Shown one piece after another: positions 1 through 64,000 of a stretch of 64,000 bases of DNA (position 1 is the first letter of the stretch; each line of letters opens with the position of its first letter). The DNA is from Siphonodentalium dalli (lineage: Eukaryota > Mollusca > Scaphopoda > Gadilida > Siphonodentaliidae): positions 132,945,282 to 133,009,281 of the forward strand of contig CP136062.1 in the NCBI GenBank assembly GCA_032622095.1. The letters run 5' to 3'. Position numbers and translations under genes: made by a program. A model generated the notes under the pieces. The model saw only the letters and a list, made by a program, of their open reading frames with translations, did no database searches and had not been told where the DNA came from.

Positions 1-1245
1 ATATTTTTATCTAAGATTTACTAGTAAGTCAAGTCTCAAGACAAGTTCAAAATTTGCATGATCATCTCGTGCAGTCGTGACCCGTGGTCACCGCACTAGT
101 ATCAAGCATTAAGTTAACAACTGATACAGACTACAGTGCTTAAGCAGGTACACATTTCAGTTCAGTTTGATTCTTCAAAGGTAAATAAGTACTAATAGTA
201 TGGTGAAATCTAGAAATGAAACTTGACATCTATGGCCCCCATCATGATCATCGGGCCCATGGAAATTGGAATGGATTAGATTTATTATATCCCGTGGTTC
301 TGTTCGGAGTGCTGAGTAGAATACAGCCAAATCAAATAATAACTAACACCTTTCGGCACGACTCGGGGGATCTTCAATAGTGGGGTCAGTCACTGAGTCA
401 GACAAATTCTCACTTGGCAACTGACATTTTTTTTCAGAACGAACAACTCGATCAAGTCCAACTCGAACTTCGAAGACGAAGGCATACTTCGAGTTTCAGT
501 AATTTACAAATTATGGGCCTCCAGCATTTCATTTACGCTCATGTCTATTTTTAATCGAGTTGTTTTAATGTTTAGTAGAACCACATACAGCTACACATGA
601 GTCATGGACATGAGGGCTTGAGTAATTCGCATTTCAGAATTTCGAGGTATTTACAAATTATCACTATGGCGATCAAGTAACTTCCCCAAGTTAACACAAA
701 TTTACTCACCTTTTTGTCCCATATCTGCAATGGTTTGCTGCCGATGCTATAAAGTATCGACAAAAATCCACTTTGAAACGTATTTTTGAACATCTTGATA
801 TCTAGAATGTGTTGTTTATGTCTAAGTCCAACGCATAAAACGTTGCTGTTCGCCGACAAAGGTCTGCTTTGCTCGATCTTCCAGTTGTCAAGTGAGAACT
901 GCTGCCTGTGTCGCCTTTCTAACCACGTTGTCAAGGACCACTCACAACCGCGTATGTATACACGTTGCTATGCTGGATGGCGTTTAAATATGTATATCAT
1001 TCAAATTAGTTTATTCATATTAGAAACCACTACATATAATAAATGTCTATTTTAATATCACAGAAATCATACGGTTTAATAAAGTTTTGGGAGTCAGTTG
1101 TAAAATCACCCGAGAACTATTTCTTTGAAGTTTTACTTCATGACTATATGAACTTCCGGGTTAGAGGAAGGCAGAATTGACCTTTAGTTACTTAGCGATA
1201 GTAGCATGCCCAAGGAGATGCCTGTCATCTCGTGAATGACTGACA
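1..1245. repeat. Left copy of a >1.2-kb terminal direct duplication
   Basis: This segment matches 62820-64000 in the same orientation almost base for base. The alignment offset is 62819 at the left edge and 62755 from about position 790 onward, because the left copy has a net 64 extra bases. The largest difference is roughly 70 bases present only here, near 210-285. Smaller indels and single substitutions also occur, for example ttgatatctag here and ttgataactag in the right copy. Both window edges cut the duplication, so its full length is unknown. It carries an intact CFAP20 exon 1 (710-793). Confidence 0.93.
710..793 (-). CDS. CFAP20: CFAP20 first coding exon, second copy
   Basis: This is a duplicate of the CFAP20 first coding exon at 63465-63548. 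It encodes the same 28 residues, from MFKNTFQSG to LQIWDKK, and ends at an AAG|gtgagt splice donor. The remaining exons would lie left of position 1 and are not in the window. The exon is undamaged, so this is either the start of a second functional gene copy or the other allele placed here by assembly. The open frame continues upstream to an ATG at 934, but the conserved family start is MFKNTF and the upstream stretch is probably 5' UTR. The 5' UTR differs from the right copy by at least one base. Confidence 0.88.
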
Positions 1246-1490
1246 CACCTCTGTACAGGTGTGTACAATTGTAAACAATGCCACATGTGGCTCGGTTCTG
1301 AATCTTCCGATACCACACCATACAATGCTCATACACAATTAACTTTCTTGTTATACGCCAGATTTTTTTTTTAATGGGACTTATTATCATGTACGTTCAG
1401 CCAGATAAATGAACGTAGGCCTACTTTGTACGTTTGCTTTTTTTTTTGTTCCGGTGATAACTTAATTTAGACTTTAGTTTAGTATGACTG
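1246..1490. other. Intergenic DNA upstream of the CFAP20 exon 1 copy
   Basis: No gene is seen. If the duplication continues past the window edge, this stretch should match sequence to the right of position 64000. Confidence 0.5.
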
Positions 1491-2934
1491 AGGGCCCCTC
1501 CCCCCCCCCATTTTCGTACGCCGGATTCGACCCATTTTGGACCCGTACGCCGGATTCAAGACACAAATTAAGCTGGATTCCGGATTCATGTATTTATATA
1601 AACGGATTCCATTTCGGTGAATTAAATATTGCGATTTGGTTCCTCATTTGGTCATAGGGGCCTATTCATAATACCGGTAGATCATAATATCATGAATTTT
1701 ATATGGGATCCAATCTGATGCACACTCTTTTTGGACTTAGTCCGTATATATTCGTTTGGTATTTGGGTTTTAATTTAGTATTTGGGTTTTCTAACACAGA
1801 GTGCAGGCCGAGACCACGTGTTCGGTGACCGCCGGCCAATTTCCGCTATAGGCTATAGAATAGGGTCCCCCTTTTTTGTTGGGATTTCCTTCCATGTGCG
1901 TCCCCATGTGAGGGCATTGGTAAGTCCAAACTGGTTTTACTGGGATTACTGATCCGGTGCAGGTTGGGTTCGAGTTTGGAGTCCACCCGAGGGTTTTACA
2001 TGTGTTATCACATCGGGGTATTAAAGGTACTCAATCCGATAAAACTCCTCTCAATTATTATTTCAATGGCTTCGGGCGTCAAAAATATTTGATTCGAGTC
2101 GAGGAAGTCACCCATCAAAGCTCAGATCTATTTGTTAGATATCGATTTTAGAAATCTATTATTTTTCATTATCGGGAATTCTTTCTGGCCCAGATGACAG
2201 TCAAAATTTCGTTATTATTACCACTTGATTATAGAGTTATCCATCCTTGTCTGTTTGAATAGAGTTTTGGCGTAAAATCTCGAGCAGGTTACCAAATTGA
2301 CGGCAGTTATTAGTAGGGCCTACTCATCTCGAGCAATTAACAAATTTCAAAAATCAATATCTAATAACTCTGAGCTTTGTTTGATGGGTTCCTCGACTCG
2401 AATCAAATATTTTGTTACCCCCAAAGCCAAAGAAATAGTAATATTGGACCCTCTGATCGGATTGTTGTTGTTGGAATCTGTTGAGATGGGAACCCTCTTT
2501 ACGGATTGAGTACCTTTAATTCTGGGTCAATATATCACGCCCACATAAAGAGCGTTTAATTTATTAGTTTTTACTAGGGAATGTGATAGATCCGTTAATC
2601 CAAGGAAGTCTAGACGCATATTCTATACCTTTGTTACTCTTATCCTAATAGTTTGTAAACTGCCGCAAGGTAGACTGCTCTGGACCTCATTGGTGAAGCT
2701 TCCACTACCGGGGTTCAAGACGGGGGTGCCTTTATATGTGGGACCTGCTCATATATTATGGGTATCACAAAACTAATCTATAATATCATGTAAACTGGAC
2801 GTGAAATCGGTAGGCGGCCCGTAGGCCTATTTGTTTCTTAAACTGGATTCCGGATTCCAGGGTCAATTTGAAGCTAGATTCCAGCTTCATTTTAAAACTG
2901 GATTCCGGACTCAATGGGGGAGGGGAGGGGCCCT
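1491..2934. mobile_element. hAT-like non-autonomous element with GC-rich terminal inverted repeats
   Basis: The element starts AGGGCCCCTCCCC and ends in the inverse, GGGGAGGGGCCCT. It is flanked by 8-bp direct repeats TATGACTG (1483-1490) and CATGACTG (2935-2942), which differ at one base. An 8-bp duplication fits the hAT superfamily. Subterminal regions repeat a 'ctggattccggattc' motif in both orientations. No transposase is visible. A separate TTAA-flanked MITE (2025-2515) has inserted inside it. Confidence 0.65.
2025..2515. mobile_element. TTAA-flanked MITE, copy 1
   Basis: The element is bounded by TTAA at 2021-2024 and 2516-2519. Its terminal inverted repeats read AGGTACTCAATCCG and CGGATTGAGTACCT, with longer imperfect inverted arms inside. 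The same family occurs twice more at 50029-50981. TTAA target duplication is characteristic of piggyBac-type insertion. It has no coding capacity and is nested in the element at 1491-2934. Confidence 0.85.
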
Positions 2935-2942
2935 CATGACTG

Positions 2943-5744
2943 CATATGTTCAAACTGAATGGAATTAAATTTGGTATGTGGCTGTATAGTCCAGTGCATT
3001 TATGGTTTATTCACCTCAAAATAATTGCAACACAAAGTTTCTCAGTGGTAATAAGTACTTTAACCCATCACAAATAATATACTAAAAATCAACAAGAATC
3101 AAGAAATGCGAAATTGATGAATTTTGTGAAATAAATTTGTCAAAATTTGGTAAAATACTCATTTTATAGATTTTTAAGGATGTTTATAAAAAAACTTCCT
3201 TTCACATGTCCTTCCATTTATATAACCATTTTGTAGAGGGCACAATTCTGATTATAGAACAGAAAACCTTTCCTAGATACGTTCAGTATTTTTTGAGTTA
3301 TGTGCCTCCAAAATTTGGAGTTTGTCTAATTTCGGAGGCTCAATTTCTCAAAATTAGTTAAAATCCATTTTTTATGGTATTGTATTTAAAAAAAAAAAAA
3401 AAATGAAGGGATTCCTTGTTAATTAGTCATTTCCTCTCTAGGTTGTGCACAAAATATGATTTCTTTATGCATCTAGCTATGATTGAGAGGACAAAAATAT
3501 TCTTAAACAAAATGTGTGTTCCATCATTGTATGGACAGCCAAATTTGCCTGTGGTCCAGAACCGGTGTTCTGCTTAATAAGTACGTCCTGCCAGATAAGT
3601 CAATATTTCTAATAATAGTAACGTGGATGTATAGCCCCGCCCTCGGAGAAATATCGCTGCAATTACGACATGGTCGTTTGGCGTTGCCTAGTCAATAAAT
3701 TTGTAGTGTATGACGTACTACGCACACCATATCGAAAAAATGCTTCCGTGATCTGATTTTTGAAACGTTTTTACGCGAATAAAGGTTTAAAATCAACTCC
3801 CCGGGCAAATTTCTTCGTATTGGGGACAGGGAATGTGTTTATACATATGGCATCGCTGTTGATAAGAATAAATTCACATTTATGCAATGACTAGACCTAC
3901 CCTAACTTATGATGTCGATTAATAAATATGGCCCATCGATTGCTAATTATGGCAAAATAATTAAATGCTTCTGAGAATTTAGCATTGAATGAGAAAACAA
4001 AGGTTATTACCCCCCCACCCCCCACCACCACCACCATTGTTGATAACTACTGTATTTTTGGCTATATTACATTCTTTGAATGGTCGTATAGGCTATAGGC
4101 TATATTAGCCTATATATAATTATCACGATAACCCCTTCGGTGGCTACATGCATCACAATGAATGTGCATTGATACACAGGAAGAATCACAACCAGTTTTG
4201 AATACGTTACTAAAATGCTTTAACAAATTCGTAACAATGGATTGGTCAAGTACGCTTACAAGTATTAAAGATCCTCCAGAGTTTGATACCGCGCGCTCTG
4301 TAGTCTATTATACTATACAATCCACGGAAACATGCGAATTTCACTGAATCAACCACAACATAATCACAAACTTTGAGTTGGTGGTTATATACTGATGCTG
4401 CTCGTAGTTATATATGAGAGCACACATATCAATATATATAGTGTAGGGCCTACTATATTTGCATTCTTGGCAGCTATAGTGTAAACCATCGATCGAATCT
4501 CCAATAAAGAGCAACCGAGGCGACATCGTGCGAAAAAAAAGTCACTCAACCATGTTCGGTAGCATGCCTACACCTATATATGTATGGATCCCATGCAAAA
4601 TATCCCCTATTCATTTCGTTAACTCCGTGTTTGTGTGACTGTCTGCTGTGGCAGGTGGTTAAGCGTGCCTGTATATAGGCCTTCGCATCCACAAATCCCA
4701 GCCTATATTAGGAATTGATAAGTTGTATATACATCGTTGGTGGATAAACTATATACGTATATGTCTGAGGGATGAACCATTTATATCAGAATCGCGATAA
4801 AGGTTATACGGTGAGCAAACTTATATTTAAAACATATTTAGGCCCTATACATGAACGTGTCTAGAATGTTTCCGTTTTGGTGCAAAAAACTTGGAATTTC
4901 TAAATGCACCACCTTTGATCGAACCAAAATAATTCTCAAAATTGAAGAAAAGCTATATAATTGCACAATGCTATGGCCACATATTGGAAATTTATAATCG
5001 CTAACTGCACACAAACCTATTAGTGTATTGGACTTCAAAGTTCAAACTGTTGATTTTTTTCACCAAAGTGGGAAGGGGAGACACCACGACCCCGTCCCGT
5101 GTCAACGCGTCCGTGCATATACATAACTGATATCGTCAATGCTACTGCATTTTCTCCCCCGCCGCATGCAGCACAAGTTACATGCATGGGGAGGGGGGGG
5201 GGGGGGTCTGTGCTAAATTAATTACTGCATGTTCAACTCAATTGCAGAACATTCTGCAAATAAAATATTGTTTGTATGAATTTATGCGTGGGAAAACGAA
5301 ATACCATTTACGAAAGTAAGTTCTATATGCATTTCTACCCCGCCCCATTTCCACAGAAGAATGCCCATTGCATCAATTTCGAGTAGTGGTTTGGACGACC
5401 CAAGTTCGTCAGTTCTATGTTCTTGTTGTTTTACCAAGAACTCAACGAACCAACAATCGAGTATTCAATAAAAGAGAATTAAACAGCAGGAGGTAGTACC
5501 ATGCCTCTTGGAAACTAGTGACACAAGATTATTTACTGCAGATGTCACTTCCTAAAGAAATGAACTGGAAAATATTTCATTTGACTATACTAAGTTATTA
5601 TAAGTGAGCAATTACTGGTAGCGTGATAAAAAAAATCCCAGACAAAAGAATTTTGCTAATATAAAATATTATCACCTGAGCGCATATTTAGGCCTATGTC
5701 AGAGATAAGCACCTTGAAATTGGAGTTTTCTTTAGTAAAATTAT
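2943..5744. other. Intergenic, no gene recognised
   Basis: AT-rich sequence with simple tracts: poly-A near 3388, CCA/CCCC near 4010-4035 and poly-G near 5190-5206. Around 4640-4700 a weak tRNA-like A-box (TGGCAGGTGGTTAAGCGT) is followed by a poor B-box, perhaps an old SINE fragment. Only short unconvincing ORFs are present. Confidence 0.5.
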
Positions 5745-5799
5745 CTAACTCAAGTTAGAACTCTGACATATATTAATAAAAACTTTTTGTCTGTCTAGA

Positions 5800-6420
5800 C
5801 GACCAAATGGCTGGACCATTGGTGCTAAAAAATGTACACATGGGTCAATTGACCCGGGGAGTGTCATGGGATTGCTGCCATTGACATCAGATGTCTTAAA
5901 AGGACAATAATAATTAATTATACACCCAAAATGGTCGGAATTTTGTAATAAAGATTGCTTCGCATGGGTCAATTGACACGAGATAGGTGTTGTTAACATC
6001 TGATTCAGACGACTTAAAGGGGCATAAACAATTCTAATTTAAAAAATGAATCATATACACAAAATGGTTAGACTCTGGTTGCTGGAAATTGGTATACAGG
6101 GGTAAATTCACCCGGGCAAACTTAAAGGGGAACTTATAGACTATATTATAGAGATGAGCAATTCTTATCAGCTTAAACAATATGTAGTAAAATTGGTACA
6201 CATGGGATCCCATGACTAGGGGAATGTCATGGGATTGGCGCCTTGGACATCAGATGACATAAAGGGATGTTTGTAAATTATGTTAACATAGCTTATCAAT
6301 TAAAAACATTTATCATCTCAGAAGATATATGGGAAAATTGGTACAGAGATAAATTGGGCGTGTCATGGGATAGGTGCCGTTGACCTCAGATGACTCAAAG
6401 AAGTACTAATAATTAGCAAT
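5800..6420. repeat. Degenerate tandem repeat, units of roughly 130-150 bp
   Basis: The phrases 'cacatgggtcaattgacccg', 'gtgtcatgggattg' and 'ttgacatcagatg' recur in order near 5830, 5960, 6100, 6200 and 6340, separated by variable AT-rich sequence. The copies are strongly diverged. The ORFs in this stretch come from the repeat and are not genes. Confidence 0.6.
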
Positions 6421-7227
6421 AAAGAGCGTTTATTATCAACTTAAAAGTAGAGGTAAATTTATCCAGAGTTTCATGCAATATATATGTGATGCTTATCTCA
6501 GGTGACTAATAAATAGTTTAAATGACTGGAGGGGGCACTAATAATGTGTTCATTATTTACCTGAGCAATGCCAGGTACCCTATCTAGTAATTGATACAGA
6601 TATGATGGACTTATTTTTTGTATGGTGGAATGATTAGGTCCCGCGCTGACAGCACCCCTCCTCTCGTGCAAGTTTCCTCACCAAGCAGGTACTCACTGTC
6701 TGATGGCTCTATTTTCATATTATTGTGAAGTGCATCATTGATCTACCATTTAGTAAAGGTATCCCACAAATTTGTCATAAATGTACTTCAAAGCTTCAAA
6801 TATATTACTGTATGCAGACATCTATCCAATTATTGGAGATCCTAACACAGGCTTGTCTTTCAACACACAATTGATACAAACGCTTGCCATTCAAGGCACA
6901 TATCTAAATTATTGTTCCTTCAATACATTGAAACTCCACAAGTACAACAGGGCATCAGATGAATATTTAAACTAAACTGTTTTAAAAATGGAAAGATTCT
7001 TTGCAAACTTCAAGCTTCTGTTGGCCCATCAGAGGAGATACTGTAGGGAATCTTTTTGACCAAACCACTTTGATTTGAAATGGAAGTGTGCGACTAAAAT
7101 ATTGTAATCTGTGGGTAACATCAGGTGTGGTTTCTTCACTGCTTCAAGATTGCTGACTAATATTGATTTGAATTTATAGATATTGGGATGAAATATCTCC
7201 AAATATTGACAGTAGAATTCTTGTCTA
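6421..7227. other. Intergenic, no gene recognised
   Basis: AT-rich unique-looking sequence. A 64-residue ORF at 6781-6975 has no recognisable motif and no supporting splice or start context. Confidence 0.5.
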
Positions 7228-7741
7228 TCTCATATATATTTTGAAGACCTCTGTTTGTTTGTTTGTTTGTTTGTTTGTCTGTCTGTCTGTCATTGATACA
7301 AATCTACGATTCTCGACCGATCGGGACGAAACTTGGTACGTGTGTGTAGTTTGACCGGGCGGTGAACGTTGTCGTATTGGCGAGCCCGTGCGGCGCCCGT
7401 GCAGCGCATGCGCAGACGAGATCTCGGAAACGGGTGGAGCTATCGACTTCAAATTTGCTATGTGAATGTATCTTGCCCCGGATGCGAATTTTATCGGGTC
7501 GCCGAGCCCGTGCGACACCAGCTTCGCGCATGCGCAGACGAGATCTCGGAAACGGGTGGAGCTATCGACTTGAAATTTGGTATGTGAATGTATCTTGCCC
7601 CGGATACGAATTTTATCGGGTCGCCGAGCCCGTGCGACGCCAGCTTCGCGCATGCGCAGACCAGATCTCGGAAACGGGTAGAGCTATCGACTTGAAATTT
7701 GGTTTTTGAATAGCCCGGACAACGTCGGGCTCATCGGCTAG
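7228..7741 (+). mobile_element. Helitron-like element, array copy 1
   Basis: The element starts TCTCATATATATTTTGAAG after a host A and ends in the hairpin AGCCCG...CGGGCT followed by CATCGGCTAG. The TC start, the 3' hairpin and the CTAG end match Helitron termini. The body holds a TTTG/TCTG microsatellite and about two and a half units of a roughly 121-bp GC-rich minisatellite. There is no Rep/helicase, so it is non-autonomous. It runs directly into the next copy as CTAG|TCTC. Confidence 0.82.
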
Positions 7742-8890
7742 TCTCCTATATATTTTGATACAATCTGTATTCGAGAGATAACCCACATCCTCCGGACCTC
7801 AATGATATGATCGTGAATGAGTATTGATATACCCCACTAAACTTTGACAATCACCAGTAATGGTGTGTAGATAATTTACATATCTCTCCTATTATTTTGA
7901 TACAATCTATCTAATTTACATATCTCTCTTATATAACTTGATACAATCTATCTGTTTGTCTGTCATTTATACAAATCTACGATTCTCCACCGATCGAGAC
8001 CAAACTTCCTATCTAGGGGTAAAATCCCACGGACACGGTCGTTGTCGTATTGGCGACCCCGTGCGACGCCCGTGCAGCGCATGCGCAGACGAGATCTCGG
8101 AAACGGGTGGAGCTATCGACTTGAAATTTGCTATGTGAATGTATCTTGTCCCGGATACGAATTTTATCGGGTCGCCGAGCCCGTGCGACGCCAGCTTCGC
8201 GCATGCGCAGACCAGATATCGGAAACGGGTGGAGCTATCGACTTGAAATTTGGTATGGGAATGTATCTTGCCCCGGATACGAATTTTATCGGGTCGCCGA
8301 GCCCGTGCGACGCCAGCTTCGCGCATGCGCAGACCAGATCTCGGAAACGGGTGGAGCTATCGACTTGAAATTTGGTTTTTGAATAGCTATCGACTTGAAA
8401 TTTGATTTTTGAATAGCCCGTCGGGCTCATCGGCTAGTCTCATATATATTTTGAAGACCTCTGTTTGTCTGTCTGTATGTATGTCATTTATACAAATCTA
8501 CGATTCTCGACCGATCGGGACGAAACTTGGTACGTGTGTGTAGTTTGACCAGGCGGTCGTCGTTGTCGTATTGGTGAGCCCGTGCGACGCACGTGCAGCG
8601 CATGCGCAGACGAGATCTCGGAAACGGGTGGAGCTATCGACTTGAAATTTGCTATTTGAATGTATCTTGCCCCGGATACGAATTTTATCGGGTCGCCGAG
8701 CCCGTGCGACGCCAGCTACGCGCATGCGCAGACGAGATCTCGGAAACGGGTGGAGCTATCGACTTGAAATTTGGTATGTGAATGTATCTTGCCCCGGATA
8801 CGAATTTTATCGGGTCACCGAGCCCGTGCGACGCCAGCTTCGCGCATGCGCAGACCAGATCTCGGAAACGGGTAGAGCTATCGACTTGAA
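7380..8890 (+). repeat. 121-bp GC-rich minisatellite inside the Helitron array
   Basis: About nine units are spread over the three Helitron-like copies. Each contains GCGCATGCGCAGA, then GATCTCGGAAACGGGT, AGCTATCGACTTGAAATTT and CCCCGGATACGAATTTTATC. The units are highly similar and much richer in GC and CpG than the surroundings. They create long overlapping ORFs on both strands that are artefacts of the repeat. Confidence 0.88.
7742..8437 (+). mobile_element. Helitron-like element, array copy 2
   Basis: This copy begins immediately after copy 1 with TCTCCTATATATTTTGATAC and ends in a shortened hairpin (agcccgtcgggct) followed by CATCGGCTAG. Its 5' part is longer than in the neighbours, with a duplicated 'ttgatacaatctatct' segment at about 7890-7955. 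Its 3' part repeats 'agctatcgacttgaaattt'. It carries three of the 121-bp units. Confidence 0.8.
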
Positions 8891-8935
8891 ATTTGGTTTT
8901 TGAATAGCCCGAACAACGTCGGGCTCATCGGCTAG
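8438..8935 (+). mobile_element. Helitron-like element, array copy 3
   Basis: This copy starts TCTCATATATATTTTGAAG, like copy 1, and ends with hairpin AGCCCGAACAACGTCGGGCT and CATCGGCTAG before a host T. The array as a whole is therefore flanked by A on the left (7227) and T on the right (8936), the usual Helitron AT target. It carries three units of the 121-bp minisatellite. Confidence 0.82.
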
Positions 8936-10760
8936 TAGGCTCTATAAAAACTGGTAATTTAGTAACACAGCTGGGGGATAATACAAATGGAAACACTTTA
9001 GAAATGACCTATTGAAAGATGCAATTGCCCACATGCCTGTAAATATATTCATTATTGACTGAATGTAATGCAGAACCGCATGCACTGTATCTGTAATTGA
9101 TAAACATCTTGCAATGGTTATTTCATTTATAACACTGGTTATACATTTTGGTATATCTTAAAAGGATAAGATATAAAAATGTCGTTTCATCTCATCGATA
9201 GAGGCAATATTATTTTCATCTCATGCATCCATGAAATGTTGGAAGGTCTTCTCCCCAACTGTTTTCAGAGGCCATATATCCAGGACAATGGAGAGAGAGA
9301 AAGAGAAATACTGTCAAAAATTTTATTCAAATTCGGGAAAAGTCCATAACAACAATATCTAATATGTGCTCTATAGTAGTACATACATGTATATATTAAA
9401 GTATGGAGCTTCAAAGATAAAATGAGAGTTGCACAAAATATTGTATTTAAGAAATGAATAACACACACACAAACCCACTGCATTCATTTCTTTATTTATA
9501 TAGCTTTTTTATTGTTTATTCCCATAAACGAGACCAAAATCACCAACCAAATAAAGTTAAAATTTGTGGCCAATTTGGTCCAACAGTTTAACCTGAAGTA
9601 GGAACATATGCCATTATGGACTGTTGGTTTAAAAACATACATGAGGGAAAAATAAACCAAACTATGAGAACAATTCTAACCTATTTTTTATGTGAACATC
9701 TAATCTACAACTAATGTTATACCAGGCATGAAATTTTCAACTGTTTAAATTTTGATCAAATAGGGGGTCAAAACTCCACACTCCTTCCCTGTTGCCTCCA
9801 ACATTTCCCCCACCCAGGCTTCCTAGAAATCAATATTATTATACCAGTACCAAACAGGATAGAGAGCTAATCTCTTATCTCTGCCCCTATTAGAACATAT
9901 GTGAATCCCCATCTATGAGATCGATTCATCTAGTAATATCAATATACCCCCACTATCCAATAGGGTATGATTTCACCTGGATAAGTGGTGGTTAACAAAA
10001 TAATATTGGGACAGCCAAGTCTGTATTTAGAGTGTCTGACCTCTGAAGAATGAGGTCCACAAAAGGTGAATTTAATGAGTCATGACACTATTCCCCCAAG
10101 GTGGAATAGCACAACGTATTCACCCTCTGGGGATATCATTTCCTAACGAGAGGCCAATCACGACCGACAGATGTTTAACCCATACCTTGGCGATAGCGAT
10201 TAGCTATAACTGATAATTGGTCTAAGATATGATCACAGTAATACATATATCAGTACTTAAACTTAAAATCAAAAGCTCAAATAATTTGTCTTAAGAAGGG
10301 GTTAAAGTATTTGGGGTGGGGGAGGAGTCTATTTAAATCTCATAACTCTGTCCCTATTCACACAATGACCTCTCACTGTGAGATCCAATGGTTTAGCCAT
10401 TAATAAATTTGACAGATAGGATAAACAATTATCCAGCCAGCAGATTGTTTGTCTTTACCTTCATACAACCACCCCTAGAGCTTTGTAACATATGTCACCA
10501 CTTAATTAATAACAGATTTCGCTTGGAATGACATCTATTAAAGGTACTCTCATATACTCTGGATATTGGATGTTCACATGGCAATTTATTGCTATCATTA
10601 TATTACATGCAACTATTGCAATAAAATCTTCATATCTTCAATAAAGGACATCACACCTAATTAATGGTATACAACTAAAACAAATTAGTGTCAATGAAAT
10701 ATTTTTTTTTTAATTAAATATTTTTTTATTATTTAATATAAAAGTTTTTTAATATTTTTT
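8936..10760. other. Intergenic with fragments of a dispersed repeat
   Basis: No gene is recognised. About 9830-10160 shares phrases with 48830-49460, including 'aataatattgggacagccaag' and a palindromic stretch ending 'attcaccctctgggga'. A GA-rich tract lies near 9288-9305. The last 80 bases are poly-T/A rich. Confidence 0.55.
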
Positions 10761-10767
10761 GCGTGTT

Positions 10768-11185
10768 AAATTGAGCGAGGAAATTCAATCTATAAAAGGG
10801 TCATAACTCCTTTAAAATAAATCGAATCAAACCCAAATTCGAACTTGATCTGTATTTTGGGCTGACAATCTCACATACCAAATTTGGTGTCAATTAGTTA
10901 TGGCAGCATGTGTAAATTCTGAGTAAAAAAGGGCCATAACCAGCCCAAACTGCAAAAAAAAAAAACTCGAATCAAACCCATATTCGAACTCGAACTGTAT
11001 TTTGGGCTGAGAAACCTATATACAAAACTTGGTTCCGATCAAATAGAAAATGTTAGAGCTATCGCATTATGCCTAAAGTGTCTACGGACGGACAGACAGA
11101 TGGATGTACAGATGGATAGATGAACGACGAGTGGTCAATCCGGACATTGACACTATGTGTACCATACTATGGTATAGGTACACAT
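10768..11185 (+). repeat. Dispersed degenerate repeat, family A, copy 1
   Basis: Two imperfect units carry 'cataactcc', 'atcaaaccca(t)attcgaact', 'gatctgtattttgggctga' and 'acaaaa(t)ttggttc'. A GGAC/GACAGATGGAT-rich tail follows, then 'ggtcaatccggaca' and a hairpin (TACCATACTATGGTA, about 11160-11176). Family A recurs at 11745-12298 and inverted at 44225-44700. It is non-coding. Confidence 0.75.
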
Positions 11186-11744
11186 AAAAAGTTTTATCTC
11201 ATGCAGAGTACAAGAAAAATGTATCAAAGTTCAAACCTGTTGTGCCTTTTTAATATTTCTATTCACATTTGTAATCAATTGAAATCAATGTCGAAAAAAC
11301 TTTCCATTAATATCTAAATAAAACAAACTAGACCTACAGTTCTAAAAGTGTTTTTAATAATTATTTTGTTCTCATAGACTGACACAGAGCTCTCAAGTTT
11401 TAAAAAATTTGAAAACCAAAGTTGTCTTCCCATGCAACCAACAAATCTACTAAACACAATCACATTATTAACCCCCAATAGTAATGCTATTAAACAATAA
11501 AACCAGATTATGCCTTTAAGATGAAATTTAAATAACCATGCATATAAAATATAAAAGCATAAACATTCCATCAATGATATCTCATCATATGGCCAACACA
11601 TCTGCTAGCAGTTAATTAACTCAATGCAAGAGAGAGTCATTGTCACTTTATACTATCTCTGTTGCTCAATGTGAGAAGACAACTTCATGGCATTGTAAAC
11701 CTGATTTATTAGATTCTACCTGGACAGTGCAAACTGTGTATCTT
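11186..11744. other. Intergenic, no gene recognised
   Basis: AT-rich sequence with a 95-residue hydrophobic minus-strand ORF (11314-11601) that has no start context or homology I recognise. I treat it as chance. Confidence 0.45.
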
Positions 11745-12298
11745 TGATATATTTTAGAGATGAATAAAATAATCAAAGGGTCATAACGCCCGCCATTAAA
11801 TAATATCGGATCAAACCCATATTCGAACTCGATCTGTATTTTGAGTTGAGAAACTCACATACAAAATTTGGTTTCTATCAGTTGGAATATGGTTGATTTA
11901 TCGAAGCATGCATGAATTCTATGTCAAAGGGCCATAACTCCATTAAAAAATATCGGATCAAACCCATATTCGAACTAGATATGTATTTTGGGCTAAGAAA
12001 CTCGCATACCAGATTTGGTGACGGTCAGATAATTTTGTTTTGAGTTATGGCAGCATGCATGAATTCTAAGTCGAAAAATGGCCATAACTCCATAAAAAAA
12101 AATCTGATCAAACCCATATTCGAACTTGATCTGTATTTGGTGCTGAGAAATTCATATACAAAATTTGGTTCTGATCAGATAGAATATATTTCAGTTATCG
12201 CACCATGCGTAAAGTGTCTACAGACAGACGGACTAACGACGAGTGGTCAATCCGGACAACGACACTATGTTTACCATACTATGGTATGGGTAAACATA
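11745..12298 (+). repeat. Dispersed degenerate repeat, family A, copy 2
   Basis: Three imperfect units share the family A phrases. They are followed by 'cagacagacggactaacgacgagtggtcaatc'-type sequence and a terminal hairpin (TTACCATACTATGGTATGGGTAA, about 12270-12292). It abuts a family B element that begins within about ten bases. Confidence 0.75.
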
Positions 12299-12302
12299 AT
12301 AT

Positions 12303-12970
12303 AAGTGTCAATGACACTGTAGCTCAACTTAGGTAGGGGAATAATTTAATGGTTGACAGTAAATGGAGGAATAGGAAAGGTGCCAATTGAAATGTCTAAC
12401 CTAGCTGTGCCACAGGATTTAGTCATGTAAAGAGTAAAATCCAAGATGGCTGCTGGCTGCCATGTTTTTTGGCCGAGCGAGCCCAAAATGACTCGTTCCC
12501 ATCCACATGTCATTGTTAACATCCATGACAAATTTCATGAAGATCCGACTAAAGCTACGACCTGCAGCCCGCGCCAAAGGATTTAGTCATGCGAAGAGTA
12601 AAATCCAAAATGGCTGCTGGCGGCCATGTTTTTTGACCGAACGACCCCAAAATCACTCGTTCCCATCTACAATGTCAATATGAACATCCATGACAAATTT
12701 CATGATGATCAGAGGAACAGTACGATCTGTAGCTCGCGCCAATGGATTTAATTTTTAAATCCAAGATGGCCACCAGTGGCCATGTTTTTTGGCCGAATGA
12801 CCCCAAAATGACTCGTTCCCATCTACATGTCAATGTCAACATTCATGACAAATTTCATAAAGATCAGACAAAAGGTACGACCTGTAGCCCGCGCCAAAGG
12901 AAATTGTTGACAGACACACGGACGACAACTCATGGCAATAGCTCAAACTTACAAAGTAAGTTGAGCTAAA
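12303..12970 (+). repeat. Dispersed repeat, family B, copy 1
   Basis: The element opens AGTGTCAATGACACTGTAGCTCAACTT and closes AAGTTGAGCTAAAAATG, so TAGCTCAACTT and AAGTTGAGCTA form short terminal inverted repeats. The body is three to four diverged units, each with 'aatccaagatggc(t/c)gc', 'ggccatgtttttt' and 'gactcgttcccatct'. It ends in a GACAGACACACGGACGAC tail. Other copies are at 16066-17070 and 32671-33630. Confidence 0.78.
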
Positions 12971-12979
12971 AATGACCCT

Positions 12980-13515
12980 ATTTGAACAAATCTGAACCCG
13001 GTCACCCAAGGCCCATCCATACTGAATATAATTTACTTTCATTAAAGATTAAAGTTTCATAACTCTGCAGATGTTATAATGGTGTTACCATTTTCAAATT
13101 TTAAAACATGTTTAAAAAAAAAATTATGTTTGTTAAATTGAGCAAGGTGAAAATTCAAAAAAAACTGAATAAATCTTTTTTATTTATTTTTTAAGTTATA
13201 TCACTGGCTCCATCAACATTTGAACCAGTGACTTCATTTGAACTAATCTTAATCACAGTCCCCCAAGGACCCTTTGTACCAAATATGAACCCATTCGCCC
13301 CAATGAAATTTGAGAAGTAGTCATTTTAAAAATTACTAAGGTGGAAAAGAGTTATGGTTCATTTGAAAAAACCTGAATGTGATTCACATAGGGAACATCC
13401 ACACCAAATATGAACCCATTCTGTCTTACGGTTTTGGAGGAGAAGATGATTCTTGACGGACGGACAGACAAGGAGTGATGATTATAGCTCCACCGGAAAC
13501 TTCATTTCAGGTGAG
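12980..13515 (+). repeat. Dispersed repeat, family C, copy 1
   Basis: Diverged units carry 'gaacaaatctgaacc', 'cacccaaggac', 'accaaatatgaacccatt' and 'agttatgg'. They end in a GACGGACGGACAGAC tail, 'gagtgatgattatagctcc' and 'aggtgagctgaaaa'. The same terminus appears at about 20150, 31080, 48680 and 51595. Confidence 0.75.
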
Positions 13516-13610
13516 CTGAAAAGCTGAAAGTATTTATTTTCATAAAATCTGCCAAGTATTTTTAACCCACACAGAACCAAGTCAGTCCAATAATAGCTTG
13601 AGTTTCACTA

Positions 13611-14162
13611 GACCAAGTCTTCTCAGTCCACAACAGCTTGGGACATCTGTTGGGTTGATGCTGTTTTGGAAGAGTCCCCTCCCATTACTCTTCTATAACA
13701 AACTTTACATCCATAATTGTGTGTGGGAGTTATCTTGCTTATGTCTTCAGATGAGGTCAAATGGATGCTTTGTGTATATGAACATAGATGGCAGCCTTTC
13801 CCAAGCACGATGATACAAAAGTATCAAACATGCATAATTATATCAGAGGTCCATTAAATGTCAGAGCAACAAAATTGATAAGAAAACAAAGCTTTGTTTT
13901 CCAGAGAATTTTGATTTGTCTCGCTATCAGAAAATGTATTTAAACAATACATGAAACGATCACATCATCACTTTACCTTTTCTATCAAGATTATTCTGTC
14001 AGATTATTTATCACATTCAGGGGTTCATGTGAATGTCTGGGCTTCACATGTACATATAGTACATATTTTGAATGAAAGTCCATTATAGAAGAGTAACGGG
14101 AGGGGACTAAAACAGCATCATCCCAACCGATATCCGATGTTGTGGACCGAGAAGACTTGGTC
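13611..14162. mobile_element. Foldback or mariner-like MITE with ~85-bp inverted arms
   Basis: The left arm (13611-13700) starts GACCAAGTCTTCTC. The right arm (about 14085-14162) is its inverse, ending GAGAAGACTTGGTC. Further matching blocks are TCCACAACA, GATGCTGTTTT and CCCCTCCC(A/G)TTACTCTTCTATAA. A TA dinucleotide flanks each end, which would fit Tc1/mariner-type insertion. The 552-bp element has no transposase. Small ORFs on the left arm are shadows. Confidence 0.7.
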
Positions 14163-14239
14163 TAGAGTATCAGCTGTGAATTATCAATCGATTTCAATGT
14201 TCTGGTCACGTGATGCCACGGGCGATGCATTTGAACTAT

Positions 14240-14470
14240 GAGGGGGAAAATGACATTGGAGATTTTGTTTTTGTGATGCGTACTATAAAAGACGAATGGA
14301 GCCCTCAATTTAATGTCCTCATAGTAGTGAACATCCCTACCAAATTTCATTGAGATCCAAGCTACTGTTCAAGTTATGATATGAAAAGACATCAGACGTA
14401 CGTCCGCACGTCTGACGGATGGCTAGACAGGTGCAAAACAGTATACCCCACTTTTTAAAAAATAAAATAT
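14240..14470 (+). repeat. Dispersed repeat, family D, partial copy
   Basis: One unit reads 'aatgtcctcatagtagtgaa', 'accaaatttcattgagatcc' and 'tgttcaagttatgat', then 'gacatcagacg' and 'acaggtgcaaaacagtatacccc'. It matches the array at 22430-23176, including the end of the tail. Confidence 0.72.
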
Positions 14471-14854
14471 GTGTACACATATGAAAATAATGCATGAACA
14501 TTATGTATCACGCAGCTTGAAATAATTATAGCTTCCACATCAGTAATCAAATAATATAATATGTTCTTACAGCGAATTGCCCATTGTCAATGTTTGTAAC
14601 ATTTGTCTTGCTTGTAAGCAAAATATAAATTTTATTTTGAGAAGTTTGAATTGGTTTTAGGAAAACGTCCGATATCCTAAAGTTCTTCATAGTTTCATAA
14701 TTTTGGGAATCTGTGCCCCATTGCTTATATATTACAGCATCAAAGGGACGGAGTTTACAAAAATTGTGAAGTTACAAGTCGAGGCATGATAAAACTTATA
14801 TATACTATGGCAAGTGACAATATCATATTAATATTAACACCTAACACTACCATA

Positions 14855-16000
14855 CATTGTGACTATTTGCAATAGGTCCCCATTTGCAGAATTCCCTAAA
14901 ATGGCGAAAAAGAGAGATTTGAAGGGGAACAGTTGTGTATATGTCAATTGAGACTGATTTTAAATGAATAACGACATGATAATAGTGGCTTGTTCTATCA
15001 ATAATATCCGCCGATGTCACTGGTGCAGACCAATATGATGATAAACATTCGCTATGGGCATACAGTGGCATATATGCCTACCTTACTCGTATTTAAATTT
15101 CGTGCAGTACTAATTTTTGCACACCCATCGATGTGCAAATTTAAAACTGAGCAAAAACTAGAAGGAATCCTGAGTTTACATCAAACCACATGGCAGACAA
15201 AATGGCTATGTTGATGTATTACACACATTACTAAATGTTAGACTGAATGGACAAATATAGGTCTGCATGTATGCCAATAGTTTCATACAAGCAACAAACA
15301 TCAACACAATTACCCATATGTGAAGTGACAAAACATGGTAACATTGATGTTGAAATACATGTGATTGTTAAGAAGTACACATGATCCAGACTGATGGTGC
15401 GCGAAAGCACGACCTACAACCATGGAGTGACACCTTTCCTGACCAAATAGCCTGAATTAGTTATGTCAACACAACCTGCAGACAAGTAGCATATACACGG
15501 TTGTGGTTTTACTTCTTTCGAGTTCATTTCAATGATGTCTAACTATTTCAGTGTCCGAATAATTATTTCGAGCATATAAACACACATCTTCACAACAAAT
15601 TGATGACGCAGTTATGTTTTACATTATGTAAATCTGTCTTGATGGTGTTTAAGATATACATGTATCTTCGGGAATGATTAAGCACTTATACTGTAATCAG
15701 ATCCAAGATATTTACAAAAATATTTGTGTCCGTTTTAAATTCGCCCATTTAAAACTGAGCAAAAAAATAGTGCTGCACAAATTTAAATACAAGTAAGGTA
15801 TACACAGCAAATGTTTATCAACCTTGGCACATATTTGTGATAGAACAAGCCACTTTTATCGATTATTGTATCATTTTTCGTTTAAAATATGTCTCAATTG
15901 AGATATACATACACCCATTCCTCCCTTCAAATCTTTTTTTTCCGCCCATTTATGGGACCTATGCAAATGGGGATATACTAATTTGGATAACCAAATCAGC
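14855..16000. repeat. Large inverted repeat with arms of ~270 bp
   Basis: 14865-15140 is matched in inverse orientation by about 15735-15990. Shared blocks include AGATTTGAAGGG, TCAATTGAGAC, AGTGGCTTGTTCTATCA, CTTACT(C/T)GTATTTAAATTT and AAAACTGAGCAAAAA. About 600 bases of unique-looking AT-rich sequence separate the arms. This is a foldback-type element, and the ORFs at 14847-15071 and 15837-16139 lie within its arms. Confidence 0.78.
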
Positions 16001-16065
16001 TTTTTGTGAAATTCCATTGTTGTTGTACTGGATGATATGGGGATTATGTATCTTTAATAATGAAA

Positions 16066-17070
16066 GTGTCAATGACACTGTAGCTCAACCTGGAGAGGTG
16101 ATAATTCATACATTACAGCCAATGGAGATACATGTATAAGGAATGCGGAAAGTTGTTCTTTTTAAGTAGCGTTCACCAGAGGTCAACCCGAAGCACCTTA
16201 TGAAGTTTGGGATCAATGAGAAAAAAAATCATGTTGTCAGTCAAGGGCATGAAAAGGTATTTAGTGATGCAAAGAGTAAAATCCAAGATGGCTGCCGGCA
16301 GTTCTTTGAATATTGTTCAAATTCAAGAGCTGCCATCCAGAATTGATCGTGAAATGCCTGTAATTTTTTTGAACATTTCTCCAATAAACGTCCGCTGCAG
16401 GGTGTACCGATGTATTAATTTGTGAAATCCAAGATGGCTGTATGTTTGTTTTTAACAAAATTTGGAAAAAATTTGATGGCTCCCATCTAGTGACAATGAG
16501 GGATGTGGCCTGTAGGGAATGGCGAAGGATTTAGTTATGCAAAGAATAAAATCCAAGATGGCCACTGGTGGCCATGTTTTTCAACTAAATTTAATGACTC
16601 TTTATCTAGTGGTTCATATGAAGTTTGGTGACGAATGGATTATGGATGTGATCTCTAGCCTACTGTAGGGCGCCAAAGAATTTAGTCATGCAAAGAGTAA
16701 AATCTAAGATGGCTGCCAGCAGCTATGTTTTTCATAAAAATTCATTAAATTTTGATAGCCACCACCCAGAGGTGACCCTAAACATGGCTGTAAATTTTCA
16801 AAACATTTTTCCAATAAATACCAACTGAAAGGTGTGCCGATGAATTCAAATTTGAAATCCAAGATGGCTGTTTTAAACGAATTTCGGGAAACATTCATGG
16901 CTCCCATGTAGAGGTCACTCCAAAGATCCTTATGAAGTTGGTGATGATCGGATGAGAGCTGTGACCTGTAGGGTGTGCTAAAGGAAATTGTTGACAGATG
17001 GACGGATACACGCTCAGACAAACGCCATCCCATGGCAATAGCTTACATTTTACTTTGGCAAGTTGAGCTA
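16066..17070 (+). repeat. Dispersed repeat, family B, copy 2
   Basis: It begins AGTGTCAATGACACTGTAGCTCAACCT and ends CAAGTTGAGCTAAAAATTG. The body has five or six diverged units with 'aaatccaagatggctg' (near 16280, 16425, 16550, 16700 and 16855) and 'agtcatgcaaagagtaaaatc'. The tail is GACAGATGGACGGATACACG. It is non-coding. Confidence 0.78.
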
Positions 17071-17277
17071 AAAATTGCACCTAAACAAAATAGAGCAAAA
17101 TATTTTATAACAGACATATGCACAAGACCGACAGAACTGATTTCAATATCTCGCACCAAACTTTGCAAATCCTTTGCATTGAAGTGGAGTATAGGAGAAG
17201 GATGAATCATAAGTTTGTCTTTTACACAGCCTTAGGTGGTGTCTTCTCTTGAGAAAGTTTTGTTCTCATTTTTTTCT

Positions 17278-17409
17278 TTAACTGTGTCTTTGCAACCATT
17301 TATCTGTCTTGACCAATGTCACAGTCTTATATAGAAACTGAGAAAAATCTTCATTGGAGCTGGTGAAGCTGGTGTTGGCTGATTTTCTTTTAGAAGTTAT
17401 GCCAGACAT
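17278..17409 (-). CDS. Candidate last exon of an unidentified gene
   Basis: I do not recognise this product. The frame encodes 43 residues from an ATG at 17409, starting MSGITSKRKSANTSF and ending KTDKWLQRHS before a TAA. It lies outside the dispersed repeats. The sequence just upstream on the minus strand reads cccatttcag|aggcaggagggg, a plausible splice acceptor with the exon edge at about 17421, and the frame is open from there. The composition looks more protein-like than neighbouring frames (mixed polar residues, one tryptophan, no low complexity). It could equally be a chance ORF. No partner exon was found. Confidence 0.2.
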   Translation of the reverse strand: MSGITSKRKSANTSFTSSNEDFSQFLYKTVTLVKTDKWLQRHS

Positions 17410-17429
17410 CCCCTCCTGCCTCTGAAATG

Positions 17430-20400
17430 GGCCTCAATCCTTACCACGTGAAATGTCAGAACCTGAAATAACAATTAATAGTAATAACTTCAGCCAGTCC
17501 GGAGGATAAACTCAGTTCAGAGGAGAAAAAGTGTCAATATTGCATTCAACCACCTGGGTGTAATCGCTATTTTGTCATATCAAAAGTTGCTGCCACACAA
17601 AAGACACTTGCACTGTCGATCAGGCATGGATTCGAAGACACCATTGCTATTCTACTTCTAATTATTATTTATGTTTTCTTTTATTTTAAATATTTTTATT
17701 ATCATGACGTCAGCGTGCTTTGTCAAAATATTAAATCAAAGCTGCGTTGAATTTGGCATGATACAGTGCAATTTGTTGTTTTAGGCCAAAAGTCGAACAT
17801 TTTCCTACTTTCACTGACTTTTGGTTATCAGTTTGAAAATTTCCAAACGTAGGGATTATATCAGTTTGTAAATTTACAACAGTGGGAAAGCTTGAGATGG
17901 TTGGAAATTTCCAACCCAAGTGCGATGGGGTGCAAAGGAATTTCATAGACTTGGATATTTGGTATGGTTCAAGGAGGTGTGCAGTTGCACATTCAATGTG
18001 GACATCTCTGTCAAATCCCATTTTCTAATTTAATTGTCTTTATATTATAGCCCTACTATGCAAATTATGTTCATTCAATTTGATTTATTTGCAAAAGCAC
18101 CAACAAAGGCAGTATGCTAATAAAACAATACATCAATATATATATATATATCAGTTTGTAAAATATATAAAAAGAGTAGGATCTCTCTGGCTGATAATGA
18201 CTTTTCTCCGAGACCCCTATGATCGATTCAACCAAATTTGTTTGTGGTAACTCGGGGTACCCCATCGGATGTTATAATGCTGTTATTTTATCGAAATTTT
18301 GATTTAAAAAAATAATTTTAAATTCAATATTTTTTTCAACTTTTTAAATAAATTAAAAAAAAAATCAAAATGATTAAACAAACAAATTGTGCTAAAAGTG
18401 CACAAAGAGGCCGCGGTTGAATAAAGGCTCACAGAAAGAGTGTGTCTAAGATCAAAATTTATCACACAGTAGCTCGCTCCCCTAAATCCGATCTCATATT
18501 TTTTAGTAAGACACACATGTATAATTCCCATGTGCAGTGACATAAGAGCTCCGTTCAATGATGTCGATATCAATGCCAGAACTTTATTATTATGTTAATT
18601 AGAATATAATAATGATATTCAATTTGTGTTGTGTTATTTAGTGTTGACTGTGAGATAAACATTGGTGATAATGGTGGTTGAACAATTTTGTCAGCAAGAA
18701 AAGACTCATTCAAAATGGAACTATATTTTTTCTTGAAGGGTTTCTTTGGTTGTGGTAAAGAAATAAAAATATTTTTTTAACCCCAGGCATTTCGAGATCA
18801 TTTTCCTTGCTAAAATGTGATTATGTGATAGAATTGATCTCGAATTCATCCAATTTATTCACAAAATTTATAAACCTTGTCCACAAAATTTGTATTTGAG
18901 TCGAGCTTTAGCTTGGTTAATAAATTTAATATAAAATTGCGACTCATTAGAGATCCTCTACGTATGCACTTAGTGCACAAATGGACTGCAGGCCGATCCA
19001 ACACTAAATATGGAGCCAGTTTCAGCCACATAATAAAATAACATGAATTTTTATTGTGTAATGGCATACATAAATATTTATTCAGAACACTTATCAAATA
19101 AGTGCCTGACAACATTGCCCAATTTACAATTCAATATGAAAACTGAGAAGACTGGCACTATGAAGACTACAACAGTCAGTACTTGTCAAATTTACTTCAA
19201 AATAAATAGTTAGAATTATACACTCAGCTTAGAAATTAAAGTGTTCACAGTGACATACATATTCTTGATTCAATTAATTTGAAGGCAGAGTATTAAATCT
19301 GCAAGGACTGCACCTTCTTGAATAACCAACCCAATTTGAGCAAACCTGATATGAGATTCATGTGTTGACATTTAATATGTGCACCACATGTGTACATGTG
19401 TTGGAAGACATATAAAATGTATTATACTGACATTCATCAGAAGAGTTATTTGAATTAAGTGAATGTTATCAGGAACTAAATTCTACAGGTAGTTCATACT
19501 CAAATTTAAATGTTAAAATAGTAGGAAAAGGGTACGAAAGATTTTAGATACCAGTCAAGTATTTAAAGCTTAATGAAACTGTCCAATTTTGTCCTCATCA
19601 GAAGCAGAACCCACCCCATGATATCGTGTTATAAACTAATAAATAGTGGGAAAAATATTACAACTGGGAGCCCTTTCTCTTGATTTATATTGGTCTATAA
19701 TTATATATTCATTTTGGTATTTATAATTGGTTTTGGAAAAAAAAATCAAATGTCATTGAAAAAATATGCAATCAATCCGCCATCCCCTCCCCTCCTCTGT
19801 TGGCATATCCCTGCGAGAATAGGACATGTAGGATGATTTATTTGGATGTCTGACTACTAACTCTGACATGCATTTCAACACCCACCTCCATGTTCTATTT
19901 GAGTAAGTACATGTGTGCCCCACTATTATGAGTACACATGGACATATAAAGACTTTGAAAAAAACAAATTCTAGTATGTCAGTGAGTATGTGGGTTAATA
20001 CTACACATGTACCCTCTGTCAAACAAGTATTTCATTTAGATTAAATAGTGGATTCAACTTTACTCCTGCCACCAATAGACCAGGCATTGTTTCTGCTGGA
20101 TCTGCCCCAGTCACCCAAGGACCAAATATATACAGACGGACGGATGACTATAGCTCCACCAGAGACTTCACATTAGGTGAGCTAAAATCCACATCACTTT
20201 ATCATATACTATCCTTAACAACCTAATCGACAATACATTTTTTGTATAATTGCAACCACTTTTTTGCTTTTTGTGATAACTCATTTTTTTTTCCAATGTC
20301 ACTGAGTATAATAGTAAATGCAGCTTTAAATCATTACCTTTATTAATATTCATATCCTTTTGTTCTCGTCCAATAGCTCATTTGATAAGTTATGGTCCAA

Positions 20401-21362
20401 TTTCTGTTCACATTGGGATATAGCTACGATATCTAAAAATAAAATATACAGGTACTTTATAATCACTCAGAATAAATTAATATGTACCACAATATGGTGG
20501 TAGACTGTTTGTCTATATGACATTGGATTATCAACTTGAAATTGTACTGCTGCAATCTTTTTAAACTGATTTTGTCCATAGTTTCAGATAGTTTGCTTAA
20601 ATTTAAGTAAGATTCTGCAAATATCAAATTTCGGATCGAATTGAATATTTAAAACAACTTGAGTTAAACCAAATTGCCATTCATGGAAATTAACGAGAGT
20701 ATGAGAAATGATATAAGATTAACATGAGTGAATTATAGATCACCACAAAGTCTTGGGTCATTAAAGAAGCATGTTTATATTGTGGACACTCTTTGATTCA
20801 GAAATTCAATCCAGTCCAGTAAATTAACTGTTGCAAATAACTTATGAAGCGGACCATTACGAGTATAAAATGAGATATCCTATAGAGTATAGTGCTTGTG
20901 TAGAGAGTTAGGAAATCAGAGAGATGTACAACACAATTTCAAAGATCCATCATGTTACCTTCATGTATGTGCCTTCACATTAATCTCTATTTAAATAATT
21001 ACTGTTGAACAAATAAATAAAAACAAAAACAATTCATTAAACTTTACTGTTTTTGATACCAAACATTTTCACTCAGTAAAATAAACATTTGTCTACTTTC
21101 CTCAATGAGATAATTGTTTTTGTGCACTCAAATCACGAGATATCCTCTTAATATACATGTGGTTGATGTCAGCGTCAATAAATTTGTTACCAATTGTTGT
21201 GCTCTTCGACAACTCTAGTCCACAGCATTAGATTCCTTGTGTCAAAGAAATGCCTATATATAAGTGGTATTTTTCTGCACCAACCCAAAATATGTTACTG
21301 TATCTATTACATTGAGAAGAAAAAATCACTGGGTTCATGTTTATGTGTGAAAAGATAAAAGA
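17430..21362. other. Intergenic, no gene recognised
   Basis: AT-rich sequence holding only repeat fragments and simple tracts. 18185-18310 is a 5'-end fragment of family C ('ggtaccccatcggatgttataatg'), and 20040-20190 is its 3' terminus ('atgactatagctccaccag...aggtgagctaaaa'). A TA microsatellite lies at about 18138-18151. ORFs of 60-96 residues occur but lack splice sites, conserved motifs or credible start contexts. Confidence 0.5.
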
Positions 21363-21981
21363 TCTAATATATATTTTGGGACTTCTGTCTGTTTGTTTGT
21401 TAGCAATGACCGGGAAAACTGCCTGACAGATTTTGACGAAATTTTTATACCTAGGGTTACTTTTGTCTGGGGAATGTTTTGGATGGGTCAAATCGTGACC
21501 CTGACCTGACCTTGACCTTCAAAAATGTCAATTCAAGGTCAAATCTGGTAAAACGGGATGGATTTAGACGAAATTTGATACCTATAGGTACCGGTACCTT
21601 TGTCCGGGGAGTCTTTTGGACGAGTCAAATCGTGACCCCGACCTGATCTTGACCTTCAAAGTTCAATTCAAGGTCAAATCGGGTAAAACGGAAATTTGAG
21701 ACCTAGGGATAATTTTGTTCGGGGAGTGTTTTGGACGGGTCAAATCGTGACCCCGACCTAACCTTCAAAATGGTCAATTCAAGGTCAAATTGCGAATTTT
21801 GACGGTATTTTGACGAAATTTGGTACCTACGGTTACTTTTGTCCGAGGAGTGTTTTGGATGGGACAAATCGTGACCCCGACCTGACCTTGACCTTCAAAA
21901 TGGTCAATTCAAGGTCAAATCGCGCATTTCGCCAGAAAGCAGAGGGGAAACAGCCCGGACGAAGTCGGGTCCACCAGCTAG
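21363..21981 (+). mobile_element. Helitron-like element with ~125-bp internal repeats
   Basis: The element starts TCTAATATATATTTTGGGAC after a host A and ends with hairpin CCCGGACGAAGTCGGG, then TCCACCAGCTAG before a host T. These termini parallel the array at 7228-8935. The interior has about four units with 'gacgaaattt(g)gtacct', 'tttgtccggggagtgttttgg', 'gggtcaaatcgtgacccc' and 'caattcaaggtcaaat'. There is no coding capacity. A hAT element inserted at its 3' edge. Confidence 0.8.
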
Positions 21982-22429
21982 TACGATTAGAGGTGCCACG
22001 ACTATTGATTTTGATAATCGATAATCGGGCGTCAATAATCGACTATAATCGATTAATCGTACCTAATATTAGTAACATCAGTGGAAGTATACCGTAATAT
22101 GGCCTATTGCCTGGGTGCTCGTTAACTCAATAACTGCACTGTCGCTGGTCATTTGAGACATTGGCTGATGTAATTTTTACGTTAATAAAATGCATCATAA
22201 ACCACTGTTAATGACTAATGAGCACAATGTATTGCATACCAGCACAGTTCTCAGCGATGTTATGGTTATAATATTTGTGAGTTCATTAGAACGAACGTAG
22301 CGATTAATTTAAGTTTTAGGAATAGCCACAGAGATGGACTGTCGTCCGGTACATACCCCCTAGTGGCATACCGCCTAGTGTGGGCATATCTATAACTTAT
22401 GACTGCTATACTCAGACAGATGGACCCAA

Positions 22430-23176
22430 AAATCAGCATTTTCATATAAACGAAGATGAATAACTATAGCACAAAAAAACAAAACAAAACAGGTGAATGT
22501 GCCATTAAATGTCCTCATAGTGGTGAACATCCATACAAAATTTCATTGAGATCCGAGCATTACTGTTCAAGTTATGACCCGAACAGACATCGGATGGACC
22601 AAACAGCCAACATGTCCAGATAAACAAAGATGTATAACTTTAGAATGGAAAATCTGAACAAAACGATGGAACCCTCTTTTTATTGTCCTCATAGTAGTGA
22701 ACATCCATACCAAATTTCATTGAGATCCGAGCACTACTGTTCATGTTATGACATGAACAGACACCAGACGGACCAAAAATCCAACTTTTCCAGATAAACA
22801 AAGATGAATAACTCTAGAATGGAAAATCCGAACAAAACGATGGAACCCTCTATTTAATGTCCTCATAGTTGTGAACATACATTCCAAATTACATTGAGAT
22901 CCCAGCACAACTGTTGAAGTTACGACATGAACAGACACCAGATGGACCAAAAATCCAACATTTCCAGATAAACAAAGATGAATAACTCTAGAATGGAAAA
23001 TCCGAACAAAACGATGGAACCCTCTATTTAATGTTCTCATAGTAGTGAACATCCATACCTAATTTCATTGAGGTCCGAGCACTATTGTTCAAGTTATGAC
23101 AAGAACAGACATCGGACGGACGGACAGACAGGTGCAAAACAGTATACCCCCCTTTAAAAAAAAAAGGGGGTATAAC
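22430..23176 (+). repeat. Family D tandem repeat ending in a poly-C/poly-G hairpin
   Basis: Four units of about 180 bp carry 'aataactctagaatggaaaa', 'aacaaaacgatggaaccctc', 'gtcctcatagtagtgaacat' and 'ttcattgagatccgagcac'. The tail ends GACGGACGGACAGACAGG and then TATACCCCCC...GGGGGTATA, a strong hairpin at about 23141-23173. The minus-strand ORF here repeats the same peptide twice and is a repeat artefact. Confidence 0.82.
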
Positions 23177-24166
23177 AATACAAAAGTAGGAATGAACAAT
23201 GGACCGCCGGTTGTTCCTAAATAAAGGAATCAAATGTTATGGAAACTATAAGTTTCATCAAACTTTCAGAGCGTGGTTAACAATCACAAACGTGTGCGCC
23301 ACCTGCAAATTGCATGACTCAGAACAATTTAAGTATTTGATAACAGTCCGTTTCATTCAGCATTCACCTCACGATATGCGATAGCCTTTACTAGTAACTT
23401 CTAAGTATACATTTGTACTTATACAAACAAAGTACACTTGCAATGCAATTGGGGAGAACATCACTGATTAAAATGCCATATATATATTGTTCCCTGGTTT
23501 TAGAGAAAATGTCAATCAACATCCCATTGGTCCAATCAGATTCAAGGGCGAGTGCATTCAGTTCATTGAACACGGTGACAGTCGGCACATTTCAAAGACA
23601 TATTGCCACCTTTCAAGTATACTAAAATATACAACGATGTCGCAATGTGTTAAAATCTGCAGTGCGGCCAATTTGTAGAATATACAACGATCCGACGAGA
23701 AACCATGTCGCATCCAGGGATGGGGTAATTGTAATTGATTGTAATTAATTACATTTTTTTCAAGTAATTGCATGTAATTGGTAATTCAGTTTATTCTCAA
23801 TTACATGTAATTGCAATTGTAATTGGTTAGGATGTAATTGTAATTGTAATTAGGATCTAATTTCAATTACTTCAAAATCACAGGTACTTGTTTCTTCTCA
23901 AAGTTCTCTTTCATGATTCATCCAATGGTTTCTTCAAATGTTTTTTTCTCCCAAATTTCAAAGTGTAAGACTGGTGACTGTCTATCACTTTGTTGTCACA
24001 ATACTGAGTTTTTATCCACTGTGTCTCAATGGTGAATTCTGTTGACACCTCCTGTTTGTTTGCTTAAGCATTGGTTAACCTTTGAGGTAGAAGGCTTGTT
24101 TTGATAAATACACTGAGAAACCAACTTCAAATAATTGACAATAGATCACTATAATATATCACTCTT

Positions 24167-24815
24167 ATGATCATGTTTCATTATCTCCATCTGATATGGT
24201 ATATGTGCTATGGTAGAAAGTCATACCAACCATTGCTAATGCTATCAACATGTCTACAAAAAATCTGGCAGCATTTTAATTTGCAGAAAAACACATCGTG
24301 TCCTATGAAAGTGAAGTGCAAACTTTGCCCAACTACAATATCCAGTTCCAAAAAAGTTACCTCCAATTTTGTGACACATCTGAAGGTAAGTTTCCATTGC
24401 TATGTATTAGTTTTGTTTAATTCCATTGACATATAACCTCAGTCATATGGTGGTATTGGTATATGCATTGTTTCTTGTCCCTTCTAATTTGCAACTGAAT
24501 GACAAAGTGGGGACAAATATCTGCCTCAATAATCCCCCAATTAGCACTGTCTAGTGGAGGCATTGTGTTACCAGTAAGCTGGTGGCCACAAAGGCTAATT
24601 AAGTTTATGGCTCTAATTGCAATCAGAGTGTTGATTATCTCATTGTCCTTTACAATTGGCCTGGCTGTGTGTCTGACTTACTGAGATAGTCTTATTCCCT
24701 TAATAATTAAATGATGAATACATGTGTGTTACTAAAATACTCTATTATTTTCATTTTATAGCGAAAGCACCAAGATGTGTATGAATCCAGTCACACAAGC
24801 ACCATCAGCAAGTGA
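24167..24815 (+). pseudogene. BED-type zinc finger, hAT transposase N-terminus, two exons
   Basis: Exon 1 ends at 24385 at CTGAAG|gtaagt, and exon 2 starts at 24762 after ttttcattttatag. Joined in frame they give a BED finger: aromatic residues in KIWQHF, then KVKCKLC (C-x2-C), then THLKRKHQDVYE (H-x4-H), split by the intron after THLK. BED fingers bind DNA at the N-terminus of many hAT transposases. The frame stops at TGA 24813-24815, soon after exon 2 begins. The ATG at 24167 is only the first in the open frame, and a later start or an upstream exon is possible. Confidence 0.72.
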
Positions 24816-25060
24816 TCAACAACCTACTAGGATCTTTCAGTATGCAAAAACATCGGTCAAGAATGCCAAAGCATTGAAGATAGTTAGCAAAGTTCATAAA
24901 TCTCTGATATCATTCCAATTTCTAGAAGATCAACCCCGACTACAAGCTGCCAATGCAACACGCTGGAGTTGCCAGCTATAAATCATGATTCGCTCAGTTC
25001 TTCGAACACCTATACTGGACTCAGTACATTGGCTGCTCTGTACCAAGTGTGCTTCACCGT
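24800..25060 (+). pseudogene. hAT transposase core fragment, frameshifted
   Basis: In a different frame from the BED exon, the peptide KALKIVSKVHKS...LEDQPRLQAAN...TRWSC resembles the hAT transposase segment that ends in an L-x(4-6)-TRWNS motif before the dimerisation region. A TAA interrupts it at 24979-24981. Past the stop the same frame continues as MIRSVLRTPILDS, again hAT-like. About a thousand bases of catalytic core expected between the BED finger and this segment are missing, so this is an internal-deletion derivative. Confidence 0.6.
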
Positions 25061-25789
25061 GTATTTCATCTTGCTTGTATTAAATTTATGTTTTGTTATC
25101 AAATAAAGTTTATATAATTAAAACTGTTCCTACTTCCATTATGTGCTGAAATGTAATTGTAATTGAATTACATTTCAAAGTAATTGTAATTGTAATTAAT
25201 TACATTGTGAAATAGATGTAATGGGAATTATAATTGTAATTGAAAAATGTTGAAGTAATTGTAATTGTAATTGATTACATTCACAAGTAATTGCCCCAAG
25301 CCTGGTCGCATCATCAAATGAACTGCCGACTGTTTGCAACATATATCAGTAGTACTCATGTTATTGGAATCTCTTTGGTACGCGATCAAAGGATGTTAAC
25401 GCGATCAAAGGATGTTAACACCTCGGTTGTAGATAGAACTTTGTAAAATAAACACGGTATTCAAAAATACCCGGCATCTTCTGACATCCGATATAAATAA
25501 CACAGATTAATCGACGACGGAAATGGTAATCGATTATCGGCTTTATCAACGGTTCATCGATTATACGATTAATCGTGGCACCCCTAAGTATGATATAATT
25601 CCCAGTTAGGCAGGATGATGTGTGATGAAGATATCCAGGCAGCCCTGATAAAACAGTAATTTGTTTATTTTTGCAACTTTTCAACTATCAACTCTGAGAA
25701 AAAGTTTTTCAACTTGTGATAATAACAAACAAAATCAGCGAGATTTCAAGCATACCATTAAGTATAAATACTCCCACCCAAGGATGACA

Positions 25790-26475
25790 AAACTAGGGTT
25801 GCTCATCAAAGATGGCTCTAATCCGGGTTTTTTTCCCTTCAGAATCATAACTCGGTTTTTGAACTCAACCGAGATATTGATTATAGTTGTGAAAGGTCCA
25901 TATACCCAAAAATGAAACGCAACCTTAACATCTAAGATGGCTTTTGTCGAGTCTGAGCCAATCCCTAGCCGCATCATGTAGAGAGGGTATATTGTGAAAA
26001 GCATGTATACCAAAAATTATTGAAAGCGGTTCATATTTGTTAAAAGTTATTAAGTCGGACAAAATTTTCTAAGTCAAAATAAGTTGAAAATGAGGCGTAA
26101 CTTAAAAAAAAAAAGTCGGACCAAACCGCAATTAGCATCATGCGGAGAGGCAGTCCTAAGGAGATTGCATACAAAACATTATTGAAATCGGTTCCTAGTT
26201 GTTCGAGTTATGAGGACGGACGGAATTTTCTAAGTCAAAATAAGTCGAAAATGAGGCGTAACTTAAAAAAAAAAGTTGGACCGAACCGCAATTAGCATCA
26301 TGCGGAGAGGCAGTCCTAAGGAGATTGCATACAAAAATGTATTGAAATCGGTTCATAGTTGTTCGAGTTATGAGGACGGACGGACGGACACATGGAGGGA
26401 GAAAGCGTGACGGACGGACGCAGTCAATCCAGTATACCCCCCATTTTCATCGAAAGTGTGGGTATAAAAAGGAGG
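25790..26475 (+). repeat. Dispersed degenerate repeat with GGAC tail and hairpin end
   Basis: Units contain 'ataactcggtttttgaactc', 'gaaaatgaggcgtaactt' (twice), 'aattagcatcatgcggagag' (twice) and 'gttcgagttatgaggacgga' (twice). The tail is GGACGGACGGACACATGG, then 'ccagtataccccccattttc' and '...gtgtgggtataaaaagg', a terminus like that of family D. It is non-coding. Confidence 0.72.
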
Positions 26476-26620
26476 ACTCTAAAATGGAAAAAACATGAAC
26501 GTCATTTGCCCCTCTTTTGAAATCAATCGTGATGGTGAACCTCCATACCAAATTTCATTCAGATCCTATAACCATTGGTTGAGATATATGCACAGGCTGA
26601 AAAAAACTCCACATTTCCAC

Positions 26621-27741
26621 TAGAGGTGCCACGATTATTTATTTTGATAATCGATAATCGGTCGTCAATAATCGACTATAATCGATTAATCGTACATAAT
26701 AATAACATCAGTAGAAGTATTCCGTAATATGGCCTATTGCCATATTAGCTGGATGCTGGTTAACTGCTTTCGCTGCTTGTTTGAGGCTTCGGCTGATGTA
26801 ATTTTTGTGTTAATAAAGTGCATCATAAACCACCGGTAATGACTAATGAGCACAATGTGTTCAATACAAGCACAGTTCTCGGCGATGTCATGGTTATAAT
26901 ATTTGTGAGTTCATTGGAACAAACGTAGCGATTAATTTAACAGCCAAACATACAAGCAATATAAAAGTAGGAATGCACGACGGACCGACGGTGGTTCCTA
27001 AAAAAAAGGAATCTAATGTTACGGAAACTATAAGTTTCAGCGAACTTCCAGAGCATGTATAACAATTACAAAGGTGGGCCCCTGCCCGCAAATTTCAGGA
27101 CTAAAAATAATAAGTATTTGGTAATAGTTAATTTCATTTAGCAGTCACCACACTATAAGCGATAGCCTGTACTAGTAACATCTAAGTATACTTATACAAA
27201 CAAAGTATACTTGCTGCAAATGACACCGCCGAGAATATCGCTGATTAAAATGCCGTAGGTTCCCTGATATCGAGAGAATGTCAATCAACTCCCCTTTGGT
27301 CCAATGAGATTCAAGGGCGAGGGCATTCAGTTCACTGACAGTCAGTCCATTTCAAAGACGTAGTGCCGCCTTTCTTGTAGAAATATACAACGATGTCGGC
27401 ATACATGTAAGTTCAAAGCTGCAGTGCCGCCATCATGGCGCCATGCAATTTGAAGAATATACAATGACTCGAATAGTAACCATGTCATCAAATGAACTGC
27501 CGGCTGTTTGCAACATATACTAGTAGTACTCAAGTTGTCGGAATCTCTTTGATACATGATCAAATGTTGTTAACCCCTCAGTTGTATATTAAACTGTGAA
27601 AAACAATCAGGGTATTCAACAATAACCGACATTTTCCAACATCCGAAATAAATAACGCAGATTAATCGACGACGGAAATGGTAATCGATTATCGGCTTTA
27701 TCAACGGTTCATCGATTATACGATTAATCGTGGCACCCCTA
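26621..27741. mobile_element. Non-autonomous hAT element, copy 2 (uninterrupted)
   Basis: This 1121-bp element has ends TAGAGGTGCCACGATTA and TAATCGTGGCACCCCTA and perfect 8-bp duplications ATTTCCAC at 26613-26620 and 27742-27749. It matches the 21988-25586 copy along its length apart from that copy's two insertions. Terminal 'gataatcgataatcgg' and 'ccgataatcgattacc' blocks are inverted. No transposase frame is present. Confidence 0.92.
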
Positions 27742-27942
27742 ATTTCCACATAAACCAGATGACAGTGAAAACAACAATAGGCAATAGGAACCATGTAAGA
27801 CAAACACAATGTAACAAAAGTCCATCCCTGACAACAATCAGTGTAATCTACCAGGAGTCTCCCTCTCTGATTAGACAAGGGCTCGTCCAAGAGTGAAATT
27901 TGACAAGTTGCTAGGTTGTTGGAAGAGATGAACTCCTGCGAC

Positions 27943-28864
27943 CAGTGTTCGCGCTGGACCGAAAAAAACTTTAGCCAAAACTTTAGCCAAATGAAAATTT
28001 TATTAGCCAAATGAAAAAAACTTTAGCCAAATGTTTTTTGGCCAAATTAAAAAAAACTATGGCCAAATTAAATCATCGTTTTCTGGTCGGTTCGCAATTA
28101 ATGACTAAAACGTCAAATCTAACAGACTAATCTAATATATATCATTTATTAAAATATTATTAATCTTTATGTGAAAGAGTTATTTGGGGGGGGGGGGGGG
28201 GTGACCCGGGAGTGTCCTTCTTAATGTCATTATGTTTTTGTTTTATATCAATATCTTTTAATTGATTAAATCATGAAATATTAATTATCCTTGCGAAAAT
28301 ATCTAAGTGACATCTGGAAACTAATAACTTAATATTGTTACGCCATTATCAAATTACAATCTGTCATAAAAGCATGCATATTATTTTGAATGTATCGGTT
28401 TTGACAAATAGCCACAAAATATCTGTCGTGATTCACATTTGGCTGATTAAGCTATTGTCTTACACTTGGTGCTCATAAACCTTGACCGTCATAAATACAA
28501 TGTCATCATAAACATGCATTGTGCAGGAGCCCCGTGAGTGACCAGACAGACAATGGGGGATTAGCGGATTAAATTTAAAATAAAGACTTTTGCTGTTTCG
28601 TGCATAGTGACGGGTTTCCCTTTGTACTGTCCGCGATCGGGTTTCCCTTTGTACAGTCGGCGATATATTCCCACTTACGATGTTTTCGGACTAGATCGTT
28701 CACATCACAGAATTGAAAACCCACTTGCCAAAAATTCATGCTTTCATTCTCCATTTGGGGTAAAAAAAAGTTTAGCCAAAAGTTTAGCCAAATGAAATTT
28801 TTATTAGCCAAATTCGAAAAAGATTAGCCATTGGCTAATTTGGCTACCGACAGCGCGAACACTG
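27943..28864. mobile_element. hAT-type non-autonomous element with TTTAGCCAAA subterminal repeats
   Basis: The terminal inverted repeats are CAGTGTTCGCGCTG and CAGCGCGAACACTG. Perfect 8-bp duplications CCTGCGAC flank it at 27935-27942 and 28865-28872. Subterminal regions repeat 'tttagccaaatg' several times on each side. Inside are a poly-G tract (28186-28201) and a 27-bp tandem duplication at about 28612-28665 ('gggtttccctttgtac'). A 78-residue minus-strand ORF (28575-28811) includes the repeats and is not a recognised protein. Confidence 0.9.
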
Positions 28865-29108
28865 CCTGCGACATACATGTATGTGAGCCTACATACAGTA
28901 TTCTTTTATTTATATTTATGAGTATGAATTACCATGGAACTGTGCTGAAATTTTGCCAGAAAACATATGTGAAAGAGAAGACCAAGAAGGTTTTTGTAAC
29001 CATGATATTATTGTTCAAAGTTATTTGCTATCATATTCCATCCATCATGAAAAAGGATGTCTTTTTTCGATGCAAAATTTTTTGGTGAGGCTTGTTCTAC
29101 TGTCTTAT

Positions 29109-29208
29109 NNNNNNNNNNNNNNNNNNNNNNNNNNNNNNNNNNNNNNNNNNNNNNNNNNNNNNNNNNNNNNNNNNNNNNNNNNNNNNNNNNNNNNNNNNNN
29201 NNNNNNNN
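29109..29208. other. Assembly gap, exactly 100 N
   Basis: A run of 100 N, the conventional placeholder for a scaffold join of unknown size. Sequence on the two sides does not have to be adjacent in the genome. Confidence 0.99.
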
Positions 29209-29819
29209 TTTTTTTATTTTTTTTTATTTTATTTAAATAAACATTAAAATATAAATAAAATAGGAAATATACTCCTAACTATTGGGCTAAATATACTTTA
29301 TGTCAAAATGGACAAACTCTATGCTGAACTACTTGAAGACAAAAGTATTAATAAAAACATGATTATAACAATAAAATATAGAAACTGTGAACATACCAGT
29401 TCAATGGGACATAGGCCACTATGTCAGCATAATCTGCGTTCAACCATAATCAAAACTTGGCGACATCTTTACGACAAAATAAACTCAAACTTGAAGACAA
29501 TAACTTTCTATATCAACTTTACTTTCTGACCGACTAATCTGAAACCCCGCGAAATATTTGACCTTTGATAATTTACGCGCCGGCTGTGTGTATCCAATCA
29601 GCAGCGGGCTTACCTGTGGTATTTGAAATAGCAATACTAGAGCGTTTAGCATTGGGCTAAAGTGACAGAGTAATAGTTACAGGGACGGATCGAAACAGCG
29701 AAGTAGAGAGGGTAAACGGGATGTCGTAAATACCGGTGATTTGGATGAATATGTTAGCTGCTAGTTGTCAGTATTAACTTGTATTAGTTATATATATACT
29801 AGGCCTAAATTACACCGTC
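29209..29819. other. Intergenic; possible promoter-like patch, no gene recognised
   Basis: After an AT-rich start, 29555-29720 is richer in CpG and includes a CCAAT motif (tatccaatcagcagcg, about 29589) and 'cgaaacagcgaagtagagagg'. This could be a transcription start, but no coding exon follows before the repeat block at 29820. Confidence 0.25.
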
Positions 29820-31117
29820 ACACATGTATGTCAGATTAATCAGTCAGGTAGTTCCAAGGTAGACGTTTTAATGGATTTGGTATCTCAATGATTTTATTAG
29901 ACACAAAAGTATTAACTCCCCATAGCCCCGTCATTTCTTAACAGGTTGACCTCATGTTAACAAATCTGAATCTCAGTCACTAAAGGATCCTCCATACTAT
30001 ATGTAAGCTAAATAGTCCAACCTCTCTTGAGAAGACATTTTAAGAATTTCTATAGAGACATACAGTTATGTCCCTGGTCCCACCCAATTTAACCTGGTGA
30101 CACCATCTGAATAAATTTGAATCCCAGACACAAAAGAACCCTTCATACTAAATATCAGTAAAATAGACCTGATGGTCCTTGTGAAGGAAGCATATTAAGA
30201 GGGGAATCTGTCCTTCGCTTGGCCCCTATTTGACCAGGTGACCCCATTTAAAAAAATCTGAATTGCAGTCAAAGAACATTCCATGCTAAATAAGCCAACT
30301 AGTTCTTGGCTCTTGCAAAGTTCCATTTTCACAAATATGTCACCCAAGGTAATTTCATACCAAATATTAGCAAAATAGGCCATTTGATTCTTGCATAGAA
30401 GACATATCATGAATTACTATGGAGAGAAAGAGTAATGTAGCTGGCCTTGCACCTACTTGACCTGGTGACCCTGATTGAACAAATCTGAATCACAATCACC
30501 AAAGGAGCCTCAATATTAAATATGAGCTAAATAGATCTGGTGGTTCTTTCAAAGAACACTTTTCAAGTTTGCCAAATATGTTCTAGTGAAGTGGTGGATG
30601 TGGGAGTGTTAAATGTCCTGTTGAATGATTTGAACAATACATATGATAGATTGTTGTTGTAATTGGGAATTAATGATCTCTAGCAGATCTCCAGGGAATG
30701 TTTATAAAAATGTCAGATTTCACTTGACATGTGTAGGCATACCTGGCATACAGTTAGAGCCAAAGTAAATGCTTCTTATTAATGATTCTCTGTCAAGAAA
30801 TCTGAACCCCTGTCACCCAAGGATCCTTCATACCAAATATAAACCCATGGTATTTGAGATGTTTAAAATAATTACTATGGAGGGAAAGAGTTATGGCCCT
30901 GGCTTCGCAACTATTTGACCCAGTGACCTCATTTGAACAAATCTGAATGTGAGTCACCTAGGGAACATCCACACCAAATATGAACCCATTCGGTCTTATG
31001 GTTCCAGAGAAGAAGAAGTTTAAATTGTTGACGGACAGCTGGACAGATGGACGGACGGATGAGGGACGAGGAGTGATGACTATAGCTCCACCGGAGACTT
31101 CGTCTCATGTGAGCTAA
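29820..31117 (+). repeat. Dispersed repeat, family C, long copy
   Basis: Seven or more diverged units carry 'gaccc(t/c)(a/g)tttgaacaaatctgaa', 'cacc(c/a)aaggancc' and 'ataccaaatatnagc'. The tail 'gacggacagctggacagatgg' and 'gagtgatgactatagctccaccggagacttcgtct' precede 'gtgagctaaaaa'. The segment at 29940-29975 is the empty-site equivalent of the piggyBac-type insertion at 46742-48176. Confidence 0.78.
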
Positions 31118-31284
31118 AAAATCAGACTTCCGATTGGATATACAAACACATGGTTAAGTATATAAAATAGTTCAGTCAGGTTGCAGTTAGATCGTGTTTA
31201 ACTAGTTTATTATGTATCAGAATAGGACAAAGATGCGTAATCCTAATGCTTCAGTTTGTACGCATATCTAGAGATACAAACTAG

Positions 31285-32060
31285 GTAAATTCCAATGAAA
31301 ATTCTCCGAACTATAATTATTGTCTCTTTTACCGAAAAATCATGCTTCCTTGTCACCTATGATAGTTTTTCTTAGTCACATAGTGATAGTGAACGATAAA
31401 ATGAGACTAACTCGCCAATAGGTATGGAAAATTCAGGCGGGGGGGAGATAAACTGGGTGATTTTCAATAAAAAAAATCTGAACAATAATGTCTCTGCCGA
31501 AGAAAAGACATGCTTCCTTGCCACCAATGATAGTTTTTCTAAGTCACATAGTCATAGTGAATGATAAAATGAGACTATCTCGCCAATAGATGTTAAGGTA
31601 TGGAAAATTCAGGCGGGCGGGGGGGGGGGGGGGGGGGGAGATAAACTAGGTAAATTCCAATGAAAATTCTCCGAACTATAATTATTGTCTCTTTTACAGA
31701 AAAATCATGCTTCCTTGTCACCTATGATAGTTTTTCTTAGTCACATAGTGATAGTGAACGATAAAATGAGACTAACTCGCCAATAGATGTTAAGGTATGG
31801 AAAATTCAGGCGGGGGGGGGGGGGGGGGGGGGGGGGGGAGATAAACGGGTGATTTTCAATAAAAAAAAATCTGAACAATAATGTCTCTGCCGAAGAAAAG
31901 ACATGCTTCCTTGCCACCAATGATAGTTTTTCTAAGTCACATAGTCATAGTGAATGATAAAATGAGACTATCTCGCCAAAAAAAGTTAAGGGGGGGGGGG
32001 GGGGGGGGGGGGGGGGAGATGATCAGGGCGGGGGGGGGGGGAGATAACCTAGGTCAACTT
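31285..32060 (+). repeat. ABAB tandem duplication with poly-G tracts
   Basis: Two related units alternate. A units ('attattgtctcttttac(c/a)gaaaaatcatg') lie at about 31291 and 31656. B units ('aataatgtctctgccgaag') lie at about 31484 and 31877. All continue 'ttccttg...agtttttct(t/a)agtcacatag' and 'gataaaatgagact', followed by G runs of up to about 26 (31617-31640, 31813-31838, 31991-32017). The ORF at 31881-32243 with its poly-glycine run is an artefact of the G tract. Confidence 0.85.
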
Positions 32061-32670
32061 CCCCCCGGGGGGGAAGTTGATCAGGGGGGAGATAAACTGT
32101 TACACCGGGACTACTTTTCAAAGCACTTTTTCAAACTCGACCCAAAAAAATTTCAGCCCAAAAAGTTTGGCCGAGGTGGCTATGAACAAATATGGGGTTA
32201 TTCCGCTCATTTTCACATTTTCACATTTTTCACATTTCTATAACTCTTACTGTGTTCCTTTAAAGGGGTGGTGCACTTAAGTGTAGCTATGGCAGTATAA
32301 ACTTTTATTATAAATAATTATACACATGTGAATATGAGCATGCATTCAAATCAAAAATATGAAACACAATACAAACAGACAAAATTAGAATGTTCTTTAA
32401 CATTTAATTTTACACACATGGTTGTCAAACTTGTCCATCTACACCAGCGTCCACAAGCTGGCTAATAAAATTTGAGAATAATGTATTTTCAATTTGAACA
32501 ACAACAGCTGTGTGATGGCTGGGCTTATAGATTTAAGTGTTCAAATTGACGATAGTGGGCACAAATTATTATCATGCACTGTTGGAAAGCTTTATTAGAA
32601 ATGGATACACAAAGGCCAATTATCTGCGTAGGTACACATGCAGGACTAGTGTCTGTTAAAACTGTAAATG
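32061..32670. other. Intergenic, no gene recognised
   Basis: No gene or convincing repeat is seen. The block 'cacattttcacatttttcac' near 32212-32236 is a small simple repeat. Confidence 0.4.
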
Positions 32671-33630
32671 AAAGTGTCAATGACACTGTAGCTCAACTTG
32701 GAGAGGGGATACTTTCATCTGTTACAGACAATGGAGAGATTAGGAATGCAGAAAGTTGAAATGTCTAAGTAATACTAGATGTCAACATGAAGAGATATAT
32801 ATATAAAATAAAATCCAAGATGGCTGCCAACATCCATGTTTTCCAATAAAATTAAAAAAATTTGATAGCTCCCATCTGGTGGTCACCCCAAAGGTCATTA
32901 TGAAGCTTGGTGACATTCGGATGAGGGATGTGGTATGTAGGTGTGCTAAATTATTGTCATGCAAAGAGTAAACTCCAAGATAGCTGCCGGTGGCCATGTT
33001 TTTCATCAAAAATCATTCAAAATTGATAGCTCCCATCTAGCGGTGATCCTAAATATGCATGTAAATTTTCAATACAATTCTCCAATAAATGCGGACTACA
33101 GGTGTGCCGATGGATTCAAATTTGAAATCAAAGATAGCTACTGGCGGGCCAATGGCGGCCATATTTTTTTTGCGAATTTCTGAAAATATTGATGGCTACC
33201 ATCTAGAGGTCACCTCAAAGACACATGGTAAGATTGGTGATGATCGGATGAAGGATGTAGCCTGCAGGGTGTGCCAATGGATTTAGTCATGCAAAGAGCA
33301 GAATCCAAGATGGCCACTGGCAGCCAATATTTTGCAACGAAATTAGAATAAATTCGATGAATCCCACCTGAGGGATGTGGTCTGCAGGGTGTCAAAGGAT
33401 TGAGTCATGCAAAGAGTAAAATTCAAGATGACTGCCGGCAGCTTTGTTTTTAAGGATTTGAGGAAAAAAAATTATGGCTCTCATCTGGAGGTTACCTCGA
33501 TGTCCCATATGAAGTTTTGTGTTGATTGGATGAGAGATGAGATGCTAAATGAAATTGTTGATGGACGACGGACGCCAACCCATGGTAATACATGTAGCTT
33601 AAACTTGACTTGGTCAAGTTGGGCTAAAAA
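32671..33630 (+). repeat. Dispersed repeat, family B, copy 3
   Basis: It begins AGTGTCAATGACACTGTAGCTCAACTTG and ends GGTCAAGTTGGGCTAAAAATG, so the terminal inverted repeat TAGCTCAACTTG is kept with one change. Five units hold 'ccaagatggc(t/c)(g/a)c' and 'gtcatgcaaagag'. The tail is GATGGACGACGGACGCC. The ORFs inside are repeat shadows. Confidence 0.78.
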
Positions 33631-33635
33631 TGTAG

Positions 33636-34338
33636 GAACTAAAGAACCATAACTCAGAACTAAGGGCCATTTAGGCCATAACACAGGTAAAATAAATCGG
33701 ATAAAGCTGGTTTTTGAACTCAATTAAGATATTGTTGTGAAAGATTGATATACACAATATGAATGTAATTGGTTGATGCTTGTACAAGATATAGCGCAGT
33801 CATAACATTACTAAAAATAGGCAAAATAAGAGACGTAACTCAGGTAAAATACATTGGACAAACCTGGTTTTCTAAATCAATTGAAATAGTGAAATAGAAA
33901 GGTCTACATACTAGTAAAAACATGAATGTAATCAGTTGCATTTGTTCAAGTTATTGCACTAACAGACATCAAATTTCCATTTAAAAAAAAGACGAACTGA
34001 GGTAACTCAGGTAAAAAGTTTATTTAGACAAATCTGGTTTTTGAACTTGTTCTAGATATTGTTGTAAAAGATCCATATACAAAATATCAATGAAATTGGT
34101 TGACGTTTGTTCATGTTATCATGCTAGCGGACATAAAATTGCTAAAATAGAAACAAATGGCATAACTCTGGTTAGAAAGTCGGGCTGCCCTGATTTCTGT
34201 GTGAGTAACAATAAACTAACATACCAAAAATTGTCAGAATCCATCAATAAATGGCTATGTTATATAATAGCTTTGGGTCCACCCGCCCGCGAACTGTCGA
34301 GTTTTGATAAAAACACTGGACTAAAAAGTTTAAACTAA
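33636..34338 (+). repeat. Dispersed repeat, family E, copy 1
   Basis: Four units of about 140-160 bp carry 'cataactcag(g)taaaat', 'ggac(a)aa(t)ctggtttttgaact', 'gatattgttgt(g)aaaga' and 'gttcaagtta'. The end reads 'ccacccgcccgcgaactgtcgagttttgataaaaacactggactaaaaag', which resembles the family E copy in the CFAP20 intron (59150-59970). The ORF at 34090-34338 lies entirely in the repeat. Confidence 0.7.
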
Positions 34339-34465
34339 ACCGGTAACTGTATAAATGCACACACTTCAAATCTAAAGAGAGGAACTAACAGTCTGTTTGA
34401 ACTTATTTCAACATGTCTAAGCCAAAAAAAAATAATTTAATGTGTCGTCATGAACACATCTTTAA

Positions 34466-34707
34466 CCCTTTCATGACAGGAGCAGCACTGGTTCAGCATT
34501 AAAGATCCTGTGCCAGTGCATTCTGTTATATATGCGAGTCTCACATAGGGAGCCTCACATATAAAAGAGAATACTCTGGCTTACAAGGTCAAAGTAAATA
34601 TTGTTAGGCCAATGCATTCTCTTATATATGGAGACTCTCATATAGATAAGAGAATGCATATTGGCACAGGTTTCACAAAATTTCAGGAAGCTCCAGTTAT
34701 GAAAGGG
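34466..34707. mobile_element. 242-bp TTAA-flanked MITE, piggyBac-like ends
   Basis: TTAA at 34462-34465 and 34708-34711 flanks inverted ends CCCTTTCATGACAGGAGC and GCTCCAGTTATGAAAGGG (16 of 18 paired). CCCTTT-type ends plus a TTAA duplication are typical of piggyBac. Inside are inverted copies of 'gtgcca(a/g)tgcattct(c/g)ttatata', which also occur at 41456-41626. Confidence 0.85.
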
Positions 34708-34711
34708 TTAA

Positions 34712-35734
34712 ATAGTAATGAAATCAATGATGTGTTCATATAACATGTAATGTATTCACCTAATTTCAATTTTGTTAAAAGTGATGTGAAACACTCTGCT
34801 GGGGTGATCGAATTGGAATACATATTACATAATAAAGTAATGGTAGCCGTTTTCGTAAATTAAATATCCAAATTCATTCTTTTATATAAATTATATTCAG
34901 CGATTCTCATTGACATACTGTATTAATTGCCATTTGTTTTTCAGAGTAAATCTTTACAATTTTGAGTAGTTCAGATGGTGTGTTTTCTTAAAATGTACAT
35001 TGATTCAGTGGGCAGAGTGCAGGGATACTAAATAATCAGTTTGATTGATTGATTGAAATAAGTACAAAATATGTCTTTAAAATGGTTGCATATACATTGT
35101 CAAGGTGCTTGGATTTATGCTTGCATGCAACAAACTGTATGAAAATATCAGATGTACATGTACATGTAGAAATTTCGCCTCCCGCATCATTTACACAGTG
35201 AGACAACTTCTTAACCCTCTAACAGTGATGTAAGGATTGTGACTAATAAGGAAGTTAAAGCATATTTATCAGCTACATGTATACTTGGTTGTCTTCAATT
35301 TCACCAAATTGTTATATACCCATGGGGCCATTCATCTAATTCTGCAGCAATTATTGAAAATAAAAATTGTGATCAAAATCTTTTTCATAGCAACTATTTG
35401 TCATATACAATGTGGAAGTTTCAGATGATAAGCAAGAGACTTGGTACCAATACCAGTATATCTACAGTTCCAGATGTTGTTTGGCATTTTCACACCTTTA
35501 TATGCCCATAGATGCATACAAAATTACATTGATTGCATACATATCTACATATAAAGTTAATTATCTAAGTCAGGTCATAGACATAAATGTACTTGGAGCA
35601 GCACCATTTTTGGTTTAAACTTATTGAACTTCAAACAAACAAGTGTGCAGAAGGACAGACAATTCAGGCATACAAAAAAAATATTTGTGTTTCTGTTATA
35701 AAAGTGTGATCAAATAGAAATTTAGAATAATCTT
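34712..35734. other. Intergenic, no gene recognised
   Basis: AT-rich with no gene recognised. ORFs of 90 and 68 residues at 35239-35618 overlap each other and show no family motif or splice context. Confidence 0.45.
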
Positions 35735-36070
35735 GCTCAAAGTAGTTATTTTTTTACAAATTTAAATCCAAATTTACATCACACACCGTCATTGTAATAT
35801 ATTAATTCAATTCAATGACTCCCGATGGCCGAATCAATTGCACTGGTTTATCGTCGTTTGTTGCGTCCCGAATCGAAATGTAAATATTTACAATTGCTCG
35901 TTGTTCAGGCGATGTTTTCTACGGAGTGGTGTGGTTGATTTCATTGAGATTTTCGGCGATGTTAATAGAATTCTACATTCCTCCAGTTGGCACAGCGCCT
36001 GAGTACTAGCTTATCAGTTTCATGCACCCGAACAAGTCCATATTATGTCTTTAACGGAAATTCGTCAGGG
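35735..36070 (+). repeat. Dispersed ~320-bp repeat, inverse of 54245-54575
   Basis: Blocks 'cccgaatcgaaatgtaaata', 'tctacattcctccagttg', 'catgcacccgaacaagtcca' and 'ttgctcaaagtagttatttt' occur here and, reverse-complemented, in 54245-54575. Outside this stretch the two loci diverge, so these are two insertions of one element. Confidence 0.72.
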
Positions 36071-37246
36071 CAGGATAGGAACATAGGAATATTATTACTA
36101 TTATTTTCATTTTTTTTTTCATTTTAGTCAAAATATAAATCAAAACCTCACAAAGTTCTTACTGAAATAGTTCTTTCACATCACCTGAATCAGTGAAAAC
36201 AATACAAAGGTCATGAAAATAATTTTTGCACATGTGTTAAATCATCATTTCAATTTTTTTGGGAGAACATGTCAATTTCAAGATAAAAATTCACTTCTAA
36301 TAGATATACAAAGTTCCATGATTCTAGCATAAAAGAAATGGTGACATGTCAGTGTTCAGTTTAATAGGTCATAAAAAAAATTATCAGGGTAGGAGGCTCA
36401 AACATGGGTATTGGGCAGTAAACATGTACAAGTAATTGTATAAACAGGTATTGCGGTATACTTGTATACAGTAGATGTACTAGTAGGTACTAGTAGGTTT
36501 AGCAGAAACACAGATAATCTTTCTGTAGGCCTCATGTTAGTCCCAGTTTCCTTCAACATAAACCATCTAGTGAAATTGTTTGGGATAATGCGGATTTACA
36601 GCGAAGCCCCGTGTGTACTAGTATGTCTTTCAATAGAAGACTTTACGCCCAGACCCAGTGAAGTAATTTTTTGTCAGTTTTAATAAATTTTACCCTACAA
36701 ATACATGGTGCTCTATAGTATATCAGAAAGAGTACATCTTAATCATAATGATGTACCTGTATTATAATATAACTTTTACGTTAAATTGTGCATAGAATTA
36801 GCAGTAATCTCGTATTTATGTAAATGTGATAAAATATATTTTTCGCACTGGTACACTAAATTTAGTACTACTTTCAGTTGGCAACTCTTGTGGAGTTCAG
36901 AACAAATATAATATTTTCTATGGAATAAGCCGGTTTACAGTACTTAAGGATTGTAACATGCATTGGGGATTTTCAGTAATGATTAGTTACATGCATTGGG
37001 GATTGTAGGTGAGTGGATCAACAACGCTAAACCCCGATATAAAAAGAGATATATACGGGGTTTTCAACATAAAACAGAATTATCCCAACCAATTTCACTA
37101 GCTGGTTTACGTCGAAGGCAACTTGGTCTAGCCGTCAAAGGCAACTTGGTCTAGCCTCATGTGTACTAAAAGAGGGCCTACCGGTATCTCTTTCCGGAGT
37201 ATAAAATAATAGAAGATATGACTGGAAACACTTCTATCAATCAATA
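36071..37246. other. Intergenic, no gene recognised
   Basis: No gene is recognised. Short tandem duplications include 'gcaacttggtctagccgtcaaaggcaacttggtctagcc' (about 37120-37157, about 20-bp unit) and 'acatgcattggggatt' repeated near 36957 and 36989. Confidence 0.45.
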
Positions 37247-37252
37247 TTTATT
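37247..37252 (-). terminator. Candidate polyadenylation signal of the ASB-like gene
   Basis: TTTATT here reads AATAAA on the minus strand, about 235 bases past the stop codon of the 37486-38502 gene. Placement is reasonable, but the region is AT-rich and the hexamer is expected by chance. Confidence 0.4.
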
Positions 37253-37485
37253 TATATTTATATTTTCTTATATATTAAATGCGATAACCAATTTTTTTAT
37301 ACTATTTTTAGATTTTTTTTATGTTGGCGATAATCAATTGGGAATTCAAAATAAAATTAATATTAATTGATAGAGGCATTTCCGGACAGGGATCTTCAAT
37401 TCATATCTATTATTTTGTCTGAAGAAAACTATAAAAAAAAACTTGTTATAGGAATTAAGAGACCATCTTTAATGGCAAACAAACA

Positions 37486-38502
37486 TCACTTCAAAAGCAA
37501 ATAATTTTTCAAAATGGTGGGCAAAGGCAAATCGTCTGTATGCTTAACAAAATTTTTACCATTAAAAGAGTCAGTAATGAAAAACCTAATTGTTCTCCGG
37601 CATTGTTGCTTGAGTGATAGTGGCTCGCAGGTGAAAGAGTCCAGAATAGCGAATGTAGGTCTGTCTGCACAGTTATTGACAGCCAAAGCGGCTCTTGCTC
37701 TTGAGATTTCACAATTTGAAGCACCAGCTGCTAATATAAGCTTAAGGATTTCCATATTTCCATGTTTTCCAGCCCAGAATAACGGTGAGTTGTCATTAAT
37801 GTAGATAGGTAACTGTGGACCTTTGAGATTACTTCCATGAATAATCAACAGTTTAAGAACCATTGCACTGGATCTGTACATCAGGGCCGTGAGGAGAGGG
37901 GTGTAGTTATATCTGTCAGTTTTGTTGACACTAGCACCATTTTGAATGAGATATTCCACTAAGTTGGGCATTTCTTGTCTTGCCGCCATCCATAATGCAG
38001 TATGTCCGAAATTGTCCACCGAATCTATATCTGCGCCGCAATCAACTAAATTTATCACACCTTCAACAAAATGCATTCTGCATGCTGTGACGATAGGAGG
38101 TTCAATTCTATTTAAATGGTCTTTACTGCATTTGTTCAAATCAATGTTCCCATTCTTCTCTTGATGTCGCATAAGCATATGAAACACCTCAAAGTTTCTT
38201 TTGTATAAAGAAAGTGACAAGACTGTTGATCCCTTAACTGACAGGTTTGCGTCCAAATCTGGATATGATAGCAGAATATTCCGCACAGCACTCACACAAT
38301 TTGAAATCACAGCCATGTACAGATCATACACAAGTGAAGACTGTGTGTAATCATTGCAAGCACGGAATGGTGTTATGTTTGGGTGTTTATTTCCAGTCAT
38401 AACGAGATTTTCTGGAGACTGTATATGTTTTGTTTCTGGGCAGGAAGTAGCGATCATTTCCTGACTGGTACTATGATACAGGAGACAAGAGAGTAAATCC
38501 AT
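37486..38502 (-). CDS. Ankyrin-repeat and SOCS-box (ASB-like) protein
   Basis: An uninterrupted 338-residue frame. Ankyrin-type repeats fill roughly residues 58-270. The clearest are GHTALWMAARQEMPNLVEYL (about 166-185, followed by IQNGAS) and SPLFWAGKHGNMEILKLI (about 239-256, followed by LAAGAS). The C-terminus is a SOCS box: PLSLKQQCRRTIRFFI at about 294-309, then LPLPTILKNYLLL at about 325-337. ASB proteins of this layout act as substrate receptors of Cullin5-ElonginB/C ubiquitin ligases. The BC-box-like leucine/cysteine (SLKQQC) and Cul5-box-like LPLP motif are visible. An in-frame TGA lies nine bases upstream of the ATG (38509-38511), which supports this start. 'catcaatctcag' just upstream could be an acceptor after a 5' UTR intron. 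The substrate and the exact ASB paralogue cannot be told. Confidence 0.88.
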   Translation of the reverse strand: MDLLSCLLYHSTSQEMIATSCPETKHIQSPENLVMTGNKHPNITPFRACNDYTQSSLVYDLYMAVISNCVSAVRNILLSYPDLDANLSVKGSTVLSLSLYKRNFEVFHMLMRHQEKNGNIDLNKCSKDHLNRIEPPIVTACRMHFVEGVINLVDCGADIDSVDNFGHTALWMAARQEMPNLVEYLIQNGASVNKTDRYNYTPLLTALMYRSSAMVLKLLIIHGSNLKGPQLPIYINDNSPLFWAGKHGNMEILKLILAAGASNCEISRARAALAVNNCADRPTFAILDSFTCEPLSLKQQCRRTIRFFITDSFNGKNFVKHTDDLPLPTILKNYLLLK

Positions 38503-39199
38503 AACAATTCAACTGAGATTGATGAAGAGTTAATTATCATATCAGTCTGTGTCATGCACAACTAAAGTAATTTTTAGATAAGTTCTTTATGCAGTGCACC
38601 AAAGTCAAACCAACACCACAAATGCAGAAAATGCTGGTACATGTACATCTACATAAATGTAGCCTTGGCACTGTAAATAGCTATCTTCTAAGGATTCTCC
38701 AAGAACAAGAAGAGAAATATCATTTATTCCATATGAAAGAGTCCAGATCCTAGAACTACATATAGCAGCATAGCTCTGTGGCTGGGTGTATTTGAAAATT
38801 AATACATATGCAACATCTCTTATTCACTACTGACTCTGGTATCAATTAATCAATCTGAATGCTTAGCAAAGCCCATCTGGCCACACGGGTGCACGTGCTG
38901 TGGATAACGCATTCGCATGTTAACATATGCAGTAGCCGGTAGGCATCCCATTAATTTGTTATCCCTGTCGGAATGATAATCTGTTGCAGACTGCAGCAAA
39001 CTGTCACCAGACACTACTCAACGGCGAGTCTTTCAGTGCGATGATAAGCACTAGTCTTTGCAAAGTATCATATAAATGATTTTCACAAAAATCAATTAAC
39101 CTCCTTTGAACAGATTCGGAGAACAATTTCCTGGCATTATTAGTCCAGAAAATATCATTAGAACTTGAATGTAAAGCAGTACAAATCACGAAAATTGAT
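38503..39199 (-). other. Presumed 5' UTR/intron region of the ASB-like gene
   Basis: No coding exon must lie here, because the ASB-like frame has an in-frame stop just before its ATG. A minus-strand ORF at 39004-39189 (61 residues, from MICTALHSSSNDIF) is in a position to be a 5' UTR exon or a separate small exon. A weak donor (gtctg|gtgaca) lies near its end. I do not recognise the peptide. Confidence 0.35.
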
Positions 39200-39320
39200 T
39201 CATGTTTACGTCAATCCCGAACGGAAATACGGTTAACATCAGGAAGTTGCAACATTTCCACGCGCTGATTGGTCAAAAATAACGCGCACCTGCTGTCTGC
39301 TACAATGTCGAGTTGTTTGC
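39200..39320 (-). promoter_or_regulatory. Candidate promoter of the ASB-like gene
   Basis: A CpG-containing patch in AT-rich surroundings holds an inverted CCAAT (attgg at 39268-39272, hence CCAAT on the minus strand), a CRE-like 'ttacgtca' (about 39205) and GGAA cores. It lies about 700 bases upstream of the ATG. A 22-bp direct repeat ('gctacaatgtcg(a/t)(g/a)ttgtttgc', about 39299-39343) follows. This is motif evidence only. Confidence 0.35.
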
Positions 39321-39649
39321 TGCTACAATGTCGTATTGTTTGCAACACTTTTACTACAGTGTATACTGAGCGTGTATCCCTTTGGAAAACTTGAAACCAA
39401 AAACAAGCAAGCGCATGATATACAGGCTGGAAAAATCAATGGCGTTTGCTTCCAACAATTTAAAATTATAATTAATTTATTGAGGTTTGACATCTGTTGA
39501 TTCAGCAGACGACATGGCTTACAGAAGAATGAAAACAATTTACACCCATCATAAGTATAGGGACCACTATGGAAATAGGAGGGATGTTTTGGTCCTTCTT
39601 TCGTTGTTATCACTGGGAATGATATATTTAATTATAGAGGCTGACCAGG

Positions 39650-39805
39650 ATTAGTAATAAAATTTATTAATATTAATACCACCGACTAACCATCTTAAAA
39701 ACTTTTTTCAATTTGTATACATGTGACAACTTCTGTATTTATAATTGCATAGATTTGTATCATTACCAATAAATAAACTAATCTAATCTAATCTAATCTA
39801 ATCTA
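39650..39805 (+). repeat. Possible retroposon 3' tail ending in (CTAAT)n
   Basis: The stretch ends 'aataaataaactaatctaatctaatctaatctaat', five copies of a pentamer after an AATAAA. This resembles the short tandem tails of non-LTR retroposons. No upstream reverse transcriptase is visible, so it may be only a microsatellite. Confidence 0.35.
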
Positions 39806-40727
39806 ATCCACAATACCAATGGATGATTTTGTGGATTTTCACTATGCCTGTGACATATTTTATACCAACACATAATTTGGACATAAAGATTAAAATAACA
39901 GTAAGAAATTTAATACTTGTTTATTTCAAAATGTACTTTAAATGTAAGGAATTGACATTATAATTCTTATTAAATTAAATTTGATAGGACCCCCATATGA
40001 TCTATAATTCATTATTTCATATTACATTTAAGGGCCCTATAAGAGCTCTCTAGGAATTTCACACCATGGAGACATTGGGCTTTGATCAATCTAATCTCTT
40101 ATTTTGACAGCACTATATAAAAACACCACTTCCTTTATGGAAATTATTCTTCAAAACTAGAATCAGGAAAACATAATAATGTGAAACCAGCCTTAGATAT
40201 TCCAACCTCAAATACCAGTCGACGTAAACATCTCCGTAATAATTATAATATTACTCAGATGAATTTATATGATATACAGATGAATTTATATGATATACTG
40301 AGTCGAAATTTATGTCGACTGCTCAAATACCTGATACACATGTACCAGCAATCCTCAGTAGTTTTGTATTTTTGTGGATCCCCATCATTTCAGGATCTAA
40401 CTTATATGGCATTCCTAGCTTTATAACACATCAGCAACACAACAGAAGAAACCACAACAGAATTGCAACAAATTAAAAAAGATATTTGTGTACACTTATG
40501 TACTTGTGTAACCTTGTGTTATGATCCATAAATTCATTATCATTCTATAAATATGAGATGGTACCAACAAGCTCTTAGCTAAGATACTGCCAAATATATT
40601 CTTATTTATTAATAACAAACCAAAGCCGGACACTTTTTGTGGTATATAGACTATATCTGATTTTGTGACATCACCAATTATTATCTAATAGATGCTGCTG
40701 TTTTGAATTTTGAACTACCACAGTCTA
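39806..40727. other. Intergenic, no gene recognised
   Basis: AT-rich. A 21-bp direct duplication ('gatgaatttatatgatatac') occurs at about 40259-40299. The 81-residue ORF over it is not credible. Confidence 0.45.
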
Positions 40728-40902
40728 CACCCTGCAGGGTAGTCCAAAAAATTAGACTTTCGGATTAAGAGGAATTTTAATATTTGGACATTTACGAACC
40801 TCTTAACCCTTATAAGGATTAAGATAATCGTAAATGTCCAAATATTAAAATATATCTTAATCCGATTAGTCTAATTTGTTGGACTACTAGTACTGCAGGG
40901 TG
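40728..40902. repeat. 175-bp palindromic MITE-like element
   Basis: Ends CACCCTGCAG and CTGCAGGGTG are inverted. Arms continue TAGTCCAA, AAATTAGACT, CGGATTAAGA and 'aatatttggacatttacga', with a short loop near 40805-40815. It folds nearly end to end. No clear target duplication was found. Confidence 0.75.
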
Positions 40903-42116
40903 AGTGAAAAGTGATCGAAATTTGTAATACATGTATGAAATATAATTTAATAGATAATTACATGTACGGTAGCTCGTTTTGGATGTGTGCCTGACCTTCG
41001 ACCCTACGAGGCTAAAACTGATAGCAGGCTTTCCGCTAGTAGGGCAGGGGGTCCCTTTAAGGGTCCAATTCCCCCAGCCAATTTTTCCCCTTCTGTCATA
41101 CAACAGGACATATTCCATATGTATAAACTATAAAGGTATAAAGATGTTTACTTCTCAATTTTGTTGGGACAGTACTAAGAAATTTAAATAGTTGACAACT
41201 TTATTTGATTTCTAGCGAGAATACACACTCGGACCGATTTAACACTAAAAGTTGGATGTTTGTAGGCTGGAGCTAACATTCAACTGTTCCATTTAGAATA
41301 TAGAGTACACTTTATTTAGTATTTACTGAAATGCTCCGGATTCTGAATGAGCACACCCGGCTCTGAACGTTGCACACTAGCTCCAACCTGCAGGCGCAGT
41401 TAGATGAACTGAGGAAGTGATAGAACCCGACATCGCTAGAACACATGCTTTGGAGTCCTCGCATATATAAGAGAATGCATTGGCCTAAAAAAAATCTTTT
41501 TTTACCATTTTTTCTTACATTCTTTAACAATTTTATAATTTTTAATGTGTTAAGCCAATGCATTCTCTTATATATGCGAGGCGACCTATGGTCGACTCGC
41601 ATATATAAGAGAATGCATTGGCACAGGGCCCTTCTGTTGGGTAAAGGGTTAACTGTTGAACAACGCAAGCTAGGCCTTCACCACCGGTGATCTATAACCT
41701 GGCAATTAATTTTTATCAAATAAATTTTCTAGGTTTTAAAGTTATTGCGGTTGATAGCATAGTAACTTGGGTAGAAAATGGATGCAAAACAATCAGCAAA
41801 TATACTCTCTGATTCTTTTATTGGCCGATACAACAAAAGTAGGTCCACTAGTGTTTCCACGACATTGAAACATTGACTGCATTTTCCCCTCGGCGGATAC
41901 AGGACCCGTTCCCCAAAACCTGGCGGAAAGCCTGCTGATAGTCACCAAACTATTTAGTAGTAATTTGTGTTTGTTTAGTCTAACTTTAGATAAACTTATA
42001 ATACTAGTAGGTCAATGGAACCCATTAGGCGCTAATACTGATTGAACAGAATCAGGTAGTAGCGCCATAGGGTCTAGCCAACCTGCTGAATATCAGAATC
42101 ACAGGCCTTCTCAACT
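40903..42116. repeat. Mosaic of inverted repeats, no gene
   Basis: 'ctgatagcaggctttccgc' at about 41019 recurs inverted at about 41925-41943. 'tcctcgcatatataagagaa' (41456) is followed by its inverse at 41548-41581 and a third copy at 41595-41626. The last one ends in 'ggcacagggcccttctgttgggtaaagggttaa', the end of a piggyBac-like MITE related to 34466-34707. ORFs here contain translated palindromes. Confidence 0.65.
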
Positions 42117-42225
42117 GTGAGTGATAAATAATTAAAATATTTTTTTATTAATATTTACCTATAAGTATAGATCTACTTATAGGTAAATATTAATAAAATT
42201 TCTATTTTAATTATTTATCACTCAC
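42117..42225. repeat. Palindrome P1, arms ~50 bp, centre AGATCT
   Basis: GTGAGTGATAAATAATT at the left mirrors AATTATTTATCACTCAC at the right. The arms meet at 'ctataagtatagatctacttatag' with a few mismatches near the poly-T. It is nearly loop-free. Confidence 0.85.
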
Positions 42226-42751
42226 TGTTTAGAAGTAGCAACCTCACTTCCACAGTTTCATTTCCAGTGCCTATCTGGACACATGTTAAATCGCAATGTT
42301 TATTCTATTGTAAACTCACTTTATACCAGGATTATTTCCTTTTTCCTACTATATATGACAACTTACTCTTATTCTATTTACTTTTCTAAGTATTTTTATA
42401 CTCCATTTGTTCATATTTATTTGCATCTTCCTGAAATAGTGGTTTAAAATTGTTTTATATCACCTAATTTTGCTGGTGAAAAAAGTGGCAGAAAACAGAG
42501 GCGAGACAAAGTGCTTACTATTTTTTTTAGATTGTATGGGCACTGATTTTAGTAATGGCTAAGAAATTTGGGCTCTTCTTGCTCCCCCAACGAAGCCCAA
42601 ACCGTACAGACATTTTATTTCAAAGCCCGAACTTAAAAAATTTGCTTTCACATATGCTTGTAGTTGTAGTTATCTCCCCCTCTGTGAAAACATAAATATC
42701 TAAACAATCACATGTACTTTTCCAAAAACCTTTGAGGTTGCTATTAGAAGG

Positions 42752-42925
42752 CCTGTGATCAGAATCACAGAAGTTGGAATCACTTACTTTTATGCCACTT
42801 TTAGAGATTATCCAGGGGAGTTATAGTTTTATCATTTTTTGCATATAATTCCCATGGATAATCTCTAAAAGTGGCATAAAATTAAAAGTCAGTGATTCCA
42901 ACTTCTGTGAGTGTGATCAGACAGG
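42752..42925. repeat. Palindrome P2, arms ~65-70 bp
   Basis: 'tcacagaagttggaatcac' and 'cttttatgccacttttagag' at the left mirror 'ctctaaaagtggcataaaa' and 'gtgattccaacttctgtga' at the right, around a ~30-base loop. 'atcagaatcacaggccttct' near 42092 is also inverted just upstream (42743-42768), which links P1 and P2. Confidence 0.83.
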
Positions 42926-43079
42926 TCAGGGAGAACCCAAAATCGATGTACTAAACCTCGATTTGTGTAAACAACCTCGATCGAGGTTCTTCGAGAACAT
43001 GTGACCACTGGTGATATAGTGTGTAGTATTTTATCTTACACCTACCCCGCTGGACAAAACAAGTGTCCACTGCCACCGC

Positions 43080-43340
43080 GGTGTACTTGCCGTTCGGCCG
43101 CGGTGTCACTTTGTGTAACCGCGGTCAAACGGCAAGTACACCGCGGCCGAACGGCAAGTACACCGCAGCCGAACGGCAAGTACACCGCGGCCGAACGGCA
43201 AGTACACACTGGCTGAACTGCAACTACACCGCGGCCGAACGGCAACTACACCGCAGCCGAACGGCAACTACACCGCAGCCGAACTGCAGTCAGCCGGTGG
43301 AGCCGCGGTGTAGTTGCAGTTCGACCGCGGTGGCAACGCA
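43080..43340. repeat. CpG-rich 22-bp minisatellite in the loop of P3
   Basis: About eight units of CGGCAAGTACACCGCGGCCGAA, with variants AACTACACCGCAGCCGAA, preceded by an inverted unit (cggtgtacttgccgttcgg). GC content is far above the window average. The repeat opens frames on both strands (43001-43416) that are low-complexity artefacts. Confidence 0.88.
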
Positions 43341-43392
43341 AACCGCACCGCGGTTAAGTGGACACTTGTTTTGTCCAGCGCCGGCAGCGGGG

Positions 43393-43482
43393 TATGGGAG
43401 GCCAAATTCACATTAAATAATTAATTGTGCTTGATTGCACTCAAGCACAATTAATTATTAAATGTGAATTAGGCCTCCCATA
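43393..43482. repeat. Palindrome P4, arms ~42 bp, 6-base loop
   Basis: TATGGGAGGCC, AATTCACATT and AATTAATTGTGCTTGA at the left are mirrored after 'ttgcac' by TCAAGCACAATTAATT, AATGTGAATT and GGCCTCCCATA. Confidence 0.88.
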
Positions 43483-43819
43483 GGCATAGGTGTAAACTGT
43501 AATATGAAACACTGTGAAATACTCCACACTAACGTAGCCTATAGACTATAGTATAGATATCACTTACACTAATTACTTCCATTAGTATCATATTCATAAT
43601 TGGTAAATTAGAGTGTTTCCCCTTATATTATGGGTGTATGTTTTGACCAGTGGTCACATGGTCTCGAAGAACCTCGATCGAGGTTTTTAACACAAATCGA
43701 GGTTTAGTACATCGATTTTGGGTTCTCCCTGACCTGTCACCTGGTCACTGTCAGAATAATGAATTTGTTTAATATTTTGAAAGTAGAAGACTAAGAACAG
43801 CTGAAGAACTAAAGAAGTA

Positions 43820-44002
43820 CTAGAAGTAGAACCTTTCTGCGTTTCTTTTTTCGTTGTCAATATCTAGATCAATCCTCAGGTTAGTCAGGTACTCGTCTAC
43901 ACTATCAGCGTGTTCACATGATGCTGTTCTATCTTTTACATTTGATATCAAAAGTTTCCAGTCTAATATTTCAGAATTTCTCACTTCCATGGAGGCCGCC
44001 AT
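43820..44002 (-). CDS. Candidate first coding exon of an unidentified gene
   Basis: A 60-residue frame starts MAASMEVRNSEILDWKLL and ends RNAERFYF before a TAG. The start sits in aagATGGCGGCC, the YY1-type context found at the initiation codon of many animal housekeeping genes. It is not in a repeat I can identify. A GT after CATGGAA (gtgaga) or a weaker one near the end could be a splice donor, in which case the true exon is shorter. No following exon was recognised at lower coordinates, where palindromes begin at 43736. I do not recognise the peptide. It may be a chance ORF over a promoter. Confidence 0.3.
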   Translation of the reverse strand: MAASMEVRNSEILDWKLLISNVKDRTASCEHADSVDEYLTNLRIDLDIDNEKRNAERFYF

Positions 44003-44224
44003 CTTTCTGTTCAGCAGTAACGACGAAGTGAGGATAAACAAAACTCCACTCCACTTTGCACTCTGACCTCTTGAGATGCAAAGGTCAAACATACAACCGA
44101 TGTACGTCGATCGTTTCGGCGACTTCGTTGAAATCACATAAAAGTAGGTGATTCTAACGTCGGGTGACTATATCTGCCAGTAATATTCGCCGTTCCTCGC
44201 AGCATACAACAAGCAACATAAATT

Positions 44225-44700
44225 GGATACAGGTCCATACTATGTTGTTGCTGTCAGGTGCACCCATAACTGGCCATAAGGCCATAACAGAATATATGGC
44301 CGGGTGCACAATGTCGACATCCGGATTGATCGAACACTAGTCGTTAGGCCGTCCGTAGATGCATGCATGGATGCATGGTGGGATAACTAAAAAAAAATTA
44401 TATATATCCGATCAGGACCAAATTTTGTATAATTATCTGTTGCTCAGCCCACAAATACAGATCGAGTTCGAATGTGAGTTTGATCCGATTGTTTTAACGT
44501 AGATATATGGTCATGTTTCGACTTATTTACGCATGCTGCGATAACTGAAGCATGTTTTTATCCAATCAAAAATAAATTTGGAATGTGAGTTTCTCTGCCC
44601 ACAATACAAATCGAGTTCGAATATGGCTTTGATCCAATGTTTTTTTAAAGAGAAATTATAGCCCCTTTTCGACTTAAGATTCACCCAAAATTGAGGTTTC
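44225..44700 (-). repeat. Dispersed repeat, family A, inverted copy
   Basis: Read on the minus strand it gives the family A units ('atcggatcaaactcacattc', 'gatctgtatttgtgggctga'), the GGACGGCC tail and 'ggatgtcgacattgtgcaccc'. The terminal hairpin at about 44258-44312 pairs GTGCACCC with GGGTGCAC. Confidence 0.7.
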
Positions 44701-45121
44701 CCGATGACAGCAGTTACATGCTACCCATTGTTACCCTCTGTGAGATGTAAAGCGAATGTTATCTCCTGGATCGAGATTAAGTAAGCTATTTTAGCTATCA
44801 TATATTATAAGCTGCAGCACACGACCATCTGCTGTAGTGCCAATACATACATTAATTAATTAAGTCTGTCAGCATCCATATCTGCTGTGTATGTTTATTC
44901 CCAAACTTTTGAAATGTTATTGTTGTAACTATGAAACATTTAGGTGGAAGACCTGAGTATAGTCCCATCATATGATGTCTTTGAAAATTATTAACCTTGT
45001 CCACACATATGGTCTTGTGATATTTTTCAATTCATCATCTTCCTATTCCAGGTTGGTGATCCACCTTTCACACAAATGGATTTTGTGATTAAAATTAACC
45101 CATTCCATTGGCACATGCTAT
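44701..45121. other. Intergenic, no gene recognised
   Basis: No gene is recognised. Confidence 0.4.
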
Positions 45122-45315
45122 CTGATATAACAAAATCGTTGTCTGTCAGATTTTGGTGTGCTTTGGTATGGGAAAGACCAGCATGGGTAAATGGATATTC
45201 ACGTCATCATGCATGGTTTTTTTTCCAACTGTCCATATGAACGTCCTTGCATTATAGTTATAAATGAGCATTGCTTGTCAGATTACGGGTCATTCTTTGA
45301 TATTCTTATAAACTA
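45122..45315 (+). repeat. Dispersed repeat X, copy 1
   Basis: 'aaatcgttgtctg(t/c)cagattttgg', 'gggaaagaccagcatgggt' and 'gagcattgcttgtcagatta' match 52302-52526. Each copy ends at '(a/g)taaacta', next to a different palindromic element. Confidence 0.75.
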
Positions 45316-45327
45316 TTCCGTGGTGGG

Positions 45328-45465
45328 GGCAATGAAACATTGTGATCACGAACACAAAATTGGTCATATCACTAAAATTAAGTACTATATATAGTACCTA
45401 TGTATAAGTACTTTTAGTGTTATGACCAATTTGGTGTTGGTACTTTGATCACAATGTCATTTCAA
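45328..45465. repeat. Palindromic element, arms ~60 bp
   Basis: 'acattgtgatcacgaacac', 'aaaattggtcata' and 'cactaaaattaagtact' are mirrored by 'agtacttttagtgttatga', 'ccaatttggtgttggtac' and 'tttgatcacaatgt', around 'atatatagtacctatgtat'. Confidence 0.78.
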
Positions 45466-46599
45466 ACTCTTTTGGTATGGTGACAGACCACTAGACCAGC
45501 ATGGGGGAAGCCTTGATATCCGCATATCGTGGGTCAATTACACCAAAGTTATGCTGAATTGATCATTGTCACATGTTTTCGTGCCAAAAGAAGCCCAGGA
45601 TCTCACAATTAATGTGCAAAAAGTCACCCAGCATCTCTAAGTCGATTCAAGGATAGAGAATCAGTCAAACTTAATCAATTTCCGTTGAAATTCCACTCCA
45701 ATAAAAAACAATTACTTATCTATATATCTACATTAAAGCCAATTTAGTGTTTGTCTGTGTGTTTATCTGTCATGATTTTGGCGAGTTTAAAAATATAGTA
45801 TCACATATATATGCCCAAATTATTTTGGCCATTATATACCTGAGGCATATCTTAGAATACGACACACACAATTCCAGGGTAATTGGTATATAATCTGTTT
45901 CCAAAGGCGATATTGTTACCATTATAATGCCCTACCTTCTCTAAAGACGAATGTGGTTTCAGCGGCGTCCTTCATAAATTCCGGACAAACTCTGCACACC
46001 GTTTAAAGAGACATAATTATATGAGCAAAAAAAATAAAATAGTAATACAATTCTTGCAAAAAGAAGTCGCCCAACGCGACAATAAAGGCTACCCAAACAA
46101 CCCCATATAGAAACTGTTCAAATATAACAGACGATCGTCGCTTCTGTCATGGATTGCGTCGTCTTCTTCATCGTCGTCGGCATTGTCTGTGGGTTTTGCG
46201 ATGTGAGCGGAGATCAACAATGGTTGTAACAAGACAGTCAAAGACTGTGGGGTCGCTCACCAGACTGCAAAGGCGGATAAGACTGGGACTCTGGAGACCA
46301 TAACAGTCAGAACTTTTCATAATCACTTTAAAAGAAGTAGACCTAAACAGCTAGATATGTGGATAGAGAGGCTTCGTGTATGTAGATCGGTGAATACCTA
46401 CTTTTAAATTACCAACTGTACACTACTGATCACCCCCTCCCCCAGCTCATGTCCCCTCCCGACTGAGCTCCAGACTCCCAAGTCTTAGGTTGGAATTTCA
46501 CAACCGACATCTCAAACTTTCTCAATTGTTGGAAGTGTCCAATCTCACAAGCGCCTTTTTATAAAACTATTTAGATATGTTTGAAGCCCAATTATCCAT
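45466..46599. other. Intergenic, no gene accepted
   Basis: Contains a minus-strand acidic frame at about 46090-46250 with a GAC/GAA-rich run (DNADDDEEDD), probably from a trinucleotide repeat. It also holds a segment at 46285-46350 that resembles 19150-19210 ('ccataacagtcag'). Confidence 0.45.
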
Positions 46600-48705
46600 G
46601 GACCCAAAAACACCATATATGTATGTCAGGTAGTTCCAAGGTAGATGTTTTAATGAATTTTGTATTTTAATGATTTTATTAGACACAAAAGTGTCAAGTC
46701 CCCATAGCCCCGTCATTTCTTAGCAGGTTGCCTCATGTTAACTCTTTCGCTGCCAAACGCGCATAAATGCGAATTTCGGAGACGCTGCCAATCGCGCATT
46801 TTTGCGAATTTGGTATGTAGTCTAATGTATGGGATATAACTCTATACTTTCCGGCATGTTTGACAGTGTACAATGTATTTATCTGTAGTACTGTTGTGCG
46901 CGAACAATTTAAAGCGACAATGTCCTCAAGGTCATGCTATTTCTGACGTTATGGGAGTACAGTCAGAGCCGGAATATTGCGTCATTGTTGTTATCACGTG
47001 GTTATCAGTCGAAAATGGCTGCTCGCAAAAGACTCAGGACTGAAGAAGTTATTGTTATTACCTCTATACTCTAATGATCGAGGGGCGCCTGCGGCGCATA
47101 AGATACTTATACCTATTATTTATGTGGGCAGTAGCCTCTATAGGGGCGCCTGCGGCTCATAAGATACTATGGGTGGCGGGATTGGGTGGTGGGTGGGTAA
47201 CTAACCTCTATACTCTAATGATCGAGGGGCACCTGCGGCGCATAAGATAATTATACCTATTATGTATGTGGGCAGTAGCCTCTATAGGGGCCCCTGTGGC
47301 GCATAAGATACTATGGGTGGCGGGATAGGGTGGCGGGTGGGTAACTAACCTCTATACTCTAATGATCGAGGGTCGCCTGCGGCGCATAAGATACTTATAC
47401 CTATTATTTATAATACTCCTTTACTGGTTTTGAACAACCCTTGTCTATTGTATCGTTTTCCAGTGGTGATAACAGGCAAGTAAATTAATTATGCTGGTGA
47501 GTTGACCATGCGTACGCCCGCGTGACCCATATAATTCACATAAATCATCGTAAAACCCAATTTTCCTGAAATTCAAGATGGCCACCAAGATCACGTGACT
47601 TATAAGGGGCGGAGCAGCGTCATATGTCCCCCTGCAGGTATATATACATATGGGTATGGTTATATATATATCTATATTTGGAATTGTAACTATCAGGGAA
47701 TATTCAAGCAACAAAAGCACGAACTCAACAAAGTGCGCCATTGTATCCCATTTTGCTACAAATAGGTGGCAACTTGCATAAATCCAAAATGGACGCCAAG
47801 GTCACGTGATCTATTTTATGTCCAAAGTGGGTTCATATAGGTAGCTCCCGTGTACCTTACTGTTGGACATCGTATAATTGGGTTGAAAATTAGAAAACAA
47901 ACAACACACCCATTCATACCCACACAAAATGTACATATACAGGCAAATAGCCACTAATCCAAGATTGCCGCCAATGTCACGTGACCTTGGTGGGCGTGTC
48001 CACGGTGGCATTCGACAGGGTATACCTATGTCTATATACATGTGAAGTTTCAACTAATTATATTAGAAACTGCTTGAGATATAATGTATTACCCATATAT
48101 ACCTGAAATACATGGATATATGTACAGGATGCGTGGCACTGGGGGTACGTCTGTGGTGGCGGTGGCAGCGAAAGAGTTAACAAATCTCAATCTCAGTCAC
48201 TAAAGGATCCTCCATACTATATGTAAGCTAAATAGTCCAACCTCTCTTGAGAAGACATTTTAAGTATTACTATAGAGACATACAGTTATGTCCCTGGTCC
48301 CACCCTATTTAATCTGGTGACCCCATCTGAATAAATTTGAAATCCCATTTAAAGCAAGTGACCCCATTTGAACAAATCTGAACTCCAGTCACCCAAGGAC
48401 CCTTCATACCAAATATGAACCCATTCAACCTGATGGTACCTGAGAAGAAGTCGTTTTTAAGAATTACTATGGAGGGCAAGAGTTATGGCCCTGGCTTCAC
48501 AACCATTTGACAGAGTGACCTCATTTGAACAAATCTGAATGTGAGTCACCTAGGGAACATCCACACCAAATATGAACCCATTCAGTCTTATGATCTATAG
48601 AAGATGTTCAAAGAATTGTTGACAGATGGATGGACGGACAGACAGATGAACAGGTGACAGATGAGAAGTGATGACTATAGCTTCGTCTCAGGTGAGCTTA
48701 AAAAT
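46600..48705 (+). repeat. Dispersed repeat, family C, copy split by a piggyBac-type insertion
   Basis: 46600-46737 and 48181-48705 together make one family C copy, matching 29820-31117. It ends with a GGATGGACGGACAGACAGATG tail, 'agtgatgactatagct' and 'aggtgagctt'. The insertion lies between, at a TTAA. Confidence 0.8.
46742..48176. mobile_element. piggyBac-type non-autonomous element, 1435 bp
   Basis: The perfect 14-bp terminal inverted repeats are CTCTTTCGCTGCCA and TGGCAGCGAAAGAG, flanked by TTAA at 46738-46741 and 48177-48180. CYCTTTnnCTGCCA ends with TTAA duplication are typical of piggyBac. Inside, 'ctctatactctaatgatcgag' and 'cgcctgcggcgcataagata' repeat in tandem at about 47060-47410 (unit about 145 bp). 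No transposase is present. ORFs inside have no recognised domain. Confidence 0.9.
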
Positions 48706-49770
48706 TACATTTCATTGAACAAATCTGTAAATCCCCCCCAACACTGTGGGGACATCCCTGCAAGAACATGACATTATCTTATTACGTTATTATACCAGTA
48801 GAGTACAGCATAGATACAGGTAGTGTGAGTGGGGCAGAGCTAAATCTCTTACCTCTGCCCCTATTTGAACAAACAATGTGTCAAACATGAATCCCCATCT
48901 CTGATATCTATTCATCTAATAATTTTAAACATTCGCTTTTAAAAAAAGTTGAAGTTAATTGATTTTCCAAAAAGGACCCCATTGGAACAGATCTAAACAT
49001 GCCACCCAAGGACCATGCATACACAAATATAAGCTAAATAGACTTGATGGTTCTTGAGAAGTAATAGTTGTTAGAATTACTATGAAGAGAAAACGTTATG
49101 GCCCTGGCATCCCTCCTATTTGACCTGATGAACTTATTTGAACAAATCTGAATGTGAGTCACATACAGGTACCGTAGGGAATTCATATAGATCTTGAGAA
49201 GAAAACAATTGTTGATGGATGGATGGACAGAACAATGGATGAAAGGACACTCTGACAGACCAACAGTTTTAATCCAATATACCCCCCACTTTTTTGTCCA
49301 TAATAAGGTATAATGAGTTCACATAGATAAGCGGTTAAGAAAATAATATTGGAACAGCCAAGCGTGAATTTAGTGTGTCCGACGTCGCAAAAGGGTGAAT
49401 GTAGTGATGCTATTCTGTAAGGTGGGCTAGCATCACCAAATTCACCATCTGGGAACCCAATTTTACTTAGTCCTCAACTGCTATGGGGGACCTAGGGACA
49501 GACAGAAGTTCTCCAGCTGAAGTTGGTGGCGTATGATAGTATGCGCACCCATTTGACACCTCAATTATGCATTTTAGAATCTGAACAGAAGGGAAAAAAG
49601 CTGCTAAAAATGTAATTTGAGACTCTAGATACTTCCCAGAAGATGAGGTCTAAGCAGAATGAGGTCCTCAGAGGGTGTATTTGGCGATGCTAGCCTGCCA
49701 CGAAGGGTAGCATAATTAAATTCACCCTCTGGGAACCTCATTCTACAAATGCCAGACACACTTAATTTAA
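48706..49770 (+). repeat. Dispersed repeat, family F, with small palindromic modules
   Basis: Shares 'aataatattgg(g/a)acagccaag' and 'ctaatctctta(t/c)ctctgcccctatt' with 9840-10160. Two ~75-bp modules (about 49385-49460 and 49664-49735) are internally inverted (gatgct(a/t)...ctagcatc) and end 'ttcacc(a/c)tctgggaacc'. A GATGGATGGACAGAAC tail and 'atccaatataccccccactt' end at about 49310. Confidence 0.62.
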
Positions 49771-50028
49771 TCTTGGAGAAAAGGAATTTAATCTGATATT
49801 AATGACTAGTGTATTGTAAACAATGATGGTGCTACATTGACAACTTTAGAAAACAAATGTTCAACACTATTAATCTCATTTAAATTATGAATGACATGAA
49901 TACACTCCATGTAGACTCTGCCTATAGCCACACAAGTTCTGTTATCTATCTACCTGGCACTGTTTTATAAACAACATGTGTCATGTCTATCATGCCTGGT
50001 AGTTCAGAACAGAGATGGCTTGTATTAA

Positions 50029-50508
50029 AGGTACTCAACCCGATAAAACTCCTCTCAATTACTATTTCAATGGCTTCGGGGGTCAAAAATATTTGATTCG
50101 AGTCGAGGAAGTCACCCATTAAAGCTCAGATTTGTTAGATATCGATTTTAGAAATCTATTATTTTTCATTATCGGGAATTCTTTCTGGCCCAGAAGATAG
50201 TAAAAAATTCGTTATTATTACCCACTTGATTATAGAGTTATCCATCCTTGTCTGTTTGAATAGAATTTTGGCGTAAAATCTCGAGCATGTTACCAAATTG
50301 ACGGCAGTTATAAGTACTCATCTCGAGAACATAAGAATTTTCAAAAATCAATATCTAATGACTCTGAGCTTTGTTTGATGGGTTCCTCGACTCGAATCAA
50401 ATATTTTTTACCCCCAAAGCCAAAGAAATAGTAATATAGGACCCTCTGATCGGATTGTTGTTGTTGGAATCTGTTGAGATGGGGACCCTCTTTACGGGTT
50501 GAGTACCT
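50029..50508. mobile_element. TTAA-flanked MITE, copy 2
   Basis: TTAA at 50025-50028 and 50509-50512. Ends are AGGTACTCAACCCG and CGGGTTGAGTACCT. Arms include 'gattcgagtcgaggaagtca' inverted as 'gggttcctcgactcgaatc'. It is closely similar to the copies at 2025-2515 and 50513-50981. Confidence 0.88.
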
Positions 50509-50512
50509 TTAA

Positions 50513-50981
50513 AGGTACTCAACCCGATAAAACTCCTCTCAATTACTATTTCAATGGCTTCGGGGGTCAAAAATATTTGATTCGAGTCGAGGAAGTCACC
50601 CATCAAAGCTCAGATTTGTTAGATATCGATTTTAGAAATCTATTATTTTTCATTATCGGGAATACTATCTGGCCCAGAACTCAGTAAAAATTGCGTTAAA
50701 ATTACCACTTGATTTTAGAGTTATTCATCCTTGTCTGTTTGAATAGATTTTGAGTACACATCCAGAGCAGATTACGGCAGTTATTAGTACTAATCTCGAG
50801 AACATAACAAATTTGAAAAATCAATATCTAATAACTCTGAGCTTTGTTTGATGGGTTCCTCGACTCGAATCAAATATTTTTTACCCCCAAAGCCAAAGAA
50901 ATAGTAATATAGGACCCTCTGATCGGATTGTTGTTGTTGGAATCTGTTGAGATGGGGACCCTCTTTACGGGTTGAGTACCT
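50513..50981. mobile_element. TTAA-flanked MITE, copy 3
   Basis: It shares the TTAA at 50509-50512 with copy 2 and ends at TTAA 50982-50985. It has the same orientation and the same terminal sequences as copy 2. Confidence 0.88.
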
Positions 50982-51044
50982 TTAAGTGGATATTAAAAGG
51001 ATCTTACTGAACATTTCTGTACATCTGTCTGTTCATGTTTTCTC

Positions 51045-51640
51045 CCAGACCCCGGATTTCAACCAAATTTAGTGGGGTGACTAGAGGTACTTACCCCCCG
51101 AAGATGTAATGTTATAAGTTCTTCAAAATTTTAATTGAATGTTTTTTAATTTATTTAAATAAAAAATATCTTATTTAATAAAAAAATATTATTTATTAAA
51201 AATAAAATATATATTTATTTTTTTTGGTGAAATTGAGCAATAATTTAAATCTATAAAAAAAAAAAAAAATCCCATTTATGTCCATAGCCCCACCCACATT
51301 TGACCCAGTGACCTCATTTGAACAAATCTGAACCACAGTCACCCAAGGTACCCTAGCTCATACCAAATATGAACCCAATCGGCCCGACGATTTCAGAAAA
51401 GAAGTCGTCTAAAGAATTACTATGTGGAAAAATAGTTATGGTCCTGACATCAAAACTATATGACTTGGTGAACTCATTTGAACAAATCTGAATATGAGTC
51501 ACCTTGGGAACATCCACACCAAATATGAACCAATTTGGCATTACGGTTCCAGAGGAGATGTTCAAAGAATTGTTGATGGACGGACGAGGAGTGATGACTA
51601 TAGCTCCACCGGAGACTTCGTCTCAGGTGAGCTAAAAACA
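51045..51640 (+). repeat. Dispersed repeat, family C, copy
   Basis: It opens with the family's 5' phrase ('tttcaaccaaatttagtggggtgac...gatgtaatgttataa'), runs through an AT-rich stretch and two units, and ends GATGGACGGACGAGG, 'agtgatgactatagctccac' and 'aggtgagctaaaaa'. Confidence 0.72.
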
Positions 51641-51756
51641 GAGTCCAATTAACTCCAACACAATAACTGTTGCAAAAAGAATATGTCAGTGCTCTAATTC
51701 TCGATCTGTGAAGTCACCATTGTTCACTCAATGTGTGAAATGAGCATAGATATATA

Positions 51757-52092
51757 ATCAGACTCCCGTTACAATCCGGTTCAAAGCATACGCCGAACAA
51801 AAGAACGGTAATTAAACGGTCCGCTTATACTAGAGTACGTAATCACTATACCATTACACACTTTCGTCTCGTCCGATCTCATCTCATCCGGTATTCAGAG
51901 GTAATAATCAAGTGTTCGCTTAATTATGGACTAACAAAACTGTCCGGTATTCGGAATATAGAGGTTCCGGATTTTAATTTTTAGAGGTAATTTTTAGTGA
52001 GAATGCACTTGGGTTAATTCGGGACCAGACAATTCATTCGGATTGAGGAGGGATTCGGATTGTAGAGGGTCCAGTATGTAGAGGTTTCACTG
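51757..52092. mobile_element. Possible pogo/Tigger-like MITE
   Basis: The right end reads 'gggtccagtatgtagaggtttcactg' before TA, so on the other strand it begins CAGTGAAACCTCTACATACT, a Tigger/pogo-like terminus. Internal 'cggtattc(a/g)gag' and 'tagaggtt(c)cgg' motifs repeat. The left end (CAGACTCCCGTTACAATCCGG) is only a loose inverse match. Confidence 0.45.
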
Positions 52093-52301
52093 TAATAATA
52101 AATATAGCAAACAATTAATCTAAAGTCTCATTTTTTAATGAGATTTTGATTTTTGCACATTTGGGAGATCCTGGGTGTCTTTTTGTACATTTGAGAGATC
52201 CTGTGTGACTTTTTGCACGATATCATGCGGCAATGACTAATTCAGCCGAAATTACGGGCCTTATTTATCTTGACTATTATTGTCACTGTGATGGTTTTGC
52301 G

Positions 52302-52526
52302 TTATAACGAAATCGTTGTCTGCCAGATTTTGGTGTGCTTTGGTATGGGAAAGACCAGCATGGGTGAATGGATATTCACGCCATCATGCGTCGATGCATT
52401 GTTTTTTTTCCAACTATATCTGTCATGGTCCTTGGTCAACTGTCCATATGAACGTCTTGCATTATATTTTATACATGAGCATTGCTTGTCAGATTACATG
52501 TCATTCTTTGATATTCTGATAAACTA
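52302..52526 (+). repeat. Dispersed repeat X, copy 2
   Basis: Matches 45122-45315 with one extra segment near 52393-52440. The MITE at 52527 inserted at the TA that ends this copy. Confidence 0.75.
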
Positions 52527-52739
52527 CAGTAATGCCCTAAGTAATCGACCCCTTAACCACAGCAGAATTATGGGTAACTTTTCAGGATTTAGTTGGAAAT
52601 ATGGCTTGTTGCCATTCATTGGAAAGCTCTCTTGGGGAGCTTTCCGATGAATGGCAACAAGCCATATTTCTGACTAAATCCTGAAAAGTTACCCATAATT
52701 ATGTTGTGGTTAAGGAGCCGATTATTTAGAGCATTACTG
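52527..52739. mobile_element. 213-bp near-perfect palindromic MITE, Tc1/mariner-like
   Basis: Starts CAGTAATGC and ends GCATTACTG, flanked by TA at 52525-52526 and 52740-52741. The arms pair almost without gaps for about 100 bases (GGTAACTTTTCAGGATTTAG, ATATGGCTTGTTGCCATTCA), with the centre at 'ggaaagctctcttggggagctttcc'. The plus-strand ORF over it is a palindrome artefact. Confidence 0.9.
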
Positions 52740-53039
52740 TAGCACATACAGAACAAAGATATCCATATATATATATATAGAGATTATTTTGTCCAAGCAT
52801 ATTATTACACTGATAACAGTTATGACACATGGTAGGCAATAACAGGCATGTAATTAAGCATTGTAATTAATGTACTCTCATCGGTGTAACACTGTCATAA
52901 CATGCCGTGAGAGGCATTTTCATGTCAGGTTTTGCACCAAGTCTTGTTAAAGTTATATGAAACACTCTGCTACATGTTTCAATTCTCGAATGGAATAATC
53001 ATCCTAAAAGCAGCTCAATGTAGTATTCCTAATATCCCA

Positions 53040-53550
53040 TAACTGCTCCGTGGGGATCAAACAAATATTTTCCGACCTCAATTTACTCACCCCCCCCAAA
53101 TATGGTTCAAGATACATAATCTGATTCTATGGTCCCGGCCTCATCCAATTACAACAACGCCATTTCACCAAAAGCAAATTTAGTTATCCAAATTAGTTTA
53201 TTACCAATAAATATTCACAACAACACCAATCACGATATCATATTTTCGTAAAATTCCTACAATATAACTGTTTTTCTTGGCAGTTTGGAGGTGAGCGAGT
53301 ATGGTTTACAACTTCCAAATTAATTTGGGTCACACATGATCTCTCATAATGGCATCTGCCCATGTCCACTATTTCTGCGGAATTTTTGCAAGACCACCAA
53401 CTATTCCAGGTGGTGAAAAATAACAGATTTCAAAATTCGAAATCTCATAACTCAAAAGCTTTGATGGGTGGGTTCCTTAACTCAATACAAAATGTTTCCC
53501 CCCCCTAAATAAATAGTAATTTAGGGGCATTAAATCTTTAAGACTTGGAA
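53040..53550. repeat. Diverged relative of the TTAA-flanked MITE
   Basis: 'gctttgatgggtgggttcct', 'taactcaatacaaaatgttt' and 'aataaatagtaatttaggggc' resemble the right half of the 50029-50981 elements. The left half has 'gggatcaaacaaatattttccgac'. Ends are eroded and no TTAA pair was identified. Confidence 0.45.
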
Positions 53551-53779
53551 ATTTCATGCCGTTATCATCAGTTGGATATTTCACATCAGTAATTGGTTGA
53601 AACTCTGCTTATAGTTTTGATTTTCCAACCAGTATTTAATGTGAATTTTGTTTTTAGATCAAAAGTAGCATATTGCCCTGCTTTCGGTAAAATATTTACT
53701 ATATATTATAGCAAACCAAAATTCCCGGAGCCCTGTTAAACTACTAGTAGGCAATCAGTTGGGAAATTTCCAATCTTAA

Positions 53780-54825
53780 TGGTAGTCCACGTTTCATTTG
53801 GCATAAACCAGCTTGTGATATCTGTAAGAATATATACTGTTTTAGTATGATAGTATCTATCCAGGGCTACAGATATCACTAGATCATGTCATGAATCTCT
53901 ACTCAGGCTAATGCCTGTAGAGATCATATTCCACCAGCACAAAACCTGGGAACTTTTTGAGGTTTTGACAGGGAACCTTATAAAATAACACGGGGAATAT
54001 ATTTCTTTGTTATTATCTATTTCTTAATAATGTACTTCACTGTAGGTGAAGGTCCCAACTCGAAATTTCATAATTTAAGTGACTTTGTGAGCAATTTTGC
54101 ATTGCGATTCATACAATTATGGAATTTTTCCTGGGTAATTAATTGAATGTTTATTTCGAAATCGGCTCTCAAAATTCACAGAAAAGCATGCAATTTTAAG
54201 TTGGGACCTTCGCATATAGTAAAGTACACTTTTAAGGAACAGATAATCATTAAAGACATATTATGTACTTGTTCGGGTGCGTTAAACTATTAAGTTAGTA
54301 TTCAGGCACTATGTCAACAGGAGGAATGTAGCATTCTACTATATCATCGAAAATTCAAGCAAATCGACCGTACCACTCCATACAAAACATCATGTGAACT
54401 ACGCTCAATTGTAAATATTTACTTCTCGATTCGGGACGCAACTATCGGCGATAAGTAACGAAAACAATTTCGCTATCGTGAGTCACTAAATTTAATTAAT
54501 ACAAAATAATGATGGCGTACATTGCCAGTTTGGATTTAATATTTGTAAAAATAACTACTTTGAGCAATATTATCCATTTCTTTTTTATCACCCTACCGGA
54601 GTGCTTCACATCACTTTAAGAAATATATTCCCGGTCTTATTTTTTCGACTTTAGAAGGTTCCCTGTCAAAACTTCAAAAAGTTCTCAGGTTTTGTACAGG
54701 TGGAATATGATCTCTACGGGTGTTAGCCATAGTAGAGATTCATGGCATGATCTACATATATCACAAGCTGGTTAACTACAAAGGAAACTACGACTTTCAT
54801 TAGTTAGGAGCTTGATCTGGTCCGG
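53780..54825. repeat. ~1.05-kb foldback element with two further elements in its loop
   Basis: Left arm about 53780-53995 and right arm about 54620-54825 are inverted ('ccagcttgtgatat', 'catgaatctctact', 'gtagagatcatattccacc', 'ttttgacagggaacctt'). The loop holds a MITE with inverted ends (GTACTTCACTGTAGGTGAAG at 54032, inverse ending about 54230) and the repeat at 54245-54575 that is the inverse of 35735-36070. The left arm also has a ~50-base insertion ending 'gctacagatatc'. Confidence 0.72.
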
Positions 54826-54829
54826 GTGC

Positions 54830-57437
54830 AGATGAAAATCCAAGTTGACACCCCCATCCAATGGCGACCCTCTAGTGCCTCTACCCATTCCCTGACTACT
54901 AATTAGTGAATATCCAGTTATCAAGATGTTAAATGTAGACTAGTGTAATTTAATTTAACTTTGTTGCACAAATCAGTTGAGATTAAGCATAAATTTTGCA
55001 GGTCATACTGATTCAAGCTATTGAATCAGCTAAAAATCTGAGTGGTATGATCATCACTTATATGGACGGCTTTTTCACAATTATTCATATTAAAGTTAAC
55101 TTGAGTGCAATTGTATTGATCAATTAATTCAATTGTGCATAAGTGGAATTACTCACAACTGACCCTAATTGTATTTACACTATTTCAGGCTTATTTTGTA
55201 TTGGTATTACACAACAAATCTTTGCAAATATCCAATAGAAATGTGAACTGATGTAAAAAGGACTTGAAATCATGTTCAGCCAAATGTGTTAAGTCTCATC
55301 TGTTTGGGCATTGGCACTGGAAGAATTAAACACAATTTTTTTAAGCCATAACAATCTTCCACTCCCAGATATACATTTGGACCATACTAGTAATCAGGAT
55401 CAGCTATCTGTTTTGCTACAATTACTGGGTTTTTTTTTTTCAGTGGAAAAATTATATATTAACTGGTCCCAATAAATTAATTTTGTTCAACTACATGTAT
55501 GTCAGAGCAGAATAATTTTTGACTGAATTTCAAGACTCAGTTGACCACCAATTCTGGTATGAAATAGGGTTTATCCTACAATTGCTAACTTCAGCATAGT
55601 GTGGAGTACTTCAATTTTAATCAGATCCCCAACATAAAATGAAAGAAATGGTGAACGTCATTTCAGGAAAGACTAAAATTATTCACACAAACAAGGACGG
55701 TTGTCCATATATACACATTAAGTTAACTTAACACGCAAAAACTACCAGTCCAATAAAGGTGTTGTTGGCTTCTTGGTGATGACATTAGGATAAGAAATTC
55801 AGACAATACCATACTATAATATGCCATATTGTACCAATATCCAAAGGTGATTCAGTTTGTCATGAGCTCTGTCATTGCATCAGTATAACCCTTTCTTAAC
55901 TAAATACAAATACTCATTGATGAGTAGTTCAAATTGTTCAGATAATTAATAAATTCAACAACATTTGTTGAACTTATTATCTGAACATTTACCACCAATG
56001 GATAAGAATACTTTTGCATTTGTATTATCTGTTCAGCTGCCTGTTGTTTAATTTTATTTCCTGAACATACCTCCAGATGAATAATAGACCATTCTAATGT
56101 ATACATCTGCCTGTCTGTTTGCTTTTAGATGATAACTTTAGCTAGTCTCAAGTCAACTGAATGGAATGAAATTAAGTATTTACTAGCACAAAATACAGGT
56201 CAAGTTGAACTGATCAAATTCTGGTTCCGCCCGTCAATTTTCACCTGAGTTATGGCACTTTGTTGGAATTACCACAAGCGTATTTTGTTCATGCCCCAGC
56301 GATGCTCTTGTTAAGCCTAAACTTTTTTCCTCCAGGCTTCAAGAAAATCTGTTATCCATCAATGTTTATTTTGTACCCATGTATAGTAATTACAAATACT
56401 CGTTTTATATATAAAATGCAGTAAAAAACATAGAACTCATGGGAATATAATAAAAATTTATGTTTTGTGACAAGTGGATTTACACAGATGAATGTAGATA
56501 CACATTGCAATTTAATAACCTTAACTTCCAACTAAGAACAAAACAAGTTTCAAGAGGAAATTCTTAACAAAATAACAGATACTTAAATACAAAATTGTGG
56601 AAGGACAGCAATAATTGACCTGAAAACAGAATTAACCCTCACCATCCCTTCTTCAAAATCTAATCTATAAATTCCCTGAATCAAACAGTAATTTTGTTCA
56701 TGTACATTTGTATACTATGGCATTCCTGCTGCCAATCACTAGTCAATTTTGAAAACTTTAGTTGATGAAACTTCAGTTACTTAGATATTTCTGCATGGAC
56801 AATGATGTTTCTATAGTGAAAATGATGCACTGCCCGAGTTTTAGACAATGAATATTTTGTATAATGTAAAAATCTCTTATAACACAGACACACAAATCAT
56901 TCATTCATTCAATGGTGACAGACAGTTCAGATGAAATGGTCACTTTCATTGAGTGATAAAAAATTATCTAGAAGTTAAGAGTCATATATGTTTCTTTTGA
57001 GAACAGAAAAAAAAAATTAGCATGGACTAAACCTTTCTTTAATGAATACTCATTGACAAGTACTTCCCTCAGGAAATGTTCAGTTAATAAGTCCGACGAA
57101 CGACTATTGGCCATAATGTTTTTTTTTAGGTATTTGGAATGTTACTTTTAACAGCATACTAGTGTTCAACAACAGAACAAAATTATTTCAGCGTGATAAA
57201 TACTACCACAGCTTGCCCTCTAATTTTATATCAGCCTAAGTAGAGTCTTAGCTGGAATAAAATAAGACACTAGAAAAAAGTTTTCAAAAGTAATATCTCC
57301 TTAAAATTCTAGAACTTCATAAAAATCAAATAGATAGAGATATCCTCAGAATGTCCTGTTTTAAGCACTAGATATAACTCCTTCATTCCAACGCTTGGCA
57401 TATACATGTATAACATCCAGATTTTTGATGATAAAAC
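54830..57437. other. Intergenic, no gene recognised
   Basis: AT-rich, apparently mostly unique. It lies downstream of CFAP20 on its strand. Small ORFs show no recognisable motif. A short inverted repeat ('caacaacatttgttg', 'gttcagata'/'tatctgaac') lies at 55935-55986. Confidence 0.5.
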
Positions 57438-57443
57438 TTTATT
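57438..57443 (-). terminator. Candidate polyadenylation signal of CFAP20
   Basis: TTTATT reads AATAAA on the minus strand, about 200 bases beyond the CFAP20 stop codon (57646-57648). Confidence 0.5.
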
Positions 57444-57645
57444 CTTTGACACATGAATTCCAATTTCAACTGATAACCTGATTAGAGAACATGGAATGTC
57501 AAGGCTGAGACAGGAAAGCAGGCACTCTTGTCTTGTATTCAGATGTAGGTTTCCAACTTGAATCTTCAATTTTCCCAGTTTTGATTCAGAAAATGTCATA
57601 TATACAGATGAGTTTAATTGTCTTAATTCATAATCACATTTCGTC

Positions 57646-57753
57646 CTACTTTTTCGTGACAGGTAAATACAGTTTGAATTCTGCTGGTAGTTCGTCTTCT
57701 GAATAAAGTCTGTCTGAAAAGTACACTCTCCTGATTCGACAGTTAGCATGGAT
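57646..57753 (-). CDS. CFAP20: CFAP20 exon 5 with stop
   Basis: Acceptor ttgctttcag|ATC. 35 codons from [20 protein letters not shown] to YLPVTKK, then TAG at 57646-57648. Confidence 0.95.
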
Positions 57754-60700
57754 CTGAAAGCAAAATAAAGAGAAGAATGCAATAATTCCATTTCAAATGA
57801 TGGAAATTTGGCCAATAAAGAAGCAATATAGACAATGTTCGCATTCCCCCTACCTATACACATCATACTAATTAGTAAAAACAGTACCCTTATTTATTTT
57901 CCACACTAATTTAGTACTAGTTTCCTTCAATGTACCTACCCATGAAGTTTAAAATTAATTTCTAATTGAAATGGAGGACACATTAATATAATGTATACAG
58001 TATAGAACAAAAACCACGAGGCCCAAAGTACATGTGGGAACTAATTCGGTGACAATATATTTTGATGGATGCCAGACATAAATATCATGTAAGGCTTCTA
58101 GGGACAGTTCAATTGCTAAATTAAATTGATGGCAAAGTCAACGAAATCTCACCTGTACTCTGAGTGTTTCGATGTAGTTCGTGCCATATGCCCTACGTGT
58201 GAAATCTGACAAGTTGAACTGAATTTGATTCCATCCGTCATCCAGTCTCATTGGCATAGTACAAATAAACGGCTTCACCCTTGTCGTACTCTGGTAGTTA
58301 CTTGCTCGGAATCTCCTTCTGACATTTTTGTCATCTAAGACCTGTGGAAAAAGTTACAAATTAATACAAAATGATTTCAAGATCAATTCAATCACATAAC
58401 ATTATTCATCAAGGACAAGCTGTTGAACTCAAATAATCCAATTATCTGACATTCCATAAATCAGGTCAATATCCAAACATGTGGCACTAAATCAGCTGAA
58501 CATATGCATGTAAATATTTGTTTCAAGAACACATTGAGCCCACAAAACACATAAAATAATTTTCAAAGATTTAAAATTAGAGGGGAGCCAAATAGGCAAA
58601 TACTAGTCTATGGAATGAGTAAATAACAAAAAAAATGAGGAGAGGGAACCATTCATTATCTGTTCAATAAGAAGAGGGGCCCAATGCCTTCACAGCGGGT
58701 AAATATACCAACAATTATAAAAGTCTCCAAAAAGCTCACCATCAAGAAGAATGTGGAGAAATAGATCAAATTTGTTCCTATAATCTTTATAGATAGTTCA
58801 CCAAAAGAAATTTTACATGTTGAATCCATTGAACATAATGTAAACAGAACTGTTACAGCTATTTGTAAAAAAAACACCACTATCCGCATAGTAAGTTATA
58901 ATATTTTAATATGATTTTCCGAAAAGTTTTTAATGCTTTGATGCTTCCAATGGTTACAATCCAGTTTTGATTTATAATAAACTTTAAATAGTATTTAATG
59001 AACTAATTGGACTTTGACCGGTAATATCATTGTAATAGTAACACTTACATAACAATGAGTGAATGACTTCGATATGCAAAATATTGTTATTGGAGTGTCA
59101 TAATAATAACAAGAGGTGGCATCAGAGATGCTGTGTCTCGTTTTCGGTGGCTTACCGCCGGTGGCTACCGCAAATTGGTGTGCATCAGTATGGGTAGACT
59201 AATTAATAGGTAAAATCGGTTAATATTTGTTCAAGTTATCGCGCCAACGGCCTCAAAATCGCGAAGAATTCACATACTAAGGGGCATAACTCAGGGGAAA
59301 AATTTCGGAGAAACCCGGTTTTCGCACTCTTTCGAGATATTGTGCGAAGCAAGCCACACACCAAAAATTAATATAATCGGTTAATATTGTTCAAGTTATC
59401 GCGCTAACGGCCTCAAAATCAAGAAAATTTTGCAAACTGAGGGGGATAACTCAGAGAAAAAAGATCGGACAAACCCGCTTTTCGAACTCGTTTGAGATAT
59501 TGTGCCAAGAAAGTCATGTACTGGTACCAAAATTTTTTAATCAAATCGGATGACGTTTGTTGAAGTTATCGCGCTAACGAGCTGAAAATTCGTGAAAAAT
59601 GACTAATTAAGGGCCATAACTCTATCAAATTTTATCGGACCAGACCGGTTTTCGAACTCGTCCGAGATATTCTTGGGAGACACCTATATCGCAAATTTCA
59701 ATCGAATCAGATAACGTTTGTTGAAGTTGTTGCGCTAACAAGACTAAAATCAGTGAAAAATGGCAAAGGGCCATAACTCTGTAAGAAATGTGCGGACAAA
59801 CCCGATTTTTTGTCAGCAGCTTACGTGCATGGATATGTACTCACACAGACACACACCAAAAAAAAAATTAATCCGCCAATAAACGGTTGAGTTATAAGCA
59901 AAACACGCCGCCCGCCCACCATCAAACTATAAACTTGTCGAGTTTTGGAAAAAAACTCGACTAAAAATAGGAACAAACCCTGGTATCTATTTTACAAGAA
60001 CATGTTGATGATTGTTGTTTTACAGTATACCGGTACACGGAGTCTTCTATAAAATTTATGTTATTGTGCATAAATCAATTTGAAGGCCTCAAGCCACTTT
60101 AACATACCTGAACTTCAAATGTGAAATATTTCTTCAAATTCTTTATGATCATCACCAAGAACGGCAGCTTGATGCCTAACGTCTTCTTTGGATCAGCTGG
60201 ACATGTGATGAATGTGGTACTGGAATTAAAATAAGAAGGAATATTGAACACAATGAACAGATCATGTACAATTGTCATCTGAGTTTCACAATTTTATATG
60301 GATAGAAGTACCCAGGTACGGTGGGCTGACTTAGTAGTAAGTTCAATAACTGGGGAGGACTATGGTAAGTATGGTCCATCCAGATTCATGACACGATCTA
60401 AGGCTGTTCCAATTGATCTCCTGTCCAAAAAAAAACATGGCATGGTTGGCAATAATGAAAACTAAGATGAAAAAAACATAAGAAACTAACAACTGATACT
60501 ATTAGCGGAAAATATCGGAAGTGTTGCCAAATCATGAATCATCGTCTTACTCAAACAGACTTATCCTGAGAAAAAAAATGCAAAGTATACAATGAGAATG
60601 TGGGATAATATAATTAACATACGGCTAATACACACCTAACATTTGTTCCAACAATTTCTAATACAAGTGACTGGATATCGTTGTCTGTTATTCTCTTTAT

Positions 60701-63548
60701 GTGACCATTCCGCACCTACAAAAGGAAAAGTAAGACATAGTAATTTTATTCATCACAAACAACTAAGTGACTCCAATTAACTCAAATTTACTAAAATGTC
60801 AGTAGTAGATAAGACAAAAAGCCTTTTCAAAGCCAGTTTCTGCAATTTATAAGATGCATTGCCGAAAAATCATGGGTCTATATTGAAAAAATGCACAAAT
60901 GAGAGCAGAATTACAGACTACATGTATCCTGATTTGTACCAATTCTTGACAAAATTATAGTGTCAGAAATCACAAGTCACGTTGGAACTTTGATAAATTT
61001 TACTTTTTCTTTACATAAAAGGATGAATTGCACCGTGATTTACTAGAATGTGTCAAACTGTCATGATGCAAGCTCACTTGAAGTTGAAAAGCCTTCATGA
61101 CACCAAAGAACCGGGATTACTAGTAGTAGTATTTAGTCAACAACAGTGCTCACATTAAGTGATGTTTCGTTGATCATTGATTGATCAATCACTTCAATGT
61201 CAGGGTTTCCGTTAGTACGGCACAGCGTCCGTAGGACGGCCTCATTCCCCTCGCAGATGATCTGTTTGATTCATACATGTACCAAAAGTCAGCAGCAATA
61301 CAGCAATATGTCATAACAAATTTGGACTGCAACGCGAGTTCGGGGGTTAAACAGAATACTGGTGAAAAAGCGGTCCATTGAGCACAGTGTGTTACGGTAC
61401 ATCATAAACCTTTGAAATCAAAGCGCCAAAACTGCAACGTAATGTTTGATGTACATTGGAATAGCGACGTTACCGTATATACAGCGTAATAATGTCGCGA
61501 TAACATCAAAGAATGCAGGACGACTGAGTACGGATATTTTTGTTCACGTGATTTGCGAGGTTGAAACTACTCACGCTCGGAGATCCCGTGCTATCGTACA
61601 ATTACATAATTTGATCAAAGAATGCCGAATTGCTGAGTTAGGCAGAGTGGGATCAACATACACCAAAAGGCGGTTCTCCTTAAATTCTCCTTGCCAGGTA
61701 TTATTGGTCATTATACATGTACCGTACCATCATAAATTTGTAAATACTGTGACTTGTAGCTTGTTCATTTATATAGTCTCAATCAGACGTAATTGCATGC
61801 GTAATTACATGATTAATTATCTGGATCAACAGAATTAATGCACCCACGGAAATTATCGACTTGCGTAATATACGTATAGCTTTGGATTGCTTTGTGGGAC
61901 ACTCAGGTGCAAGGAAATTGCTACTGTTTATTGTCAAATAACAAAATTTTCGCGTTATGTGTTTTCCCAATACGGACTCATTAATTTTCCCTTGGCGGAA
62001 ACACTGACTTCATGGTAAATCATGAAATAATATTTTAAAACGCCAAGAATTAAAAAATAAAACAAAATTCAAATGTCACCGAGTCGGTGAACAACAATGC
62101 AGAGTACCGTAACTCAGTTTTCAGCAATATGCTAGACACTCAAAGCCATATGACAATCTGCGAACAAGATATTACTGAGTATGATAGACAGAGTGGCAGC
62201 CCTCATAATTGGCTACGGCAATCAGCAATGCCGAAGCCATTTGCCGAAGTAAATGGACCCCACATCAATGGTTGCCGTAGTGGATTGCCGAAGCTGAAAA
62301 ACCTGAATTATGAGGGCTGCTCAGTGGCCATATAAATGTATTATTTTATTACAATATTTATTATCGGATATCCACCCCATCCCATTATAAAAATAACCAC
62401 AGTGACATTGTTTCACAAACTCAAATTATTTCTACCTACTACTACTAGTACGTACCTGATTATTGATCAATTATGAGATCATTTTAATGCAGCTAATGTA
62501 ATACTAATAGGCCTAATAAGTTTTTTCTTCAATAAATTTGTTCTATTTGACATTTGTTGTTGTTATATTGTCTAATATTTAATATTGTTGTGTTTTTAAT
62601 TTTTAACTCACTTTATTATGTTAATTGTGATTTAATTCAGCAATTTCAGGTTTAGGTCAATCTAAAATACTAATGTTTAAACAAAAAAAGATCAAGAACA
62701 AATGTCCGAAAAAGGCATAATATTATATTATAAATTATAATAAACTTAAGCAAAAATGATCACATAATAAAACAAGAGTCGACTCAAGACTTTAAAAAAA
62801 GACAAGTTCTGAAAATCAAATATTTTTATCTAAGATTTACTAGTAAGTCAAGACAAGTTCAAAATTTGCATGATCATCTCGTGCAGTCGTGACCCGTGGT
62901 CACCGCACTAGTAATAGTATCAAGCATTAAGTTAACAACTGATACAGACTACAGTGCTTAAGCAGGTACACATTTCAGTTCAGTTTGATTCTTCAATAGT
63001 AAATAAGTAATAGTATGGTGAAATATTATATCCCGTGGTTCTGTTCGGAGTGCTGAGTAGAATACAGCCAAATCAAATAATAACTAACACCTTTCGGCAC
63101 GACTCGGGGGATCTTCAATAGTGGGGTCAGTCACTGAGTCAGACAAATTCTCACTTGGCAACTGACATTTTTTTTCAGAACGAACAACTCGATCAAGTCC
63201 AACTCGAACTTCGAAGACGAAGGCATACTAATACTATGATACTTCGAGTTTCAGTAATTTACAAATTATGGGCCTCCAGCATTTCATTTACGCTCATGTC
63301 TATTTTTAATCGAGTTGTTTTAATGTTTAGTAGAACCACATACTGCTACACATGAGTCATGGACATGAGGGCTTGAGTAATTCGCATTTCAGAATTTCGA
63401 GGTATTTACAAATTATCACTATGGCGATCAAGTAACTTCCCCAAGTTAACACAAATTTACTCACCTTTTTGTCCCATATCTGCAATGGTTTGCTGCCGAT
63501 GCTATAAAGTATCGACAAAAATCCACTTTGAAACGTATTTTTGAACAT
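57646..63548 (-). CDS. CFAP20: CFAP20 (Bug22/GTL3), five coding exons
   Basis: Encodes cilia- and flagella-associated protein 20, a microtubule inner protein of axonemal doublets and centrioles that supports ciliary stability and motility. The coding exons are 63465-63548, 60636-60715, 60108-60219, 58153-58341 and 57646-57753. Joined they give 573 bases, or 190 residues, close to the usual ~193. All junctions have GT/AG and keep frame. The product follows the family from [20 protein letters not shown] through [40 protein letters not shown] and [16 protein letters not shown] to [19 protein letters not shown], ending in PVTKK rather than a longer basic tail. The identity is very secure because this protein is extremely conserved in ciliated eukaryotes. 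The start is the conserved MFKN; an upstream in-frame ATG at 63689 is probably in the 5' UTR. Intron 1 contains transposons. Confidence 0.96.
58153..58341 (-). CDS. CFAP20: CFAP20 exon 4
   Basis: Acceptor tttccacag|GTC. 63 codons from [20 protein letters not shown] to [15 protein letters not shown], with donor CAG|gtgag. Confidence 0.95.
59150..59975 (+). repeat. Dispersed repeat, family E, copy 2, in CFAP20 intron 3
   Basis: Lies in the intron between exons 3 and 4. Five units of about 140 bases carry 'gttcaagttatcgcgc(c/t)aacg', 'cataactc(a/t)g', 'cggacaaacccg(c/g)ttttcgaact' and 'gagatatt'. It ends 'cgcccgcccacc...cttgtcgagttttggaaaaaaactcgactaaaaatag', a hairpin (GTCGAGTTTT/AAAACTCGAC). 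Confidence 0.75.
60108..60219 (-). CDS. CFAP20: CFAP20 exon 3
   Basis: Acceptor ttaattccag|T completes the serine codon, then [20 protein letters not shown] and [17 protein letters not shown], with donor CAG|gtatg. Confidence 0.95.
60636..60715 (-). CDS. CFAP20: CFAP20 exon 2
   Basis: Acceptor ccttttgtag|GTGCGG, then [20 protein letters not shown] and IVGTNV. It ends after two bases of a serine codon at AG|gtgtg. Confidence 0.95.
61201..62006. mobile_element. hAT-like element in CFAP20 intron 1
   Basis: Starts CAGGGTTTCCG and ends CGGAAACACTG, a pairing with one mismatch typical of hAT ends. Flanks are TTCAATGT on the left and ACTTCATG on the right. These are similar only if one base is shifted, so the target duplication is eroded or absent. 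The 130-residue plus-strand ORF inside (61446-61838) has no recognised domain. Confidence 0.55.
62197..62319. mobile_element. 123-bp MITE in CFAP20 intron 1
   Basis: Ends CAGCCCTCATAATT and AATTATGAGGGCTG are perfect inverses, and the interior is partly palindromic (ctacggcaatc / ttgccgtagtgg). Flanks CAGAGTGG (62189-62196) and CTCAGTGG (62320-62327) match at six of eight bases, suggesting a worn hAT-type 8-bp duplication. Confidence 0.72.
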
Positions 63549-64000
63549 CTTGATAACTAGAATGTGTTGTTTATGTCTAAGTCCAACGCATAAAACGTTG
63601 CTGTTCGCCGACAAAGGTCTGCTTTGCTCGATCTTCCAGTTGTCAAGTGAGAACTGCTGCCTGTGTCGCCTTTCTAACCACGTTGTCAAGGACCACTCAC
63701 AACCGCGTATGTATACACGTTGCTATGCTGGATGGCGTTTAAATATGTATATCATTCAAATTAGTTTATTCATATTAGAAACCACTACATATAATAAATG
63801 TCTATTTTAATATCACAGAAATCATACGGTTTAATAAAGTTTTGGGAGTCAGTTGTAAAATCACCCGAGAACTATTTCTTTGAAGTTTTACTTCATGACT
63901 ATATGAACTTCCGGGTTAGAGGAAGGCAGAATTGACCTTTAGTTACTTAGCGATAGTAGCATGCCCAAGGAGATGCCTGTCATCTCGTGAATGACTGACA
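62820..64000. repeat. Right copy of the terminal direct duplication
   Basis: Matches 1-1245 in the same orientation and is cut by the window end. It contains the end of CFAP20 intron 1, exon 1 (63465-63548) and about 450 bases upstream. A segment of about 70 bases present near 210-285 in the left copy is absent here. A short 'actaatactatgat' insertion near 63228-63241 is absent from the left copy. Confidence 0.93.
63465..63548 (-). CDS. CFAP20: CFAP20 exon 1 (coding part)
   Basis: 28 codons, MFKNTFQSG to QIWDKK, with donor AAG|gtgagt. The bases before the ATG (atcaag) give an A at -3. It is duplicated at 710-793. Confidence 0.95.

Follow-up and report, generated by a model that had tools for sequence, protein, structure and literature searches.

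Four marks of a false duplication are named by Ko et al. (Genome Biol. 2022; PMC9516828), namely a gap between the members of the pair, half read depth, discordant reads and one-copy k-mers. The locus described here resembles the heterotype form, as it is outlined in that source, on three points. Its two copies lie on the same scaffold with a gap between them (29109-29208); they are near-identical and directly oriented, with a whole gene doubled; and the differences between them are allelic rather than error-like (0.63% substitutions, empty insertion sites and synonymous-only coding changes). It differs in that the overlap would here be masked by a transposon of ~30 kb, which lies where the contig of one haplotype ends. 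The described transposons closest to this element are the Ginger1 DNA transposons, which, in the account of Bao et al. (2010; PMC2836005), have a full length of 2.6-7 kb, a 4-bp CCGG or CCGT target duplication, a 5' end of the form TGTNR, inverted ends of about 40-270 bp and a Gypsy-integrase-like transposase.

Read at face value, the assembly would mean that CFAP20, a deeply conserved ciliary gene, underwent a lineage-specific duplication together with an ankyrin-repeat/SOCS-box (ASB-like) gene. Comparison of the sequences indicates that the two CFAP20 copies are very probably a haplotypic (heterotype) false duplication, in which alleles were joined at the gap, and that the haploid genome most likely has one CFAP20 and one ASB-like gene.

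Extent and divergence of the repeat

The window is a stretch of 64,000 nucleotides, C2:132945282-133009281 of a nine-chromosome, 2.227-Gb genome (N50 of 264 Mb, computed from the nine contigs). A flank of 100 kb was added on each side, and the resulting 264 kb was compared with itself. In the numbering used, 0 is the position just left of base 1 and negative positions lie in the left flank. The first-pass annotation had described 1-1245 and 62820-64000 as near-identical direct copies, and a collinear, high-identity alignment was indeed found: 283-1245 matches 63024-64000 at 98.4% over 977 columns with 2 mismatches, and 1-209 matches 62820-63024 at 91.6% over 215 columns, where 2 mismatches are accompanied by gaps. 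A 73-bp block between these two aligned stretches is present in copy 1 only. The repeat is thereby confirmed, and it is larger than had been stated. Copy 1 extends from -37539 to 3565 (41.1 kb) and copy 2 from 29240 to 66810 (37.6 kb), in direct orientation on one chromosome.

1..3565, plus strand: right-hand part of copy 1 (putative haplotype A), collinear with 62820-66810 at 97-99%
29240..64000, continuing to 66810, plus strand: copy 2 (putative haplotype B) within the window, from the flank self-comparison and alignment

Chance or generic repeat similarity was ruled out by the single collinear chain of ~40 kb in the 264-kb self-comparison. There is no third copy of 1-1245 among the matches listed genome-wide (68 candidates, best 40 scored, 50 matches). 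The other listed matches are dispersed repeats of ~100-130 bases at up to 84%; several more span 33 bases at 97%, and two have 69% identity.

Over 13 aligned blocks, the copies differ by 221 mismatches in 35,227 aligned bases (0.63%), a count that leaves out copy-specific insertions and tandem-array stretches not alignable one to one. The same blocks contain 58 small indels with a total of 465 bp, and at least eight larger segments are present in one copy and absent from the other. The earlier remark that the differences are mostly indels is true close to the ends of the window; over the whole repeat, 221 substitutions stand against 58 small indels. The density of SNPs does not discriminate strongly between alleles and paralogues and is not relied on here: the dispersion index in 1-kb windows is 6.83 when raw, mostly from clustered differences, and 1.66 after clusters are collapsed (p 0.009), which is weakly overdispersed.

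That one haplotype was assembled twice through sequencing errors, a homotype false duplication, is exceedingly improbable. Such an origin would account for the near-identity, for the gap between the copies and for the single-base indels (19 of 58), some of which lie in homopolymer runs, but 32 of the 58 indels are 4-39 bp long, no non-synonymous change was seen in the coding sequence compared, and the private transposons described below have clean target duplications and are not error-like.

CFAP20 and the ASB-like gene in both copies

CFAP20 exons were located by tblastn, with a human CFAP20 sequence as the query. The coding features of the two copies are as follows.

707..793, minus strand: CFAP20 exon 1, copy 1 (tblastn; genome-wide protein search)
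-2716..-2618, minus strand: CFAP20 exon 2, copy 1 (tblastn match extent)
-3322..-3200, minus strand: CFAP20 exon 3, copy 1 (tblastn match extent)
-5370..-5173, minus strand: CFAP20 exon 4, copy 1 (tblastn match extent)
-5869..-5762, minus strand: CFAP20 exon 5, copy 1 (tblastn match extent)
63462..63548, minus strand: CFAP20 exon 1, copy 2 (tblastn; coding comparison)
60617..60715, minus strand: CFAP20 exon 2, copy 2 (tblastn match extent, which overshoots the exon end)
60105..60227, minus strand: CFAP20 exon 3, copy 2 (tblastn; 1 synonymous difference from copy 1)
58147..58344, minus strand: CFAP20 exon 4, copy 2 (tblastn match extent)
57649..57756, minus strand: CFAP20 exon 5, copy 2 (tblastn match extent)
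37489..38508, minus strand: copy 2 of the 340-codon ASB-like frame (ankyrin repeats, SOCS box)
-29748..-28729: ASB-like open frame, copy 1

An intact exon 1 had been noted in each copy, and the two (707-793 and 63462-63548, minus strand) are identical. Exons 2-5, which had been predicted to recur left of position 1, gave tblastn matches there. CFAP20 is complete in each copy, with five exons and identical translations, and a single change, synonymous, separates the copies in the 615 nt compared. When the protein was searched against the whole genome at E 0.001, ten exon matches were returned, five per copy, and no other CFAP20 was found. The ASB-like frame, for which the ankyrin/SOCS-box domain assignment was run on copy 2, differs between the copies at two synonymous sites over 1,020 nt. 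For both genes together there are 3 synonymous changes and no amino-acid differences in 1,635 coding nt compared; since the coding changes are synonymous only, both copies look constrained. Scans of the window for tRNAs and Rfam families gave no match.

These observations bear on a second alternative, a genuine tandem (segmental) duplication of recent date, at least 38-41 kb long, that took in CFAP20 and the ASB-like gene and has its junction within the unsized gap. Intact genes in both copies and direct orientation on one chromosome are in keeping with such an event, and the divergence and private transposons are also expected of a young paralogue pair. It would, however, have produced two redundant genes, yet an amino-acid change is found in neither.

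Boundaries of the homology

Three features occupy the interval between the copies.

3566..29108, plus strand: giant transposon, 5' part of 25.5 kb, copy 1 only, inserted at CCGG 3562-3565
29109..29208, no strand: 100-N scaffold gap between two contigs, the sole N run in the 264 kb
29209..29239, plus strand: opening 31 bases of the right contig, T-rich and made up of T and A only

The gap is exactly 100 N long and lies where it had been reported. In the right contig, 31 bases precede the start of homology between copy 2 and copy 1. Those first bases (29209-29239) are unmatched in copy 1 and in 38 other listed repeat copies, save at most the last 5 bases, and all 39 other listed matches to 29209-29400 begin at query position 27-37 (275 candidates, best 40 scored). 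Neither the T-rich contig start nor a similar T-rich run was found in a search of the left flank. The stretch is probably contig-end noise, the alternative being a small insertion. On the copy-1 side, position -37539 falls within a dispersed repeat, and 26 other listed matches extend across this position without interruption, so copy 1 has no breakpoint there.

The right boundary is of a different kind. The sequence of 3566-29108 is collinear, in pieces of ~97-99% with insertions or deletions between them, with C3:10957115-10981547, and it also aligns with a copy on C6. The C3 copy spans C3:10957115-10986715 (29.6 kb), and by comparison with it the left contig stops ~5.2 kb before the far end of the transposon. 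In the C3 and C6 copies, one end reads CCGG-TGTTCTGCTTAATAAGTACGT and the other its inverse followed by CCGG, and the inverted ends align over 53 columns at 85%. Copy 2 has a single unoccupied CCGG at 66807-66810, with unrelated flank beyond. All 41 other listed matches to 3500-4000 begin at 3550-3563 with 95-100% identity (912 candidates, best 40 scored). They are spread over all nine chromosomes, and the first 440 bp of the element is 95-100% identical across them. Exact matches to the family's 3' end number 28 genome-wide (0 for a reversed control pattern), and 12 of the 41 listed 5' ends pair with such an end in the same orientation, 25.9-38.7 kb away. Copies of 36.9 kb and 38.7 kb lie at C6:191816631-191853509 and C9:5050733-5089429. 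At this locus the exact-pattern search, which would miss a diverged end, gave no occurrence, which suggests that the left contig breaks off within the transposon. Judged from these alignments, the end of homology at 3565/66810 is a transposon terminus and not an anonymous breakpoint.

The sequence right of 64000 had been expected to repeat 1246-29108. It does so for 1246-3565 and no further, because 3566-29108 is a transposon in one copy and an empty target site in the other. Against 66811-164000, this segment gives scattered repeat matches only, those of at least 300 bases being 69-94% identical. Among scattered matches at 83-94%, 10145-12299 and 22330-23089 match the right flank at 134044-136050 and 138214-138974, which perhaps represents an older relative of the giant element.

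Homology that starts at a contig edge and ends at a transposon terminus facing an empty site, with a gap between the copies, is the pattern of alleles. We infer that the two copies are alleles and not paralogues, and we propose the following order of assembly events. The diploid animal would carry two alleles here, 0.63% apart and distinguished by several transposon insertions. Haplotype A would have a transposon of ~30 kb at the CCGG, ~2.8 kb upstream of the CFAP20 start codon; its contig would run from -37539 to 3565 through CFAP20, enter the transposon and end within it at 29108. The haplotype B contig would begin at 29209, carry the same two genes to 66810 and continue past the empty CCGG into flanking sequence. 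In scaffolding, the one contig would then have been placed after the other, separated by 100 N. When a contig ends in a large heterozygous transposon, its tail no longer resembles that of the other contig, so an overlap-based purge that expects alignment to both contig ends would presumably miss an artefact of this type.

The joining of haplotypes at the gap had been raised in the first-pass annotation as one of two alternatives, and with exons 2-5 repeated and the CCGG site empty it fits better than a segmental duplication. It has a cost. Because the left contig is not collinear with the right one over its final 25.5 kb, a heterozygous transposon insertion must be assumed in addition, and this tail counts against alleles, as do the unmatched first 31 bases of the right contig. 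A tandem duplication faces the difficulty that no junction is visible: the homology ends at a contig end and at a transposon terminus with an empty site, and a gap interrupts the interval. That gap would have to contain the missing end of the transposon as well as whatever remains of copy 1, and in addition the junction itself and the beginning of copy 2. We consider a tandem duplication unlikely.

Transposon families at the locus

In addition to the giant element, there are six further sites at which one copy carries an insertion and the other is clean and empty. Copy 1 alone carries four of these insertions, of which three are TTAA-type and the fourth has a target duplication of 8 bp; the two sites filled in copy 2 alone are both TTAA-type.

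About -10367 and -2147: 469-bp TTAA elements, copy 1 only; empty sites in copy 2
-19104: 592-bp TTAA element, copy 1 only; empty site in copy 2
-18254: element of 1,143 bp flanked by a target duplication of 8 bp, copy 1 only; empty site in copy 2
50029..50981, plus strand: pair of neighbouring short transposons of 480 and 469 bp, flanked by TTAA, copy 2 only; empty site in copy 1 at -13031..-13028
About 64394: single TTAA element, copy 2 only; empty site in copy 1

Identity to the reference member is 97-100% for most of the private 469-bp TTAA elements and ~90% for a member of the family common to both copies (2025-2515 / 65266-65758). On the whole, shared older insertions and private younger ones fit two recently separated lineages. 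The private insertion at 50029-50508 is just 92% identical to the 469-bp reference, near the level of the shared older member, and this counts against the copies being alleles; its identity to a copy at 78898-79386 is 99.4%.

The giant element is, as far as its sequence indicates, an abundant TIR transposon family of ~26-39 kb. It shares with Ginger1, as that group is described by Bao et al., the CCGG target duplication (seen on either side of the C3 and C6 copies), TGT...ACA ends and inverted ends whose length, 53 bp, falls within the range of 40-270 bp. Its fifth base is C (TGTTC) and not the R of TGTNR, its 12 two-ended copies measure 25.9-38.7 kb as against 2.6-7 kb, and no transposase was seen in the one copy read whole. 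On account of its length, its fifth base and the lack of a transposase in the copy read, we have not filed it as Ginger1. The C3 copy, read end to end, contains no long reading frames (the longest between stops is 122 codons), and the longest frame in the window part of the element, 152 codons, lies inside a tandem array at 7228-7683. We put at even chances the proposal that this is a young, high-copy and apparently non-coding family, moved in trans by a Ginger1-like integrase and still segregating between the haplotypes of this animal. A review of giant transposons (PMC6431247) by its own account concentrates on excess coding capacity. We found no comparable non-coding giant element in the literature covered, which consisted mostly of titles and the beginnings of abstracts and included few subscription journals, and we do not claim that such an element is unpublished.

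Several minor observations concern these families and the scaffolds that carry them. Two giant copies stand head-to-head on C6, 34 bp apart (187476142-187505490 and 187505525-187531586). Over 391 columns close to its final base, C3 matches window positions 28645-28266 (reverse) at 94%, so this scaffold ends in a repeat that is found inside the giant element of the window; C3 begins with TTAGGG-type telomere repeats. Members of the 469-480-bp TTAA family lie at -2147, -10367, 50029, 50513, 64394, 72238 and 78182, and three of them (64394, 72238 and 78182) are 100% identical within about 14.3 kb. The family has apparently been active recently. In the right flank, a 507-codon open frame at 156484-158004 (plus strand) has a modest Pfam match to Pox_A32, which is packaging-ATPase-like (E 4.4e-06), and we presume that it may come from a Maverick/Polinton-like element.
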